From: Candidatus Thiodictyon syntrophicum
GTDB taxonomy: Bacteria; Pseudomonadota; Gammaproteobacteria; Chromatiales; Chromatiaceae
Length of the DNA stretch: 64,000 nucleotides
NCBI RefSeq assembly: GCF_002813775.1
Contig: NZ_CP020370.1
Location: 3,807,501 to 3,871,500, forward strand
Direction of reading: 5' to 3'
The notes below the pieces were generated by a model that saw only the letters and a program-made list of their open reading frames with translations, had not been told where the DNA came from and made no database searches. Shown here piece after piece: positions 1 to 64,000 of this stretch (position 1 is its first letter; the number at the start of each line of letters is the position of its first letter). Both the position numbers and the translations under genes were made by a program.

Positions 1-54
1 ACACCGCGTCGGCAGGACCCCCGCTCAACCGGGGTCCCATCCGGGCATCGTTCC

Positions 55-130
<76 letters not shown>

Positions 131-137
131 ATCAATG

Positions 138-168
138 AACCCCAACCGATTTTGGTTGGGGTTTTTTT
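138..168 (+). terminator. Rho-independent terminator of tRNA-Ala
   Basis: A 10-bp stem (138-147 with 154-163) and a 6-nt loop, followed by a run of seven T, beginning 8 nt after the tRNA. It separates the tRNA from the defence genes that start at 185. Confidence 0.9.
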
Positions 169-184
169 GTGCTCGATGTGAGCC

Positions 185-568
185 ATGATCGGCAAACGTG
201 ACCAACTCATCCAGCACATTGCGGCGAGCCCGTCGCCGGTGAGAACGACCGACGCCGCTCTTGCAGTTGGTTTGCCCCCCTCCCCCGAGACCTTTGCCGC
301 CTTGGACCTGTTGCTCGCCCTGTCACCGGAAGTGAGCGCATTCTCGGATGGCTGGGTGGCATCTGCGGACACCAGTGACCGGCGCATCCTCGGCGCACTG
401 CGGGCCTATGCTCAAGCCCACCCTGAAAGGCAGATTTTCCGCGTTGCCGCGGCACTCGGGCACCTGTCGGCGCAGGACCAGATGACCGAGCAACAGCTCC
501 GCGAATTGTTGTCCCGGACCAGTGAGTTCCAGCTCCTGGCGAACGCAATGATCAAACGAGGATCCTAG
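185..568 (+). CDS. Small protein, first gene of methylase/ATPase defence locus
   Basis: A 127-aa protein that I do not recognise. It is predicted to be mostly helical, with no signal peptide or membrane segment. The N-terminal half ([29 protein letters not shown]) has the rhythm of a winged-helix DNA-binding domain, which is an inference only. Its stop codon (TAG, 566-568) overlaps the GTG start of the methylase at 568, so the two are translationally coupled. This makes it the first gene of the locus, 17 nt after the T-run of the tRNA terminator. A regulator or accessory subunit would fit the position, but nothing in the sequence proves a function. Confidence 0.7.
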
Positions 569-756
569 TGGCAAAGAAGCTCAACGGATATGACCGCACC
601 GCGGCCCTGCAAGCGGCCAGGAGTCACCTCTCGACGGCGCTCGGCTATGTCGATATCGGACCGATCCGGATCACCGATCAAGACTGCATCGTCGCGATGG
701 CAAATGATAGACCGGTCATCCTGGTCTCAGGGTCCCGTCAAAGTCCGGGGGCTTGA
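568..756 (+). pseudogene. 5' fragment of the methylase gene, cut by an insertion sequence
   Basis: GTG start overlapping the preceding stop. Residues 1-53 (568-726) are the genuine N-terminus of the downstream methylase. From 728 the frame runs into the insertion sequence and stops at 756. Deleting 728-2793 (the element plus one copy of the 9-bp duplication) joins base 727 to 2794 exactly in frame with the methylase at 2967, restoring a protein of about 625 aa. The restored N-terminal 110 residues look like the HSDR_N nuclease-like fold (residues PVILV, a later QAYAQEL helix, then DYIWAT). The usual E-x-K catalytic strand is replaced by VW, so this domain is probably inactive. Confidence 0.85.
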
Positions 757-2784
757 CGTAGCGGCGGGGGCCTCGGGCGATGCGAAGCGCGCGGGTGACG
801 GTCGGGCGGTAGATCTGGCGAAGACGATCGCGGGGTTGGGCGAGGCGCGCGAAGGGGAAGTGCGCGGGCGCAGGCGAGCGCCAGCCTCCGCCGGAGCGGC
901 CGTGCGTCAGCGTCAGCGGCGTCGGGTGTCAGACGCCGATGGCGGCCAGGGCCCGGCGCGGTTGGTGAGCGAAGGCGCGCAGGGCGCTGGCGATATTGGT
1001 AAAGCCGTGCAGACGAGCCAAGGCGATGGCGAAGTTGCGCAGGCTGGCCATGATGGCCGGTCCGTGGCCGACGCGCACGCGCGAGCGATCCTCGTCGAAG
1101 GTGACGTCGCGGACATAATGGGAGCGGTTCTCGATGCCCCAGTGGCCGCGGTTGAGTTGCAGGAGTCGCGGCGGGTCGGCCAACTGCGGTGGCAGGCTGG
1201 TCACGGCGAACACCGTCTCGTCGCGTTGCTTGCCCGACGTGAGTTCGGTGACGGCGCGTTCGATGCGACAGACCTGGGCGACGTGGGGGAAGTTGACGTA
1301 GTCGTTGAGGGCCGTGGAGGCCATCAAGCGGCGCTGCTCCAGGCGCCCATGGCCCTTATCGAGGGTCGTGGTGCAGAGGGGGGAAATGCGCCTCGGTCAG
1401 GGCGCTGAGGTCGGCATAGAGGGTGGGCTGATTTTCTTTGACCGTGAAAAAATAGTGGGCCTGTTTCTCCTCGACCAGGAAGCGCGCGGTCTCGCGTTGG
1501 GTATGCAGCGCATCGGCGGTGACCACCCGTCCCGTGAGGTCCAAGGGTGCGAGCAGCGGTTTGAGCTCCGGGATCTCGTTGGTCTTGGCCGGGATCTCGC
1601 GCTGCGCCACGGTCACGCCCTGATCTTGGAGGAACGCGCTGAGCAGATGCACCTGGGTGCCGTCGGGGCGCACCGCCCCGCGCAGGGCCTTACCATCGAC
1701 GGCCACGGCATCGTCGGCAGCGACGAGGCCGAGCAGCCAGTCACTCAAGGTGGCATCAATGGCGGCAACGTCGCTGGCTTGCAGGACGCGGCGCAAGGTC
1801 GGCTCGGAGGGTGGCTCGAAGCGCTCGGTGCGGGGATTGTAGCGGGCGTGTAGACGCTTGAGTTGGGCCTGGGTCAGGCGCGCTGCCCACTCGGCGAGCG
1901 CGGTATAGCCGCGGTTGCCGGCGAGTACGGCGGCGAGGCCGATGCTCAACACCGTGGCCTGGGGATGGCGTTTACCGCGCGGACGGCGCCGATCGGGCAG
2001 CGCGCGCAGACGCTGCTGCAGGTCCTGCATCTGGGCCGTGGTCAGGGTGACGGATTGCATTGGCGTGCTCCAAGGGGCGGGTAGCACGGGGGCGCACAAC
2101 AGCGCCCGGGCGCGTGGGTGCAACGGATAGACGAGTGCCTGCTTGGGTTCGCCATGGGGGGTATAGCGGCCGTTGCAGCGCGCAAAGCCGCGCGTGGTGC
2201 CGACCACCTGCCAGTTGGCGGCGCGGTAACAGGCACCGGTAAAACGCGTTGGATCGACGAAGGTCTCGGCCAGCAACAGGCGGTGACCATGGACGCGCAG
2301 CCAATCGTCGGACAGGCGCCGCAGGTTCAGCGCCAGGATGCGCGAGGCCAGATTAGGGACGCGCCCGGTGGCGGGGAGGATCAAGAACCGGGCGTTGTTG
2401 GCCAGCAGATGCAGGCGTTGATAGTGCAGCACCCGCGGCCAACCGATCCAGGCATCGCGGGCCGCGCACTTGAGCGCCGCCGCCTGCCAGCCGAGCAGCG
2501 CCAGCCAGCACCCATCAAGCGTGGCAACGTAGCGTAAGGTCTTGCCGAATAACGAGCGTAGGCCCAGGTAATGATGCGCCTCGACCAGCGCATCCCACGC
2601 GTCCCGCTCCCCGGGCAGGATCAGGCGGACCTCCAGACGCCGGAGTAACTCCGACGCGGGGCGGCAGGACTGGCAAGGAATTTCGGCCATGCCGACTGTT
2701 GTAAGACATTTCGGGCCGAAAATCCAGTTCTGCGAACATCGGTCACAAGCTCAAGGGGCTACGGGTGAACTCGACGGAGCCCTG
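728..2784 (-). mobile_element. ISAs1-type insertion sequence with DruA (DUF4338) domain
   Basis: The 2057-bp element is bounded by imperfect inverted repeats, both starting CAGGG (728-745 and the complement of 2767-2784, 13 of 18 positions identical). It is flanked by a perfect 9-bp direct duplication, TCCTGGTCT, at 719-727 and 2785-2793. It contains one transposase gene on the minus strand, broken by a frameshift. Precise boundaries and a perfect target duplication indicate a recent simple insertion. Confidence 0.92.
929..2690 (-). pseudogene. DruA-ISAs1 fusion transposase, frameshifted
   Basis: Read from 2690 down, residues 1 to about 205 match DUF4338, the domain of Druantia protein DruA. 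From about residue 210 (MQSVTLTTAQM) it is an ISAs1-family DDE transposase with the first Asp in AVDGKALRG and the second in VTADALHTQ. The frame ends at 1356 with HHDPR-stop. The correct continuation (DKGHGRLEQRRL... GIENRSHYVRDV, which carries the catalytic Glu) lies in another frame ending at 929. The shift maps to the run TTTCCCCCC (complement of 1378-1386). A one-base indel is the simplest reading; programmed slippage on this run cannot be excluded. The DruA-transposase fusion is known in databases as ISAs1 family. Confidence 0.88.
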
Positions 2785-2966
2785 TCCTGGTCTGGGCACC
2801 AGAGGACGAGGGACCGATCAACCCGGCTGACCAGGCGTATGCACAAGAACTCGCGGCCTCGATCGATGTTGGGCCCGCCGACTACATCTGGGCGACCAGC
2901 ACCGGCATCCCTGGTGACGGGTATATTTTCTCGTGGCTGCCGGACAAGGAGTGCCAGGTCAGCGAG

Positions 2967-4511
2967 TTGCCCACGGCCGAGGCCGCCCCGGCGGGCGAGA
3001 AGGGCCGGCGGACACGTGCCGATGCGGCCGGTTTCAAGCATCTCCAGTCGGAGTTCGACCAACTCCATGAGCAGATCTACGCCGCCCGTGAGCCGATCGA
3101 CAGCTCGAACGATCTGACGGCCCAGCTCTGCAAGTGCATCTTCCTCAAGATGCACATGGAGCGGCATCCGGACTTTCGGGCAGAGGCGGATGCGCCGCCG
3201 CTGATCGACATCTTCCAGCCGCACTACGTCACGGCCCATGGAGAGAAGGCCGTCGACGAGATCAAGAAGGCCTTCGCCCAAGCGCGCAGCCTGCCCGAAT
3301 ACAACGTCGTCGATGACCGAGGCAACACGTTCGAGATCTTCGACCGGGACGATTACATCAAATTTCGCCGCCCCGAGACCTACGCCGCCATCGCCGGCTT
3401 CCTGAATCGCCACGAACTGACCCGGCCCGATGCCTCTGGGATCGAGGACGACATGGTGGGGCGCGCCTTCGACGTGATGTTGCGCGGGCGATTCGAGGGG
3501 AAAGGCGGGATGGGGGTGTACCTGACCCCTCAGCAGGTTCGCGACGCCATGGTCCACATGGTCTTCCACGACCTGCTCACCGAGGACCCCGGCCTGCTGA
3601 CGCGCGTCGACCCCAAGACCGGGCGTCCGGAATTGCGGATTTGCGACCCCTGCTGCGGGTCCGCCGGCTTTCTGATTACGAGCATGCGCGAGGTGCGCAA
3701 ACACGTCGACAAGCTCGTCGGCATGTCACTGGAACAACGGGCAAAGCTGCTGCAAGGTATCTTCCACCATGGGTTCGAGGGTGCCGACAACGCCCCCAAC
3801 ATGGTCCTCCTGGCGCGCATCAACATGGCACTCCACGGTGACGCGCGCCCGCGGGTCTTTCGCGTATCGAGCTCGCTCACCTCCGACATCTTCGAGGCGG
3901 AGAGCTTCGACCTCATTCTCACCAACCCCCCGTTCAAGAAGGGTGGCATTACGGACGAGGCGCAGCCGGAGGTGCTGAAGGCCTACCAGTCCGCCATCGA
4001 CCAACGTGGCCTGGTGATTGCGGACGGAAGCCTACTGGCGCTCGGTGCCAAGCCCGACGCCAAAGGGCGCTGGAAGCCGGTCAACAGTGTCGATCCCGCG
4101 GTACTCTTCATCGACCGCTGTCTCCAACTCCTTAAGCCCGGCGGCCGGCTCCTCATCGTCCTCCCCGATGGTATCCTCTGCAACAGCGGCGACCGCTATG
4201 TGCGTGAGTACCTCATGGGCACGAAGGACGAGGCCACCGGCCAGTTCATTGGCGGCAAGGCGGTGGTCAAGGCGGTCGTGAGCCTGCCCCCCGTCACCTT
4301 CCGGCTGTCTGGCGCCGGCGCCAAGACCAGCTTCCTCTATCTCCAGAAGAAGCGCCCCGGCGATGAACAAGGGCCAGTGTTCATGGCGGTGGCGGACGGC
4401 GTAGGCTTCGACGTGAAGCAGAACAAGGAGGTCGTCACCGGCGAAAACGACCTCGTGCGCATCGTCGAGGCCTACAAGGCCGGACCCCAAGCAGACCAGG
4501 CGGTCGGATGA
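2967..4511 (+). CDS. HsdM-like N6-adenine DNA methyltransferase (surviving 3' part of the split gene)
   Basis: Gamma-class adenine methylase of the type I restriction family. Motif I DPCCGSAGFL lies at about residue 226 of this reading frame and motif IV NPPF at about 319; an HsdM-type helical N-terminal part (LTAQLCKCIFLKMHMERHPDF) and the helicase-like MGVYLTPQQV region precede them. The open frame continues upstream to 2794 and, after removal of the insertion sequence, joins the 568 GTG start (625 aa in all). As it stands, translation could start at ATG 2967, leaving both catalytic motifs intact but removing 111 residues. The stop overlaps the next ATG (GGATGATGG). The HsdS-like protein at 15,393 is its likely specificity partner. 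Expression would have to come from within or beyond the insertion. Confidence 0.9.
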   Translation: MPTAEAAPAGEKGRRTRADAAGFKHLQSEFDQLHEQIYAAREPIDSSNDLTAQLCKCIFLKMHMERHPDFRAEADAPPLIDIFQPHYVTAHGEKAVDEIKKAFAQARSLPEYNVVDDRGNTFEIFDRDDYIKFRRPETYAAIAGFLNRHELTRPDASGIEDDMVGRAFDVMLRGRFEGKGGMGVYLTPQQVRDAMVHMVFHDLLTEDPGLLTRVDPKTGRPELRICDPCCGSAGFLITSMREVRKHVDKLVGMSLEQRAKLLQGIFHHGFEGADNAPNMVLLARINMALHGDARPRVFRVSSSLTSDIFEAESFDLILTNPPFKKGGITDEAQPEVLKAYQSAIDQRGLVIADGSLLALGAKPDAKGRWKPVNSVDPAVLFIDRCLQLLKPGGRLLIVLPDGILCNSGDRYVREYLMGTKDEATGQFIGGKAVVKAVVSLPPVTFRLSGAGAKTSFLYLQKKRPGDEQGPVFMAVADGVGFDVKQNKEVVTGENDLVRIVEAYKAGPQADQAVG

Positions 4512-6049
4512 TGGGCCCCACCACCGGCCTGGTTCCCCCGGTGGACCTGAACGCGCTCCAGGCCGAGCTGGTCGAACTCGCCCTCGGCGGCGTCGTTGAG
4601 CCGCGACCCGGTACGCAAAGCTGGCTCGCGGCCACCGGCATCACGCGAACGACCGCTGATGGTCGCCTGGTCGCTGACGATGATTGGCTGATCTGCTCAC
4701 TGCCCGCCCCATCGGACAAGGAACTGCTGGTCCGCTCCCTGCTGCGCGATCCGCTCTATCGGCTGCATCTGGATCTGCGCTTGGCGCAGATCGTCACGGC
4801 GGTCGGGGTGTCCGGCCGCTGGTCACGGCTGGAGGACCTTCTGTTCGGCGAACTGTCCCCCCTGGCCCCACGCCTGGCCGCCCTGGTCGAGCTCGCCAGA
4901 CCCGCAGACGGCGTGTGGGAACATGCAGATTGGGACGGCCTCGATGCACTCCAGCCTGACACCGCGGCGCAACTTGACGAGCGGTGCTGGGGGATCAGCG
5001 CGAGCGCGGAGGCGATGTTCCCGGTGCTGCGCGCGCGTTATCCCGCGTTTGCCTTGGTACCCGTGTTCCACGCCGCCGCCGATGACTTCGTTGCGTCCGT
5101 CGTTGCGGCTGCCGCGCTCGGAGAGTCCGTACAGGTCCCAGCCGAGCACCGGGCCGACCTAACTGCACTGGCCCGACGGGGGCTCCCTCTGTGGTACCGG
5201 GCGCTCGGGGACCAGACACTGGAGGTTACCCTGAGCGCGCCCTGTCGCGTGCGAGGTAAGCAGCCAGACCTTGCAAGCCGCCCCTCTACCCGAGGTGTCC
5301 CAGCCCATGCGCGGGCCGGGTCTGCGCTGCTTCCTCCCCCACCTCGCGGCCTGCGCGCGTCCTTCTGGGAGATCGCCGAGACCGCGACCTCTGGGTTGGC
5401 CTTCGTCGGCACCGCGCACCGGGAACTGTGGCCCGCCGACCAGGACGCCATACGGCGCGGCCTGCCCCGCGGCGAGGACCTTGCAGGTCTCGCCCGTCCA
5501 CGTCGCTGCGGGCATGGCGCCCAAGACCCCGCAGATGCGGCGCTGCGGTTGCTTTGCGATCATCCGCTGTTCGGTTTCTGGCTTCAGATCCTGCTCGTCG
5601 AGGCACTCGACCGCGAGCTCGGCGCGGAGACCCTGCTGTTGGCGCCGCCGACACCGCCGCTCGTCGATGACATTGAGGCCGCGACCCATCTGTATTACCG
5701 GCCGCGTGTCGAGTCGCAGCAGCAGGCCCCGCCCTTGCGGGATCTGGGGGCGCTGGACGACGCCATGACGCCGGTTGCCGTCGCGCTCGGGGTAAGTCCC
5801 GTCGGTGTGCTGGGACCCGCGGCCGGCCCCTGGTCGCTGAGCCTGGCACTGCTCGCGCACATCGGCGTCGCGCAGCATCGCCACGATCGTTGGACCCTCT
5901 CGGCTCACGCGCTCGATCGGCTCCACGGCGGCGGACTCATGACCGGGGTCATTCGCCGCGGCCGGGGGGTTCGCGAACACCTTCACGATCTGCTCGAGGC
6001 CCTCTGGCGCAAGCGTGCCGACGCCGATCAGGGGGCATCCGGTGTCTGA
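4508..6049 (+). CDS. Defence-locus protein of unknown function (513 aa)
   Basis: No family recognised. The protein is Leu/Ala/Arg-rich and soluble, with no signal peptide, no nucleotide-binding loop and no obvious catalytic motif. Two ATG codons in tandem at 4508 and 4511 overlap the methylase stop, and its own stop overlaps the GTG of the next gene, so it is made in step with its neighbours. Length and placement between methylase and ATPase suggest a structural or target-recognition subunit of the same complex. That is inference from context only. Confidence 0.8.
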   Translation: MMGPTTGLVPPVDLNALQAELVELALGGVVEPRPGTQSWLAATGITRTTADGRLVADDDWLICSLPAPSDKELLVRSLLRDPLYRLHLDLRLAQIVTAVGVSGRWSRLEDLLFGELSPLAPRLAALVELARPADGVWEHADWDGLDALQPDTAAQLDERCWGISASAEAMFPVLRARYPAFALVPVFHAAADDFVASVVAAAALGESVQVPAEHRADLTALARRGLPLWYRALGDQTLEVTLSAPCRVRGKQPDLASRPSTRGVPAHARAGSALLPPPPRGLRASFWEIAETATSGLAFVGTAHRELWPADQDAIRRGLPRGEDLAGLARPRRCGHGAQDPADAALRLLCDHPLFGFWLQILLVEALDRELGAETLLLAPPTPPLVDDIEAATHLYYRPRVESQQQAPPLRDLGALDDAMTPVAVALGVSPVGVLGPAAGPWSLSLALLAHIGVAQHRHDRWTLSAHALDRLHGGGLMTGVIRRGRGVREHLHDLLEALWRKRADADQGASGV

Positions 6050-7124
6050 GCCCCGATCCATCGCCCTGACCCGACTCGCCCTGTGGTGCGACCCCACCCG
6101 CATCCAGACGTGGCCGAAGTTTCTCGCCTCGCTCCCAGAAGACGCGCTCGCCCCGACGCCCACCGACCTGGGGCGAGCCTTCGTGACGACGCGCATGACC
6201 TCCACTGGACATGCGGCCGCATTCGACCTGGTTCGCAATCTGGCCGGCCTGGAGTGCAAGGCCGGGCGGCTGCAACTGCGCGGCCTGGGCCTGCTCCGGC
6301 GCTCACCCGCGGGCTACGCGGTGAGCGCCGACGGCCGGGCACTCGCCGCCGCCTACCGCGCAAACCCCGCGGGCCCCGAATGGCCGCGTCTGTTCGCCGA
6401 TGCGCTCCTGGGCCTTGAGCCGCGCACGCGGGCGCTCATCAAGCGCCTGTCCGAAGAAGGTGCGGTCCTCAAGTTCGAGCGCGACGCCTGGTTCGCCGGG
6501 AGCTACCGCCGGGCCCGCCTGGTGCGTACCGGCGAACCGGACATGTTTCCCCTCGACGCGGCCAGGGAGCGGCGGACGCTGCGTGAATCGCTCAACGACG
6601 ACGCCTGGTGGTGCCTGGGAGAATGGCGTTCGGACCCATGCCTCGAAGGTGCGACGCATTGCCGTTTCCGCGGCACGCGCAGTGAGGCTTTCTCGCTGCA
6701 CGGCATCGGCCCGGCGCTGCGCGCCGCCTGTGAGGTGCTGCTCGTCGGCGGGCTGCTGCACCGCAACGGCGGCGAGCTGCGCCTGGACAGGGCCGCGGCC
6801 ATCCGTCTGCTGCCCGGGCGTGCCGCCGATTTCGGCTGGCTCGCCGGTGAGAGCGAATCAGGCAACCTGATGATCACGCTGGCGCAAGTCCTGCCGGGGC
6901 TCTGCTCTGCGACGGGTCACGTGGTGGCCTCGGAGCTACGCAACCTACTGCGCGCCCGGGGTGTCGCCGATCCGGACCGCGCCATCGCCGCGGCGCAAAG
7001 CGAGGGGCGCCTGCTCGTCTACGCGGAGGACTATGGCCAGTCCCGCCACGGCGAGGGCCTGTTCGGAGACCCAAGAAAGCAGCTTGTGAAGCTGCATCTC
7101 GTCGGCATCGGCCCAGGGGCTTAA
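6042..7124 (+). CDS. Defence-locus protein with winged-helix-like segment (360 aa)
   Basis: The start chosen is GTG 6042 (MSEPRSIAL), which overlaps the previous stop; a longer frame exists from 6015. Around residues 70-105 the pattern LQLRGLGLLRRSPAGYAVSADGRAL resembles a winged-helix recognition helix and wing, so DNA binding is possible. The middle is Arg/Trp-rich and the C-terminus (about 280-360) is another helical domain. There is no membrane segment and no catalytic motif that I can name. It ends 3 nt before the ATPase ATG. Function unknown; probably a subunit of the same complex as its neighbours. Confidence 0.78.
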   Translation: MSEPRSIALTRLALWCDPTRIQTWPKFLASLPEDALAPTPTDLGRAFVTTRMTSTGHAAAFDLVRNLAGLECKAGRLQLRGLGLLRRSPAGYAVSADGRALAAAYRANPAGPEWPRLFADALLGLEPRTRALIKRLSEEGAVLKFERDAWFAGSYRRARLVRTGEPDMFPLDAARERRTLRESLNDDAWWCLGEWRSDPCLEGATHCRFRGTRSEAFSLHGIGPALRAACEVLLVGGLLHRNGGELRLDRAAAIRLLPGRAADFGWLAGESESGNLMITLAQVLPGLCSATGHVVASELRNLLRARGVADPDRAIAAAQSEGRLLVYAEDYGQSRHGEGLFGDPRKQLVKLHLVGIGPGA

Positions 7125-7127
7125 GGT

Positions 7128-10100
7128 ATGACCCACAGCAACCAGAACCCCTGGCAACGTGAAGGTGTCTCGATCCTTCCCGCCCGCCTGTCAGAGATTG
7201 CACCCATCGTGGGTCAGAAGCGGCTCTTCGAGAAGCTCTCCACCTTCAAGACCGAGATCGAGCGTCCCACTGGTCAGGACCTGAGCGGTTTCTTCATGAT
7301 CATCGGCGGCTGGGGCCTCGGCAAGAGCCGGGTCGGTCACGAGATCTGCCTGGAAGCCGTGTCGGACGAGGTGGAGTGGATCCTCGACGGCGCACCCCGG
7401 CGTGTCTTCGACCCCGGCTTCCCGCGGGGAACCTTGCCGCTCTTCCTTCGCTACATCCAGGTGACCGCGGGACCGCTCGGCGCCAACCTGGAGGCCGACA
7501 ACTGGATCCCCAGTGTCACCTGTGAGGCACTGGCCCAGCTCGCCGGCCTGCGGACCCATGACACGGCCAACAAGCTGGCGCGCAACCAGGACCAAATCCT
7601 CGAGCGCGTCCGCACGGCGCTGAAGCCCCGCGGCTGGGAACGGATCCTGCCGGACCTCGCGGCCGCGCTCGCCGCGTCCGATCCGCACACCACGGCGCGC
7701 GCGGCGCTGGGCGTCCTGCGCACGATCGGCATCGAGCGGCTCTTGCTCGTCATGGACGAGATCGAGGACATCACCGATGTGCAGCGCGACGGGCTGCCGT
7801 CGCACGAGCGCCAGGGCATCGACCAGGGCCTGCTGACCGTCATCCCCCGTGTCATCAAGGCCGAAGAGACACGGCAGGAATTCCCCGAGGTCAATTTTCT
7901 GCTGCTGTGTTCGCTCGCGGTCGGCGACCTGCTGCGCCAGATCCCGGCCAATGAGCGGCGCACCGGCTGGCACGAACTCACCAGCAACAGCTTCGGCGAC
8001 GTCAGCGCCTTCTTCGACTATCTGCGAGGGCACCGCCCGGGCGTTGCCGCGGCCATCGCCACCTACCCCCAGGGCCTCAAGGAGGCCGCCTTCTTCGCCG
8101 CGAACCGCAACTTCGGCTGGTTCAACGTCCTGATGCACCATGCGCACGAGAACCACCGGGGCGGCACCATCTCCACCCCCGACCTGCTGTGCAAGTTCGC
8201 GCAGAGCGCCACCCGGGGCGGCCAGGACTCGGTCTTCGACACGGCCGCGCTGGGCCCGACGCGCCTCGAGCGCGATGGCGATTACGACGCCATCGTGCGC
8301 GCCCTCTACTCACTGCTGCCGCTGGAGATCGGCACCCGGGACGGTCTCGACCAGGCCACCGCGGAGCGCTTCCTTGCGAAGGTGGATCACGGGCACAGTG
8401 GCCGCCCGCTCTTCACGCGGGTCCTGGAGATCACCCCGCCCGCGCAGCACCGCGTGATGGCCCACATGGTCGCCTCGGGCTTCCGCAATGCGCGCGGCGC
8501 CGAGCTCGTGCTCGTGGGCGAGGTGCAATTCGACCTCGCACTCGTACTCGCGGGCCTGGAAGCCTACTCTATCGGGCTGCCCGCGGAGCGCCGCGGCCAC
8601 TGGCTGATCTGCACGGATGAAACCGAGTTCACCCACCAGTTGGCGGGCCTGTCCCCCTACCCGGAGCAGGCCCAGCAGTTCGCCCCCTACCTGCACGGCC
8701 TGCTCCTCGACCCGGCCTACCGGGTCAAGGACGCACAGGGCGCGGACCTGATGCTCGTCGCCCCGGCCTTTTCGTTTCTGCGCGATTTCAACCGGCTCAA
8801 CAAGACCCGGCTCGATGACCAGGGTTACCTGCGCGACGCGGCCAGGAACACCCGGCTCGAGGAGTCCTTCCGCGCGGCCGACCAGGACCCCGCCCGGCGT
8901 TCCCGGTGTCTGCTGCAAGGGCTCGCCAATTGCTGGGAGGGCGACTCCGCGGCGCCGCCCCTGACCTGGCTCACCAGCGACCTGGGCCTGCCCGCGGCCC
9001 GTTGGTCGCCCGCGGCCGGGCCCTTGGACCTGGCGGCCTCGGGTCAGGCCACAGTGCTCTACGCGACCGGTGCGACGGACGCGACGCTGGAGAGCGCACT
9101 CGCGCACCTGGCCAGCCGGCGCAACCAGGCGGGGGCCGAGCCGATCGTACTCGTCCTCCAGGAACAGCCGGAGCGTGCGGGCGCACTTGCAGCGCACCTC
9201 CCCCGCTTGGTCCCCAGCCTGGCGCCGCTGGTCGTCGTGCACAACCTGGTGCGCCGAAGCGCCGAGGATCTGGTGCGGCTCGGCCTGCTGGGCGAGGCCT
9301 TCGAGCCCACCGACCTGCGTACCAGCCACTTCCACGCGGTCATCGGTCGGGCCCGGGAGCACTTCAAGCAGGTCCTCGACCAGTGGGTCATCGAGGGCCC
9401 GGAGCACCAGGGCCTGCTCCTGCGTCCGCTCTTTTACGGCACCAAGGCGAGCGACGCCGACCTCCGGCTGTTCGCCCGCGGCTACACGGCCCTGCGCGCC
9501 GGCCGCAGCTTCCACGAAATCACCCAGCCCGGCTGCGATGTGTTCGCCACCGACGCGGAGCGCGACCGCTTCAAGAAGGTGCTGGGCAAACACGCCGAGC
9601 CTGGACCCAGGTTCGCCGGCGCGCCGCACGAACCGCTGGTGCAGGCGGTCGGCGGCGACTACCAGGTGCGCGTCGCCCGGCCCTTCATCAGCTTCATGCA
9701 GCGTTGCGGCGACGTGCCCAAGACCCAGGCCGACCTGGAGCGGTGGTTCCTCTTCGACCGGCGCGGCGAGAAACGTGAGGAACTCGAACAGCCCCGCGAG
9801 GTGGTACGCACCTGGGTCCTGTTCCTGGAGGCGATCGGCCTGCTGCAGGGAGAGACCAACAGCTTCGCCCGGGTATCGCGGCACGAGCTCGACAGCCGGC
9901 TGCGCGGCGCCGACGCCTGGCTCGGCGGCCCCTTCAAGACGGCCGCCGAGCGCATCGGGCGCATCGACCAGGACGCGGGCGCCCAACTCACCGGCGTCGC
10001 GGCCAAGAGCGCCCAGCACAAGCTCAAGGACGCCGGCAAGAAGCTCGCCGCGCTCGACCTGGACTACCTGCGCCTGCCTTGGGACGAGCTGAACCGCGCG

Positions 10101-11303
10101 ACCGGCGAGGCCCCCCCGGTCTGGGAGCAGAGGCTGTGCACCACGCTCGCTACCGTGCGGGGCGTGCGCGATGACATCCACTGGGTCTACGATCCCGCGC
10201 AGTTGGTGACCTTCCGCTATAACGCCGACGCCCTGCACCACTTCGAGGCCCACCAGGGCGCACCGGACTTCCCGCTCTGGCGCCGCCTGGAGGTGTTGCG
10301 CGGCTTCTACGACCAGCTCGACGAGGAGCGCCGGACCCTCCTGCACCGGATCAGCACGGTGCGCGCCGAGGTCGAGGCCCGCGTGCCCCTGGTCACCGAG
10401 GGACCGGACGCGGGCGAGCAGTCGTTTCCGACCCAGCCCCTGACACTCGCGCTCGCCCTCTTCGAGCAGGAGCTGGACTTCGCCCCGGACCACCCGAACA
10501 AGACCGTCGTGGCGCTCGGCACCACGCTCGGGATCAGCACCATCGGCTATCAGTTGGTGAGCGGCAAGCTGATCGAGGTGCTCGACCGCCTCGTCGCCAT
10601 CCGCGGCGATCTGCACGACGGCGGTAAGCTGGTGGACAGCTTCAACCAGGCGCTGAATCGCTTCCTCGCGCTGCGTACCGACGCGCAGGAGGCCGCCCGC
10701 CGGCTCGGCGAGCTGACCGACTTCCTCGCCGACGCCCCGACCGACATCACCGAAGCGCTCGGGCTCGCGGGCCTGCGGGCCGCCGTCGCGGCCATCCTTG
10801 GGGTCTTCTTCCAGGGCGACATCCGCCAGAAGACCGACGAGCGCGAGGCCGCCCGGCACCGGGTCCCGACCCTGCTCCCCAAGCTGATCGAGGACCTGGA
10901 GGGGGAGGCCGACCGGCCGCGCCAGGTCAGGGAGTCCATCGACAGCGCTTGGCAGAGTCTGCTGCCCTCGCTGGTCGCCCGCTACCAGGGGCTCTATGGG
11001 GGGCGGCTCAACGCCCTCTACCGGATCCGCCGGGCCCAGGGCGGACCCGTGCCCAACTGGCCCGACCGACTGGCGGCGACCTGGGGCCAGACCGTCGCGG
11101 ACCTCGAGGCGGTCGTGCAGGCCATCACCGCCGAGGGCGAGGCCTGCTTCGCCGGCGAGGCAGACACCACCTTCGAGGTCTTCGTCGGCCTGTGCGAGCT
11201 GGACCTGGCGCGGCAGCCCATCGACTGGCAGGCGCCCGAGTACGAGCGCCACGCCCGGGTCCTGATGAAGAAGCGCCTGCTGCGCCTGGAACTCCTGTCA
11301 TGA
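7128..11303 (+). CDS. Large P-loop ATPase (1391 aa), BrxC/PglY-like in size and layout
   Basis: The Walker A motif GGWGLGKS lies at about residues 59-66, preceded by hydrophobic FFMII. The Walker B-like strand LLLVMDEIED lies at about 205. After the N-terminal AAA-type module come more than 1000 residues of helical sequence rich in charged coiled stretches (for example AKSAQHKLKDAGKKLAALD). Very large single-Walker ATPases next to an adenine methylase are typical of BREX (BrxC) and Pgl (PglY), but no PglZ phosphatase is present here. The stop overlaps the next ATG (ATGA at 11,300). It probably powers assembly, translocation or target sensing for the locus. Exact family unassigned. Confidence 0.87.
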   Translation: MTHSNQNPWQREGVSILPARLSEIAPIVGQKRLFEKLSTFKTEIERPTGQDLSGFFMIIGGWGLGKSRVGHEICLEAVSDEVEWILDGAPRRVFDPGFPRGTLPLFLRYIQVTAGPLGANLEADNWIPSVTCEALAQLAGLRTHDTANKLARNQDQILERVRTALKPRGWERILPDLAAALAASDPHTTARAALGVLRTIGIERLLLVMDEIEDITDVQRDGLPSHERQGIDQGLLTVIPRVIKAEETRQEFPEVNFLLLCSLAVGDLLRQIPANERRTGWHELTSNSFGDVSAFFDYLRGHRPGVAAAIATYPQGLKEAAFFAANRNFGWFNVLMHHAHENHRGGTISTPDLLCKFAQSATRGGQDSVFDTAALGPTRLERDGDYDAIVRALYSLLPLEIGTRDGLDQATAERFLAKVDHGHSGRPLFTRVLEITPPAQHRVMAHMVASGFRNARGAELVLVGEVQFDLALVLAGLEAYSIGLPAERRGHWLICTDETEFTHQLAGLSPYPEQAQQFAPYLHGLLLDPAYRVKDAQGADLMLVAPAFSFLRDFNRLNKTRLDDQGYLRDAARNTRLEESFRAADQDPARRSRCLLQGLANCWEGDSAAPPLTWLTSDLGLPAARWSPAAGPLDLAASGQATVLYATGATDATLESALAHLASRRNQAGAEPIVLVLQEQPERAGALAAHLPRLVPSLAPLVVVHNLVRRSAEDLVRLGLLGEAFEPTDLRTSHFHAVIGRAREHFKQVLDQWVIEGPEHQGLLLRPLFYGTKASDADLRLFARGYTALRAGRSFHEITQPGCDVFATDAERDRFKKVLGKHAEPGPRFAGAPHEPLVQAVGGDYQVRVARPFISFMQRCGDVPKTQADLERWFLFDRRGEKREELEQPREVVRTWVLFLEAIGLLQGETNSFARVSRHELDSRLRGADAWLGGPFKTAAERIGRIDQDAGAQLTGVAAKSAQHKLKDAGKKLAALDLDYLRLPWDELNRATGEAPPVWEQRLCTTLATVRGVRDDIHWVYDPAQLVTFRYNADALHHFEAHQGAPDFPLWRRLEVLRGFYDQLDEERRTLLHRISTVRAEVEARVPLVTEGPDAGEQSFPTQPLTLALALFEQELDFAPDHPNKTVVALGTTLGISTIGYQLVSGKLIEVLDRLVAIRGDLHDGGKLVDSFNQALNRFLALRTDAQEAARRLGELTDFLADAPTDITEALGLAGLRAAVAAILGVFFQGDIRQKTDEREAARHRVPTLLPKLIEDLEGEADRPRQVRESIDSAWQSLLPSLVARYQGLYGGRLNALYRIRRAQGGPVPNWPDRLAATWGQTVADLEAVVQAITAEGEACFAGEADTTFEVFVGLCELDLARQPIDWQAPEYERHARVLMKKRLLRLELLS

Positions 11304-12148
11304 GGCCCCCCTGTGTCGGGCTCGCGGAGCAACGGACCTGGCGCGACCTGCGCCGGCTCGGTCAGGACCCCAGCCGGACCCTGCGCTGGCTGGACGCCGG
11401 GGAGGTGGCCACCGCCCCCGAACCGCTCGTCGCCTGCGGGCTCTGGGCCGCGCGCACGCCCGAGGCCGCTTTGGTGCTGCGCCGCCGTGCCGAGGCGGGC
11501 CTGGTGACGCTTCTGGTGGCGCGCTTCGAGCCGGTGGATCTCGGTCCCGTCATCGGTGCGCCGGTCAGCGTCCGCCTCTGCCCCGGCGAGTCGGACGGGC
11601 TCGTCTGGGACGACGGCCGCCGCTATGCCGTGCCCGGCGTCACCGTGATCGAGACCGCACTCCCGCAGGGGCACTGGGCACGCTCGGCGGCCGGGACCAG
11701 CGTCCTGGCCTACCGTCCCCACACCCAGGCCGGACTCATCTGTCTGTGCACCGCCACCGTCGCGGGCCCCGCACTCGGCGCCGACCCGGCCGAGCAACAG
11801 GCGCTGTTCGACCGTCTGCTGGACGAACTGGCCCGGCGGGCGCCCGAGCGGCCCCCGGCCGACCCGATCGCGCCCTCACCGGCACTCTGCGCGAGCGTCT
11901 GCGAGTATCTTGAGCGCCACGGCGCCGAGGGTGCGCTGGTCCTGCTCGCCGCGCTGAACGCGCCGGACGGCCGGGCGGATGCCGCGGGCCTCGAGTCCAT
12001 CGGCGCCACGCTGGCCGCGGACCGGCTCGCCGAACTGGTCGCCGCCCAGCCGGCCGCGACGGCGCAGGCGATCGAACAGGCCCTGAATGCCGCCGGCTGG
12101 GGCGCGCACCTGCGCGCCCTGGTGCGCCGCCGAATGGGGGGGCCGTAA
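11300..12148 (+). CDS. Defence-locus protein of unknown function (282 aa)
   Basis: The start ATG 11,300 overlaps the ATPase stop by 4 nt, the usual sign of translational coupling. The N-terminus (RTWRDLRRLGQDPSRTLRWLDAGEV) is helical. The middle is beta-rich (LLVARFEPVDLGPVIGAPVSVRL), and the C-terminus is Ala-rich helices ending RRRMGGP. No known domain or motif. It is the last gene before the repeat/IS interruption and probably the last of the first operon segment. Confidence 0.75.
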   Translation: MRPPCVGLAEQRTWRDLRRLGQDPSRTLRWLDAGEVATAPEPLVACGLWAARTPEAALVLRRRAEAGLVTLLVARFEPVDLGPVIGAPVSVRLCPGESDGLVWDDGRRYAVPGVTVIETALPQGHWARSAAGTSVLAYRPHTQAGLICLCTATVAGPALGADPAEQQALFDRLLDELARRAPERPPADPIAPSPALCASVCEYLERHGAEGALVLLAALNAPDGRADAAGLESIGATLAADRLAELVAAQPAATAQAIEQALNAAGWGAHLRALVRRRMGGP

Positions 12149-12170
12149 GTGCTCAGTCCACCCACCCCTG

Positions 12171-12380
12171 CGCGGGACGGGGTATTCACCCCGTCCCGAA
12201 CGTTTGACCAGCGCGCCTGGCCGGCACCAACCGGCCGACACTGGAAAACGTTCCGGACGGGGCGAATGCCCCGTCCGGCCTTGCGCGGGACGGGGTATTC
12301 ACCCCGTCCCGAACGTTTGACCAGCGCGCCTGGCCGGCACCAACCGGCCGACACTGGAAAACATTCCGGACGGGGCGAAT
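12171..12380 (+). repeat. 113-bp tandem repeat with three hairpins per unit
   Basis: Unit 1 is 12,171-12,283 and unit 2 starts at 12,284. Unit 2 is cut at 12,380 by the IS1182-type element and resumes at 14,147-14,158. Each unit holds a palindrome GGGACGGGG-TATTCA-CCCCGTCCC, a GGCCGG/CCGGCC hairpin, and a palindrome GGACGGGGC-GAAT-GCCCCGTCC. The two copies differ at very few positions. It lies directly after the 282-aa gene and could act as a transcription terminator or REP-like element. Confidence 0.85.
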
Positions 12381-14142
12381 GAGATTGTGAAAGTATTCAT
12401 GGTGTGTCCGCCAGGGGGCGTGCCACCGCGTACCTGGCGGCGCCTGGCGCCGCCCGGTTTCGTCGCGGGCGAGCGGCGCGGACGCGAGCGACTGGCCGTC
12501 AAAATCCGTCTCCGAGGCTGCTATTTGATAGAAAACATAAGCCTATCGATGCGCTCGCCATTGCTGCCTAGGCGGGCAGCAGGCGCCTGGACAAACGCTG
12601 GGCGCAGTAATCCCGAAACGCCTGCACACCGAGAATGTGGATCACCCGCGTGAGATTGTAGCCGAGCACCATCAGGCTCATCTCACCCCAGACTTTCTCA
12701 AAGCCGCGCACCAGGAAGTGGTCCCAGCCGAACCAGCGCTTGAGCGTACCAAAGGGGTGTTCGACCAAACCGGCGCGTTGACGCATGCGCGCGGGTCCCT
12801 GGTCGGCCATGCGCTGGCGCAGGGCCTCCACGACCGGCGCATGCTCGGAGCGCTCGATCTGGCGCCGGCCGCTCGCGGGCAGGCAGGAGGCCTTGAGCGG
12901 ACAGTCTTGGCACGCGCCGGGCGGGCGGCTGTAACGGGTGTAGAGGGTGCCGGTGCCGGCGCGACGGTGCGGCTCGCCGTACCGGTGCAGTTCTTGGTTG
13001 CCGGGGCAGCGATAGACATCGGTGTCCGGCAGGTACTGGAAACTCGCCCCGCTCAAGCGCCCTTCCGCGGTCAGGCGCTTCTCGTAATCGGGAACCGGGA
13101 CGTAGACGGTGATGTTGGCCTGCGCACACGCGGCCAACTGCGCCTCGTTGAAATAGCCGGCATCCGCCGCGGCGGTCAGTTTCGGGACCGCCAACACCGC
13201 TTTGGCCGCGAGGGCTTGCGGGGCCAACTGCTGGGTGTCGTTGCCGGCGTTGGTCACCTCGTAATGGACGATCAGCCGGTGCTTGCCATCGACGGAGTTC
13301 TGGACGTTGTAGCCGACCAGCTGCTGGCCGCCCTTGCGCAAGGCGCGGGCATCGGGGTCGGTACGCGAGATCTGGGTGTCCCCGCTGTCCGCCAACTGCT
13401 TGAGCAGGGCAGCGTGCTGCGCTTGGCGCGCCTGGAGCGTCACGATCTTGGCGGCCAACTCCGGGGTCTTGCTCAGGTCCTCAGGCAACCCCCGTTCTTG
13501 GGCATCCTGGGTCTCCAGGTCTTGATGGTAGGCCGCGATGTCGCACTCGATCTGCTTGAGTCGCTTCTCCAGTGTGGTCTTGGTGATGACGCTGGCGTCG
13601 CTGGCACTGGCGTTGAAGAAGGCGCCGTCGATGCCGATCTCCTCCCCGCCGAGCAGGTCCAGGTCCTTGCACAGGAGGATGAAGTCCTTGCACACCGCCC
13701 GCAGCGCCGGGCCGTTGAACTGGCGGAAGGCGGCGATCGTGCGGTAGCCCGGGGTGAGGCCCTCCAGCAACCACATGAACTCCAGATTGCGGCGGCACTC
13801 GCGCGCCAGGCGCCGCGAACTGTGCACCCGATCCAGGTAGCCGGCGATGTAGAGCTTGAGCAAGGCCGCCGGGGCGAACGCCGGTTGCCCGCAGCGCCGC
13901 GCCCCGCCCGCGTTCACGAACCCGAGCACCGCCAGGTCCAAGGTGTCCACGAAGGCGTCGATCGCGCGCACCGGATTGTCCGTGCCCACAAAGTCTTCGA
14001 TGCGCCGCGGCAACCGTGCCTCGTACCCGCGTGCCGTGCCCTGCTTGTAGCGTCTGCCGATCATCCCCCTGACCCCTTGGTTCCGACTTGGCTGACAGTC
14101 TACGCCAGGCACCGGGCACGATCCGAATACTTGCCCAATCTC
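12381..14142 (-). mobile_element. IS1182-type insertion sequence
   Basis: The 1762-bp element has 18-bp terminal inverted repeats: GAGATTGTGAAAGTATTC at 12,381-12,398 and its counterpart at 14,125-14,142, 16 of 18 identical. It is flanked by a 4-bp GAAT duplication (12,377-12,380 and 14,143-14,146). GAAT is the loop at the centre of the GGACGGGGC/GCCCCGTCC palindrome, so the element targeted a hairpin apex. It separates the first six defence genes from the NurA and HsdS genes. Confidence 0.88.
12568..14064 (-). CDS. IS1182 family transposase
   Basis: A 498-aa DDE transposase that looks intact. The start chosen is ATG 14,064 (MIGRRYKQG), because a longer frame would extend past the right end of the element. 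The N-terminal DUF772-type region holds NPVRAIDAFVD and PALLKLYIAGYL. The catalytic residues are visible in GIDGAFFNAS (first Asp), AADAGYFNE (second Asp) and VEHPFGTLKRWFG (Glu). A Cys-rich CQDCPLKASC segment lies near residue 410, as in other members. The element could still be active. Confidence 0.93.
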   Translation of the reverse strand: MIGRRYKQGTARGYEARLPRRIEDFVGTDNPVRAIDAFVDTLDLAVLGFVNAGGARRCGQPAFAPAALLKLYIAGYLDRVHSSRRLARECRRNLEFMWLLEGLTPGYRTIAAFRQFNGPALRAVCKDFILLCKDLDLLGGEEIGIDGAFFNASASDASVITKTTLEKRLKQIECDIAAYHQDLETQDAQERGLPEDLSKTPELAAKIVTLQARQAQHAALLKQLADSGDTQISRTDPDARALRKGGQQLVGYNVQNSVDGKHRLIVHYEVTNAGNDTQQLAPQALAAKAVLAVPKLTAAADAGYFNEAQLAACAQANITVYVPVPDYEKRLTAEGRLSGASFQYLPDTDVYRCPGNQELHRYGEPHRRAGTGTLYTRYSRPPGACQDCPLKASCLPASGRRQIERSEHAPVVEALRQRMADQGPARMRQRAGLVEHPFGTLKRWFGWDHFLVRGFEKVWGEMSLMVLGYNLTRVIHILGVQAFRDYCAQRLSRRLLPA

Positions 14143-14172
14143 GAATGCCCCGTCCGGCTGCCGAGACAACCT

Positions 14173-14210
<38 letters not shown>

Positions 14211-14223
14211 GTGCTTTGAGGTC

Positions 14224-15390
14224 ATGAACCACCACAACCCCCTGGCCCAGGAGATCACCGCCCAGATCCAACTCGGCCTGCCCGGCACGGTCGGCAAGCT
14301 GGCGCGGCAACTGCGCTCCATCGACCGCATCGCCCCGCGGCTCAAGGCCGGCGGCCTGGTGCGGCGCCTCACGGTCGACCGCGAGCGGCCCCGCCGGGCG
14401 GTCGGCGTCGCCGTCGCCCACCGCAAGATCGGTGCCTTCGGCGGTCTGCTCTACGGCGCCGCGGCCCTGGGTCATGAACTCACCGCCGCCGGCGGCGACA
14501 TCGCCCACAGCCGCCAGTTGAGCCGCATGGACGTGGGCGACATGAGCCTGCTGGAGTCAGACCGGCGCCTGAAATGGAAATGCTACGCCCTGGTCTATGA
14601 CCTGCTGGACGAACTCTTCGCTGCCGACACCCTGCCGGAACTGGTCATCCTCGACGTACCGCTGGTGATGGGCAAGGCCGTCTACGCCCAGGTGCTCGAA
14701 GACCCCGCGACCGACGCCCGGCTCAAGCGCGACATCGGCGCGCTCAAGGAGCGCCTCGACGGCTTCTGGGACCGCTGGATCGAACGCTGCTACCCCTTCG
14801 ACGCCGCCGGTCCCAAGGTCGTGAGCCTGCACCGCGGGCGCTTCGGCAGCCTGCTCAAGCTGGTGGAGCGGCGCGGCACCGAGGTCTCGCCGGACCCCAT
14901 CGACCCGGAGGTGGAGGACCTGGTCCGCACCCAGTGGGTCGAGGTCCTCTCGGTCGGCATCGACCGCGTACTGCGCGGCATCCTGGTCCCCGAGCACCGC
15001 ACCGCCGCCTTCGAGCAGGACCAGGACCGGCTCGACAAGGACGCCTTCCCCCGCGCCATCGTCGACCGGGGGCGGCTCGGCTTCCACTACCTGACCGGGC
15101 TGCGCGGCCAGCCGGTCTATTGCGAGACCCTGGGCTCCGCCGCCGCCTGGGTCGACCGCAGCGGGTCCGCGGCCCTGGACGCACTGGCCGGGGACCTGCT
15201 GGCACTCACCTACTTCGACGCCCGTCAGGCGGTGCCGCTGCCGCTGTGGTATGCCCAGTCGGGGGTCGAGATCGTCAAGCGCAAGGAGAAGGGGCGCGGG
15301 ATACTGGAGTTCTACAAGGCGGAGGCGCTGCGGGCGATGCGGGAGGAGCAGGTGGATTTGGCTTGGTTAGCGGGGTGGGAGGAGGAGTAA
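14224..15390 (+). CDS. NurA-domain nuclease-like protein
   Basis: A 388-aa protein with the layout of NurA-family 5'-3' nucleases that work with HerA. An early Asp occurs in LTVDRERPRRAVGVAVAH, the acidic strand DTLPELVILDVPLVM lies at about residue 140, and a C-terminal segment contains FHYLTGLRGQPVYCE. The start chosen is ATG 14,224 after GAGGTC; an open frame continues upstream into the insertion sequence and is not meaningful. It lies 2 nt before the HsdS-like gene. No HerA gene is adjacent, but one lies 4.9 kb downstream at 20,270. Assignment to NurA is by overall pattern and moderately confident. Confidence 0.7.
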   Translation: MNHHNPLAQEITAQIQLGLPGTVGKLARQLRSIDRIAPRLKAGGLVRRLTVDRERPRRAVGVAVAHRKIGAFGGLLYGAAALGHELTAAGGDIAHSRQLSRMDVGDMSLLESDRRLKWKCYALVYDLLDELFAADTLPELVILDVPLVMGKAVYAQVLEDPATDARLKRDIGALKERLDGFWDRWIERCYPFDAAGPKVVSLHRGRFGSLLKLVERRGTEVSPDPIDPEVEDLVRTQWVEVLSVGIDRVLRGILVPEHRTAAFEQDQDRLDKDAFPRAIVDRGRLGFHYLTGLRGQPVYCETLGSAAAWVDRSGSAALDALAGDLLALTYFDARQAVPLPLWYAQSGVEIVKRKEKGRGILEFYKAEALRAMREEQVDLAWLAGWEEE

Positions 15391-15392
15391 CC

Positions 15393-16844
15393 ATGGAGAC
15401 CGCTTGGATCAAGGCTCGGGCGCTGGAGCAACGCATCGACGCCACTTTCTACGGCACTCAGTTCGTCGAGAATCAGCGACGGATCGAAGCAGCAGCACCA
15501 TGTGTGCGCTTGGACGACCTTCGGCAAGCGGAACGGCCTATTACGAACGGCATCCGCGGACCGGAGTTTGCTGATACCGACTATCGAATGCTGCGTCTCC
15601 AGGATATAGACCAGTTGTGGTTTGACTCGCATACAGCGTTGCGTGTTTCAGCCGCTCAGTTTCACAATAATCGACGTGCCCATTGTCGTCCAGGCGACAT
15701 CCTGCTGGCTATCGGCGGCTATATTGGCGTTGTTGGCAAGATTGTAGATTCGGCGCCGCAGACGATGGGCCAACATTCAGCGCTGCTTGCCTTTGATGCT
15801 ACGAAGCTGGACGGCGACTACGCGCTCGCATTCTTCTCTTCCAAGTCAGGGACCATGCTTTGCCAGCGGCACGTTTCTGGAGGAGTGCAAGCGGGGATCA
15901 ACCTGGAGGATGTGCGAGAAATCAGGATACCCGTCCCTTGTTCAACTATCCAAAGTGCAATCGGCAACAAGGTCCGCAAGGCGGAGCGGCTGCGGGCCTT
16001 GGCAGCAAGCTCACTTGCGACCGCCAAAACGTTAGTCGGGACCTTCATCGCAAGTCTCAGCCTGACGACCACCAACCATGCTACGAGCCTAACCTCGTGG
16101 GTTCGGCCGAAGTGGCTGGAACACAGAATTGATCCCTCATACTACGACGGCGAAGTCATGAACCTAACGCAAGCCATTGAGAACGCACCGAGACATGCGA
16201 CGCTTGGGAAGTTGGCTCCCGACATGTGCAACGGTCCGCACGGCGGCATCGAGTATGTAACGGCAGCCGAGGGCATTCGGTATCTGCGCGCCAAGAACCT
16301 GGAAGATTTGTCGGTCAACGACAACGATCCGGTCTACATCCCCCGCTCGACCCACGAACTGAACCTTCGGGCAGAGGTTGTCCCGGGCGACCTGGTAATC
16401 ACGATTACCGGCGCGAACATCGGCGCAGTGGGCGTCATTCCGCAGAGCATCCCCAGGGCCAATATTATCCAGTCACTGGGCAAGCTGCGCATTGTGACGG
16501 ATGACGACCCGGCCTACATCGCGGCCTTCCTCGGCAGTTCCTACGGAGCAATGCTGATCTCCCGAGAGGCCGTCAACACGGCACGCGAGGGGATCAACTT
16601 CGAATACCTGGCCCGCGTTCCGATTCCCCTGCCGTCGAAAGACCTGCAGACCACGGTCGGCAATGCGGTAAGGGGCAGCACCGCCTCAAGAGCCGAGGCG
16701 CGTTTGTTGCTTTCTGAAGCCCGCGCCGCCGTCGAATCCCTCATCAATGGCACCCTGGACGAACCGGCCCTACTCGCCGAGGGCGAGGCCATCGAGCAGT
16801 GGCTCGCCGCCAACCCGAGCCCCCAGGACGCGGAGCCGGTCTGA
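15393..16844 (+). CDS. Type I restriction-modification specificity subunit (HsdS-like)
   Basis: A 483-aa protein with two target-recognition domains in tandem. Each begins with the same kind of motif (LEQRIDATFYG at about residue 10, LEHRIDPSYYDG at about 240). Each contains a RPGDILLAIGG/VPGDLVITITG-type strand and ends with a helical spacer (NKVRKAERLRALAASS; NAVRGSTASRAEARLL). These helices form the coiled coil that holds the methylase. A strong GGAGGAG ribosome site precedes ATG 15,393. With the HsdM-like protein it should define the methylated sequence. No HsdR restriction subunit is present, so restriction must be carried out by other proteins of the locus. Confidence 0.9.
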   Translation: METAWIKARALEQRIDATFYGTQFVENQRRIEAAAPCVRLDDLRQAERPITNGIRGPEFADTDYRMLRLQDIDQLWFDSHTALRVSAAQFHNNRRAHCRPGDILLAIGGYIGVVGKIVDSAPQTMGQHSALLAFDATKLDGDYALAFFSSKSGTMLCQRHVSGGVQAGINLEDVREIRIPVPCSTIQSAIGNKVRKAERLRALAASSLATAKTLVGTFIASLSLTTTNHATSLTSWVRPKWLEHRIDPSYYDGEVMNLTQAIENAPRHATLGKLAPDMCNGPHGGIEYVTAAEGIRYLRAKNLEDLSVNDNDPVYIPRSTHELNLRAEVVPGDLVITITGANIGAVGVIPQSIPRANIIQSLGKLRIVTDDDPAYIAAFLGSSYGAMLISREAVNTAREGINFEYLARVPIPLPSKDLQTTVGNAVRGSTASRAEARLLLSEARAAVESLINGTLDEPALLAEGEAIEQWLAANPSPQDAEPV

Positions 16845-16890
16845 CGATGGGCGTCGGCACCGACCTTGATGATCCCGGAAAGATGAGTTC

Positions 16891-17014
16891 TCACACAGAG
16901 ACACAAAGATCACAAAGATATTCAGCGCCGGCTGTAGGTCGACGACTCGCACGGCGATCGGCCCAACGCCTTCAATAGTTGGTTTTTCTTTGTGTTCTTT
17001 GTGTCTTTGTGTGA
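16891..17014. repeat. Inverted repeat built from CACAAAGA units, copy 1
   Basis: The arms 16,891-16,918 and 16,987-17,014 match at 26 of 28 positions and consist of ACACAAAG-type tandem units. The spacer contains GATCGGCCCAACGCCTTCAA, almost the same as in the second copy at 27,177. This and the palindromes at 17,061 and 17,327 account for the gene-free stretch 16,845-17,446. Confidence 0.85.
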
Positions 17015-17060
17015 GGAATTCCCGGATCTAGGATTATCGAGTTGCCAACCCCAGGCGAGC

Positions 17061-17119
17061 GGTCCGCACAGCGGACCCTACGGGTTGGCACCGCGCCCGT
17101 AGGGTCCGCTGTGCGGACC
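17061..17119. repeat. Perfect 24-bp-arm palindrome, copy 1
   Basis: The arms 17,061-17,084 (GGTCCGCACAGCGG...) and 17,096-17,119 are exact complements around an 11-nt loop. A second copy with the same arms lies at 42,285-42,342. Confidence 0.88.
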
Positions 17120-17326
17120 AGCGGCCTCGCGGTTGGCAAGGTGGCCGGATGCTGATCGAGGCCCCGACAGCGACTCCGACCCAAGCTTTCCAAGATCGCA
17201 GGCGAGAGAGTACCCTTGGGACAAGCGGACCGGCCTCCATACGGGAATCGCCTTCACGCGCGACCCGCAGGACCGGCTAACGGCCATGGCGGCAAGACCA
17301 GCCACCCCGGGCGATGAAAGCCCCCC

Positions 17327-17398
17327 GTGGGAGCGGCTTTAGCCGCGACGAGCCCCCGACGACTTAGGAGGTCGCGTCGCGGCTAAAGCCGCTCCCAC
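17327..17398. repeat. Perfect 24-bp-arm palindrome of the GTGGGAGCGGCTTTAG type
   Basis: The arms 17,327-17,350 and 17,375-17,398 are exact complements around a 24-nt loop. Sequences starting GTGGGAGCGGCTTTAGCC are common REP-like repeats in gammaproteobacteria. It ends 49 nt before the small antitoxin-like gene. Confidence 0.85.
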
Positions 17399-17446
17399 CG
17401 GGTCACGGCCGGACTTTCACGGTAACAGCCTGAGAGGATCGAAGAG

Positions 17447-17677
17447 ATGGCTCAATCGACTCACGACATTACCAATCAGCTTCACGCCGAGATCGAGCGT
17501 ACCTCGGCGCGCTACCGGCCGCTCCTGCTGCGCCTGGTGCATTCCTTCCGTCAGGGCATCGAGGAGGACGAGCCTTGGCCGAGTGCGGCCGAGTCATTCC
17601 GCGATGGCTGGCGCGACATCAGGGCTGGGCGGGTGCAGCCGGTCGCTACCCTGTGGGATGGGATCGACAGGGAATAG
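17447..17677 (+). CDS. Small antitoxin-like protein
   Basis: A 76-aa acidic protein ([33 protein letters not shown]) of the kind found as the first gene of RelE/ParE-type toxin-antitoxin pairs. ATG 17,447 is preceded by GAGAGGATCGAAGAG. The next frame, starting 4 nt after its stop at 17,682, begins MPVSYSDAFKRQIRRLSQR, a RelE-type toxin start that is then cut off. So this is probably an orphan antitoxin left after deletion of its toxin. Family not certain. Confidence 0.65.
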
Positions 17678-17681
17678 TCCG

Positions 17682-17750
17682 ATGCCGGTCAGCTACTCCG
17701 ACGCCTTCAAACGACAGATCAGACGCTTGAGCCAGCGGTTATCGAGGACG
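17682..17750 (+). pseudogene. RelE/ParE-type toxin, N-terminal fragment
   Basis: Only about 22 residues (MPVSYSDAFKRQIRRLSQRL...) match the start of RelE-superfamily toxins. After about 17,748 the frame runs into an antitoxin fragment in another frame (17,755). The junction looks like a deletion fusing two toxin-antitoxin loci. Confidence 0.6.
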
Positions 17751-17754
17751 AGGC

Positions 17755-17967
17755 ATGACCACCGAGATAGACTTCACCAGGCGGCTGGCCTCGGTCACCG
17801 CGCAGGCGATCGACACCCTGGGTTCGCGGGAAGACGCCGAGCGTTGGCTGGCGTCCGCGGCCATCGGCCTGGATCGGTACCGACCGATCGATTTGCTGCA
17901 AACCTCGGAGGGCACTGAGCTGGTCAAGACGCTCCTCACGCGGATGGACTATGGGGTCTACGCCTGA
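17755..17967 (+). pseudogene. Xre/MbcA/ParS-type antitoxin, C-terminal fragment
   Basis: Seventy residues that align with residues 120-188 of the intact antitoxin at 19,166 (shared AERWLA, RPIDLLQ, SEGTELVKTLLTRMDYGVYA). The N-terminal 120 residues are missing. The bases just after the stop (GCGGTTGCCGGCGCCGCCGG) resemble the start of the RES toxin gene at 19,729, so the following toxin was also lost. It may still make a short protein from ATG 17,755. Confidence 0.75.
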
Positions 17968-18068
17968 CGCGGTTGCCGGCGCCGCCGGCCAGCCCCCATC
18001 CATCGTGACCTTCACGTCATGCTAGACTTCCCTACAGTTTTGTAGAAAGCAAGTCGAGCACGCTTGAA

Positions 18069-18194
18069 ATGACCCGGATTTCCGCGAACATTTCTCCCGA
18101 AACCCGTGATCGTCTCGAACGTTATGCCCGGGCGCACGGCTTGAAGCATGCCGCGTGTCGGCGCAGACATAGAGGTTCCAGGACGTTCTTATGA
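18069..18194 (+). pseudogene. Ribbon-helix-helix antitoxin, N-terminal fragment
   Basis: It begins MTRISANISPETRDRLERYA, the beta-strand and first helix of RHH/CopG-like antitoxins. The homology ends after about 28 residues and the frame stops at 18,194. The stop overlaps the ATG of the DUF262 gene (ATGA at 18,191). It is the third antitoxin remnant in 650 bp. Confidence 0.6.
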
Positions 18195-18982
18195 GTACCA
18201 TCTCGCCAACGGCAGAAGCAGTAATACCCGATTCGATCCCAGAGGCCGTCGAAGGTCTCGATACCCCGCAATCCGAGGGTTGGGGCGGGGACTATCCGTT
18301 GGACGCGGTTTTCGTGCGGACCGAGACCCGCACCGTGCAGGAGGTGGTCCGCCGGATCGAAGCAAGCCGTTATCAGCTCGACCCGGATTTTCAGCGTGAT
18401 TTCGTGTGGCCGCTCGACAAGCAGTCCCGTCTGATCGAGTCCTGTATCATGCGAATACCGCTGCCGGTATTTTATGTCGCCGAGGCCAAGGACGGGCGCA
18501 TTATCGTGGTCGATGGTTTGCAGCGCCTGACGACATTCTATCGTTTCCTGGCCGACGACTTCGGGCTGGTACTGAAATCAGGGGAAGATCAACCCATACA
18601 CCCGCTCGATGGCAAGACCTATTCGGAGCTTCCGTTGCAACTGAAAGAGCGGATCGAGGACACCCAACTGACGCTCTATATCCTCGATGCCAAGGCGCCC
18701 GAGCGGGCCAAGCTCGATATCTTCGAGCGTGTCAACAGCGGCGTGACACTGACGCGGCAACAGATGCGCAATTGTCTTTTCAACGGCCCCGCAACCCAAT
18801 GGCTGAAGAAGGCCAGCCGGAGCCCGGAGTTTCTTGCCGCGAGCGGACGCTCACTCGACAGCAAGTCGATGCGCGACCGCGAGGCGATCAACCGCTTCTG
18901 TGCCTACTCAACCAACAGCACACGTCAGGTGCGCAAACGGTTTGAAATGGCACGCGCGGTCCTGGCCGAGGTCCTGTCGTGA
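18191..18982 (+). CDS. DUF262 (GmrSD/ParB-like N-terminal domain) protein
   Basis: A 263-aa protein with the DUF262 pattern: YQLDPDFQRDFVWPLDKQSRLIES (residues about 60-83), LPVFYVAE, then IIVVDGLQRLTTFYRFL (the DGQQRLTT-type nucleotide-binding motif, here DGLQRLTT) and FERVNSGVTLTRQQMRNCLF. DUF262 proteins include the DNA-cleaving GmrS part of type IV restriction enzymes. The stop overlaps a GTG that begins an ATPase (MRDYLYLQNFKCFK), which is truncated. The gene therefore looks complete, but its partner is lost and the module is probably inactive. Confidence 0.85.
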   Translation: MSTISPTAEAVIPDSIPEAVEGLDTPQSEGWGGDYPLDAVFVRTETRTVQEVVRRIEASRYQLDPDFQRDFVWPLDKQSRLIESCIMRIPLPVFYVAEAKDGRIIVVDGLQRLTTFYRFLADDFGLVLKSGEDQPIHPLDGKTYSELPLQLKERIEDTQLTLYILDAKAPERAKLDIFERVNSGVTLTRQQMRNCLFNGPATQWLKKASRSPEFLAASGRSLDSKSMRDREAINRFCAYSTNSTRQVRKRFEMARAVLAEVLS

Positions 18983-19080
18983 GGGACTATCTCTACCTTC
19001 AGAATTTCAAATGCTTCAAGGCGCGTCCCGGATTTTCAAGCCAACGCTATGATGATGACCCCCGCCAGCGGCGCGCGTGA
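18979..19080 (+). pseudogene. Truncated AAA ATPase (partner of DUF262 protein)
   Basis: The GTG start overlaps the DUF262 stop. The first 19 residues (VRDYLYLQNFKCFKARPGF) are the classic opening of AAA15/OLD/SMC-like ATPases just before the P-loop. The homology then ends and the frame stops at 19,080. The bulk of the gene is deleted. Confidence 0.6.
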
Positions 19081-19125
19081 GCCTGAAGTCAGCACCAGCC
19101 GCTCGCGCCGGGGCGGCAAGTGTCC

Positions 19126-19148
19126 TATGATATAGCGACACGTGTCGC
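19126..19148 (+). promoter_or_regulatory. Putative promoter -10 and palindromic operator of the Xre-RES operon
   Basis: TATGAT at 19,126-19,131 is followed by a perfect 14-bp palindrome GCGACACGTGTCGC at 19,135-19,148, placed at the expected transcription start and 17 nt before the antitoxin ATG. This fits autorepression by the helix-turn-helix antitoxin. Function inferred from position. Confidence 0.55.
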
Positions 19149-19165
19149 CAACGAGGCATGTAGAC

Positions 19166-19732
19166 ATGACCACCAAGACCATCCCCGCCAAGCCCGACGC
19201 CAAACTCACAGGCCGAAAGGTCGAGCGCGCCGCGGGCCAAGTCGATGCCGTGACCCTGACGGAGGGCGGCAGGCCCGCCCGCAAGCCGGCCAGGTATCTG
19301 CGCCTGCCGGGCGGCCAGACGACCGGGAAGTCGATGTTTCAGTTCGCCAAGGGTCTGAGCCCGCTGCAGGCGCACGATCTGATCACCGAGGGCCTGCCGG
19401 TTGACAGTGCGCGCGAGCTGATGGCGTCCTTCCTGATCATCGACCGCGATGCGGTCCTCAAGGCGATGGGCATCAGCGAGCGCACCTTGCAGCGGGCCAA
19501 GACCGCGGACCGACCGCTCGACAGCAACGCCAGCGATCGGACGCTGCGGCTGGCCGCGGTCGCCGAGCAGGCGATCGAGGTCCTGGGCTCGCAGGAGGCC
19601 GCCGAACGCTGGCTGGCGGCCCCGGCCATGGGACTGGATCAGCGCCGGCCGATCGACCTGCTGCAAAGCTCGGAGGGCACAGAGCTGGTCAAGACGCTGC
19701 TGACCCGCATGGATTACGGGGTCTACGCGTGA
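19166..19732 (+). CDS. Xre/MbcA/ParS-type (DUF2384) antitoxin
   Basis: A 188-aa antitoxin. The helix-turn-helix region is at about residues 85-115 (DRDAVLKAMGISERTLQRAKT). The C-terminal DUF2384 toxin-binding domain (AVAEQAIEVLGSQEAAERWLAAP... DLLQSSEGTELVKTLLTRMDYGVYA) follows, the standard layout for antitoxins of RES toxins. The stop overlaps the toxin GTG (GTGA at 19,729). A palindromic operator lies just upstream. A fragment of a paralogue lies at 17,755. The N-terminal 40 residues are basic and disordered. Confidence 0.92.
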   Translation: MTTKTIPAKPDAKLTGRKVERAAGQVDAVTLTEGGRPARKPARYLRLPGGQTTGKSMFQFAKGLSPLQAHDLITEGLPVDSARELMASFLIIDRDAVLKAMGISERTLQRAKTADRPLDSNASDRTLRLAAVAEQAIEVLGSQEAAERWLAAPAMGLDQRRPIDLLQSSEGTELVKTLLTRMDYGVYA

Positions 19733-20235
19733 CACCCTTGCCCGCGGCGCTGGGCGGCAGCACGCTGGTGGTCTGGCGGCTGGAGCGTGACAAGCATCTG
19801 CCGACCTGGGACGCGGCCGAGGGCGCCTTCCTCGTGGGCGGCCGCTGGTCATCGGCGGGACGGCGCGTGCTCTATACGTCCCTGGACCCGGCTACGACGA
19901 TCCTCGAGGTGGCGGTCCACACTGGCTTCAACGTGCTCGATACGGTGCCGCATACGCTGCTGGGGCTGCGCGTCGACCCGGCCGACGTCCACCTCGTGAC
20001 CCCAGCCGACATACCGAATCCGCATTGGCTGCGCCCCGGCACCGTGAGTCCCAACCAGCAGAAGTTCGGCGACGCCTTGCTCGACCAGCATCCTCTGGTC
20101 GTATTGCCCAGCGTGGTCAGCACGCACTCCTGGAACCTGATGATCGATGTATCCAAGGCGGCCGGGCTGTTCGCCCTTCAGGACCAGGAGTCGTTTGCAC
20201 TCGACCCGCGGTTGACCCCGGGCATCCATCCCTGA
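19729..20235 (+). CDS. RES-domain toxin (NAD+-degrading family)
   Basis: A 168-aa toxin. It carries the family pattern VWRLERDKH, then GGRWSSAGRRVLYTS (the R...Y active-site region), a central Glu in TTILEVAVHTG, and near the end LPSVVSTHSWNLMID, matching the conserved S...N of RES toxins, which deplete NAD+. Start is GTG overlapping the antitoxin stop. Typical length for the family and no visible damage, so the pair is probably functional. Confidence 0.92.
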   Translation: MTPLPAALGGSTLVVWRLERDKHLPTWDAAEGAFLVGGRWSSAGRRVLYTSLDPATTILEVAVHTGFNVLDTVPHTLLGLRVDPADVHLVTPADIPNPHWLRPGTVSPNQQKFGDALLDQHPLVVLPSVVSTHSWNLMIDVSKAAGLFALQDQESFALDPRLTPGIHP

Positions 20236-20269
20236 AGCCGCCCCTGTCGGCAATTCCGGAGTCACCCCC

Positions 20270-21979
20270 ATGCCCACCGCCCCCGACTATCTCGGCAAAC
20301 TCATCGGCAACACCGGCAGCCCGACCAACCTGCGGGTGGCCTTGCGCGGCTCCTTCTCCGCCCGCCGCGGCGAGTTCGTGCGCGTCCCGCATAGCGAGCG
20401 CGAGCGCCAGCCGGCAACCGACTGCCTGGGGCGCATCGTCGGCATCTCCCGCAGCAACATCCTCTACTCGGACGCCCTGGGCGAGGGCATCGCCGAGGTC
20501 AATGTGCTGCCCGGGTCACTCGCGAGCGGCGAGACGCTCTATGCGACGGTCGAACTCATCGGCTTCAAGGACCCGGCAACCGGCGAGATCCGGCTGCCGC
20601 GCCGACCGCTCGACCCCGGGGCCAAGGTCTACGGGGTGGACTACGCCTTCCTGCGCGACTTCTACCAGTTCAGCGAGGCGACCTCGATCCACCTCGGCAA
20701 TCTGGTGGGCTACGAGACCGGCGCCCAGGCTGTACCGATCTTCCTCGATGTCAACACGCTGGCCACCGAGCACCTGGCCGTGCTGGCCATGACCGGCTCC
20801 GGCAAGTCCTACACGGTCGGTAGGATCATCGAGCGGCTGGTCGCCCAGATGAATGGCACCGTGGTCGTCTTCGACCCCCACGGCGAGTACGGCCGCGCCT
20901 TCGAGGGCGGGCAGTTGCGCACCAACCCCGGGATGGCAGAGGTGGATGACCCGCGTGACCAGGAGGCCCTGCCCAAGATCGTCGAGCGCCTGCAACGGCT
21001 CGCGGCCCTGGGCGGCGGTATCCAGGTCTACACGCCCCAGGACGAGGGTTTCGACCTCAAGTACGCCGGCACCAACCGGCGGCTGGCCCTGCAGTTCGAC
21101 AACTTCGACCTCGACTCCATCGGCGGCATCCTGCCCGGCCTGACCGAGCCCCAGATGCGGGTGCTCGACGCGGCGATCCGCAAGTGGAAGCGAGACCAGC
21201 CGAGCCAGCCGCGCGACGTGCAGGTGCTCATCGATCTCCTGTCACGGCGCCTCGACGAGGTCCGCGACGACGCCGGGCTCAACCTTACCGACGAGGAGAA
21301 GAAGGCGCTCGGCGCCCGCAGTGCCGCCATCGCCGGGATGCGCCTGCGCCAACTCCTGCAGGAGGCCCGGGCCTTCTACGATGCCCGCAGCCGGTCGGTG
21401 ACCGATATCAAGGAGTTGATCGGCCGCTCGTCGCTCTGCGGTGAACGGGTGGCCGGCCGGCTGGTCATCGTGGACCTGCAGGGGCTGTCCGACGACGCCC
21501 GGCAGATCATCGTCGCGCTGCTCTCCTCCGAGATCCTGGCGGCCGCAGCCGGCAAGACCGAGCGGACCCGGCCCTGCTTCCTGGTCTATGAGGAGGGCCA
21601 CAACTTCGCCCCGGCCAAGGGCCCGTCGCTGTCACGCGACATCATCAAGAAGATCGCCGCCGAGGGCCGCAAGTTCGGCGTGGGCTTCGCGATCATCTCC
21701 CAGCGCCCGTCCAAGCTGGACCCGGACGTGACCAGCCAGTGCAACACGCTGATCACCATGCGGATCAAGAATCCGGACGACCAGCGCTTCATCATGAAGT
21801 CCACCGAGCAGCTCTCACAGGCGGATGTGGACGAACTGCCGGCACTCTCGACCGGCGAGGCGCTGGTGTCCGGGCGCTCCATCCCGGCGCCCCTGCTGGT
21901 GAAGGTCGGCTACAAGGCGCTCAAGCACGGCGGCGAGTCGCCGCGCATCCTCGACGAGTGGGGGCCGGGGCGCTTGTGA
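20270..21979 (+). CDS. HerA-type DNA translocase ATPase
   Basis: A 569-aa protein. The N-terminal HAS-barrel (LGRIVGISRSNILYSD) is at about residues 45-70. Walker A MTGSGKSY lies at about 178 and the FDPHGEYGRAF strand at about 203. Walker B-like LVYEEGHNFAPAKG lies at about 440, and an arginine-finger/sensor region includes GFAIISQRPSKLDP. HerA forms hexamers that pump DNA for a partner nuclease, classically NurA. Here it is followed with a 4-nt overlap (GTGA) by a PD-(D/E)XK-like gene and then a kinase. The NurA-like gene at 14,224 is the other candidate partner. Confidence 0.93.
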   Translation: MPTAPDYLGKLIGNTGSPTNLRVALRGSFSARRGEFVRVPHSERERQPATDCLGRIVGISRSNILYSDALGEGIAEVNVLPGSLASGETLYATVELIGFKDPATGEIRLPRRPLDPGAKVYGVDYAFLRDFYQFSEATSIHLGNLVGYETGAQAVPIFLDVNTLATEHLAVLAMTGSGKSYTVGRIIERLVAQMNGTVVVFDPHGEYGRAFEGGQLRTNPGMAEVDDPRDQEALPKIVERLQRLAALGGGIQVYTPQDEGFDLKYAGTNRRLALQFDNFDLDSIGGILPGLTEPQMRVLDAAIRKWKRDQPSQPRDVQVLIDLLSRRLDEVRDDAGLNLTDEEKKALGARSAAIAGMRLRQLLQEARAFYDARSRSVTDIKELIGRSSLCGERVAGRLVIVDLQGLSDDARQIIVALLSSEILAAAAGKTERTRPCFLVYEEGHNFAPAKGPSLSRDIIKKIAAEGRKFGVGFAIISQRPSKLDPDVTSQCNTLITMRIKNPDDQRFIMKSTEQLSQADVDELPALSTGEALVSGRSIPAPLLVKVGYKALKHGGESPRILDEWGPGRL

Positions 21980-22593
21980 GCGATCAGGTCCAGGACGGCG
22001 CGCACCCACACTACCTGGATGCGGTCCGGCGGGCGGAGCAGGCGCTGCGCTCGGAGTTCCGCTCGCTCGCGGTCGCGCACGCGGCCTTTCCGATGCTCAC
22101 CGCCTGGGGTGTGGAGGACTTCAGCCACACCATCCATTCTCTGGGCTGCAACTATCTCGCCGCGGTGGGGCGCGAGGCCGGTTTCTGGGCCATGTCCGAG
22201 TACCCGGTGCGGGTGCCCTCGCGCAGCGCTGCGCACTCGGTGCGGCCCGATGTCGCCTGGTGGGAGCGGGTCAGCGGGGAGGCGGTCGTGCTGGGCGAGT
22301 TCGAGCGCGCCGAGGCCCGCAAGCCGGTCAAGCTGGCCGACAAGGCCAGGAACCTCTTGCAGGCCCACCAAGCCCTCGGGGAACGGCCGCGGTTGTTGCT
22401 GTTGGTGGGCTGGGCGCTGGCGGGGACGGACCTGGGTGATCGCGACGCGGTGCGCGGCGTGATGGCGAGCGGCTTCCGCGCGGCGGACGGTACGCCGGTG
22501 CGCGGCCTCGGACGGAGTTCCGCGTTCCTGCTCGCGACCGCGGTCTTCGGGGATGTAGGCGGCGGCCGCAAGCTGCTAGCGGTGCTGACATGA
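21976..22593 (+). CDS. PD-(D/E)XK nuclease-like protein coupled to HerA
   Basis: A 205-aa protein starting at GTG 21,976, which overlaps the HerA stop; its own stop overlaps the kinase ATG. A possible nuclease core is seen: an acidic RPDVAWWERVSG (Asp at about residue 95), then the strand AVVLGEFERAEA with Glu residues in E-x-E spacing, and LADKARNLLQAHQAL as the following helix with Lys. This is the order of PD-(D/E)XK folds, though the Lys is displaced. Function as a HerA-fed nuclease is inferred from context. No close family is recognised. Confidence 0.7.
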   Translation: MSDQVQDGAHPHYLDAVRRAEQALRSEFRSLAVAHAAFPMLTAWGVEDFSHTIHSLGCNYLAAVGREAGFWAMSEYPVRVPSRSAAHSVRPDVAWWERVSGEAVVLGEFERAEARKPVKLADKARNLLQAHQALGERPRLLLLVGWALAGTDLGDRDAVRGVMASGFRAADGTPVRGLGRSSAFLLATAVFGDVGGGRKLLAVLT

Positions 22594-24170
22594 AGGTGGC
22601 GGACCTGGCCACGGGGGTCGCGCTCGGGGGGCGTTTTCGCCTGGTGCGCCTGCTCGGGCGCGGCAGCTACGGCGACGTCTGGCTCGCGGACAGCCTGGCC
22701 GATCCGGGCTTGCCGCCCAAGGTCGCCGTCAAGGTCTATTTGCAGAACCAGCAGAACCGCGCGCTGCGGGTGCTGCTGGAGGAAGCGGCCATCGCGAAGG
22801 GCTTCGACCACGACCGTCTGGTGCGCGTCTTCGGCGCCGAGCGCATCGACGGACTCGTGGTCATGTGGATGGAATACGTCGAGGGGCCGACCCTGCTTGA
22901 GCGCCTCGGCAACGAGGACCAGCCGCGGCTCGTGACGCTGGAAGACTCCTTGGCGTGGCTCCGGGACATCGCCGAAGGTCTGGCCTACCTCCACGTTCTG
23001 GAACCGCCAGTGGCCCATGGCGACCTCAAGCTCGACAACGTGCTGCTCCCGCCCGGCGGCGGTGCCCGCCTGCTCGACTTCGGCCAGACCCGTCCCATCG
23101 AGGACCGCTTCGTGGAGACCGACGGCACGGGCGCCCTGCCCTACATGGCGCCGGAGATCCTGGGCACCGCGGTCGACGGCCAGGGGCGGCGCTATGTCGC
23201 CAGCGACATCTATGCCTGCGGTGTCATTGCCTATCGGTTCCTGACGGGGCGTTTCCCGCGCCGGACCTTGGCGGAGGTGATGAACCTCACGCCCTTCCCG
23301 CGTCCGATGGAAATCAACCCGTCCGTCCCCGCGCCGCTGGACGCCTTGGTGATGCGCTGCCTGGAGAAGCGCCCCGACCGGCGTTACGCCACCGGTGCCG
23401 AGCTACTGGCCGCGGTGGAAGGTCTGCAGGCGCGGCTCATGGAGCAGACCCTGCCGGTCACGGCCCCGGCTCGGCCGCCCGCGGCCACCGTGTCGCTCGC
23501 CACTGACCTGGAGCGCCTCGCCAAGGACCTCATCGCCCAGGGTCGGGGTGAGGAGGCGGTCGACCGGCTGGAGGAGGCCCTGCGGCGCATGTCGACCACG
23601 CCTAATCTGCTATTCATCTACGCCGCCGCGGCGCGCGCCGTGAACAAGCTGGACGTCGCGCACCTGGTCTACCAGCGGATCATCCAGTGGCTTCGCGCAC
23701 AAGGAGCCGAACCCGTGGCGTTGCAGGGTGCCATGGAAGGCCGCAGCGAGTTGGACGTCCGACTCAAGCACTACGAGGAGGCGGCCGACGGCTACGCCTG
23801 GCTGGCCGAACAGTGGCCCGAGAAGCGGTGGTACCGCTTCCGCGCGGGCGTCACGTTGGGGCTGGCAGGCCGCTATCCTGAGGCCGCGACGGTGTTGCAG
23901 GCGTTGCACGAGTCCGCGCCCCCTTCAGCGGTCGTCTGCGCCAAGCTCGGCTTCGTCCATCGTCAACTGGGAATGTTCGACCTGGCGATCCAGTTCTTCA
24001 ACGAAGCCCTCATGCTCGAGGCGCACGAACCCGTGGCCCTCTCCCAGATGGCCGAGATCCGCGCCATCCAAGGCCGCATGGACAAGGCCGAAGAGTATCT
24101 GGGGCGCTTGGAGCAGGTGGATGGGGCGGAAGAAGAAGTGCGCCGGCTGCGCCGGAAACTGGGGCGCTAG
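22590..24170 (+). CDS. Serine/threonine protein kinase with C-terminal TPR repeats
   Basis: A 526-aa protein. Kinase domain, residues about 10-285: Gly loop LLGRGSYGDVWLA, Lys in KVAVKVY, catalytic loop HGDLKLDN (HGD in place of HRD), Mg loop LDFGQT, and YMAPEI. A Pro/Ala linker follows, then at least four TPR-like helical repeats from about 330 to the end (AAARAVNKLDVAHLVYQRII, GYAWLAEQWPEKRWYRFRAG, FNEALMLEAHEP). No membrane segment. It is translationally coupled to HerA and the nuclease-like gene. Kinases are used as regulators or effectors in Pgl/BREX type 2 and related defence systems, so a signalling role in this locus is plausible. Confidence 0.92.
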   Translation: MKVADLATGVALGGRFRLVRLLGRGSYGDVWLADSLADPGLPPKVAVKVYLQNQQNRALRVLLEEAAIAKGFDHDRLVRVFGAERIDGLVVMWMEYVEGPTLLERLGNEDQPRLVTLEDSLAWLRDIAEGLAYLHVLEPPVAHGDLKLDNVLLPPGGGARLLDFGQTRPIEDRFVETDGTGALPYMAPEILGTAVDGQGRRYVASDIYACGVIAYRFLTGRFPRRTLAEVMNLTPFPRPMEINPSVPAPLDALVMRCLEKRPDRRYATGAELLAAVEGLQARLMEQTLPVTAPARPPAATVSLATDLERLAKDLIAQGRGEEAVDRLEEALRRMSTTPNLLFIYAAAARAVNKLDVAHLVYQRIIQWLRAQGAEPVALQGAMEGRSELDVRLKHYEEAADGYAWLAEQWPEKRWYRFRAGVTLGLAGRYPEAATVLQALHESAPPSAVVCAKLGFVHRQLGMFDLAIQFFNEALMLEAHEPVALSQMAEIRAIQGRMDKAEEYLGRLEQVDGAEEEVRRLRRKLGR

Positions 24171-24238
24171 TCCATCGTGGGCACACCGACGCATGAATCG
24201 AACGGAAAGCCAATTGTCGTGAGGAAGGCGAATGACCT

Positions 24239-24748
24239 TTATTGGCGATTTCCGGCCCGCGCCGCCCGGTCCTTGGCCGCGTTCGCCCGGTCCTGGGCGG
24301 CGTGCGCCCGACTGATGGCCGCCCCGGCCTCGGCCTCCGCCTGGTCGCGCGCAATCATGTTGGCCTGGGTGCGATTGGCATGGAATTTGTCGTCCGCGGC
24401 GGTGGCCTCGTCCATCTTGATGCGTTTGTACTCCTGGGCGGTAGCGGCATCATCCTCGGCCACTTGGACGTCGGTCGCCGGCCCGGTGACCGGGGCAGCG
24501 TCGGCGTCGACTGCGGCGCCGGGCTGCGCCTCGGCCTCATCCGCCACGGCGGCCTCGCCTTCAGTGCCCGGGGGTGCCGGGTCCTCGGCGACCGGGGCGG
24601 GGGCGGCGCCTTCGACGACCGGGGCGGCCTGGTTAGCGTAGGTTCCAGCCTCGACGACCGGGGCGGGCTGGGCGCCGGCGCAAAGCGCGCCGGACAGGCA
24701 GATCGACATGGCGGCGCCGGCGGCGACGATGACATGCTTCAGTGACAC
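24239..24748 (-). CDS. Secreted Ala/Pro-rich protein
   Basis: A 169-aa protein. Residues 1-25 form a signal peptide (HVIVAAGAAMSICLSGALCAGAQ). Residues 27-95 are low-complexity Ala/Pro/Glu with a twice-seen APVVE motif, followed by an acidic helical tail (YKRIKMDEATAADDKF, then KDRAARAGNRQ). No known domain. It is probably periplasmic. The base composition fits the genome, but composition-driven frames are common here; the clean signal peptide is the main support. It lies beside the lipoprotein gene on the same strand. Confidence 0.65.
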   Translation of the reverse strand: MSLKHVIVAAGAAMSICLSGALCAGAQPAPVVEAGTYANQAAPVVEGAAPAPVAEDPAPPGTEGEAAVADEAEAQPGAAVDADAAPVTGPATDVQVAEDDAATAQEYKRIKMDEATAADDKFHANRTQANMIARDQAEAEAGAAISRAHAAQDRANAAKDRAARAGNRQ

Positions 24749-24801
24749 TTGCTGTTGCTCCAGGATTGCGGGTTGGTATTGGGCACCACGATTGCTTAGG
24801 T

Positions 24802-25242
24802 CTATTGACCCCGTAGCACCTTGCCGGCCCGCTCGATGAATTCACGTCCCTGCTTCTGCATCGCCCGCTTCACCAGTTGGGCCAGTTCCGGATTAGTGAT
24901 GGTGCGGCCGTCGAGGATCATCTGCGACGGCGAGGTGGAATAGGCCTCGATCGGATTGACCAGCATCAGCGCCGTATCTTCGACCGCGTCGTACCGATAG
25001 TCACAGCGCGCCTGCCCCTCGCCGTCCGCGCTCGCAAAGCGCACCGTCACCGTCGCGCCCTGATGGCCCCGGGTCCGGACCTCGCTGCCCTGCCAGGACG
25101 GCACCGAGCCGAGTTCCAGCGTGATCATGTCCTTGCACAGGGTCAGCCGCACGTCCTCTCGTGGGTTGTCGGAGCAGCCCAGGACGGCGACCGCGGCCAT
25201 CAGGATGGCGCAGACTGGCGTCCAACGGGGGGGCTTGGGCAT
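24802..25242 (-). CDS. Putative lipoprotein
   Basis: 146 aa from the chosen ATG at 25,242 (MPKPPRWTPV), preceded by GAGGAGATT. A longer frame starts 9 codons upstream. The signal peptide ends in a lipobox VLGC, so it is probably anchored to a membrane by lipid. The mature part is beta-rich with a Cys pair (TLCKDM, ARCDYRY) and a helical C-terminus (QLVKRAMQKQGREFIERAGKVL). Function unknown. Confidence 0.75.
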   Translation of the reverse strand: MPKPPRWTPVCAILMAAVAVLGCSDNPREDVRLTLCKDMITLELGSVPSWQGSEVRTRGHQGATVTVRFASADGEGQARCDYRYDAVEDTALMLVNPIEAYSTSPSQMILDGRTITNPELAQLVKRAMQKQGREFIERAGKVLRGQ

Positions 25243-25611
25243 GGCAATCTCCTCATCTGGTCGCTGCAACGGGCACCCGCTCGCGTCGGCGCATCCGCGG
25301 ATCGGCCCTCGCCGCAGGCATCCGCCCGCGGGGTTGCGGGCGCACGTCCACCGCGACTATAGCTGAATTTTTCGTTCCTGACCCGCCGGCCAGGCGCCGC
25401 AAGGATGATCGCCCTGGTCGGCAACGGCAATCCGTCGCAACGCCGATCGAGGCCCCAGGGTGCCGGCCGGCGGGACCATGGCCGGCGGCAACCCCACCGT
25501 CCGGCCGCGTCGGAGAGCGACTCATTACCGACATCCGGCGCGTCGGTATCTGTAGAATAGCGTGGACGGCGCGAGCGCCATCCTCAACCCTTCAGCCCTG
25601 ACGGGGGTCCG
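25243..25611. other. Intergenic stretch between divergent genes
   Basis: It lies between the lipoprotein gene (minus) and tagF (plus). No gene seen. A possible -10 element, TAGAAT, lies at about 25,553-25,558 upstream of tagF. No convincing -35 box, repeat or RNA structure was found. Confidence 0.4.
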
Positions 25612-26355
25612 ATGACGACAGGCGGCACCGGTTTTTACGGCAAGGTCCCGAGCCTGGGCGACTTCGTCAGTCGTCGCCTGCCGACCGAACTGATCGCGCC
25701 CTGGGACCAATGGCTGCAGGAGTGTCTGGCCGCCAGCCGCGAGCAACTGGGCGACGGCTGGCTGGAGCGCTATCTCACGAGTCCGCTGTGGCGCTTCGTC
25801 CTGAGCCCCGGGGTGGCCGGCCGGGGCGTCTGGGCCGGGGTCCTGATGCCAAGCGTGGATCGCGTCGGCCGCTATTTCCCCCTCACGCTGGCCTGTGCTC
25901 TGCCGGCCGGCACCAACCCGATCGCGGTCCTGGACGCCGCGCACTGGTTCGAGCAGGCCGAAGAGCTGGCCCTGGCGGCGCTCGCGGAGCCCTTCTCACT
26001 GGAGCGTTTCGACGGCCAGGTCCTGGCCCTGGGTGCCCCCGACGCCGCCGTGCCGAGACCAAGCCCACCGCGACCGGCGGCCTTGGGCCGGCCCAATGCC
26101 TGGCACCTGAGTGCCGCCACCCCGGCGGACCTGCCGGGTGCCTGCAACCGGCTCCTGGCGCAGGCGCTGGAGGTCATCTTCCTCGGGTACAGTCTGTGGT
26201 GGACCCAGGGCTCCGAGCGCGTGGCCCCGTCGCTTCTGGCGTGCCAGGGATTGCCGCCGGCCGCCGGGTTCAGTGCCCTGTTGAGCGGCGACTGGGCGGG
26301 CCGCGACTGGCGCCTGCTCGACACCCCACCCGCGGACCCCGCGCAGAGCGCCTGA
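25612..26355 (+). CDS. tagF: TagF-domain protein (type VI secretion regulator)
   Basis: A 247-aa protein with the TagF opening GFYGKVPSLGDFVSRRLP (residues 5-22), then WDQWLQ, PLWRFVLSPGV and GVLMPSVDRVGRYFPLTLA, all diagnostic of the type VI secretion-associated TagF family. TagF holds type VI secretion off by binding the Fha scaffold; the PP2C phosphatase often encoded beside it opposes the kinase PpkA. Here the phosphatase gene starts 1 nt after the stop. No structural type VI genes lie in this window. Confidence 0.92.
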   Translation: MTTGGTGFYGKVPSLGDFVSRRLPTELIAPWDQWLQECLAASREQLGDGWLERYLTSPLWRFVLSPGVAGRGVWAGVLMPSVDRVGRYFPLTLACALPAGTNPIAVLDAAHWFEQAEELALAALAEPFSLERFDGQVLALGAPDAAVPRPSPPRPAALGRPNAWHLSAATPADLPGACNRLLAQALEVIFLGYSLWWTQGSERVAPSLLACQGLPPAAGFSALLSGDWAGRDWRLLDTPPADPAQSA

Positions 26356-26356
26356 G

Positions 26357-27100
26357 ATGGATAGCATGACCACCGATTTCCGCTGGACCTCGGGCGGCGC
26401 CACCGATCAGGGCCGCCGCCGCACCATCAATCAAGACGCCTATCTCGACCGCCCCGACCTGGGTCTCTGGGCCGTCGCCGACGGCATGGGCGGCCACCGC
26501 GACGGGGAGCGGGCGAGCCGGATGCTGATGGAGGCGCTGGCGCTCCTGCCGCGCCCGCGCCTCCTGGGCGCCGCGGCCGACGCGGTGCGCGGTGCACTCA
26601 CCGAGGTCAACCGCGAGCTCGCCGCCGAGTCCGCCGCCCAGGGCAGCGACGTGATCGGCAGCACCATCGTGACCCTGATCGCGCTGGGCGATCACTGCGG
26701 CATCCTGTGGGTCGGCGACAGCCGCGCCTATCGGCTGCGCGCGGGCACCATCGCCCGCCTCACCCGTGACCACACCCAAGTCCAGACCCTGGTCGAGGCG
26801 GGGCTCCTGACCCCCGAGCAGGCCGATCACCACCCCTATTCCAACGTCCTGGCACGGGCGATCGGCGCCGAGGCCCGGGTGGAGATCGACCTGCGCGTCG
26901 AACCCCTGCGCGCCGGTGACCGTTACCTACTGTGCAGCGACGGCCTGGACAAGGAACTGAGCGACCCGCAGATCGCCGCCCTGCTCGGCGGCGCGGACCC
27001 CGCGCAGGTCGCGCGCGCGCTGGTCGAGCATGCCTGCACCGCCGGCGGGCGCGACAACGTCACCGCGGTCGTTGTCCGCTTCGATGCACCCGCTGACTGA
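26357..27100 (+). CDS. PP2C-type Ser/Thr protein phosphatase (PppA/Stp1-like)
   Basis: A 247-aa PPM/PP2C phosphatase. The metal and catalytic motifs are all present: RRRTINQDAYL, LWAVADGMGGHRDGE, STIVTLI, ILWVGDSRAYRLR, LTRDHTQVQ, LLCSDGLDKELSD and GGRDNVTAVVVRF. Immediately after tagF, so it is the PppA partner of type VI secretion control. ATG 26,357 (MDSMTTDF) or the internal ATG three codons later could be used. It might also act on the TPR kinase at 22,590, which is speculation. Confidence 0.93.
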   Translation: MDSMTTDFRWTSGGATDQGRRRTINQDAYLDRPDLGLWAVADGMGGHRDGERASRMLMEALALLPRPRLLGAAADAVRGALTEVNRELAAESAAQGSDVIGSTIVTLIALGDHCGILWVGDSRAYRLRAGTIARLTRDHTQVQTLVEAGLLTPEQADHHPYSNVLARAIGAEARVEIDLRVEPLRAGDRYLLCSDGLDKELSDPQIAALLGGADPAQVARALVEHACTAGGRDNVTAVVVRFDAPAD

Positions 27101-27176
27101 TACCGGCAGGCGCGAGGGCGCGGACCATCAGGCGTCCGGGGCGCTGGGCGCACCTTGAACCCAGAAAGAGCAGTTC

Positions 27177-27311
27177 TCTCACAGAGACACAAAGATCACA
27201 AAGATTCGCAAAACGATATGTCGCGACGGGGTCACCTGCGTGGTGATCGGCTCAACGCCTTCAATGATCTGTTTTTCTTTGTGTTCTTTGTGTCTTCGTG
27301 TCTTTGTGAGA
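27177..27311. repeat. Inverted repeat built from CACAAAGA units, copy 2
   Basis: The left arm (27,177-27,204) and right arm (27,276-27,311, with one extra unit) match copy 1 at 16,891. The spacer keeps GTGATCGGCTCAACGCCTTC, so the core as well as the arms is conserved between copies. Confidence 0.85.
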
Positions 27312-27395
27312 GCAATTTTCGGATTTAGGCCGAGCGGCTGCGCGCGGGCACTGTGGTCAGGGTCGCGGGCGGCGCCATGGTGCGCACGGCGCACC

Positions 27396-28028
27396 CTACG
27401 GCTGCGGTGCGGCCACTGATCCGGGCACTGCCGTTACGCGATCCCGGCCCTGGTCTTGCCAGGCGCCGAAGGCCGCGGCCAATACGGCCTGCGCCTGGGC
27501 CTGAATGCCAGGGCGCTCGGACTCACGCGGACCGGCGCAGTTGAGTACCCGTACCTGATTGATGCGCAGCCAGGCCGCCAGCTCGGCCACCGCGACCGGG
27601 TGGTCCAGGTCGCGCAGCAGCAGCGGGCGGCCCAGGCGGCGGGCGATCTGGGCGGTGAGCCGGGTGCCGCCGGCCAGTTCGCCCTGGTGCAGGATCAGGG
27701 TGGCATCGCTGTCGCGGACGTTCCACTCGGTGCGCGACTCATCGTCCGCGCCCGGGGTCGGCGTCAGTGGGTACGCGTCCGGGATGGGTCCGTCCTCCGC
27801 CCGACGGCCGGCGGGGCACCAGCCGCCGACCGGCAGACCCAGCGCCAGGGCCGCGTCCAGGGCCGCCCGGTCGACCCCGGTCTGACCGCCCGCGATCACC
27901 CGCCGGACGGCGCTGTCCGCGCCGTCGCGGTGGTGCAGCGCGGCCAGCAGGGCGCGGTCCTGGCGGGCGAAATACTGATCCTCCTCGGCCCGCTCTTTGA
28001 GTTTGAGTTTATCCACGAAGCCGCTCAT
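27396..28028 (-). CDS. Putative molybdenum carrier / SLOG-type nucleotide-binding protein
   Basis: A 210-aa protein starting at ATG 28,028 ([16 protein letters not shown]) behind GGAGGCACC. Residues 43-60 ([19 protein letters not shown]) and [20 protein letters not shown] are the signature of the putative molybdenum-carrier/YpsA-like SLOG family. Residues [15 protein letters not shown] and [14 protein letters not shown] complete a Rossmann-like nucleotide pocket. SLOG proteins bind nucleotide ligands and some take part in antiphage signalling. Molybdenum binding is a database label, not shown here. Confidence 0.87.
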
Positions 28029-28187
28029 GGGTGCCTCCGCTGACAGGTGGACCGAAACGCCGCGCCCGCCCGGTCCCGGCAAGGGCAGATCCCGGGGGCG
28101 CTCCCTCAGTGTAGATGCCCGGTTGACGGTGCGCACGCGAGGGTCGCGATGCGGCGGCCGTCGACTTCGCCTATCTTGCGCGAGCGC

Positions 28188-28362
28188 ATGTTGTTCAACC
28201 GCCTGGCCGAGGGCTCCATCGACCTGCCGCCCTTCGCAGTGCAGGCGCGCATCAGCAAGGCCCTGGCGGAGTTGCGCCGCCTGCGCGCCCAGGCCCTCGC
28301 GCGGGCGAGGGAGGTTGGAGGAGCTGTCGGCCCTGCTCCTCGAGCGGGCGTTCTCCTCCTGA
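28188..28362 (+). pseudogene. HsdS C-terminal fragment, frameshifted
   Basis: The translation [22 protein letters not shown] and [19 protein letters not shown] matches the last coiled-coil helix of type I specificity subunits. An extra base in GGTTGGAGG (about 28,313-28,320) shifts the frame; after correction the end reads [14 protein letters not shown]-stop at 28,362. The remainder of the gene is missing. The rest of the gap 28,029-28,417 holds nothing recognisable. Confidence 0.6.
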
Positions 28363-28417
28363 AACGTTCGCGGTAATCCGAACAACCAACGCGGCAGACC
28401 AACTGGCTCCTTACACT

Positions 28418-29461
28418 ATGAACACCCTGCGCCGCTTCTGCGCCTCTGACACAACCGTCCCAGCCGGGACCTCCTGGTATCTCGCCGACCTGGGCGAGGC
28501 CCGCGGTCAGCAGGCGCTGTTCACGCGCCAATCGCCGCAGCGCTTGAAGGCCCTGCGGGAGCACGCCTTGATCGAGAGTGCGGTATCGAGTAATCGCATC
28601 GAGGGCGTGACGGTAGAGCACGGCCGGGTACGCGAACTGATCCTGGGCCAGCCGTTATTGCGTGACCGCGACGAAGAGGAGGTACGGGGGTACCGCGATG
28701 CCTTGACTCTGATTCACGAGGGTGCCGCGGGGCTGGACCTCAGTGATGCGACAATTCGCAAGCTGCATCGGCTGACCCGGGGCGAGATTTGGGACGCCGG
28801 CAAGTATAAGGAAAAGGATGTCGACATCATCGAGCGCTATCCGGATGGCGACGAGCGGATTCGCTTCCGCACGGTACCCGCGGCTGAAACCCTGGGCGCC
28901 ATGAGCGAGCTGCTAGCCGACTGGCAATGTTGCTTGGATGAACGCTGGATTCACCCGCTGATCGCGTTAGCGGCATTCAACCTGGACTTTCTTTGCATCC
29001 ATCCGTTCCGCGATGGCAACGGGCGCGTGTCGCGCCTGCTGTTGCTGCTCCAGTCTTACCAACTGGGCTACGAGGTGGGACGATATATCAGCCTGGAACG
29101 ACTCATCGAACAGAACAAGGCGCGCTACTACGAAACCCTGGAGCAAAGCTCCCAGGGGTGGCACGCGGGCAAGCACGACTCATGGCCTTACATCAATTAT
29201 CTGTTCTACATCCTCAAGACGGCCTACCGTGAATTTTCCGAACAGCTGGGAGAGATCAAGTCGCCGCGCGGGGCCAAGACCGATCAGGTTGTTATGGCGA
29301 TCAGGGGGTTGTCTGTCGAGTTCACCCTGAGTCAATTGGAGCATGCCTGCCCGGGCGTCAGCCGGGACATGATTCGGCGCGTCCTGCGCGACCAGCAGGC
29401 GGCCGGCGTCATCGCGTGCCGCGGGCGCGGGCCGGCGGCCCGGTGGCAGAAGAAGGGGTAA
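28418..29461 (+). CDS. Fic-domain protein (class II AMPylator-like)
   Basis: A 347-aa protein. An N-terminal inhibitory helix carries SSNRIEG (residues about 57-63), the S/T-x-x-x-E-G/N motif that blocks ATP in class II Fic enzymes. The Fic core motif HPFRDGNGRVSRLL lies at about residues 192-205 and is complete. A C-terminal winged-helix region (FTLSQLEHACPGVSRDMIRRVLRDQQAAGVI) follows. These enzymes transfer AMP to target proteins. The gene sits amid type I restriction wreckage, where Fic genes are often carried as accessories. Confidence 0.93.
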   Translation: MNTLRRFCASDTTVPAGTSWYLADLGEARGQQALFTRQSPQRLKALREHALIESAVSSNRIEGVTVEHGRVRELILGQPLLRDRDEEEVRGYRDALTLIHEGAAGLDLSDATIRKLHRLTRGEIWDAGKYKEKDVDIIERYPDGDERIRFRTVPAAETLGAMSELLADWQCCLDERWIHPLIALAAFNLDFLCIHPFRDGNGRVSRLLLLLQSYQLGYEVGRYISLERLIEQNKARYYETLEQSSQGWHAGKHDSWPYINYLFYILKTAYREFSEQLGEIKSPRGAKTDQVVMAIRGLSVEFTLSQLEHACPGVSRDMIRRVLRDQQAAGVIACRGRGPAARWQKKG

Positions 29462-29633
29462 TAACGGCTAGTGAGGGTAATAGAGGGGGTAATGACTCGA
29501 TGCAACGGCTCAGAAGCCGCCCGCGTCTGGCCCCAAAGCTGGTATGTCACGCCCCTTCGGGGCTCTTGCGCTCCATTTTTGTTCACATTTTCAGCGCCTT
29601 CACGTAATAAAGCTTCCGGACTGGATACCCACC

Positions 29634-31252
29634 ATGCCCCGCCCTCCCCAGAAAAAGACCGCGCCCAAGTCCATTGCCTCCCTGGGCTCCCTGTCCGCCT
29701 TCGTAAAGGGCGTCTGCGACGTGATGCGCCGCTCCAATTGCGCGAGCGCACTGCAATATGTCCCGGAGCTGACCTGGATACTGTTCCTGCGCATCCTGGA
29801 CGCCCAGGAGTCGCGGGAGGAGGCGGCGGCGGCGATCCAGGGTCGGGACTTCAGCCCCGCACTGCGCACGCCCTACCGGTGGCAGGACTGGGCGGCGCCC
29901 TACTCCGACGCCCCGGACCACCCGCGCACCAGCGACGGCAAGGCCCAGGGCTGGAAGCGCCACGAGTTGTTCGCCTTGGGCGACGAACACCTGATCGGGT
30001 TCATCAACAAGGCCCTGCTGCCCCAACTGCGCCGGCTTGACCTGCTGCCGGACGGGCGCCCCAATCCGCAGGCGAGCCGCAAGCAGCGCATCGTGGGGCG
30101 CATCATGACGGCGGTCGAGCGGGTGCGGGTGGACTCCGAGACCAATCTGGGCGAGATCCTGGACCGGGTGCACCGATTGAGCATCGACCATATCGAGGAC
30201 ACCCATTTCTTCACCCTGTCGCAGGTCTATGAAGACCTGCTGCTCAAAATGGGCGAGAAGAATTCCGACGGCGGCCAGTTCTTCACCCCGCGTGAGGTGA
30301 TCCGGGCCATGGTCCATACCCTGGACCCCCAGCCCGGCGAGACGGTCTATGACCCCTGTTGCGGCACCGGCGGCTTCCTGGCGGAGGCCTATGAGCACCT
30401 GGCCCGGCGGCTCGGCGAGGCACCGGCGGCCACCGCGCTCGAACGCCTCAAGCACGACACGTTCTGTGGTGCGTCCTGAGCCTGCCGGGCGGGGTCTTCA
30501 CCACCGCGGGGGCGGGCGTGAAGACCAACCTGCTCTTTTTCACCAAGGGCCGGCCGACCCGCCGGACCTGGTATTACGACCTCTCTGGGGTGCGGGTGGG
30601 CAAGAAGCAGCCGCTCACCCTGGCCCATTTCGGTTTCGGCCGCGACGGAGAGGTCCTGGACGACGCGGCCCTACCGGCGAGCCTGCTCCAACTGCTCGCC
30701 GAAGAGGCGATCGAGCCGCACGCGGACCCCGGCCCCCTGCCCGGGACCACCGACCAGGAGGTCGGTGCGCCCTTCCCCAGCTTCGCCCGCCTGCTGCCGA
30801 CGCGCGGCACCCCGGCGGCCGACAGCGGCCTGTCCTGGACCCTGGACATCGAGACCAGGAGGGACCAGGCGCGCGCGGCGATGGCCCCCCACCTGGCCGA
30901 GGCCGAGCGCCGGCGCGCCCAGGCAATCCACTGGCGGGCCAAGGCCGCGGCGCTGCGGCGGGACAAGACCCAGGGGTTGGAACTCGCCGCGACCCTCGCC
31001 CACTTGGCTGACGCGGAGCGGGAGGCGCGCGAGGCCCAGACGCGGGCGGATGCCATCGATGCGGCGGTCTTCGACCTGAAGGCAGTCAACCCCCGCGCCC
31101 GCGGCGGGCAGGACAGCCGCTCGCCGGAAGCGGTCTTGACCGTGATCGCGGCGCATCAGCGTACGATCGACTCGGCATTGACTCGGCTCGCTGGTTTATT
31201 GACAGACTCCGACTTGACCGGTGCTGCCGAAGGCCCGATCGATCAATTCTAA
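29634..31252 (+). pseudogene. hsdM: Type I restriction methylase HsdM with internal deletion
   Basis: The N-terminal 281 residues (29,634-30,479) include SLSAFVKGVCDVMR, GEKNSDGGQFFTPREV and motif I YDPCCGTGGFL, and stop after KHDTFCGAS. The C-terminal part resumes in another frame (VLSLPGGVFTTAGAGVKTNLLFF, about 30,473) and runs to 31,252. The piece between, which should hold motif IV (NPPY/NPPF) and about 150-200 residues, is missing, so catalysis is lost. The junction is at about 30,470. With the HsdS fragment at 28,188 it is the remains of a second, different type I system. No HsdR seen. Confidence 0.87.
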
Positions 31253-31255
31253 GGA

Positions 31256-32785
31256 TCAAGCGGAAAACCGGTCAATGAGGACACCGTGGCGCAGCCCCCG
31301 GTCGCTGACCTCGAGCTGGTCCTGCCTGAACTTGTCGAGCAGCGTGCGCACGATCAGTGCACCGGCCAGGATGACGTCGGCGCGACCGGGCTGCAGGCCG
31401 GGGACGGCGGTCCGCCCGGCGCGGTCCAGGCCGGCATAGAGTGCAATCTGGCGCTCGATCTCGCCGCGGGTGAGGATGGCGCCCTGGATCAGGTCCGGGT
31501 CATAGCGGGTCATGCCCAGGCTCACCGACGCCAGGTTGGTGACGGCACCGCCCATGCCGACCAGGGCGTCGGGCGGCGCGCTCTGGTCGAGCCGGGAGAG
31601 TTCGCGGGCGATGGCGGCCAGGGCCGCGTCCAGGTGGTCGCGCTCGACCGGGGCGGCCAGCCCGAACTGCTCGGTGATGCGCACGGCGCCCAGGTCCAGG
31701 CTGAAACGCTCAAGCACCCGCCCTCCCCGCCCGATGGTGACCTGGGTGCTGCCGCCGCCGGTGTCGAAGACGGCGACCGCGCCGTCCGGCAGGCCGACCC
31801 CGGCCTGCACCGCGAGGTAGGCGAGCCGGGCCTCCTCGGCGCCGTCGATGACCTCGATCGTCAGGCCGCACTGCTCCCGCACGGCGGCGATGAAGGCGTC
31901 GCTGTTGCCGGCGTTGCGCAGGCCCATGGTGCCCAGGGCGAGGGTCTGCGCGACCCCGGCGGCGCGCGCCTGCGCGGCCATGGCACAGACGGCGGCGAGG
32001 GTCCGGTCCCAGGCGGCGGGGGCGATGAAGCCGGATTCGCGCAGGCCCTCGCCCAGGCGGGTGACCTCGCCGCGGTCCAGGACGCGCTGCCAGCGGCCGG
32101 CGGGGTCACGCTCGCCGATATGGAACTTGACCGAGTTGGTGCCCAGGTCGAGGACGGCGATGCGCAACGGGAGCGCTGCCGCGCCCAGGCCAGGCGCTGT
32201 GGCCACCAGGGACTTGAGGCCGCGGGGGTAGCTCTGGTTGGGCAGGTCCGCGAGCCCGAGCCGTTGCACCAGGGCGAGCACCGCCGCGGGGTCCTCGGAC
32301 TCCACGGCCAGGGTCTGTGTCTGCGCCCCGCCGGCCGCGACCCGGGTCAGTTCGCTCATGCAGCCGTCCACCCGGTAGCGCGTGCGCTCCTTGTGGACGG
32401 CGAGCACCCGCAACTGAGGCTCCGGCGCGATCAGCTCCCGGGTCAATTCGTCCAGACTGTAGGCGGCGCGTGCGAGGGTCGGCACGGGCAGCCCCAGGGC
32501 CGCGAAGACCTGGCCCAGGGTCGCCGCGGGCAACGGGAAGCCGGCCTTGAGGACCGGGCGCCACTGCTCCAGACCGGCCCGGTCGGTCTGCTCCAATTGC
32601 TTGATGTCCATCAGGTCGTCCCGGACTTTGACGTTGGCATCGCCGTGGCTTGAGAGCAGATAGACCTCGTCGCTCGACTGGACCGGGGGCGCCGCCGCGT
32701 CGGCCAGGGCGGCGAGGCGGGCGCCGGGCGCGCCGAGCCCGGCGCCGAAGGTCCGCCACTCCCATCGGGGGACTGGGGTACTCAT
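31256..32785 (-). CDS. CYTH domain fused to Ppx/GppA exopolyphosphatase
   Basis: A 509-aa protein. Residues 1-200 resemble a CYTH triphosphate-tunnel domain (WEWRTF, ANVKVRDDLMDIKQLE, ERTRYRVDGCMSELTRV, LPNQSYPRGL). Residues 205-509 are a Ppx/GppA phosphatase of the actin-like ATPase fold, with phosphate-loop LDLGTNSVKFHIGE, VIDGAEEARLAYL, FDTGGGSTQV and GMGGAVTNLA. Both domains act on polyphosphate or triphosphate compounds, so the fusion points to polyphosphate metabolism. ATG 32,785 overlaps the stop of the upstream CYTH gene by 4 nt. Confidence 0.88.
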   Translation of the reverse strand: MSTPVPRWEWRTFGAGLGAPGARLAALADAAAPPVQSSDEVYLLSSHGDANVKVRDDLMDIKQLEQTDRAGLEQWRPVLKAGFPLPAATLGQVFAALGLPVPTLARAAYSLDELTRELIAPEPQLRVLAVHKERTRYRVDGCMSELTRVAAGGAQTQTLAVESEDPAAVLALVQRLGLADLPNQSYPRGLKSLVATAPGLGAAALPLRIAVLDLGTNSVKFHIGERDPAGRWQRVLDRGEVTRLGEGLRESGFIAPAAWDRTLAAVCAMAAQARAAGVAQTLALGTMGLRNAGNSDAFIAAVREQCGLTIEVIDGAEEARLAYLAVQAGVGLPDGAVAVFDTGGGSTQVTIGRGGRVLERFSLDLGAVRITEQFGLAAPVERDHLDAALAAIARELSRLDQSAPPDALVGMGGAVTNLASVSLGMTRYDPDLIQGAILTRGEIERQIALYAGLDRAGRTAVPGLQPGRADVILAGALIVRTLLDKFRQDQLEVSDRGLRHGVLIDRFSA

Positions 32786-33600
32786 GGCTGGTTCGCGAGC
32801 GCGCGCTCGGCGTCCGGTACCAGCGTCTGCGCCGCCGCCGCCGCGCGCAGGGCCGCGGCGTGGTGCTCCAGGGCCCAGCGGGTCTTGGTCTGCTGGGCCG
32901 CATCCCGCTCGGCGCCGACCTCGGCGAGCAGGGCCATGAAGCCGCCGATGGCCACCGCCGCCTGGACCGCCGGGGCCTTGATCGACAGCTCCATGAGGCG
33001 CGCGCCATCGGAGCGCTTCCAGAGTTCCGCGGTGATGGGCCAGGGACAGGCCGGCGCCGTGAACTTCCAGCGGTGCGCCGCCAAGGGGCCGAGGATGGAC
33101 AGTGAGTCGTAGTCGATGGGTTGCCGCCCCATGGCAGCCAGAAACTCATCCTGCCCCTTGGTGAACAGCTTGCCGATCCCCTTATTGCCCGCGATCACTT
33201 GCTTGATCAAGCCCTTGGCCACCGGTTCAGTGAGCGACGCCGATTTGGTCACGCCGGTCTCGCTGGCGTCCGCCTCCAGCTTGAAGCCCTCATGGGCGCG
33301 CCAGGTCGCCGACACCTCGCTCGGATTCACCGGGCGGAACTTGACCGTGCTGTCGTGCTGGTCCCCGATGATGCGCCGTGCCCGGGCGATGACCCCCGCC
33401 TCGAACAGGGCGAGATCGGGGGTGTCGAAGAAATAGATGAAGCGCTCCTCGTCATTGTCGATGCTCAGGGCGTAGCGGTTCAGCGCCTCCTCGATCTGAG
33501 CGTCCGGGATCGTGACCTTGATCTCGATGGCATCGACACCGGCAATCTCGCGGGCGACCTGCTCGCGGGTGGCAGCGCCTCTTTCGGCAGTGGCTTTCAT
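32782..33600 (-). CDS. CYTH-like triphosphate-tunnel protein
   Basis: 272 aa from ATG 33,600 (MKATAERGAAT). CYTH features: EIKVTIP (the E-x-K/E-x-E entry strand), FIYFFDTPDLALFEAGVIARARR (the Y/F-D-T...L-x-x-x-G-x-x-x-R-x-R core), STVKFRP and GFKLEADAS. C-terminal basic residues (ITAELWKRSDGARLMELSIKAP) complete the tunnel. It is the first gene of a two-gene operon with the CYTH-Ppx fusion. Probably a triphosphatase or polyphosphate-binding protein. Confidence 0.82.
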   Translation of the reverse strand: MKATAERGAATREQVAREIAGVDAIEIKVTIPDAQIEEALNRYALSIDNDEERFIYFFDTPDLALFEAGVIARARRIIGDQHDSTVKFRPVNPSEVSATWRAHEGFKLEADASETGVTKSASLTEPVAKGLIKQVIAGNKGIGKLFTKGQDEFLAAMGRQPIDYDSLSILGPLAAHRWKFTAPACPWPITAELWKRSDGARLMELSIKAPAVQAAVAIGGFMALLAEVGAERDAAQQTKTRWALEHHAAALRAAAAAQTLVPDAERALANQP

Positions 33601-33699
33601 CGTGTTTAGTCTCCGTGGTGGCAGGTGGGGTAGCGTGCGAACTGGTACCGGGAAGCCCAGCCCCCGATCCCATTGAAGGATAACCGTGGCCGGGAAAAA

Positions 33700-33804
33700 T
33701 GGACAGGATTGACAGGATTTCTCAGGATTAGCAGGATGTCTTGTTGCGGCACGTCGTACCCGATTCATCCTGTTAATCCAGCAGAATCCTGTTAATCCTG
33801 TCTA
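33700..33804. repeat. Inverted repeat built from ACAGGATTA units, copy 1
   Basis: Left arm TGGACAGGATTGACAGGATT..., right arm ...AATCCTGTTAATCCTGTCTA, around a spacer with GTCGTACCCGATTCATC. The second copy is at 57,741. The remaining gap 33,805-33,917 holds nothing recognisable. Confidence 0.85.
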
Positions 33805-33917
33805 ATTTCCTGGCTCGTGCTCGCTCGCCGAACGGGTGTCGGCAATCTTGCTTTGCGGTACTCGAGACGGGCGGCGCCCGCCGATGGGTACTGGGCCACG
33901 GGACGGAACATGGCCGC

Positions 33918-34685
33918 TCAGCCAGGGGGCTGCTCCCGGCAGTCCATGCCGGCAGCGGCGAGCCCGGCGCGCAGTGCGGCCATGGCCGGCCCCAGGTCGC
34001 ACCGCCCGCGCAGCCCCAGCAGGATGTGGGGATCGGCCCCGATATGGGGCAGGCTGAAGGGCTTGACCCCGGGAAAACGGCTACCCAGGGCCAGCATCAA
34101 TGGAATCAACTCGCTCTCCGGCACCCCCAGGACCTCCAGCGCCGCCTCCCGCAGGGGCTCGGCGCGGTCCTGATAGTGCCCAAGCACCCATTGCGCCATC
34201 GGCCAGGCCATCTGTGGGAAACCCGGCAGAAACCAGTGTTGACGCAGTGAAAAGCCGGGGATCTGGTTGTACGAATTGGGGATCAGGTCACAGCCCGCAG
34301 GCAGGTCTGCCATTAAAATGCGGTGAGGGTAGGCGGTAGCACCGAAGCGCCCCTCGATCAGGGCGCGCGCCCCCGGGTGACGCACCAGGTCCAGGCCGGC
34401 CGCCGCGGCGGCGCAGGCACGGGTATGGTCGTCCGGGGTGGCGCCGATGCCGCCGCAGACGAACACCGGCACCCCCAGGCCGAGCGAGATGCGCAACTGC
34501 CCGGTCAGTACCTCGGGGTCGTCCGGCAACAGCCAGTGCCAGGCCAGACAGTGCCCGCGCGCGGCGAGCAGTTGCTTGAAGAACGGCAGGTGCGCATCCG
34601 TGCGCAGACCGTTCAATACCTCGTCGCCGATGACGATGAGGCCGAAACCGGGCGCACCAACGCCGGATTCTGCTTCCTTATCCAT
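33918..34685 (-). CDS. CinA N-terminal-type molybdopterin-binding domain protein
   Basis: A 255-aa protein with the MoaB/Mog-like fold: FGLIVIGDEVLNGLRTDAH (residues 14-32), LPDDPEVL, VFVCGGIGATPDDHT (the GG-x-G-x-x-x-D-D-T signature) and LPGFPQMAWPM. These match the competence/damage-inducible CinA-type family, whose members bind molybdopterin or cleave ADP-ribose-type substrates. It lacks the C-terminal CinA deamidase domain. It stands alone between repeats. Confidence 0.87.
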   Translation of the reverse strand: MDKEAESGVGAPGFGLIVIGDEVLNGLRTDAHLPFFKQLLAARGHCLAWHWLLPDDPEVLTGQLRISLGLGVPVFVCGGIGATPDDHTRACAAAAAGLDLVRHPGARALIEGRFGATAYPHRILMADLPAGCDLIPNSYNQIPGFSLRQHWFLPGFPQMAWPMAQWVLGHYQDRAEPLREAALEVLGVPESELIPLMLALGSRFPGVKPFSLPHIGADPHILLGLRGRCDLGPAMAALRAGLAAAGMDCREQPPG

Positions 34686-34892
34686 TGGTTATCTTGCCTC
34701 TATTGGTGGTCCGAAATGTCCTAATATTACTCGCTGGACGCACGTTGCGATGCAGTCTGCGATGCCGTTTTGCGATGTCGAGCGGTGCCGGCCGGGGCGG
34801 CGAGCCACTCCCGCGGGTCTCCAAACCCTCTCAAGGGGCCGACGCACGCCACAGTACAATCCGCAAGCCCCTAAAAGGGAAGGATAATAGCG

Positions 34893-37800
34893 ATGAAAGA
34901 CGCACGTCTCCGGGTCTGGTCCTACTGCCTTGCCTGGTCGCTGCTGTGCGCTCCGGCACAGTCGGCCACCTTGAGCATCGGCACCGGTGCGGCCTACGAC
35001 ACCCTCGCCGCCGCCTACGCCGCGGCCCGGCCGGGCGACGTGCTGGAGATAGCGGACGACCGCACCTATAACGAAAGCCTCTCGATCCTCAAGGCCGATC
35101 TGACCCTGCGCGCCGCCCCGGGGGCCTCCCCCACCATCCGCGGCAAGGGCGCCGGCCAGGGGGCGGCAGTCTTCGTGGCCGCGGACGGCGTCACCATCGA
35201 GGGGCTGACCCTGGACGGAATCGACCGCACCGGGCGGGTCATCGCCACCCTGGCGCCCACGCGCCTCACCATCCGCGACAACCGCATCCGCAACGGCGAC
35301 TACGGCATCTTCGCCCTCTACACCGCGGGCGACGCCCCAGGCCTGCGCATCGAGCGCAACGACCTGTCCGCCAACAACACGGACATCTGGCTGCACAACG
35401 TCAGCGGCGGCCGGGTGGCTGACAACCGGGTCCACTCCAACTCGGGCACCGGGATCGGGCTCGGCGGCTACAGCGCCGGGGTCCAGGTGGTCGGCAATGA
35501 GGCCTATGCGGACCTGCCCCCGACGCAACTGCGCTCACGCTCCGGCATCCTCGTCAGCGGTGACGACAATCTGGTCGAACACAATGAGGTCCACGGCAAC
35601 GTCCAGGGCATCGTCCTGAGCGCGAGCACCGGCAACCGGGTGGCCCACAACCGCGTCTCCGACAACAGCGCGCAGAACTTCAGCCTGAGCGGGGCACACG
35701 ACAACAGACTCGACGGCAACCTGGACTTTTTCACCGGGGTCCCCTTCAAGGGCGGGCTCTCCATCCTGCTGGCCAATGCCAGCCGCAACCTGATCCTCCA
35801 GCACTCCTCGATCGGCGCCGGGCGCGGGGTCTGGTTCACCCAGACCGGGGGCGCGAGCCGCGACAACAACGTGCGCGACTCGCTGTTCAGGGGCGACCCG
35901 GTCACCGGCAAGTACGGGCTCGACGCCACCACCGGGGCACTCACCCAGACCGAACTCGACCACCTTGCGATCTCGGGCTTTCGCATCGCGGTCGGCGCCG
36001 GCCTGGCCGCCACCCACTTGAACGGCGCCGACCCACGCCTGACCGCGGATTACCACCTGGCCGGCGATAGCTGGGCCCTGAGCGCCGGGAGCGCGGGCCA
36101 GCCGGTGGGCGCCACCGGCACCGGCCCTCAGGTCCCGAGCAACCGCGAACTGGACAGCGTCGCCGACCTCAACGCCTTCACCGCCGTCAACACGCCCGCC
36201 GCGGCCCTGACCGGGGGCCTGCTCACCCTGTCCGATCCGCAGGACCAGACCCTGCGCGACGCCGGCCTCATCGACCGCGCGGACCTGCCCGGGGACCTGG
36301 ACGTAATCCTGGAATACCGCGATCAGGCTCTGCCCAATCCCGGCTATCAGGCCACGCTGGCCCTGATGCTGGTGGGACCCGACTACCAGTGGGCGAGCGA
36401 CCAGCCGGTGGCGCGTCTCACCCATCGCATCCACGACACCAGCGACTGGTCCTGGCACGACTTCACCCAACCCGGCGGTCCCAACTGGTACTACAACCAC
36501 AGTGGGCGCTTGCAGAGTGGGCTGTTGCGCCTGACCCGGCAGTCCGGGCTGATCCGCGCCTATGCCTGGAACACGGACCATTGGCAGGCACTGGCGGGCA
36601 GCGCTCTGGGGGTCGCAAGCGGGGCGCGGCTGCGCGTCGGGGTGCGGATGCTCAACAACTGGAATGACGACTACGCAGTCCAGATCGAGCGCATCCAGGT
36701 CCAGTCGGACGCGGACGGCGACGGGCTCCTGGACGCGGAGGAAGAGGCCATCGGCACCTTCCCGGACCTGGCGGACAGCGATGCAGACGGGACCCCGGAC
36801 GGCGCGGATCTCAGCCCCCGGGATGCCCGCACCGGGGTCGCCACCCCGGCCCCGCTGGTGGGCACCGCCGCGGTGCGGCTGGACTGGTACCGGGCACCGA
36901 CCCAGGACCTGTTCATCGTGGCGCGGAATCTGACCGGGGCGGACGCCACGCTCGACGTCACCTTGGACGGCCTCGGCGCGACCGGCGAGGTCGTGGTGCC
37001 GCTGGAGGCGACCAGCCTGCCGCTCACCGCCGGGCACCTCACCGACACCCTGCCGTCCTTCGGCCGGCGTCTGTATCGGCTCCCGGCGGGTGTCTCGCAC
37101 CTGTACCCGGCACCGCCCGCGGCGCCCTTGGTGCAGCCCCGCCAGGGACCCTGGACCCTGGATCTCAGCCGCTATGTCTTGGATCTTTACGGCGCCGAGG
37201 TCCTGCGTTACAGCCTCATGTCCAGCGACGCGGGCCTGAGCGCCAGCCTCAGCGGGTCGCAACTCACGCTGACGCCGACCGGCGAGGCCTGCGGCACCAC
37301 GACCCTGCGCTTTACCGTGGTCAATGGCCTGGACGAGCAGACGCTCGTTGACCTGCCGCTGCGCACGCTCGGCAGCGCCGGACCCAATCTGATCACGAAC
37401 GGCGGATTCGAGCAGGTCGGCAACACGGCGGGCCAGATCCCGGGTTGGACTTACGGCATCTGGAGCGGGGCCTCGCAACTGGACCAGGATACCCTGGCGC
37501 TCGAAGGGCAGCACGCCGCGCGCCTGCAAGGTCTGGGCACCAACAAGGCGGCCATCCGCCAGACCCTGACACTGCCGCCCGGGCGCTACCGGCTGAGCGC
37601 GCGGGTCGCCTCCTGGGATCTCAAGCCCGGTGAGTACAACCAGACGAGCCTGCTCTATCTGACCGGCGTGGGCGCCTCCGACCTGTCGCTCAAGCTGGTC
37701 TCCGGCGACCGCGACTGGAGCGTCGCGCAGCAGGTCTTCACGCTCACGCAGACGCGCAGCGTCACGCTCTATTTCTTTATCTACGGCCCCGGCTACCTGT

Positions 37801-40640
37801 GGGTCGACGATGTGCGGCTCCAGACCCTGGAGCCCTGCGCGAGCGACCCCGACGGGGGGACGCTGCTCGGCCCCACCGGCGACGCACTGGGCTTCCTGCC
37901 CCCGGTCACGGTCGCGGATCGCGTGCTCCAGGGCTATTGCGGCGACCCGGGGATGGCCGCGACCCGCCTGTGCCAACGCCTCGCCGGGATCGACCCGGCG
38001 AGCCTGGCCCCACCGCGCGCCGCCGCCCCCCTCACCCTGGCCGCCTTCGCCGCGCTGGCCCCGGTCGGCGACACCGCCCGCTATCTGGACCTGACCCCCG
38101 AGGTCGCGGCGGCGCCCGACTGGAGCGGCTACGACTATCTGGAGATCCGTCTCACCAACCCGGGCGCGAGCACGCTCAAGGGCATCGTCGAGATCCGCGA
38201 CCGGCAGACCACGGACTATTGGTCGCGGGTGAACTGGTACACCGAGTTCGTCCCCGGCGAGCAGGTCATCCGTATCCCGCTCCAGGTCTTCGTCGGCGAG
38301 AAGTCGGTGATCAAACAGCGCCGCCGCCTGGATGTCACCGCCATCACGCGGCTCTTCGTGGACGTGCTGGAGCCCGGGCAGGTCTTTGTCCAAGACGTGC
38401 GGCTGACGCTGGAGCCGCCCTACCGGCACGACTTCGCACGCCTCATCAAGCTCGACCCAGGTACCGACACCAGCCCCGTGATGTTCGGGTTCACTGCCCT
38501 GACCACGGCCTCCGGCTATCGACCCGAATACGGCTTCGGGCTGCGCAATACCCCGGCGGCACTGCGCGCCGAGGACCGCCGCCACCCCGACGACCTGCTG
38601 CGTGACTGGATCTCGATCCCATCCGGGGAGCTCGCCGTCGACCTGCCCAACGGGCGCTATCACGTCTGGCTGATGCTGGAGGACCCCGGTTACTGGGAGT
38701 ATGTGCAGAACTATGACTGGCGCTCGGTCTCCGCCGAGGGCGCCGTCAAGTATCAGCACGTCATGAGCGCGGACAACCTGTGGGCGCGCATCTTCGCCAA
38801 CGCCGCCACGCAGGACCTGCCCGGCGACGACGCCTGGCAGCGCTATATCCCGACGCGCTACCAACCCGTGGAGTTCACGGTCGAGGTCGCCGACGGCCAA
38901 CTCAACCTGGGTTTCGCCGCCGGGTCCTCTTTCACCTATGCCAACACCCTGTCCGCCCTGCTGATCTGGCCCGCCGCCCAAGAGGCCCAGGGCCAGGCCT
39001 TCGTGGCGGAGCTGTGGGAGCGGCTGCGGGCACACTTCGACACCGAGTATGTCCAGACCCTGCCCGCGACCGCCCCGCACCCGGTACCGGGCCCGGAGTC
39101 CGCCCCCGGCCTCCTGGTGTTCCAGCGCCACTTCGACCAGGATATCCAGGCGACCGACATCCCGCAGAGCCCGGAACTGGTCGACATCCTGGCGCTCGAT
39201 CTCGCCCGCGGCGAGTTCGAGCCCCTGACGGTCGGTCTCTACGCCAAGACGAACCTCACCCTGACCCGGGCCGAGCTGACCCTGCCGGGGCTCGCCACCC
39301 AATCACTGAGCGTCCGGACCAAGTTCCGCCGCACCGCCCCCGGCGGGGTGCGCTACACGGCGCTGCCCCATCTGCTGGACGACCTGGCACTACCGCTGGA
39401 ACTGCCGGCCAACCAGTCCCGGCGGCTCTGGTTTGTGGTTCAGGCACCGGCAGACGCCCAGGAGACGGAGATCCAAGGCAGCCTGCTGCTGGGCTTTGCC
39501 AACGGCAGCCAGGTGACCCTGCCGGTCATCGCGCGGGTCGCGCCCTTCGTCCTGCCACCGGCCGACATCCCCTTCGGTTGGCTGGGCGCCCTGCCCAACT
39601 ACCCGTCCAGCGCCTTCCCGGGCGCGGTGGACGCCCGCGCCGTCGCAGACCTGGGCCCGTCCCTGCAACTGGCCCAGGACCACGCCATGACCTCCTTCAG
39701 CGGCGGGCGCGGCGGTCCGGCCGTCAGCGGCTCTGGCGCCGGGGGCCTGCTGCTCGACTTCAGCCGCTTCGACTCGGTGATGGGCGCGGCGGCCGGCGCC
39801 TTCCCCTTTGCCCCGCTCAGCTATGGCGGGCTGGCCCCCAGTGGTGGGCTCGGCTTCGAGGGCTATGCCGTCACGGACACCCAAAGCCGCTACGGCAAGC
39901 CCTACGCGATGGTGCTGGCGGAGGTCCTGGGCGCCGTGCGCGCCCATGTCGCCGCCCGCGGCTGGGCGGAACCGGTCTATACGGTGGGCGACGAACCGGG
40001 CGAGGCCGGTATCCCCCAGGTCATTGCCTTCGCGGACGCCATCCGCACCGCCGGGTCCAAGACCTCGGTCTTCACCAGTTTCACCAGCACGACCGAACCC
40101 AAGGCCGCGCTGGGCGCCCATGTCGATCAGGTCTATCTGTCACACCACAGCGCCGCCGCGCTGCAGGCCATCCTCGATCAGGGCCACGACTGCGGCACCT
40201 ACAACCTGGGCGGACGCTATGCGCGCGGGATCTACCAATTCCTGCTGCGCAGCCTGGGCTGCCGCGCCGGCTTCTACCAATTCGCCTTCAACTCCACCCA
40301 CGGTGACCTGTATTATCCGCTGGACGGCCGCGAGGACGACCTGGTGGCCGCCCTGCCCACGGCCACGGCCGGCAGGCTCCTCCCCACCCTGGACGCCGAG
40401 CGCTTGCGTGAATCGATCGACGACTTCCGTTACCTCCTGGCCCTGGAACAGGCCCTGGAAGACCCGCGCGACGCCCAGGCGGCGGCCGAGGCCCGCGCCT
40501 GGCTCGACGGCACCCTGGAGGACCTGCGGATCGGCCACCTCGAACTGGCCGACCCGCCCCTGGACGACGCCGGCCTGGACGCGCTGCGTGCCGTCGCCCG
40601 TCACTACATTCTGGCCATCCGTGGGCTTGCCGCGCCCTAG
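34893..40640 (+). CDS. Giant secreted parallel beta-helix protein with DUF4091-like C-terminus
   Basis: A 1915-aa protein. Signal peptide at 1-24. A NosD-like right-handed beta-helix covers about 30-400 (repeats such as NRIRNGDYGIFAL, NRVHSNSGTGIGLG, NEVHGNVQGIVLS). A lectin-like region covers about 420-600. Thrombospondin type 3 calcium repeats (DADGDGLLDAEEEAIG, DSDADGTPDGADLS) lie at about 605-640. A carbohydrate-binding-like module (NLITNGGFEQ) starts at about 831. From about 1500 it resembles DUF4091/GH123-like enzymes (YTVGDEPGEAG at about 1697, then a Gly/Tyr-rich end). AAGGGAAGG precedes ATG 34,893. Probably secreted and acting on extracellular polysaccharide, as the next two genes are export-type. 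Confidence 0.85.
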   Translation: MKDARLRVWSYCLAWSLLCAPAQSATLSIGTGAAYDTLAAAYAAARPGDVLEIADDRTYNESLSILKADLTLRAAPGASPTIRGKGAGQGAAVFVAADGVTIEGLTLDGIDRTGRVIATLAPTRLTIRDNRIRNGDYGIFALYTAGDAPGLRIERNDLSANNTDIWLHNVSGGRVADNRVHSNSGTGIGLGGYSAGVQVVGNEAYADLPPTQLRSRSGILVSGDDNLVEHNEVHGNVQGIVLSASTGNRVAHNRVSDNSAQNFSLSGAHDNRLDGNLDFFTGVPFKGGLSILLANASRNLILQHSSIGAGRGVWFTQTGGASRDNNVRDSLFRGDPVTGKYGLDATTGALTQTELDHLAISGFRIAVGAGLAATHLNGADPRLTADYHLAGDSWALSAGSAGQPVGATGTGPQVPSNRELDSVADLNAFTAVNTPAAALTGGLLTLSDPQDQTLRDAGLIDRADLPGDLDVILEYRDQALPNPGYQATLALMLVGPDYQWASDQPVARLTHRIHDTSDWSWHDFTQPGGPNWYYNHSGRLQSGLLRLTRQSGLIRAYAWNTDHWQALAGSALGVASGARLRVGVRMLNNWNDDYAVQIERIQVQSDADGDGLLDAEEEAIGTFPDLADSDADGTPDGADLSPRDARTGVATPAPLVGTAAVRLDWYRAPTQDLFIVARNLTGADATLDVTLDGLGATGEVVVPLEATSLPLTAGHLTDTLPSFGRRLYRLPAGVSHLYPAPPAAPLVQPRQGPWTLDLSRYVLDLYGAEVLRYSLMSSDAGLSASLSGSQLTLTPTGEACGTTTLRFTVVNGLDEQTLVDLPLRTLGSAGPNLITNGGFEQVGNTAGQIPGWTYGIWSGASQLDQDTLALEGQHAARLQGLGTNKAAIRQTLTLPPGRYRLSARVASWDLKPGEYNQTSLLYLTGVGASDLSLKLVSGDRDWSVAQQVFTLTQTRSVTLYFFIYGPGYLWVDDVRLQTLEPCASDPDGGTLLGPTGDALGFLPPVTVADRVLQGYCGDPGMAATRLCQRLAGIDPASLAPPRAAAPLTLAAFAALAPVGDTARYLDLTPEVAAAPDWSGYDYLEIRLTNPGASTLKGIVEIRDRQTTDYWSRVNWYTEFVPGEQVIRIPLQVFVGEKSVIKQRRRLDVTAITRLFVDVLEPGQVFVQDVRLTLEPPYRHDFARLIKLDPGTDTSPVMFGFTALTTASGYRPEYGFGLRNTPAALRAEDRRHPDDLLRDWISIPSGELAVDLPNGRYHVWLMLEDPGYWEYVQNYDWRSVSAEGAVKYQHVMSADNLWARIFANAATQDLPGDDAWQRYIPTRYQPVEFTVEVADGQLNLGFAAGSSFTYANTLSALLIWPAAQEAQGQAFVAELWERLRAHFDTEYVQTLPATAPHPVPGPESAPGLLVFQRHFDQDIQATDIPQSPELVDILALDLARGEFEPLTVGLYAKTNLTLTRAELTLPGLATQSLSVRTKFRRTAPGGVRYTALPHLLDDLALPLELPANQSRRLWFVVQAPADAQETEIQGSLLLGFANGSQVTLPVIARVAPFVLPPADIPFGWLGALPNYPSSAFPGAVDARAVADLGPSLQLAQDHAMTSFSGGRGGPAVSGSGAGGLLLDFSRFDSVMGAAAGAFPFAPLSYGGLAPSGGLGFEGYAVTDTQSRYGKPYAMVLAEVLGAVRAHVAARGWAEPVYTVGDEPGEAGIPQVIAFADAIRTAGSKTSVFTSFTSTTEPKAALGAHVDQVYLSHHSAAALQAILDQGHDCGTYNLGGRYARGIYQFLLRSLGCRAGFYQFAFNSTHGDLYYPLDGREDDLVAALPTATAGRLLPTLDAERLRESIDDFRYLLALEQALEDPRDAQAAAEARAWLDGTLEDLRIGHLELADPPLDDAGLDALRAVARHYILAIRGLAAP

Positions 40641-40651
40641 TATCGATTCCC

Positions 40652-41305
40652 ATGACACACAACGAACAAAGGCGCCGACAAACCCTGGAACAAATCGCCG
40701 AGGTCAAACGGATATTGAGCGCGACCGAGTATGCCTTGAACCACAAAACGCCTGCCACGCTCTTGGTCACCAGCGGCGCGCGGGGAGAAGGCAAGAGTCT
40801 GTTTGCGGCAGCGCTTGCGGCAGCCGCCGCGCAGAGCGGGCGATATCGCGTGGCCGCCCTCGATCTGAATTGGTATCAACCGACGCTGCACCGGTTTTTC
40901 GGTCTTGCGCAAACCCACACCACGCAGCAGATCGGCGAGGCCGACCTGCGCGATCTGGTCTGTCAGTCCGGCGAGGATTCGCTGGACATCCTGACCGCGC
41001 CAAGCGACTTTGCCGATCAGTCGCGGCGCCATGGCCCGGCGCTCACGAGCCCAGCACGCCTGATCAGGCAGGCCAGGGACGCCTATGACCTGGTGGTGAT
41101 CGACAGCGCGGCCGTGTTTCCGACCAATCGCATCATGCTGGACCCCGTGATGCTGGCGGGCATCGCCGATGGCGTCGTGCTGGTGATCCTGACTGCGGCG
41201 ACCCCCAGGCAACAGGTCAGAAAGGCACAGAAAATCATGGAGGCCGCCGGCGCGAATATCCTCGGCGCCGTCGCCAACCACTGGCCGCCGGCGGCCCAGG
41301 GATAA
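40652..41305 (+). CDS. CpsD/CapB-type ATPase of polysaccharide export
   Basis: A 217-aa MinD/BY-kinase-like protein. Walker A SGARGEGKSLFAAAL at about residues 42-56, Walker A' AALDLNWYQPT at about 70, Walker B DLVVIDSAAVFP at about 149. The C-terminal Tyr cluster of true tyrosine autokinases is absent. It follows the giant secreted protein by 11 nt and precedes a Wzz-like membrane gene by 28 nt. The pair resembles a split Wzc/Wzz control unit of exopolysaccharide synthesis. Confidence 0.82.
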   Translation: MTHNEQRRRQTLEQIAEVKRILSATEYALNHKTPATLLVTSGARGEGKSLFAAALAAAAAQSGRYRVAALDLNWYQPTLHRFFGLAQTHTTQQIGEADLRDLVCQSGEDSLDILTAPSDFADQSRRHGPALTSPARLIRQARDAYDLVVIDSAAVFPTNRIMLDPVMLAGIADGVVLVILTAATPRQQVRKAQKIMEAAGANILGAVANHWPPAAQG

Positions 41306-41333
41306 CCGCAGACAGGCGGATCGGAGTACGACA

Positions 41334-42101
41334 ATGGGTTTTTTCCTTAAACGTTACGGCACGGCGCTACGCAGTCACAAGCAGTGGGCACTGCTGGCAC
41401 TGCTGCCGCTCGCCCTCTACCTGATCGTGGCGGCCATCGCCGGTGTGACCTACCGCGTGTCACAGGATTTCGCGCCCTATTCCGCAGACCTCCCGCTCGC
41501 TGCATCCACCAGTCCAATCGCCACCATCAAACTGAACAAGGTGGTCACGGAACCGGACCTCCTGTTCCTCGACGCGGTCGCGTTGACGCAACTGCAAAAG
41601 ACCCTGGGTCGCCAAACCGACGACCGCCTGCCGGTGGATGACGGCGAGTTGCGGCGCGTGGCACGCCGCGCCCTGTCACTGTCCACGACAGGCGACTCCG
41701 GGATCCGGTTGAGCTATGCGGGGAGGGACCTGGCGCTCGGACGCCTGCTCGTCGCATTCTATAGCGACCGGCTCATGAAAAGGATCGCCGACGGCGCCAC
41801 CCGCGCCAGGTCGGGCCTGGCCGCGGCGCCGCCCGAGTTCCAGCCGACGGGCGCGATCGTCGTGGTCGGCGAGCGCTCAGTGTGGAGCGCCGAGCGGCGG
41901 TGGCCGGCAGCCGGCGTGCTGCTCCTTTCGTCCCTGGGCGTGCTGGCACTGATTGCCGTTTTCGAACTGGCCGACCCGTCATTCAAGTCCGAACGGCAAA
42001 TCGCACGCTACCTGGGGGTACCGGTCCTGGGTGCGCTGCCGGATGCCGATCCGCTGGTCCGCACGCTCCCCGGGGTAACTGACGATTCACGAATAGTTTA
42101 G
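41334..42101 (+). CDS. Wzz-like chain-length determinant membrane protein
   Basis: A 255-aa protein with two membrane helices (about 20-41, LLALLPLALYLIVAAIAGVTY; about 186-205, AAGVLLLSSLGVLALIAVFEL) flanking a periplasmic domain, the Wzz/Wzc layout. The C-terminal cytoplasmic end DPSFKSERQIARYLGVPVLGALPD matches the region that joins Wzz to its ATPase. This supports partnership with the preceding gene. It is smaller than usual and the central coiled coil is short. Confidence 0.78.
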   Translation: MGFFLKRYGTALRSHKQWALLALLPLALYLIVAAIAGVTYRVSQDFAPYSADLPLAASTSPIATIKLNKVVTEPDLLFLDAVALTQLQKTLGRQTDDRLPVDDGELRRVARRALSLSTTGDSGIRLSYAGRDLALGRLLVAFYSDRLMKRIADGATRARSGLAAAPPEFQPTGAIVVVGERSVWSAERRWPAAGVLLLSSLGVLALIAVFELADPSFKSERQIARYLGVPVLGALPDADPLVRTLPGVTDDSRIV

Positions 42102-42113
42102 ACGCAAACACAG

Positions 42114-42178
42114 TCGTCGTTGTCGTTGTCGTTGTCGTAATCGGAAAAGCGATGCAATTCGGAATGCGAGAGAATTCA
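42114..42178. repeat. Half copy of the GTTGTC hexamer element
   Basis: One arm of GTTGTC units ending CGTAATCG, followed by AAGCGATGCA...GCGAGAGAATTC. This is the core of the full elements in reverse orientation; the second arm is missing. It starts 13 nt after the Wzz-like stop. Confidence 0.8.
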
Positions 42179-42284
42179 CGGCGGAGCAAAGCCATTGGTC
42201 CCACAGCCCGCCGCACCCAGGATGCCGCCTGCCAGCAGTGCGGCCTCGATCATAATCCCGGCCACTGCACCGAGTGCGAGGCCG

Positions 42285-42342
42285 CTGGTCCGCACAGCGG
42301 ACCCTACGGGCGCGGGGCCGTAGGGTCCGCTGTGCGGACCAG
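42285..42342. repeat. Perfect 25-bp-arm palindrome, copy 2
   Basis: The arms 42,285-42,309 and 42,318-42,342 are exact complements around an 8-nt loop, with the same arm sequence as the palindrome at 17,061. It ends 6 nt before the stop of the CYTH-like gene and may serve as its terminator. Confidence 0.87.
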
Positions 42343-42347
42343 CGACC

Positions 42348-43271
42348 TCACTCATGGCTCTGGGGCGGATTGCCCTTGAGCCGATAAACCAGCCCGGTCT
42401 TGGTCGTGCCGAGCGCCAGCCAGTTTCGCCCAGCCTGCTGTAAGGCAATGAAGAACTGCCGACAGCGTTCAATCGCCTTGTCGTGCAAGTCGTCCCGGCG
42501 CTTGAACTTGGCCTGAAATGCGAACTCGCCGCACAGGGTGTGATGGTCGCCGCGCTCACGCCAGACGGCAATATTCGACGCGGCCGTCACCCCCTTGCCG
42601 AAATCCAGCGTACCCAGGTCCTGCAAGACCTCCTCGACGATGGTCCGGTTCACCAGTTCGACCCGCTCGGCAACGGATGCCTGCACGAGCGCTAAGGCGG
42701 GGAACACCTGCACCAGGGTCCCCATCGCGGTGCGGTCGCCCTCGGGTGCCTGGCTCAAGGGAAACTGCGCGTTGTGCGAATACAGCACCCGGTACCCGCC
42801 CACCTGGTCGCGCAGCGGCAGGGCCTCGGCCTTGAACTTGATCCGGTAATTGCCGGCGATCTGCGGCCGCACGTCCAAGGCAGCGGCCGTTTGCAGATCG
42901 GGGTGGCGGAACTTGAGGACGATCTCCGGATCACCTACGCGGAAGCCGTGCTCGTAGAGGGTGCGCTTGCGCAGGATAAAGGCGTTGTTGTAGAGGCGGA
43001 AGTCGACCGTGTCCAGGAACACGACCTCGCGCAGTTCGGGGTTGAGCACCAGGCCCTGGTTCAGCACGCCGATCCCGAATTGCCGCGCCGTCTGCGCCAC
43101 CAACTCGCCGTACTCCAGGAAGACCTGGGCCGATGTGAAGCGCTCCGGCTTCAGGATCAGCTTGCACTCGAGATAATGCACCTCATCGAGCGGACTCCCG
43201 TCGCTGTATTGACCCGGCTGCACGCGGTCGTCCACCCCGAGCCGCCCCGGCGTCGCTACCATTTCTGTCAT
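42348..43271 (-). CDS. CYTH-like protein of unknown role
   Basis: A 307-aa protein. The pattern YLECKLILKPERF (E-x-K strand), then FLDTVDFRLYNNAFILRKRTLYEH (the D-T...L...LR-x-R core), EIVLKFRHPD and NYRIKFKAEALP matches a CYTH/VTC-type triphosphate tunnel. No membrane segment. Start ATG 43,271. It would be the third CYTH-like protein in 12 kb and is probably linked to polyphosphate or triphosphate compounds, but no partner gene lies beside it. Confidence 0.7.
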   Translation of the reverse strand: MTEMVATPGRLGVDDRVQPGQYSDGSPLDEVHYLECKLILKPERFTSAQVFLEYGELVAQTARQFGIGVLNQGLVLNPELREVVFLDTVDFRLYNNAFILRKRTLYEHGFRVGDPEIVLKFRHPDLQTAAALDVRPQIAGNYRIKFKAEALPLRDQVGGYRVLYSHNAQFPLSQAPEGDRTAMGTLVQVFPALALVQASVAERVELVNRTIVEEVLQDLGTLDFGKGVTAASNIAVWRERGDHHTLCGEFAFQAKFKRRDDLHDKAIERCRQFFIALQQAGRNWLALGTTKTGLVYRLKGNPPQSHE

Positions 43272-43363
43272 TGCCGAACCTCCCCAAAAAAACTGAAAGC
43301 CGTGCCCCAGGATGCCGTATCACACTCAAATCAATGATGACAAAATCCAGTTTCCCAACCAAA

Positions 43364-43394
43364 TTGAAAAATCGCCCAGCGGGCGATTTTTCAA
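43364..43394 (-). terminator. Rho-independent terminator of the SLC13 permease gene
   Basis: A perfect 14-bp stem, TTGAAAAATCGCCC (43,364-43,377) with its complement at 43,381-43,394, and a 3-nt loop. Read on the minus strand it ends in TTTTTC and begins at the permease stop. It could also stop transcription on the plus strand. Confidence 0.8.
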
Positions 43395-45217
43395 TAGAGG
43401 TAGATGAGGGCCACCAGTGCGATGGTCACGACCATCGTCAGCAGCAGCAGCGGCAGGCCGACCTTGACATAGTCGCCGAAACGGTAGCCGCCGGGCTCCA
43501 TCACCAACATGTTGACCGGCGACGACACGGGTGTGACGAAGGCGGCACAGCAGGCGATCGACACCGTCATGGCGAAGGCCTGGGGCGACACATGCAGTGA
43601 CTGGGCGGCCTGAATCGCAATCGGCGCAATCAGGACGGCAGTCGCGGAGTTGGAGATGAAGAGCCCCACCACCGCGGTCACCAGGAACAGCACCGCCAGC
43701 ATCGCAATCGGCCCCAGTGACCCGAGCGTGGCGACCAGTTGGTTTGCCATCAACACCGTCGCCCCGGTCTTGGTCAGCGCGGTTGCCAAGGGCAGCATAC
43801 CGGCAATCAGCACCACCGTCTTCCAACTGATGACGCGGTAGATGCTGTCCAGTTTGACGCAGCCGGTGGCGACCATCAGGAGCGCGGCGATCAGCACGGT
43901 CGCCGTGTTCGGCAGCAGTTCCAGGGCCATCACCGTGATCATCAGCGCCACAATGCCCACGGCGGCCGGCGCGCGGCCGCGCGCGGGCAGCCGCTCCTGG
44001 TATTCCGCCGGCAGCGCCAGGACCACAAAGTTCTGCCGGTCCTCCCCCAGCCGCCGGATATCGTCCCACTCACCCAAGACCAACAGGGTGTCACCGAAGT
44101 CCAGCGGCTCATCCACCAGATTCATGGTGAGCGGCTCACCGCGATGACGAACGGCGAGCACGGTGACCCGATATCGCCCGCGGAATTCGATCTCACGCAG
44201 GGTCTTGCCGATCAACTTGGATTCCGGCGCGAGCATGATCTCGGCCACCCCCAACTCCTGCAGGACCTCATAGCGCTGCCGCTCGCTCAGCGGGGGCAGT
44301 CGGATCAGGCGGTGCGCCGCAATCAGGGACTCCACCTGTGGGGCATCCGCGACGACGGTGATCGCGTCCTCGGGCTCGAAGACCGTCTCCGGCAGGGCCG
44401 GCACACCCTGCATCTTACCGTCGCGTTGCCGCTCCAAACCCACGATGACACAACCGAAGCGACTGCGCAGCCGGGCCGCGGCCACCGATTGCGCGAGCAG
44501 GGGGGAACCCGCGGGAACGCGCAGGCGGTGCCACCAAGCGGCCAGCCCATAGGCCGTGATCAGATCGACCACGCTTGCCTGACGCCCGCCGTCGGCCGCG
44601 GCGCTGCGGCTGCGACTGAGCCAGTTGCGCGCCGCCAGCATGAAGAGCATGCCCACGGCGAGCACGGCCAGACCAAAGGGCGCCCAACTGAAGAAGCCGA
44701 GCGGGGCCAGATGCTGCGCGCGCAAGGCGGCATCGACGATCAAATTGGGGGAGGACGCGATCAGGGTCATCATCCCGCTGGTCAGGGCCGCGACGGACAA
44801 CGGCATCAGCATCCGCTTGCGGTTCAATCCGGTCTTGTCGGCAATCGCCAGCACCACCGGAATCAGCATGGCAGTAATCGCCGACGAACTCATGAAGGCC
44901 CCGACCCCTCCCGCCAGCGCCATCACCAGCGCGATCAGGCGCACCTCGCTGCCGGCGCCCGCCTTCAGTACCGCCTCCCCCAGGCGATGCGCGACCCCGG
45001 TGGTCACCAAGGCCTCGCTGACGATGAACATCCCGGCAATCAGGACCACCACCGGGTCACCGAACCCGGCCAGCGACTCCTGGGGCGTCAGCACCCCGCT
45101 GAGCATCAGCGCCAGCACCACGAGGATCGCCACCATATCGGCGCGCAGACGTCCCCAGGCGAACAGCGCGATGGCGCCCGCCAGGATGCCGAACACGATC
45201 ATCATGTGGTCGGTCAT
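43391..45217 (-). CDS. SLC13-family permease with two TrkA-C (RCK_C) domains
   Basis: A 608-aa membrane transporter. About five N-terminal helices (IVFGILAGAIALFAW, GDPVVVLIAGMFIVSEAL, the SSSAITAMLIPVVLA motif) come first. Two soluble RCK_C domains follow at about 210-385 (LRVPAGSPLLAQSVAAARLR; LAPESKLIGKTLREIEFR). The C-terminal half holds a second SNSATAVLIAPIAIQAA motif and PVNMLVMEPGGY. This is the layout of DASS-type sodium/anion symporters such as sulfate or dicarboxylate carriers. Substrate not determinable. In sulfur-oxidising bacteria sulfate is plausible. Confidence 0.92.
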   Translation of the reverse strand: MTDHMMIVFGILAGAIALFAWGRLRADMVAILVVLALMLSGVLTPQESLAGFGDPVVVLIAGMFIVSEALVTTGVAHRLGEAVLKAGAGSEVRLIALVMALAGGVGAFMSSSAITAMLIPVVLAIADKTGLNRKRMLMPLSVAALTSGMMTLIASSPNLIVDAALRAQHLAPLGFFSWAPFGLAVLAVGMLFMLAARNWLSRSRSAAADGGRQASVVDLITAYGLAAWWHRLRVPAGSPLLAQSVAAARLRSRFGCVIVGLERQRDGKMQGVPALPETVFEPEDAITVVADAPQVESLIAAHRLIRLPPLSERQRYEVLQELGVAEIMLAPESKLIGKTLREIEFRGRYRVTVLAVRHRGEPLTMNLVDEPLDFGDTLLVLGEWDDIRRLGEDRQNFVVLALPAEYQERLPARGRAPAAVGIVALMITVMALELLPNTATVLIAALLMVATGCVKLDSIYRVISWKTVVLIAGMLPLATALTKTGATVLMANQLVATLGSLGPIAMLAVLFLVTAVVGLFISNSATAVLIAPIAIQAAQSLHVSPQAFAMTVSIACCAAFVTPVSSPVNMLVMEPGGYRFGDYVKVGLPLLLLTMVVTIALVALIYLY

Positions 45218-45486
45218 GCCCGTCCCCGCGCCTGAAGCCGGGCCGCAGGGGCCCCGTGCTGCCTACAGCTTCTTTTCAAGCTTCTTGATCTCGGCCTTCA
45301 GCTTGTGCCGGAAGGACCCCAAATACGCAATACCTGGTATGCATGAGTCACTCCGTCAACAGTTTTCGTTCGGGATGACGCTCGGGTACGCGAACTCTGG
45401 CTGGCCTTGGTTCGACGACACCGCCCGCTGATTATATCCTGCCTGCGACTGCGCCGGCGTGGTGTGTTGGACCCCAACACCAGTTT

Positions 45487-45591
45487 CGTTGTCGTTGTCG
45501 TTGTCGTAATCGAGGCTTTCGTAGCGCCCCGAATTCTCTCGCCCCCCCAAAGCACGTCGCTTCTCCGATTACGATTACGACAACGACAACG
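45487..45591. repeat. Complete GTTGTC/GACAAC hexamer element, copy A
   Basis: Left arm CGTTGTCGTTGTCG...CGTAATCG (45,487-45,512), core GTAGCGCCCCGAATTCTCTC...GTCGCTTCTC, right arm CGATTACGATTACGACAACG... (45,566-45,591). It is followed by TTGTGCTTAACTTGTTC up to the MarC stop. It fills most of the gap 45,218-45,621. The left part of that gap (45,263-45,330) encodes a short helical tail on the minus strand (HKLKAEIKKLEKKL-stop) that may be a gene remnant. Confidence 0.88.
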
Positions 45592-45621
45592 ATTGTGCTT
45601 AACTTGTTCTTAACTCGTTAC

Positions 45622-46305
45622 CTAATGGAGTTTCAGCACCTGCGGGGCAATCGATTGAACGATGACATTCGTCACCCCGGTGACCACGAACTGCATGCCG
45701 ATCGAGGCCACGAGCAACCCCAGGACACGGGTCATGATGCTCAGGCCCACATCCCCGAGCAGGCGACGCAGCAGCCGCCCCGCCAGCAGAATCACGAAGG
45801 TCAGCGCGCAAATCCCGACGCTGACCAGCACCATCCCGATCAGCAGGGTATCGCTCTTGATGGCTCGGGCCTGGCCGGCATGGAGGATCAGATTGGCGAT
45901 GACGCCTGGCCCGACCAGTAGCGGCATCGCGAATGGAACGACGATTCGCCGATAGACGGACTTGGCCTCCGCGACAGCGCCCAGCTCGGTCATCGCGACC
46001 AGGTCCTTGGCCGCCTTCCCCGGCTCAGCCGTGACGATCCTGATGCCGATCGACAGCAGCAGGATGCCCCCCGCCAGGCGAAACGAATCCAGCGTGATAC
46101 CGAAAAAATCGATGATGGACGTGCCGGCCAGCAGAAACACCAGGATCAGCCCCAACACCGTCAATGCCACGAACAGCGCCAACCAGCGCTGGACCCCTGG
46201 ACCCAGGCCCTCGGTATAGCCCATAAAGACCGGCAGCATACCCAATGGGTTGAGCAGCGCAAACAAGGTGGCGCCGAAGGTGGTGAGGATGGCGGTTTCG
46301 CCCAT
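45622..46305 (-). CDS. MarC family integral membrane protein
   Basis: A 227-aa protein with six predicted membrane helices. MarC/UPF0056 motifs: FALLNPLGMLPVFMGYTEG (residues about 15-33), SFRLAGGILLLSIGIRIV, VPFAMPLLVGPGVIANLIL and VLGLLVASIGMQFVVTGV. Its function is not established; it was once thought linked to multiple-antibiotic resistance. The stop abuts the hexamer element. Confidence 0.93.
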   Translation of the reverse strand: MGETAILTTFGATLFALLNPLGMLPVFMGYTEGLGPGVQRWLALFVALTVLGLILVFLLAGTSIIDFFGITLDSFRLAGGILLLSIGIRIVTAEPGKAAKDLVAMTELGAVAEAKSVYRRIVVPFAMPLLVGPGVIANLILHAGQARAIKSDTLLIGMVLVSVGICALTFVILLAGRLLRRLLGDVGLSIMTRVLGLLVASIGMQFVVTGVTNVIVQSIAPQVLKLH

Positions 46306-46593
46306 GGTCTGGATTACCTTTAGATCGCGCTGACCCCTGGACCTGGAAAGGGCCGCGCGGCTCGGCTGATGGTCTTTCTCGGGTCGCGCCGAGTCGGCGC
46401 CTCACTCACCGCCGCGCCACCAGGGATTGTCGCATGACGGCCGGGGGGCGTGGTGCGTCAGTGCAGCAGTTTGGCCCGCGGCAGGTGCAAGCGCAAATCC
46501 GCGCGCAGTCACCCACGCCCCTCCAAGTGCGCAGGACCCGCCGGCCTGCCATCGACCAGGCGCAGGCACAGGCCTGTCCCCAACCCCAAGGCG

Positions 46594-46859
46594 TTATCCA
46601 GGTGCATCATCGCCCCACCGTCTGAACAGTTCATGCTCGATCGCGAACTGGTCGAGGACCTTGCCTAGCGTCTGGTCCACCAGGTCCATGATCGTCGTGG
46701 GGCTGTGGTAGAAGGACGGCGCCGGGGGCAGGATGACGGCCCCCATCTCGGTGACCGCCGTCATGTGGCGCAGATGGCCCAGATGCAGCGGAGACTCTCG
46801 GGGGACCAGGACCAGTTTGCGACGCTCGCGCCCGTCAGGCCGACGATGAGCCGCTTCAT
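46594..46859 (-). pseudogene. ubiX: ubiX flavin prenyltransferase remnant with internal deletion
   Basis: The first 12 residues from ATG 46,859 (MKRLIVGLTGAS) are the UbiX start. The sequence then jumps, in another frame, to RKLVLVPRESPLHLGHLRHM and VTEMGAVILPPAPSFYHSP, the C-terminal UbiX region, ending VLDQFAIEHELFRRWG and a stop at 46,594. About 100 central residues including most of the FMN site are gone (junction about 46,824). The functional copy must lie elsewhere. The flanks 46,306-46,593 and 46,860-47,191 hold nothing else recognisable. Confidence 0.83.
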
Positions 46860-47191
46860 GAGACCTGACTCCCCTGACGATTCATAAGTTGGACCCTCCC
46901 GGCAGTGTCATGCCGCACCGCCCCAGCCGCAGAGGTGGCGGCGATCAGCGCGCGGCAGCCGCCGATGTTGCGCCGCTTGCGCGCCTGGCGCGACGGCCAC
47001 ACTGCGGCCCGCTCGGCCGGTCGAGCCGACGCCAGGCCTCACAGGGTGTAACGCCGCACCGACCGCGACCACCTTAACCGCTACGCTTGCCTCTAAGCCA
47101 CCTCGTCTGCGCAATACCGTGATACCCCTATGGACAATTCAGCCATGACCGCCAAGATCAGAGATGCAACTGAGCCGGCGCGTTGCAAGCG

Positions 47192-47371
47192 ATGACAATT
47201 GTGAGACCGAAGTATGTCCTGTGGCTACTGGTTACGGTTGTGTTCGCGGCCTGGTACCTGGTCGATCCGCAGGCCAAGGGCAGCGACGACCAGGCCCCCT
47301 ACCTGGCCGGGCTGGTCGCGGTCTGGCCGCTGCCAGCCCTCGACGCGCACCGGTCTCAGGCACGACGGTGA
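47192..47371 (+). CDS. Possible small single-helix membrane protein
   Basis: A 59-aa frame with one membrane helix (YVLWLLVTVVFAAWYLVDP) and a short polar tail. No ribosome site of note and no family. It may be a small protein or a fragment of a lost gene, as it lies in the eroded stretch between the ubiX remnant and tRNA-Phe. Confidence 0.3.
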   Translation: MTIVRPKYVLWLLVTVVFAAWYLVDPQAKGSDDQAPYLAGLVAVWPLPALDAHRSQARR

Positions 47372-47515
47372 TGGGTGCGCCCGGCTTGGTGCGCGGTCAC
47401 CGCCCCCCGGCCGGGATCGCGCAGGCCCGCGTCACTAGATTATTGTTTATAAACTACTTTCCAGAACACTTGGGGCGCTGCCAAAAAATGTAAGGCTCCC
47501 ACCCCACTTTCACGC

Positions 47516-47544
47516 TTGACTGAAGGCGCCGATCCGTCTTAAAT
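47516..47544 (+). promoter_or_regulatory. Sigma-70 promoter of tRNA-Phe
   Basis: TTGACT (47,516-47,521), 17-nt spacer, TTAAAT (47,539-47,544). The predicted start is at about 47,551, some 75 nt before the mature tRNA, leaving a leader for RNase P. Confidence 0.65.
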
Positions 47545-47624
47545 ACGGGGCTCGCAGCGCTGCATGGCTGGCTCCCAGCCTTCAGGATGCAACGCACGCT
47601 CGGCAGGCAGTTTTCCGCGCCCAC

Positions 47625-47700
47625 GCCCAGGTAGCTCAGTTGGTAGAGCAGGGGACTGAAAATCCCCGTGTCGGTGGTTCGATTCCGCCCCTGGGCACCA
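47625..47700 (+). tRNA. tRNA-Phe (anticodon GAA)
   Basis: 76 nt with encoded CCA. The acceptor stem pairs GCCCAGG with CCTGGGC. The anticodon stem-loop GGGGACTGAAAATCCCC gives anticodon GAA. The T-arm GGTTCGATTCC is standard. Confidence 0.96.
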
Positions 47701-47715
47701 TAAGATGATAAAGAT

Positions 47716-47745
47716 ACGCCAACCCGAAAGGTTGGCGTTTTTTTT
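47716..47745 (+). terminator. Rho-independent terminator of tRNA-Phe
   Basis: A 9-bp stem ACGCCAACC (47,716-47,724) with GGTTGGCGT (47,730-47,738), loop CGAAA, then a run of eight T. Confidence 0.9.
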
Positions 47746-47798
47746 GCGTGTGTGCCCGGGTGAACTCGGGACTGAAGATCGAAGCCTGGGCGCGCGCC

Positions 47799-48242
47799 TC
47801 AGCCGCCGCCCCGGCTCCCCGGACCTTGCGCCAGGCGCATGCCGACGAGTTGTGCCACCACGACGGCGATATAGAACTGGCCGAACACCGTTTCGAGCAT
47901 GGCGATGGCCGTCATGGGACCCCGTAACGGGGCTATGTCCCCATAGCCGACCGAGGTGATGGTGGCGAGACTAAAATAGAGGAACAGGCAGGTGCGCCCC
48001 CGCGGGTCGGCAAACTGACCCGCCAGGTCGGGACTGACGGCGAAGGAGTCCGCGATCAGGCCGCAGACCAAGAGCAACAGCAAGATCAGATAGCGGTGAT
48101 CACGCAGGGTCTTGGTCCAGGCAGCGGCCGGGGCGCCGCCGGCCCGCGAGGGATGGCTCGCGCGGCGGGTTGATCCCGGCGTGACCAGCGGCGACCGGCG
48201 GCCCCGCAGGCACCGCGGTTTGCGATTCGCCGGCGCTCGCAC
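47799..48242 (-). CDS. Two-helix potassium channel (Ion_trans_2)
   Basis: A 147-aa protein with one membrane helix (YLILLLLLVCGLIADSF), a pore loop with selectivity filter TITSVGYGD (residues about 92-100) and a second helix (TVFGQFYIAVVVAQLVGM). This is a complete KcsA-type core without a regulatory domain. The true start is uncertain: the first 45 residues are Arg/Pro-rich and unlike the family, so translation may begin nearer residue 45. It could also be a truncated larger channel. Confidence 0.75.
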   Translation of the reverse strand: MRAPANRKPRCLRGRRSPLVTPGSTRRASHPSRAGGAPAAAWTKTLRDHRYLILLLLLVCGLIADSFAVSPDLAGQFADPRGRTCLFLYFSLATITSVGYGDIAPLRGPMTAIAMLETVFGQFYIAVVVAQLVGMRLAQGPGSRGGG

Positions 48243-48286
48243 CTGGTTCAGGCGGTCCCGAACAACCGCACGTAGTTCTCGTCCGG

Positions 48287-49039
48287 GTGCGTGAGGAACA
48301 ACTGAAGGAGCGACTGGGCGAGCGCTTCCGCGAACTGGATATCCCCTTGCTCGTCGAGTGGCCCGACGGCCGCCGGGCAGCGCTGGTCTTCGTCGTCGAA
48401 GAAGAGACCGATCCGAAGCGCTTCTCCGTCCTGCGTCTGGCCCACTACTGCCTGGACATCGCCGAGTTACTCGATACTCGGCGCGTGGTTCCCGTCGTCG
48501 TCTTCCTGCGGGGCGGCCCGGCGGAGCGAAAGCTCGATCTCGGGGGCGACGAACAAACCTATCTGCGCTTCCGCTTTCTGTCGATCGAATTGTCGACCCT
48601 GCCCTACCGCGAGCATCGCGACAGCCGGAACATCGTCGTGCGGCTCAACCTACCCAATATGAACTACGCGCCGCAGGAAAGGGTGGAGGTCTATGCCGCG
48701 GCGGTGCGTGGGCTCGCCAGCCTGGAGCCGGACCCGGAGCGGCAACGCAAATACCTGGATTTCGTGGACATCTACGCCGACCTTGATGACCAGGAACGCA
48801 AGCGTTATGAACGTGAATACCCTGATGAGGTGCAAACGATGACGAGTTTCTCCGAACGCTTTGAGGCAAAGGGGCGGCAGCAAGGCGAGGCCGTGGCGCT
48901 GATGCGCGTCATGCGCCGCAAATTCGGTGAGTTGCCGGAACCGGCCCGGCAACGGATCGAAGCGGCCGACGCGCAAACCCTGCTCGAATGGATTGATCGG
49001 ATATTTACGGCCGAAAGCATCGACGAGGTAATCCACTGA
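48287..49039 (+). CDS. DUF4351/Rpn-like protein, probably 5'-truncated
   Basis: 250 aa from GTG 48,287. The N-terminal part carries the Rpn/PD-(D/E)XK-like transposase-nuclease pattern (PLLVEWPDGRRAALVFVVEEETDP, then RFSVLRLAHYCLDI). A helical middle (PQERVEVYAAAVRGLASLEPD) follows, and a C-terminal DUF4351 domain (RRKFGELPEPARQRIEAADAQTLLEWIDRIFTAESIDEVI). Homologues usually have about 30 more N-terminal residues. Here the sequence just upstream is a relic resembling the end of tatD on the other strand, which suggests that a rearrangement removed the original start. Confidence 0.78.
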   Translation: MREEQLKERLGERFRELDIPLLVEWPDGRRAALVFVVEEETDPKRFSVLRLAHYCLDIAELLDTRRVVPVVVFLRGGPAERKLDLGGDEQTYLRFRFLSIELSTLPYREHRDSRNIVVRLNLPNMNYAPQERVEVYAAAVRGLASLEPDPERQRKYLDFVDIYADLDDQERKRYEREYPDEVQTMTSFSERFEAKGRQQGEAVALMRVMRRKFGELPEPARQRIEAADAQTLLEWIDRIFTAESIDEVIH

Positions 49040-49049
49040 TAAAGAAGCG

Positions 49050-49091
49050 GGGGCGTCCCGCCCCCGCGGGCGCGCCGGGGCGGGACGCCCC
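49050..49091. terminator. GC-rich hairpin between convergent genes
   Basis: A 15-bp perfect stem GGGGCGTCCCGCCCC (49,050-49,064) with its complement at 49,077-49,091. No T-run. It lies between the stops at 49,039 and 49,104 and may end transcription from both sides. Confidence 0.5.
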
Positions 49092-49103
49092 GGCTCCTCT
49101 TGC

Positions 49104-51275
49104 TCACCGCCCCGCCGCACCGGTCAGTGCGCCGCCAGCCGAATCGATGGCCGCGAGCAGTGCGTCGCGCCCCTCCCCGGCCGCCCGGATCAGGGCGAGC
49201 AGGGCCGCGCGACTGGGGGCAAAGGCGGGGGCCGTCTCGATGTAATGGCCGGTCCCGGCGAAGGTCCAACCCGGCTTGAAGTCGGCCGGCTGGGCGGCGA
49301 CCAGGGCGCGCAGGTCGGCGAGGCGCCCGGGTAGCGCGGCGCTGGACTGGGGATCGGCGAGTCCGGCGAGTGCGGCGATCTCCAGCAGGCGCAAGGCGGA
49401 TTCGGTCGCCGGCTCCGGCCGCTGGGCCGGGTCTGCGAGGGCGATCAGGGCGGCGAGCCGGTCTCGGGCCTCGGGGAGGCGGCCGGTGGTCAGGTGGGTC
49501 TCGGCGAAGTTCATCCGCGCGGACAGTTTGTCCGGGTGGCGTTGCAGCCAGGCGGCGGTGAGGTGGTAGGCGGCGGCGAAGTCGAACAATTTCTCGTGAT
49601 ACAGGGTCTGCGCGGCGTTATAGAGATCCGCATCATCCGGGTCCGCCCGCAACAAGTCCTTCAGGACACCGGCCATGCCGCGGGCATCCTCCAAGGTGGC
49701 GCAGGCCCTGAGCAGATTCTGCTGGGTCAGAGCCCATTGGGGCGCCATGTGCTCCAGGGTGAAGACGGTCAGCGCCTCCCGGTAGGCGGCGATCGCCACG
49801 GCGAGCAGCCGCCGGCCCTCCTCACCACCGGTGCGGGAGCCCTGCTGCTGGAGCGCGCGGCCGAGGTTGTTCTGAGTCATGGCCCAATCCTGGGGCAACG
49901 CCGCGCGGGCGTAGACACCCAGGGCCTCCCGGTAGGAAGCGACCGCCTCGGCGAGCAGCCGCCGACCCTCCTCGCCGTCGGTGCGGGTGCAGACGCCCAG
50001 TGCCTCCCGGGAGGTAGCGACCGACTCGGCGAGCAACCGCCAGCCCTCCTCGCCGTCGGTGCGAGTGCCCTGCGCCAGGAGCGCGACGCCGAGGTTGTTC
50101 TGGGTCGCGGCCCATTGCTGGGGCAGCTCCGCACGGCTTTGGACGCCTAGGGCCTCCCGGAAGGCGGCGACCGCCGCGGCGAGCAGCCGCCGCCCCGCGT
50201 CGCCGTCGGCGCGGATGCCCTGCTCCTTGAGCGCGACGCCGAGGTTGTTCTGGGTCATGGCCCACTCCAGGGGCAGTTCCGCACGGGTGTAGACGCCCAG
50301 GGCCTCCTGGTAGGCGACGACCGCCGCGGCCAGATGGCGCCTGGACTCGGTGCCCCCGAGCCGGATTCCGAGTTCCTGGTGGGCATCCGCGACCAGGACT
50401 GTCATCTCGGCCCAGGACCGCGGCGACTCCTCCTTGCGCACCGCCGCCAGCCCCTTTCCATAGGCATCCAGCGCCTCGTCGAAGCGGTACCCGGTGCCCG
50501 CGGCATCCCCGGCCAGCCGATAACCACGCAGGGTCTTCTCCAGCAGGTCCTGTTCGCGCGTGCGGTTGGCGGCCAGGCGCCCGGCATAGGCGTCGCCCGA
50601 TTCCATGCCGCGGCTGAAGGCGTCCGCGAAGTTCTTACGGGCATAGGCGGCGAGTCCCAGCCGCCAGGGGTCGTCGGCGCGCGCCTCGGTCTGCGCGACC
50701 CAGCGGTCGATCTGCCCCTGGACCTCCGCGGGACCGAAGCCGTAGCGCCCGGACCAGTCGGCGATCAGGGCGGCGACGTCCGGGGGCGGACTCGGTGTCT
50801 TCCCGACGCCGGCCCCCTGTTCGGGCAGCCGGTCCTTGATCGCGGCGGCCGCCTTCTCGTGCAGTTCGGTGATCAGGGACTCGATGCGCTCGTCGGTCCG
50901 GAGCCGCTTGGACCCCTTGGGCAGCAGGCGCAACTCCACCACCCGGGCGGCCAGGTCGTCCGGGATGTCGACGCGGCCCTCCAGTGGATGGTCGATCACC
51001 CAGCCGTCCTTGCGCACCAAGAGTTGCACCTGCCGGCCGGCGACCTGGGCGGCGGTCAGTTCCAACAGGAAGACACCCAGGCTGTCGGTCGTGGCCGTGC
51101 GCCCGGTCTGGACTAGGGCCACGTCCACCGCGGGCGCGGGGTTCAAGTCACCCTGGGTTCCGACCGTCTGAACCAGTCCGTGGAGCAGCCGCTCCGCGGC
51201 CGGCACCGGCCAGGGGGCGAGCAGAATCAGCAGGACGAGCGTCAGGGCGAGCGGCGGGCGGGGGATGGCGTCCAA
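49104..51275 (-). CDS. Exported TPR-repeat protein with carboxypeptidase-regulatory-like domain
   Basis: 723 aa from the preferred TTG start at 51,275 (preceded by GCGGAGA); an upstream TTG at 51,317 is also open. Signal peptide PLALTLVLLILLAPWPVPAAE. A beta-sandwich resembling carboxypeptidase-regulatory domains (about 25-120, DSLGVFLLELTA, LVRKDGWVIDHPLEG) precedes TPR-type repeats (about 200-520) with the recurring WAMTQNNLGVAL and REALGV motifs. One repeat is shortened (REALGVCTRTDGEEGRRLL), a sign of recombination. A C-terminal helical domain follows. It lies downstream of the membrane TIR gene on the same strand, and both carry the same kind of beta-sandwich. Confidence 0.8.
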   Translation of the reverse strand: MDAIPRPPLALTLVLLILLAPWPVPAAERLLHGLVQTVGTQGDLNPAPAVDVALVQTGRTATTDSLGVFLLELTAAQVAGRQVQLLVRKDGWVIDHPLEGRVDIPDDLAARVVELRLLPKGSKRLRTDERIESLITELHEKAAAAIKDRLPEQGAGVGKTPSPPPDVAALIADWSGRYGFGPAEVQGQIDRWVAQTEARADDPWRLGLAAYARKNFADAFSRGMESGDAYAGRLAANRTREQDLLEKTLRGYRLAGDAAGTGYRFDEALDAYGKGLAAVRKEESPRSWAEMTVLVADAHQELGIRLGGTESRRHLAAAVVAYQEALGVYTRAELPLEWAMTQNNLGVALKEQGIRADGDAGRRLLAAAVAAFREALGVQSRAELPQQWAATQNNLGVALLAQGTRTDGEEGWRLLAESVATSREALGVCTRTDGEEGRRLLAEAVASYREALGVYARAALPQDWAMTQNNLGRALQQQGSRTGGEEGRRLLAVAIAAYREALTVFTLEHMAPQWALTQQNLLRACATLEDARGMAGVLKDLLRADPDDADLYNAAQTLYHEKLFDFAAAYHLTAAWLQRHPDKLSARMNFAETHLTTGRLPEARDRLAALIALADPAQRPEPATESALRLLEIAALAGLADPQSSAALPGRLADLRALVAAQPADFKPGWTFAGTGHYIETAPAFAPSRAALLALIRAAGEGRDALLAAIDSAGGALTGAAGR

Positions 51276-51399
51276 GAGTGTCTCCGCTGGTCGTGGGGTC
51301 GGGGAACCTGGTGCCAAAAAATACCGTCATTCTCGTTCCCGCGCTCCGCGTCACTGCCGTTGAGGCAAGCCGCGCTCGTCGACCGTGCGCCCTCCGACT

Positions 51400-51454
51400 G
51401 GAGTCCAAGGCTTCAGCCTTGGCGCCCTCCTCCAAGGCTGAAGCCTTGGACTCC
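51400..51454. repeat. Perfect 23-bp-arm palindrome
   Basis: The arms 51,400-51,422 (GGAGTCCAAGGCTTCAGC...) and 51,432-51,454 are exact complements around a 9-nt loop. It lies in the 266-bp gap between the TIR and TPR genes, where it could weaken read-through. Confidence 0.85.
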
Positions 51455-51541
51455 AGGGGCTTCGGCCGACAGCGGCGACTTGGCCAGCCGCTGCGCCTGG
51501 AAACGAGAGCTAGTTGCATTACGGGAACTGCCAACGGGGAT

Positions 51542-52390
51542 TCACTCCGGCCGCATGATGAAACTCAGGCGTCGGCTGCCGGTCAGGACATATTGACGGT
51601 GGGGCGCGAGCCCCGGGCCGGTGGCGATGAGTTGGACCTGCTGCTCTCCGCGGCCCGGCACCTCCAGGGTGAAGCGACCCAGCGCGTCGGTCTGGGTATG
51701 CAAGCCCTGTTCGGGCAGGGCGACAGTGACGCCGGGGATGGGCCGACCGGCGCCGTCCAGGATGGTCCCGGCCAACTCCGGATGAGGCCCGGCGCCAAAC
51801 CAGACCCCGAGGCCGCCCAGGGCCAAGAGGATCGCCAGGGTCGCGATCAGCCGGAACCGCCAAGCCCGGAACCAAGGTCCCAACCTCGCCGGCCAGCCGC
51901 GGGCCGACGCCGGGGTCCCGGCCCCTCCGGGTGGCGCTGCGCCCGGCGCCCGCCCCTGGTCCAAGAGGCGCAGGCGCTCCAGAATGACCTCGGCGATCTC
52001 GGCCGACGAGCGCTTGCCGATCCAGACGGACCCATCAATAGAAAAGAGCCCGGGGATCGCCGTGTCATCCAGGCGCAACGGCATGACCGAGTCCGCCCGG
52101 CGGAGCTTGATCAGATCGCGCACGGCGCGCCACTCCAGCCCGCACCACTCCTTGCGCTCGTAGTCCGCGCAGAGCAAGACGGCGATCAGCTCGCAGTGGT
52201 CGTGGTAGAGGGACTGGAGATAGGTGTCCAGGTCCGAGCGGGCGAACTCGGCCTCGCACCAGGCGTCGTAGAGGACCGCCTGGCGTCCCAGGTCCGTGGC
52301 CAGCCGCTCCGCGACGCGGGCGACAAAGGGGCGCTGCTCGCCGGGGAAGGAGAGTGCAACGCGGAAGCGCTTGGACGACTCCAGGGTCAA
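51542..52390 (-). CDS. Membrane-bound TIR-domain protein
   Basis: 282 aa starting at TTG 52,390, which overlaps the tatD stop (TTGA). TIR domain, residues 8-145: FRVALSFPGEQRPFVARVAERL, an AVLYDAW strand, LIAVLLCADYERKEWCGLEW with the W-C-x-x-E that holds the NADase glutamate, and PLRLDDT. A Pro/Gly linker leads to a membrane helix at about 180-201 (IATLAILLALGGLGVWFGAG). Then a carboxypeptidase-regulatory-like domain (AGTILDGAGRPIPGVTVALPE, TQTDALGRFTLEVPG) sits on the other side of the membrane. TIR domains cleave NAD+ in many antiphage systems. The coupling to tatD may be accidental. Confidence 0.88.
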   Translation of the reverse strand: MTLESSKRFRVALSFPGEQRPFVARVAERLATDLGRQAVLYDAWCEAEFARSDLDTYLQSLYHDHCELIAVLLCADYERKEWCGLEWRAVRDLIKLRRADSVMPLRLDDTAIPGLFSIDGSVWIGKRSSAEIAEVILERLRLLDQGRAPGAAPPGGAGTPASARGWPARLGPWFRAWRFRLIATLAILLALGGLGVWFGAGPHPELAGTILDGAGRPIPGVTVALPEQGLHTQTDALGRFTLEVPGRGEQQVQLIATGPGLAPHRQYVLTGSRRLSFIMRPE

Positions 52391-53160
52391 GCGGCCCCGA
52401 ACAATCGAAGGTAGTTCTCGCTGGTGGCCCGCGCCAAATCCTCCACCGCCATCCCCCGCTCCGCGGCGATGCAGGCGGCGACCAGCGGCACGAAGCGGGG
52501 CTGGTTGGACTTGCCGCGATGGGGCACCGGGGCGAGATAGGGCGCGTCGGTCTCGATCAGGAGTCGGTCCAGGGGGACCTGGCGCGCGGCCTCGCGCAGG
52601 GCGACGGCCGTCTTGAAGGTAACGATGCCGGAGAAGGAGACATAGAGGCCCAGGTCGAGCCCCCGGCGGGCCGTCTCCCAGTCCTCGGTGAAGCAGTGCA
52701 GCACGCCGCCCACGGCGTCCGCGCCCTCCTCACGCAGGATGCGGATACAGTCCTCGCGGGCATCGCGCATATGGATGATCAGTGGCTTGGCGCAGGTGCG
52801 GGCGGCGGCGATGTGGGTGCGCAAGCGCTCACGCTGCCATTCCAGGTCCCCCTCGCTGCGGAAATAGTCGAGCCCGGTCTCCCCGATGCCCACCACGCGC
52901 GGGTCCGCGGCCAAGGCGACCAGGTCCGCGACGCTCGGCTCGGGGCCACCCGTCTCGTTGGGGTGGACGCCCACGGACACCGCCACCCAGGAGTAGGGCT
53001 CCACCAGGGCCCGCATGGCGGGGTAGGCGACCAGATCGATGCAGGCACAGAGGATGCGGTCGACCCCGGCCTCCCGGGTCGCGGTCATCAGGCGGGCGAA
53101 GTCACCCTGGTAAGGGGTCAGGTCGACGCGATCGAGGTGGCAGTGGGAGTCGGTGAACAT
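52387..53160 (-). CDS. tatD: TatD family metal-dependent DNase
   Basis: 257 aa from ATG 53,160 (MFTDSHCHLD). The metal sites of the TatD TIM barrel are present: DSHCHLD, VSVGVHPNE, GIGETGLDYF, LIIHMRDA, GGVLHCFTED and LLIETDAPYLAP. It ends ATSENYLRLFG, as in E. coli YcfH. Its place after holB and pilZ matches the pseudomonad/enterobacterial gene order. Acts on DNA 3' ends; a longer upstream frame runs into a repeat and is not used. Confidence 0.95.
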   Translation of the reverse strand: MFTDSHCHLDRVDLTPYQGDFARLMTATREAGVDRILCACIDLVAYPAMRALVEPYSWVAVSVGVHPNETGGPEPSVADLVALAADPRVVGIGETGLDYFRSEGDLEWQRERLRTHIAAARTCAKPLIIHMRDAREDCIRILREEGADAVGGVLHCFTEDWETARRGLDLGLYVSFSGIVTFKTAVALREAARQVPLDRLLIETDAPYLAPVPHRGKSNQPRFVPLVAACIAAERGMAVEDLARATSENYLRLFGAA

Positions 53161-53210
53161 GTGGTCGGTGGCCAGTGGTGAGTGGGTTGTTGCTTCGCAT
53201 TGAAGCGCCA

Positions 53211-53326
53211 TTGTCGTTGTCGTTGTCGTTGTCGTTGTCGAGTTTATCGTAGCGCCCCGGATTCTCTCGCACCCCAAAGTGCATCGCTTCTCCGATTACG
53301 ATTACGACAACGACAACGACAACGAT
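53211..53326. repeat. Complete GTTGTC/GACAAC hexamer element, copy B
   Basis: Left arm from TTGTCGTTGTCG... (53,211), core TATCGTAGCGCCCCGGATTC...GCATCGCTTCTC, right arm CGATTACGATTACGACAACG... to 53,326. It sits between pilZ and tatD. Confidence 0.9.
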
Positions 53327-53338
53327 ACTGACCACTCC

Positions 53339-53733
53339 CTACATGGTATGCGTCGGCCGCTCGGAACTCAGGACACCGACCAGATACTCCTCGATCTTGC
53401 GGCGGGCCACGCCCTTGTCCTGCTCGCTGAACTGGACCCCGACCCCAACCGCCCGGTTGCCCTCGGCGCCGGGTGGGGTGACCCAGATCACCTTGCCGGC
53501 CACCGGGATACGGTCGGGTTCGTCCATCAACTGCAGCAGCAGGAAGATCTCATCGCCCAATTGGTAGCGCTTGGTGGTCGGGATGAAGAGTCCGCCGTTG
53601 CGGATAAAGGGCATGAAGGAGGCATAGAGGGCGGCCTTGTCCTTGATCGCGAAGCTCAGTATGCGCTGCTGGCCGCCGATCGCGCCGCCCGGGACGCCCG
53701 TCGCGATCCCGCTCGGAGTAAGGGGGGTACTCA

Positions 53734-53737
<4 letters not shown>
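53339..53737 (-). CDS. pilZ: PilZ-domain protein of type IV pili
   Basis: A 132-aa protein (ILSFAIKDKAALYASFMPFIRNGGLFIPT, YQLGDEIFLLLQLMDEPDRIPVAGKVIWVTP, GVGVQF) matching the PilZ protein of type IV pilus assembly. It lacks the RxxxR c-di-GMP motif of other PilZ domains, as is usual for this subgroup. Its start overlaps the holB stop (ATG-ATG at 53,737/53,734). The holB-pilZ-tatD order is as in Pseudomonas. Confidence 0.92.
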
Positions 53738-55435
<1,698 letters not shown>

Positions 55436-55480
55436 TCATAAATAATGTTTTTCGCGTAACGACCCCAACGGGGTCGCACA

Positions 55481-55629
55481 TACCAGCCCAGGGCAACGCC
55501 CTGGGGATGGGGTATTGTAGAGTTCAGCCCTGAAAGGGCGTGACATAACGGCGTGGCTCCTTATGTCACGCCCTTTCAGGGCTAGGCCGAATAAACAACG
55601 CTATCCCAGGGCGTTGCCCTGGGCTGGTA
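55481..55629. repeat. Nested double palindrome
   Basis: Outer arms TACCAGCCCAGGGCAACGCC... (55,481-55,505) pair with 55,605-55,629, themselves palindromic (CCCAGGGC). Inner arms AGCCCTGAAAGGGCGTGACA... (55,526-55,548) pair with 55,561-55,583. With the element at 55,670 it fills the 392-bp gap between mltG and tmk. Confidence 0.85.
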
Positions 55630-55669
55630 TATCGCGCCCCTGCGGGGCTTGAGCAGCCTTTTCGCGCCA

Positions 55670-55785
<116 letters not shown>

Positions 55786-55815
55786 TGCGTTTGTGCTTAA
55801 CTCGTTCTCGACTCG

Positions 55816-56814
55816 TTACTTATGGAGTTGAAACTCACTCACGGCCCGGTTGTGGCCCTCCAGGGTCGCGGAGAAGACATGCCCGCCGTCGCCCCGCGCC
55901 ACGAAATAGAGACTGTCGCCGTCTGCCGGATGCAGGGCGGCGTTGATCGCCGCCCGCCCGGGGAGCGCAATCGGGGTCGGCGGCAGCCCGGCGATGACAT
56001 AGGTGTTGTAGGGGGTCGCCTCGCGCAGATCGGCGCGGCGCAGATTGCCGTCGAAGCGCGCACCCATCCCATAGATCACGGTGGGGTCGGTCTGGAGCCG
56101 CATCCCGGCGCGCAGCCGCCGCACGAAGACCCCGGCGATCTGCGGGCGTTCGGCGGCGAGACCGGTCTCCTTCTCGATGATCGAGGCCAGGATCAGGGCC
56201 TCGTCGGGGGACTTCAGCGGCAGGCCCGCGGCCCGCTCCTGCCACTCCTGCGCCAGCACCGCCTCCATGCGCCCGTAGGCGCGCCGCAGGACCTCGAGCC
56301 CGGTGGTGTGCCGCGGGAAGTTGTAGGTGTCCGGGAAGAAGCGCCCTTCCGGGTGCTCCCCGGGGTGGCCCAGGGCGGCCATCAGGGACTCGTCGGACCG
56401 ATCGGCCAGATCGGTGCCGAAGCGGCCATTGGCGAGGATCGCCGCCACCGCCTGGCGGAAGGTCCAACCCTCCACCAGGACGATGGGATATTGGATCACC
56501 CGCCCGGAGACGAATCGATCGAGGACCTCTCCCGGACTCAGGCCCCGCGTCAGCTCGAACTCACCGGCCTTGAGGCGGGCGCCGTCGCCGCGCTGATAGG
56601 CGAGCAGCAACAGATAGTAGGGGTGGCGGATCAGACCGCGGGCGGTCAGGGTCGCGGCGACCTGACGCAAGCCGCTGCCGCGCTCGACCGCGACGACCAT
56701 GGTCGGTTCGGCCATCCGCACCGGGGTCGCGGTGAAGCGCTGATAGTCCAGCCAAACGCCCCCCGCCAGGGTTCCCAGGCCGAGCAGGAGCAACAACAGT
56801 ACACGGACGATCAT
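55816..56814 (-). CDS. mltG: Endolytic murein transglycosylase MltG
   Basis: 332 aa from ATG 56,814, which overlaps the pabC stop (ATGA). N-terminal membrane helix VLLLLLLGLGTLAGGVWL. YceG/MltG domain with the LysM-like VERGSGLRQVAATL, LVEGWTFRQAVAAIL, EGRFFPDTYNFPRHT, LASIIEKETGLAAERPQIAGVFVRRL (catalytic Glu in the E-K-E motif) and PYNTYVIAGLPPTPIALPG. It cuts new glycan strands and acts with pabC and tmk in this conserved cluster. Confidence 0.95.
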   Translation of the reverse strand: MIVRVLLLLLLGLGTLAGGVWLDYQRFTATPVRMAEPTMVVAVERGSGLRQVAATLTARGLIRHPYYLLLLAYQRGDGARLKAGEFELTRGLSPGEVLDRFVSGRVIQYPIVLVEGWTFRQAVAAILANGRFGTDLADRSDESLMAALGHPGEHPEGRFFPDTYNFPRHTTGLEVLRRAYGRMEAVLAQEWQERAAGLPLKSPDEALILASIIEKETGLAAERPQIAGVFVRRLRAGMRLQTDPTVIYGMGARFDGNLRRADLREATPYNTYVIAGLPPTPIALPGRAAINAALHPADGDSLYFVARGDGGHVFSATLEGHNRAVSEFQLHK

Positions 56815-57725
56815 GGCGTCGGCCACTCCGCGGTCTGCGCCGCCTGGGCGACGGCCTTGAGCAAGCCCCAGGGCAGGAGCCCCGGGTCGTAGTCACGTCC
56901 GTCCAACCGGCGAACCGGCCAGACCCCGATCAGGGCGTTGGTAAGAAACAGACCGCGGGCCGCGTTCAGGTCCGCGGGCCTGAGATCCCGCTCCCGGCAA
57001 GCGATCCCCAGACCGGCCGCCAGTTCCAGGGTCAGTGCGCGTACGGTACCCGCGATCCCGGCACGGTCCAGGAGTGGCGTGTCCAGGGTCGTGCCGGTCC
57101 AGAGGAAGAGGTTGCTCATGGTCCCGCCGACGACCTGCCCGTCGTCGCGCAGCATCAGCCCCTCCGCAATCTCCGGGTCGGTCCATTCGGCGCGCGCGAG
57201 TACGTTATCCAGGCGGTTGAGATGCTTGATCCCGGCCAGTGAGCGGTTCTCGGAGGCGCGGGTCAGACAATAGCGCACCGACAGGCCCCGCGTATAGCAG
57301 TCCGGCGGCCAGACGGGCAAGGGATAGACGAGCAAGGCACGGCGAGGTTGTGGCTGCGCGGGTGGACGATAGCCGCGCCCGCCCGTCCCCCGGGTGATCA
57401 GGACCTTGAGGACTCCCGCGTCGAGCCCCTCGATCAGGGGGCGGGCTTCTCCCTCCAGGCACCGGGCCGACGGGACCGGGATCCCCAGACGGCCGCAGCC
57501 CAGTGCCAATCGCGCGAGGTGCCTGGACCACTGACAGGGCGCCCCGTTCCTGATCAGGACGGTCTCGAACAGACCGTCACCGTAGCCGATCCCGCGATCC
57601 CAGACCGGCACCAGGCCCGTCTGCACGCCATCGATCAGGACCCGCAGCGGCGCTGCTTCACCCGCAGCGCCGACGACAGCCCCAGCGCCGCGGAGCGCGG
57701 TTCCCGATACCATGTCGAGCATCAC
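56811..57725 (-). CDS. pabC: Aminodeoxychorismate lyase
   Basis: 304 aa, PLP-dependent class IV aminotransferase fold. DRGIGYGDGLFETVLIRNG at about residues 44-62, the PLP lysine in LAGIKHLNRLDNVLARAEW at about 163-181, EGLMLRDDGQVVGGTMSNLFLW, and GIAGTVR with the phosphate-binding turn. Makes p-aminobenzoate for folate. The first 25 residues are extra compared with the family, so the internal ATG at 57,713 is possible. Confidence 0.92.
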   Translation of the reverse strand: MMLDMVSGTALRGAGAVVGAAGEAAPLRVLIDGVQTGLVPVWDRGIGYGDGLFETVLIRNGAPCQWSRHLARLALGCGRLGIPVPSARCLEGEARPLIEGLDAGVLKVLITRGTGGRGYRPPAQPQPRRALLVYPLPVWPPDCYTRGLSVRYCLTRASENRSLAGIKHLNRLDNVLARAEWTDPEIAEGLMLRDDGQVVGGTMSNLFLWTGTTLDTPLLDRAGIAGTVRALTLELAAGLGIACRERDLRPADLNAARGLFLTNALIGVWPVRRLDGRDYDPGLLPWGLLKAVAQAAQTAEWPTP

Positions 57726-57740
57726 CCTGGGCTTGAGAAA

Positions 57741-57846
57741 TGGACAGGATTAACAGGATTTCTCAGGATTAACAGGATCTGTTGTTGATGCGCGTCGCAC
57801 CCGATCTATCCTGTCAATCCTGCAAAATCCTGTTAATCCTGTCTAA
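57741..57846. repeat. Inverted repeat built from ACAGGATTA units, copy 2
   Basis: Left arm TGGACAGGATTAACAGGATT..., right arm ...AATCCTGTTAATCCTGTCTA, spacer with GTCGCACCCGATCTATC, closely matching copy 1 at 33,700. It lies between fabF and pabC. Confidence 0.87.
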
Positions 57847-57951
57847 TCTTGGCTCTTGCTCGATCTCCAGCCCGGTATCGCAAGTTCCGCTTCGCGGTAC
57901 CACCCCTGAGCGCGGGACCACCTGCGACCCAGGCCTGATTCCGGCTGCGCG

Positions 57952-59190
57952 CTAGGGACGACGGAAGATCAGGGTCCCGTTGGTCCCGCCGAAGCCGAAG
58001 GAGTTGGTCAGGGCCACGTCGATGCGCATCTCGCGCGCCGTGTTCGGGACGTAGTCGAGATCGCAGTCCGGATCGGGGGTCTCGTAGTTGATGGTCGGCG
58101 GGGCCACCTGATCGCGCAGCGCCAGGATGGTGAAGATGGCCTCGGCCCCCCCGGCAGCGCCCAGCATGTGCCCGGTCATGGACTTGGTCGAACTGACCGG
58201 GACCTTGTAGGCCAAGTCGCCGAAGGTCCGCTTGATCGCCATGGTCTCGGCCGCGTCACCCGCGGGGGTGGAGGTGCCGTGGGCGTTGATGTAACCGATC
58301 TGATCCAGGTTGACGCCGGCATCGCTCATGGCGAGCAACATGCAGTCGGAGGCGCCGGCGCCGTCCTCCGAGGGGGCAGTCATGTGATAGGCATCGGAAT
58401 TCATGCCGACCCCGATCAACTCCGCGTAGATCGGCGCCCCCCGGGCCACCGCCCGCTCGTACTCCTCCAGCACGACCACGCCGGCCCCGTCGCTGAGCAC
58501 GAAACCGTCCCGGTCCTTATCGAACGGCCGGCTGGCGCGCTCCGGGTCCTCGTTGCGCGTGGACAGCGCCCGGGCCGCGGCGAAACCGCCCAAGCCGACC
58601 GGGGAGGTTGCCATCTCGGCCCCGCCCGCGATCATCACGTCCACATAGCCGTGGCGGATCATGATCGCCGCCTCACCGATGTTGTGGCTGCCGGTACTGC
58701 ACGCGGACACGATCGAGTAGTTCGGCCCCTTGAGCCCGAACTTGATCGAGATGTCCCCTGCAACCATGTTGATGATGTTGGCCGGCACGAAGAACGGCGA
58801 GATGCGGCGCGGCCCCTTGGTGCGATACGCCTCGTAGTTGTTCTCGATCCCGGTGATGCCGCCGATGCCGGAGCCGATCGCCACCCCGATGCGCCGACAG
58901 TTGGACTCATCGATCTCAAGACCCGAGTCGGCGATGGCCTGGCAACCTGCCGCCATCCCGTAGTGGATGAACTTGTCCATCTTGCGGGAGTCCTTCTCCG
59001 AGACATAGATGGTCGGATCGAAACCGTAGATCGGACCGCCGAAGCGGGTACTGAACGGCCCCACGTCGAAGTGGGTGATCGACTTGATTCCGCTCCTGCC
59101 GGCCAGGATGCTTTCCCAGGACGATTTTACGTCCAAACCTACCGGCGCCACCAAACCCAGTCCGGTGACCACGACCCTTCTGACTGTCAT
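57952..59190 (-). CDS. fabF: 3-oxoacyl-ACP synthase II
   Basis: 412 aa. The thiolase-fold condensing enzyme carries nucleophile Cys in [16 protein letters not shown] (about residue 165), the first His in [13 protein letters not shown] (about 304), the Lys in [15 protein letters not shown] and the second His in the same segment (about 340). Elongates acyl-ACP with malonyl-ACP. ATG 59,190 follows GAGAGGGG. It is 98 nt after acpP. Confidence 0.97.
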
Positions 59191-59288
59191 TACCTACCCC
59201 TCTCGCTCGGAATGACCCGACGGGCAAGCGCCGCACGTGACGTCCGTATCGCCGGGCGGCGGCCGTTCCGTCCTCGAAGCAGCGCGCC

Positions 59289-59525
59289 TCAGCCTAGGTG
59301 CTCGTTGATGTAGTTGATCGCCTGCTGGACGGTGGTTATCTTCTCGGCATCCTCGTCGGGAATTTCGGTCTCGAACTCCTCCTCCAGCGCCATCACCAGT
59401 TCGACGGTGTCGAGGGAATCCGCGCCGAGGTCATCGACGAAGGAGGCCTCCAGGGTCACCTCATCTTCCTTGACGCCCAACTGCTCGACGACGATCTTCT
59501 TAACTCGTTCTTCAACGCTGCTCAT
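59289..59525 (-). CDS. acpP: Acyl carrier protein
   Basis: A 78-aa acidic protein with the phosphopantetheine site [12 protein letters not shown] (Ser at residue 37). ATG 59,525 follows a strong GGAGG. It carries the growing acyl chain for the surrounding Fab enzymes. Confidence 0.98.
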
Positions 59526-59574
59526 GAGTCTGCAACCTCCAGATGAAAAAGCGACCCGGGCTGGGCCAGGCGGT

Positions 59575-59603
59575 ATTCTAGTGACAATCGAGGGGCGATG
59601 AAA
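59575..59603 (-). promoter_or_regulatory. Possible internal promoter of acpP, with a hairpin just upstream
   Basis: Minus-strand TAGAAT (complement of 59,575-59,580) with a 17-nt spacer to TTTCAT (59,598-59,603). A perfect 11-bp inverted repeat AATCGAGGGGC (59,586-59,596 and 59,622-59,632) overlaps it and may attenuate read-through from fabG. Confidence 0.4.
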
Positions 59604-59674
59604 GCCGTTAACGGGGGTTATGCCCCTCGATTAACAAAATGATTTTGCTTGCGTTTGCCCGCAAGCAAGCGAGT

Positions 59675-60415
59675 TTACGCCATATACATGCCGCCGTTGA
59701 CCTGCAAGGTCTCCCCGGTGATGTAGGCGGCGCCGCGCGAGGCGAGGAAGACGACCGCCGCGGCGACCTCCTCCGGCAGGCCGAAACGCCCCAGCGGCAC
59801 GGCCCCCAGCACGGTATCACGCTGGGCCTCGGTCATGGCCCTGGTCATGTCGGTGTCGATCAGACCCGGGGCGATGCAGTTGACCGTGATGGCGCGCGAG
59901 CCGAGCTCCCGGGCCAGCGCCCGGGTGAACCCCATCATGCCCGCCTTGGCGGCACAATAGTTGGTCTGCCCGGCGTTGCCCATGCTGCCGACCACGGAGG
60001 CGATGTTGATGATCCGCCCGCGACGCGCCTTGGTCATACTGCGCAGGCACGCCTTGGACATGCGGTAGACGGACCCGAGATTGGTGTCGATGACCGACTG
60101 CCACTCCTCGTCCTTCATGCGCATCAGCAGGTTGTCCCGGGTGATGCCGGCATTGTTGACCAGGATACCGGGCGGGCCGACGCGTTGCGTGACCTGCTCC
60201 ATGGCGGCCTCGACCGAAGCGGGATCGGCGACATCGAGCACCACGCCTACCCCTTCATGTCCGGCGTCGCGCAACGCCTGCCCGATGCCGTCGGCACCGG
60301 CCTGGGTGGTCGCGGTGCCGGCGACGACGGCGCCCTGCTGCGCCAGCGCGAGCAGGATGGCGCGGCCGATCCCGCGCGAGGCCCCGGTCACCAGGGCGAT
60401 TTCACCGTTGAGCAT
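59675..60415 (-). CDS. fabG: 3-oxoacyl-ACP reductase
   Basis: 246-aa short-chain dehydrogenase. NADPH loop TGASRGIGRAI (residues 12-22), NNAG at about 88, catalytic Ser in INIASVVGSMGNAGQTNYCAAKAG with Tyr and Lys in Y-C-A-A-K, and PGLIDTDMT. It overlaps fabD by 14 nt. Confidence 0.97.
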   Translation of the reverse strand: MLNGEIALVTGASRGIGRAILLALAQQGAVVAGTATTQAGADGIGQALRDAGHEGVGVVLDVADPASVEAAMEQVTQRVGPPGILVNNAGITRDNLLMRMKDEEWQSVIDTNLGSVYRMSKACLRSMTKARRGRIINIASVVGSMGNAGQTNYCAAKAGMMGFTRALARELGSRAITVNCIAPGLIDTDMTRAMTEAQRDTVLGAVPLGRFGLPEEVAAAVVFLASRGAAYITGETLQVNGGMYMA

Positions 60416-61364
60416 GGGCCGTCGTCTCCAGTGCCGCCGCCAGTGCCTGATCCAGGGTCTCGGGATCGCAGACCGGCAGCGTGATCATGGTCTTGTCGAT
60501 ACGCTTGTTGAGCCCGGTGAGCACCTTGCCCGGGCCGAATTCGATCGCCAGGCGGACCCCGCCGGCCGCCATGGCCTGGACGGTCTCCACCCAGCGGACC
60601 GGCTGGTAGAGTTGCCGACACAGACGCGTCGTCAATGCCGCGACCGAATCCGCGGCAGTGACGTCCACATTGTGCAGCACCGGCACCCGGGGCACCCGCA
60701 GGTCCAGCGCGGACAGGGCCTCCGCCAGGTCGATCGCGGCCGGGCGCATCAGGGCGCAGTGGGAGGGCACGCTGACCGGCAGCAGCAGCGCGCGCTTGGC
60801 GCCCGCGGCCTTGGCGGCGGTCGTGGCGCGCGCCACCGCGGCGCTCTCCCCGGCGATCACCACCTGCCCGGGGCCATTGAAATTCACCGCCTCCAGCACC
60901 GCCCCCTGGGCCTGCCCGGCACACAGTGCAATGACCTGCGCGTCGGTCAGGCCGAGCACCGCGGCCATGGCCCCCTGCCCCGCCGGCACCGCCGCTTGCA
61001 TGAAACGCGCGCGCGCGGCCGCCAGCCGGACCCCGTCGGCAAGACTCAGGGCATCCGCCGCCACCAGGGCGGCGTATTCACCCAGGCTGTGCCCGGCCAT
61101 GATGGTCGCGTCCGGTCCCCCCTGCGCCCGCCAGACCCGCCAGGCGGCGACCCCGGCGACCAGCATGGCGGGCTGGGTGTTCTCGGTCTGGTCCAGGGTC
61201 TCCTTGGGCCCGTCACTGACCAGGGTCCAGAGGTCCCGGCCCAGGGCCTGCGACGCCTCCGCAAAGGTGTCGCGCACCAGCGGAAAGGCGGCGGCCAGGC
61301 CATCGAGCATCCCGACGGACTGGGAGCCCTGACCGGGGAAACAGGCAGCGAGTGGAGTAGTCAT
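60402..61364 (-). CDS. fabD: Malonyl-CoA:ACP transacylase
   Basis: 320 aa. FPGQGSQSVGML at residues 9-20, active Ser in MAGHSLGEYAAL (GHSLG, about residue 93), catalytic His in SVPSHCALMRPA (about 203), and a GPGKVLTGLNKRI end. Loads malonate on ACP. A 209-bp gap with a repeat separates it from fabH. Confidence 0.96.
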   Translation of the reverse strand: MTTPLAACFPGQGSQSVGMLDGLAAAFPLVRDTFAEASQALGRDLWTLVSDGPKETLDQTENTQPAMLVAGVAAWRVWRAQGGPDATIMAGHSLGEYAALVAADALSLADGVRLAAARARFMQAAVPAGQGAMAAVLGLTDAQVIALCAGQAQGAVLEAVNFNGPGQVVIAGESAAVARATTAAKAAGAKRALLLPVSVPSHCALMRPAAIDLAEALSALDLRVPRVPVLHNVDVTAADSVAALTTRLCRQLYQPVRWVETVQAMAAGGVRLAIEFGPGKVLTGLNKRIDKTMITLPVCDPETLDQALAAALETTAHAQR

Positions 61365-61410
61365 CCGGGATAAAAACCAGGGCTCAAATCAACCTGAAAG
61401 GAGTTTTTTG

Positions 61411-61534
61411 CCGCAAATGAACGCAAATAGACGCAAATAAATCTGCTGGTCAGCGGTGTCCCGGGGCACCCCCGAATGACCGGGAGGACCAGGATCACCC
61501 TGAGATTATTTGCGTCTATTTGCGTCATTTGCGG
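61411..61534. repeat. Inverted repeat built from GCAAAT units
   Basis: Left arm CCGCAAATGAACGCAAATAG...CGCAAATAA (61,411-61,440), right arm ATTATTTGCGTCTATTTGCG...TTTGCGG (61,505-61,534), unrelated spacer. Same architecture as the CACAAAGA and ACAGGATTA families but another unit. It lies between fabD and fabH. Confidence 0.83.
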
Positions 61535-61573
61535 CTAAACTATTTATTTCCGGAGCTAAATTTGGATCAGAGG

Positions 61574-62529
<956 letters not shown>

Positions 62530-62530
<1 letters not shown>

Positions 62531-63663
62531 CAGGCGGTCGCCCTGCGTTGGTCCTGGTCATCGACGTCTCGAGCGGGCGGCGCCTCACCCAGGTGGCGCC
62601 CCACCTGCTCGGCGATGCGGCGCGGGATATCGCAGTGGATCTCCTTCTCGGCGATGCCGATCGCATTTTCGAAGGCGATCTCATCGGCCCCGCCGTGGCT
62701 CTTGACCACGATGCCGCGCAGGCCGAGCAGGCTCGCGCCGTTGTAGCGCCGCGGGTCCATGGTGCGGCGAAAGGCGTTGAGGATCGGCATCGCCGCCAGG
62801 CCCGCCAGGCGGGTGAACAGGTTGCGCTTGAACTGCGCGCTCAGGGTATGGCGCACGAACTTGGCGACCCCCTCGCTGCTCTTTAAGGCGACATTGCCGA
62901 CGAACCCGTCCGTCACCACCAGATCCACGTCTTCCAGATAGATGCCGTCGCCTTCGACATAGCCCACATAGTTGAGTGCGCTGCGCGACAGGAGTTCGTG
63001 GGCCTTCTTGACCTGCTCGTTGCCCTTCATCTCTTCCTGGCCGATGTTGAGCAGGGCGACCTTGGGCCTGGCCACGCCATCCACGGCCTTGACCAGTTCG
63101 CTGCCCATCGCGGCGAACTGCATCAGGTGCGCCGCGGTGCAGTCCACATTGGCGCCCAGATCGAGCATGTGGGTATGACCATGCAGGGAGGGGACCGCCG
63201 TGATGATTGCGGGGCGATCCACGTTGGGCAGCATCTTGAGCACGAAGCGTGCAGTGGCCATCAGGGCCCCGGTGTTGCCGGCGCTCACGCAAGCGTGGGC
63301 CTCACCGCTCTTGACCAGATCAATGGCCACGCGCATCGAGGAATCCTTCTTGCCGCGCAGCGCCTTGGCCGGCGACTCGTCCATCTCCACCGTCTCGGTG
63401 GTGTGCCTGACCCGGATGCGATCTCGCAGCTTCGCGGCCGCCTTGCCGGCGAGTTGGGTCTCGATCCGCGCCTGATCCCCGACCAGGATCAGGTCCACCG
63501 CGGTCCGGTGGGCCAGGAAGCGCAGGGCCGCCGGCACCACGACCTGGGGGCCGTGGTCGCCGCCCATCGCATCCAGGGCAATGGTGTGGCGCCGGTTCAG
63601 GAACAACCCCGGCGACCACTGGGGCGCGTCCGCGGGGGACTCCTGTGGAATGTCCTGTGACAT
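62530..63663 (-). CDS. plsX: Phosphate acyltransferase PlsX
   Basis: 377 aa from ATG 63,663; an in-frame GTG at 63,723 that overlaps the rpmF stop is an alternative. Family motifs [92 protein letters not shown] and [14 protein letters not shown]. Makes acyl-phosphate for phospholipid synthesis. It extends about 25 residues beyond the usual C-terminus, with an acidic/basic tail. Confidence 0.95.
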
Positions 63664-63719
63664 GGCAGGGCCGGGACGCGGTACCAATTTCGCACGAACG
63701 GCAACGGCCGGGTCCTGAC

Positions 63720-63896
63720 TCACTCGGCCTTGTCCAGCACCTTGCGGCCCCGATAGAAGCCGTCCGCGGAGATGTGGTGACGCCGATGGACCTCGCCGGT
63801 CGTGGAGTCGACCGACAGGGTCGGACCGCTCAGGGCATCGTGGGAGCGGCGCATGTCGCGCCGCGAGCGGGTCTTGCGGTTCTGGGGAACAGCCAT
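63720..63896 (-). CDS. rpmF: 50S ribosomal protein L32
   Basis: 58 aa ([22 protein letters not shown]..., [15 protein letters not shown]), the standard L32 start and end. It lacks the four-Cys zinc site, as in many proteobacteria. Its stop overlaps the alternative GTG of plsX. Confidence 0.96.
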
Positions 63897-63957
63897 GGTC
63901 TACTCCTGATAGGGCGGTCAGTAGACCGTCCTATTGATTAAAATAAATCAAAGGCTT

Positions 63958-63999
63958 TTAGCCTTTGGACTTCAGTGTGGCGAGCACTGCGAACGGGTT
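63958..63999 (-). CDS. yceD: YceD (DUF177) C-terminus, partial
   Basis: Only the last 13 residues (NPFAVLATLKSKG) are in the window. NPFAVL near the end and the position before rpmF identify the 23S rRNA accumulation protein YceD. A hairpin CAAAGGCTTTTAGCCTTTG overlaps the stop. Confidence 0.8.
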   Translation of the reverse strand, partial: NPFAVLATLKSKG

Positions 64000-64000
64000 T

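Follow-up and report, generated by a model that had tools for sequence, protein, structure and literature searches.

A recurrent methylase, HerA and kinase gene cassette with a probable anti-virus role

What could do the work of HsdR in a locus that joins a methylase and a specificity subunit to a giant ATPase and several proteins without a family? The question is raised by a 64,000-nucleotide stretch of DNA from the purple sulfur bacterium Candidatus Thiodictyon syntrophicum (the window), in which a sequence-only reading had picked out a methylation-linked, multi-gene system without HsdR or PglZ at positions 185 to 16844. Neither protein is among the matches listed, and the open reading frames that had been named, encoding a 127-aa protein, an HsdM-like protein (514 aa), proteins of 513, 360, 1391 and 282 aa, a NurA-like protein (388 aa) and HsdS, are all present. 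The end at 16844 was set too early, since genes for HerA, a protein termed M and a kinase belong to the same cassette. Judged by sequence comparison, the cassette as a whole matches no catalogued defence system, and its core is found again in other bacteria. This core of nine genes, probably with an anti-virus role, brings a DNA-marking methylase together with a motor that pumps DNA, two proteins of nuclease fold, a kinase and a giant ATPase. Our main reading, to which we assign as a whole model a probability of about 0.6, makes it a mobile cassette for DNA restriction that is guided by modification.

The first gene, A (185..568, + strand, 127 aa), belongs to no family, PADLOC and Pfam giving no match for it; its stop codon overlaps the original start of hsdM (TAGTG, 566-570). 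The methylase gene is now split. Its 5' part (568..727, +) ends in the left copy of a 9-bp duplication, TCCTGGTCT (719-727), and the other copy (2785-2793) opens the remainder of the gene (2785..4511, +). Between them lies a 2,057-bp IS element (728..2784, -) whose transposase open reading frames were read by eye on the minus strand; eight more full-length copies, at 100% identity, are present in the genome. The remainder contains an open reading frame (2967-4511) for a 514-aa N6-adenine methylase with the motifs DPCCGSA and NPPF, and its match to PADLOC PDLC03024 (1.2e-147) places it as a type I HsdM whose gene is interrupted. Regular expressions, which miss cases, found NPPF in seven of seven HsdM proteins and the methylase motif I pattern in one.

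The IS element probably disables or alters self-marking in this strain, so that the locus is likely inactive as a restriction system, or else rebalanced. The earlier proposal had methylation mark self DNA here; in this strain hsdM is interrupted. The hsdM gene of another genome (G470) carries an in-frame TAG, and the two cases together suggest that the methylase may be dispensable, or that these copies are decaying. If our main reading holds, the locus would be a natural experiment on the survival of a restriction machine after methylase loss.

Four plus-strand genes follow whose products belong to no family: C (4508..6049, 513 aa), D (6042..7124, 360 aa), E (7128..11303, 1391 aa) and F (11300..12148, 282 aa). 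Scans of PADLOC, of Pfam at E <= 0.1 and of NCBIfam at E <= 1 found no match for any of the four. Nor did the family libraries give a significant match for G and M (described below), or for the equivalents of all six proteins in group 2, the second of two groups of related loci. Protein E, the marker of the cassette, is a P-loop ATPase with Walker A (GGWGLGKS) and Walker B (LLLVMDE) motifs. Regular expressions, which miss cases, recovered these in 6/10 and 7/10 E proteins, respectively. As to Walker A, the E of locus L026 is without its N-terminus, and those of L074 and L075 read WGVGKS and WGRGKS. Against the PDB, the E profile gave coiled-coil-type matches only; weak rows for group-2 E, to LmuB (0.06) and ZorA (0.036), were dismissed as chance coiled-coil matches. 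Homologues were found for D in L027 and for F in L026. The same places in group 2 are occupied by proteins of 380-440 aa and 274-291 aa, respectively, without detectable similarity, and no profile relationship links D or F between the two groups. Genes A and C have no relative among the loci examined.

The claim that all of these genes are joined by overlapping codons stands for gene A and the original hsdM, and breaks down where the IS splits hsdM and where D and E are separated by 3 bp. Nor is the run up to the NurA-like gene uninterrupted, because a 533-aa open reading frame (12568..14169, -), a transposase by eye, separates F from G.

Gene G (14224..15390, +) is intact and encodes a 388-aa protein with a predicted NurA fold (mean model pLDDT 49) and with catalytic residues that seem to be partly missing. 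Searches of G against Pfam, including the NurA family PF09376, gave no match at E <= 0.1, the NurA family model recovered G in none of 18 genomes at E <= 10, hhalign detected no sequence similarity between G and NurA, and the G profile had no match in the PDB. By our reading of the alignment, the first of the catalytic Asp residues, that of motif I, appears to be absent from G; the accessible text of PMC12977600 states that Thermococcus kodakarensis NurA requires Asp49, and it is we who take the positions to be equivalent. The remaining acidic residues are D106 and D319 (9/9 proteins), D144 (8/9) and E120 (7/9), with E120 replaced by Cys in the window and in L026 and D144 replaced by Ser in L026. 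G may not be the cutting subunit.

The specificity subunit gene hsdS comes next (15393..16844, +; PADLOC PDLC03155, 5.5e-41). Between it and herA lie genes for a 263-aa GmrSD N-terminal domain protein (18191..18982, +) and an Xre antitoxin/RES toxin pair (19142..20235, +), none of them found in the related loci; in group 2 and L027, the genes for HerA and G adjoin. The herA gene (20270..21979, +) encodes a 569-aa translocase (DUF87, 1.7e-34; TGSGKS) that is 61-78% identical to its relatives. It stands nearest to archaeal HerA, and FLVYEEGH was found in 6/9 HerA proteins by a regular expression that misses cases. Gene M (21976..22593, +) overlaps both herA (GTGA) and the kinase gene (ATGA). Its 205-aa product carries the PD-(D/E)XK-like pattern R-x-D..E-F-E-R..K, in which an E-x-E is conserved, and its fold is probably PD-(D/E)XK-like (model with mean pLDDT 59 and residues 1-82 below 50; best Foldseek E 0.037). 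Two rows obtained with the M profile against the PDB were judged to be chance. The last gene (22590..24170, +) encodes a 526-aa Ser/Thr protein kinase with TPRs and the motifs VAVK, HGDLKLDN and DFG; the HxD pattern was recovered in 7/8 kinases, again by a regular expression that misses cases.

Together, these parts suggest a mechanism. To judge from their families, HsdM and HsdS would place N6-methyladenine on the host's own sites. The detection or licensing of incoming DNA that lacks the modification may fall to E, helped by D and F as fast-changing adaptors. A HerA hexamer with G as its cap could then thread and destroy this DNA, and M could be a second or the main cutting subunit; in both cases the folds are supported and the activities are conjectural. 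The kinase would turn the complex on or off. The likely stand-in for HsdR is the HerA translocase, acting with G (NurA fold) and M (PD-(D/E)XK-like). It had been proposed that the giant ATPase and the nuclease replace HsdR; the nuclease-fold G is retained from that proposal, perhaps not as the cutter, and HerA, G and M form the likelier combination. More tentatively, and well short of even odds, we consider a new class of modification-guided immunity in which an exchangeable HsdMS mark licenses E, E loads HerA, G has turned into a DNA channel without catalysis (erosion having gone furthest in the lineage of the window), a separate PD-(D/E)XK subunit cuts, and the Ser/Thr kinase exerts control. 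The family libraries searched show only a type I methylase and specificity subunit, HerA and a kinase amid proteins without a family. If our reading is true, the cassette would join BREX, DISARM and MADS as another large immune system based on self-marking, and would tie an archaeal-type HerA-NurA DNA-processing motor to adenine-methylation self recognition.

A survey of genomes found that the gene set recurs; for E, G, HerA and M, the relatives share 21-78% of their protein sequence with the window. Intact relatives of the cassette include those in IMGVR_UViG_2916678930_000001 and IMGVR_UViG_2675903043_000002. E homologues do adjoin a methylase, and the locus is therefore not the chance cluster that had been feared. 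Group-2-type hsdM (PADLOC PDLC03023, E <= 1e-100) is present in at least 4 of 194 same-family genomes, and all four are among the six with group-2 E (hypergeometric estimate ~3e-7, the two surveys being assumed to cover the same 194 genomes). In one of the four, G521, the assembly is fragmented and hsdM and E are on separate contigs. Such genome counts are lower bounds because only part of the candidates was scored in some genomes (2/14 in G000, 5/11 in G472). The divergence of hsdM tracks that of the other cassette genes (r 0.92-0.94, computed without L028 and L029, from an incomplete hsdM in L027 and from what remains of hsdM in the window), whereas hsdS is decoupled from the rest, which could partly come from the inherent variability of recognition domains. 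Purifying selection was computed for E, D', G and HerA pairs. Calculation also establishes the gene set, the gene order, the parallel divergence and the fold of G, and makes that of M probable.

Type I restriction-modification shares HsdM and HsdS with the cassette. HsdR is not among the matches listed for the cassette of the window or for that of L073, which is complete, and translocation, unlike in type I systems, would be the task of HerA. TdpAB uses phosphorothioation. The cassette differs from TdpAB (PDB 8wfd, 8wet) in its N6-adenine methylase and specificity subunit and in its extra ATPase, kinase and nuclease.

Perhaps the kinase and nuclease instead attack the host upon tampering with the methylase or the DNA, as an abortive, suicidal defence. 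The kinase could phosphorylate host proteins, and DUF4297-HerA defence acts by abortive infection according to the accessible text of PMC11291478. In DUF4297-HerA and Sir2-HerA, as would be the case in the cassette, defence against phages pairs HerA with an enzyme that acts as effector, but these are described as two-component systems and have no methylase. Suicide is nonetheless unlikely: the strain is viable with hsdM interrupted while E, G, HerA, M and the kinase are still open, as would hardly be expected if lost methylation simply triggered death.

BREX offers another comparison. The accessible text of PMC12839542 gives for BREX and BREX-related systems a plan in which a methylase goes with a giant ATPase, whose N-terminal domain is AAA+, with partners that evolve fast and, in type 2, with a kinase, and the cassette shares this broad plan of methylase, giant ATPase and small partners. 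E might accordingly be BrxC-type, D and F BrxA/BrxB-type adaptors, and the kinase PglW-like, with phage replication blocked and DNA left uncut. The L073 kinase does match PglW (3.1e-16), beneath many other kinase models, and hhalign aligns E with BrxC in weak, non-significant segments, two of them co-linear. Yet E has no NCBIfam match at E <= 1 (BrxC model included), its hhalign probability against 9-10 BrxC sequences is at most 2.1%, and a BrxC search of the genome that carries it did not list it (5/10 candidates scored). A relation of E to BrxC at the level of fold is still conceivable. Neither PglZ nor BrxL is among the matches listed for the scanned cassette proteins, those of L073 included, and unlike BREX the cassette has HerA and a NurA fold. 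A BREX-like system is thus quite improbable.

Even less probable is a divergent MADS system, in which the same methylation-kinase-HerA machine would have had parts swapped. MADS (mad1-8; NF047733, NF047734, NF047738-NF047742) and the cassette do share an HsdM-like methylase, an HsdS-like subunit, a kinase domain and a HerA-family ATPase domain; kinship goes no further than these four. The best NCBIfam matches of hsdM and hsdS are MAD2 (3.4e-42) and MAD5 (9.2e-36), both far under the curated cut-offs (144.6 vs 720 bits on the 514-aa remnant, and 123.6 vs 400 bits), and hhalign indicates homology in both cases (8.6e-34 and 1.3e-23). Among the matches listed, the best PADLOC match of the kinase is mad6 (7.6e-48). 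HerA matches mad8 (1.1e-29), but generic HerA models score far better (6.5e-57). With profiles from MADS loci, the MAD6 and MAD8 alignments are confined to the kinase domain (1.7e-24) and the HerA domain (5.8e-10); the cassette kinase is ~490-530 aa with TPRs and HerA is a separate protein of 560-569 aa, whereas MAD6 and MAD8 open reading frames span 1,286-1,422 and 1,664-1,932 aa. No mad3, mad4 or mad7 is among the PADLOC matches listed for the scanned window proteins. When the MADS-locus profiles were compared by hhalign with 11 families of the window, MAD3, MAD4 and MAD7 had no counterpart there, and nothing on the MADS side corresponded to C, D, E, F, G or M. An extra AAA_21 ATPase in L027 partially matches MAD3 (hhalign 93.9%, 50 columns). 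The cassette is thus without MAD3, MAD4 and MAD7, and has E, D, F, G and M in addition. A MADS locus from the same family (L059/L076), from which and from whose relatives these profiles were built, has MAD2-MAD8, six above cut-off and MAD5 just under. The proteins of the cassette do not match standard MADS or BREX components in order.

The least credible alternative is a HerA-NurA repair or replication locus with a methylase aboard by chance: such pairs (archaea, some bacteria) likewise join HerA to a NurA-fold partner and are DNA end-resection enzymes in archaea (accessible text of PMC12977600). The cassette differs from these pairs in that the NurA family model misses G and in that G belongs to an operon of methylase, kinase and ATPase genes. 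Against the alternative, hsdM has diverged in parallel with the other genes and co-occurs with E (4/4), and the distribution is sparse with phage-like and integrase-like neighbours.

A literature search, with the original MADS paper outside its reach, returned no description of this gene set, and the accessible portions of PMC12839542 and PMC10853773 do not describe it. Window E had no match among plasmids, and the E of L075 had none among plasmids and phages. A tRNA-Ala (cgc) gene (55..130, +), 54 bp upstream of the cassette, is a possible island boundary; no 16-mer of 55-200 is repeated within the window. One 14-mer from the search of 55-200 is repeated at 60837 on the minus strand.

The cassette marked by gene E, a P-loop ATPase, is real, conserved, and methylation-linked; it is best filed as a form of modification-guided restriction, and its function is probably defence. 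The window falls at G000:C1:3807501-3871500 of its own genome (7,738,984 bases, 3 contigs), and the genome of 'Thiodictyon syntrophicum' Cad16T, a purple sulfur bacterium in the family Chromatiaceae, is described as one chromosome plus two plasmids (PMC5944118); the window is taken to be chromosomal. Beginning 54 bp downstream from a tRNA-Ala gene, the cassette consists of gene A (185-568, +, 127 aa), hsdM (+), which starts at 568 on the TAGTG closing gene A, genes C (513 aa), D (360 aa), E (1391 aa), and F (282 aa), the NurA-fold gene G (14224-15390, +, 388 aa), hsdS (15393-16844, +), herA (20270-21979, +), the PD-(D/E)XK-like gene M (21976-22593, +), and a gene for a Ser/Thr kinase with TPRs (22590-24170, +). 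Between hsdS and herA sit inserted genes, one for a GmrSD-N domain protein (18191-18982, +) and two forming an Xre/RES pair (19142-20235, +). The sequence-only reading placed the locus at 185..16844; the genes it listed are present, but herA, M, and the kinase gene (20270-24170) also belong to the cassette, past that end. Its claim that all genes are joined by overlapping codons is correct for hsdM/C (ATGA), C/D, and E/F (ATGA), but D and E are 3 bp apart and an IS element splits hsdM. Overlaps also join herA/M (GTGA) and M/kinase (ATGA), and 2 bp separate G from hsdS.

The IS element (2,057 bp, 728-2784) carries the 9-bp target duplication TCCTGGTCT on both flanks (719-727 and 2785-2793), and once it is removed in an empty-site reconstruction the hsdM frame is unbroken over 625 codons. 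The insertion looks recent, since the element occurs at full length eight more times in the genome with 100% identity. The methylase gene is broken in the window strain; its remnant (2967-4511) retains DPCCGSA and NPPF and lacks the N-terminal region of its relatives. In a second genome, G470, the methylase gene (L031/L100) is interrupted by one in-frame TAG, despite which E, G, HerA, M, and the kinase stay open. A second insertion in the window, a transposase-like ORF (12568-14169, -), lies between F and G, and G, starting at 14224, is full length relative to its counterpart in L026, a locus from a Verrucomicrobiia MAG. Just upstream of G is a hexamer microsatellite, (ACGACA)n, at 14178-14210, whose copy number could vary, and two near-identical, palindrome-rich repeat copies of ~110 bases were seen by eye downstream from F (about 12170-12390).

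Among 194 same-family genomes, 16 matched the E query at E <= 1, a set that shrinks to 8, the window's genome among them, at E <= 2e-31; the eight with values of 0.0067 or worse were not taken as relatives. Only the window's own genome matched E among 369 genomes of the class and, by profile, among 398 of the phylum, while scans of genome contigs yielded one relative (L026) and those of viral contigs three contigs with relatives. The cassette is therefore rare and patchy within the genomes and contigs searched, from which distant relatives may have escaped. The PADLOC methylase model PDLC03023 (E <= 1e-100) matches 4 of the 194 genomes, all four E-bearing. In G401 and G472, the remaining genomes of group 2 (E-bearing loci other than group 1, which comprises the window, L026, and L027), the E contigs start within the hsd genes or downstream from them.

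The comparison of gene order covered, besides the window, 11 loci with E (L026-L033 and L073-L075). Within the fetched stretches, hsdS occurs in nine, being absent from L028 and L029, whose contigs measure 5.4 and 9.9 kb, herA in eight, and the kinase gene in seven; where hsdS, hsdM, herA, or the kinase gene is missing, the contig stops short of its expected place. The gene set recurs, and a chance cluster is contradicted by the presence of hsdM in 7/11 loci (L027 with L062, L031, L032, L033 with L070, L073, L074, and L075). Gene order in L026 matches the window (E-F-G-hsdS-herA), at identities of 57% for G and 78% for HerA. The viral contigs L073 and L075 read hsdM-hsdS-D'-E-F'-G-herA-M-kinase, tightly packed head to tail, where D' and F' are the group-2 proteins in the D and F positions. 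By eye, one viral-contig copy is followed by one more gene and then lysis- and tail-like genes on the opposite strand, and another by a tyrosine-integrase-like gene.

Some copies carry extra genes. Fic-like genes (by eye) lie between hsdS and D', and same-genus cassettes have pairs of them separating the hsd genes from D' (L030:5041-6664 and L029:1221-3126). L027 has added genes, one for an AAA_21 ATPase, one for a 281-aa protein, and one for an Mrr_N-EVE-DUF7669 protein (768 aa, L027:5514-7820), the last possibly an added modified-base reader inside a related cassette. The viral-contig copy L074 has a protease-like ORF between hsdS and D' (7922-8755, 277 aa, TAAHVIE by eye) and a second hsdS-like gene upstream (2584-3933); L032:742-2118 and L062:8522-9871, upstream of hsdM, also match hsdS.

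Identities between loci, taken pairwise, rise and fall together for E, G, HerA, M, the kinase, and hsdM, with correlations of 0.91-0.99 in all pairings (15-36 locus pairs). Because it is found in the same organisms, hsdS offers an internal check on shared ancestry, and its correlation with each of these six is only 0.33-0.37 (15-36 locus pairs), although its recognition domains are highly variable in any case. Such a pattern would be expected if a restriction-type system had exchanged its target recognition, and these divergences point to one machine with exchangeable specificity. E of both groups forms a single family (hhalign 1.6e-66) under purifying selection (dN/dS 0.12-0.16, three pairs); profile comparison found no relation between group-1 D and F and their group-2 positional equivalents.

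The cassette was also set against MADS. The reference was a MADS locus from the same family (L059 plus L076), to which NCBIfam assigns MAD2 to MAD8 (MAD5 under its cut-off, at 367.8 bits versus 400). With the related L054-L057 and L060 it supplied eight families for hhalign against eleven from the window, 'mad1' being a label given by position only to a 655-aa gene flanked by MAD2 and MAD3. Because this comparison gave hsdM/MAD2 (8.6e-34), hsdS/MAD5 (1.3e-23), kinase/MAD6 (1.7e-24), HerA/MAD8 (5.8e-10), and no other noteworthy pair, the cassette shares four domains with MADS, not the system. Only four of eleven families match, so it is not a set of standard MADS components in order. E may be akin to BrxC of BREX at the fold level. 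By sequence it is not detectably BrxC, with no NCBIfam match at E <= 1 in a search that included the BrxC model and an hhalign probability against BrxC sequences of at most 2.1%; elsewhere in the genome (C1 and C2), three strong BrxC matches exceed the family cut-off, and one additional site has two weak matches. PglZ, BrxL, and HsdR are not among the matches listed for the scanned cassette proteins, in agreement with the earlier view that HsdR and PglZ are missing. The suggestion that this may be an undescribed system also holds up, given the limited overlap with MADS and BREX and the lack of a description of the same gene set in the literature and family sources searched.

As modification-guided restriction, the cassette would mark self DNA through HsdMS, and E, with D and F, may sense unmarked DNA. 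HerA would thread this DNA through the NurA-fold cap, and cutting would fall to M, plus G where still active; the kinase may regulate the complex. In an archaeal complex, DNA is described as passing from HerA to NurA (PMC12977600), and DUF4297-HerA is a described case of defence by HerA with a nuclease (PMC11291478). The proposal that the ATPase and nuclease replace HsdR fits the lack of HsdR among the matches listed, but threading would here fall to HerA and cutting to M, plus G where still active.

Downstream from the kinase gene, TagF/ImpM-like and PP2C-phosphatase-like ORFs (25612-27100, by eye) were not seen in the corresponding place in L071 and L072. Farther on, a Fic-like ORF (28418-29461) and an apparent broken type I hsdM (29544-30479, plus a further ORF) read by eye as a second, decayed defence remnant near the cassette (28418-31252).
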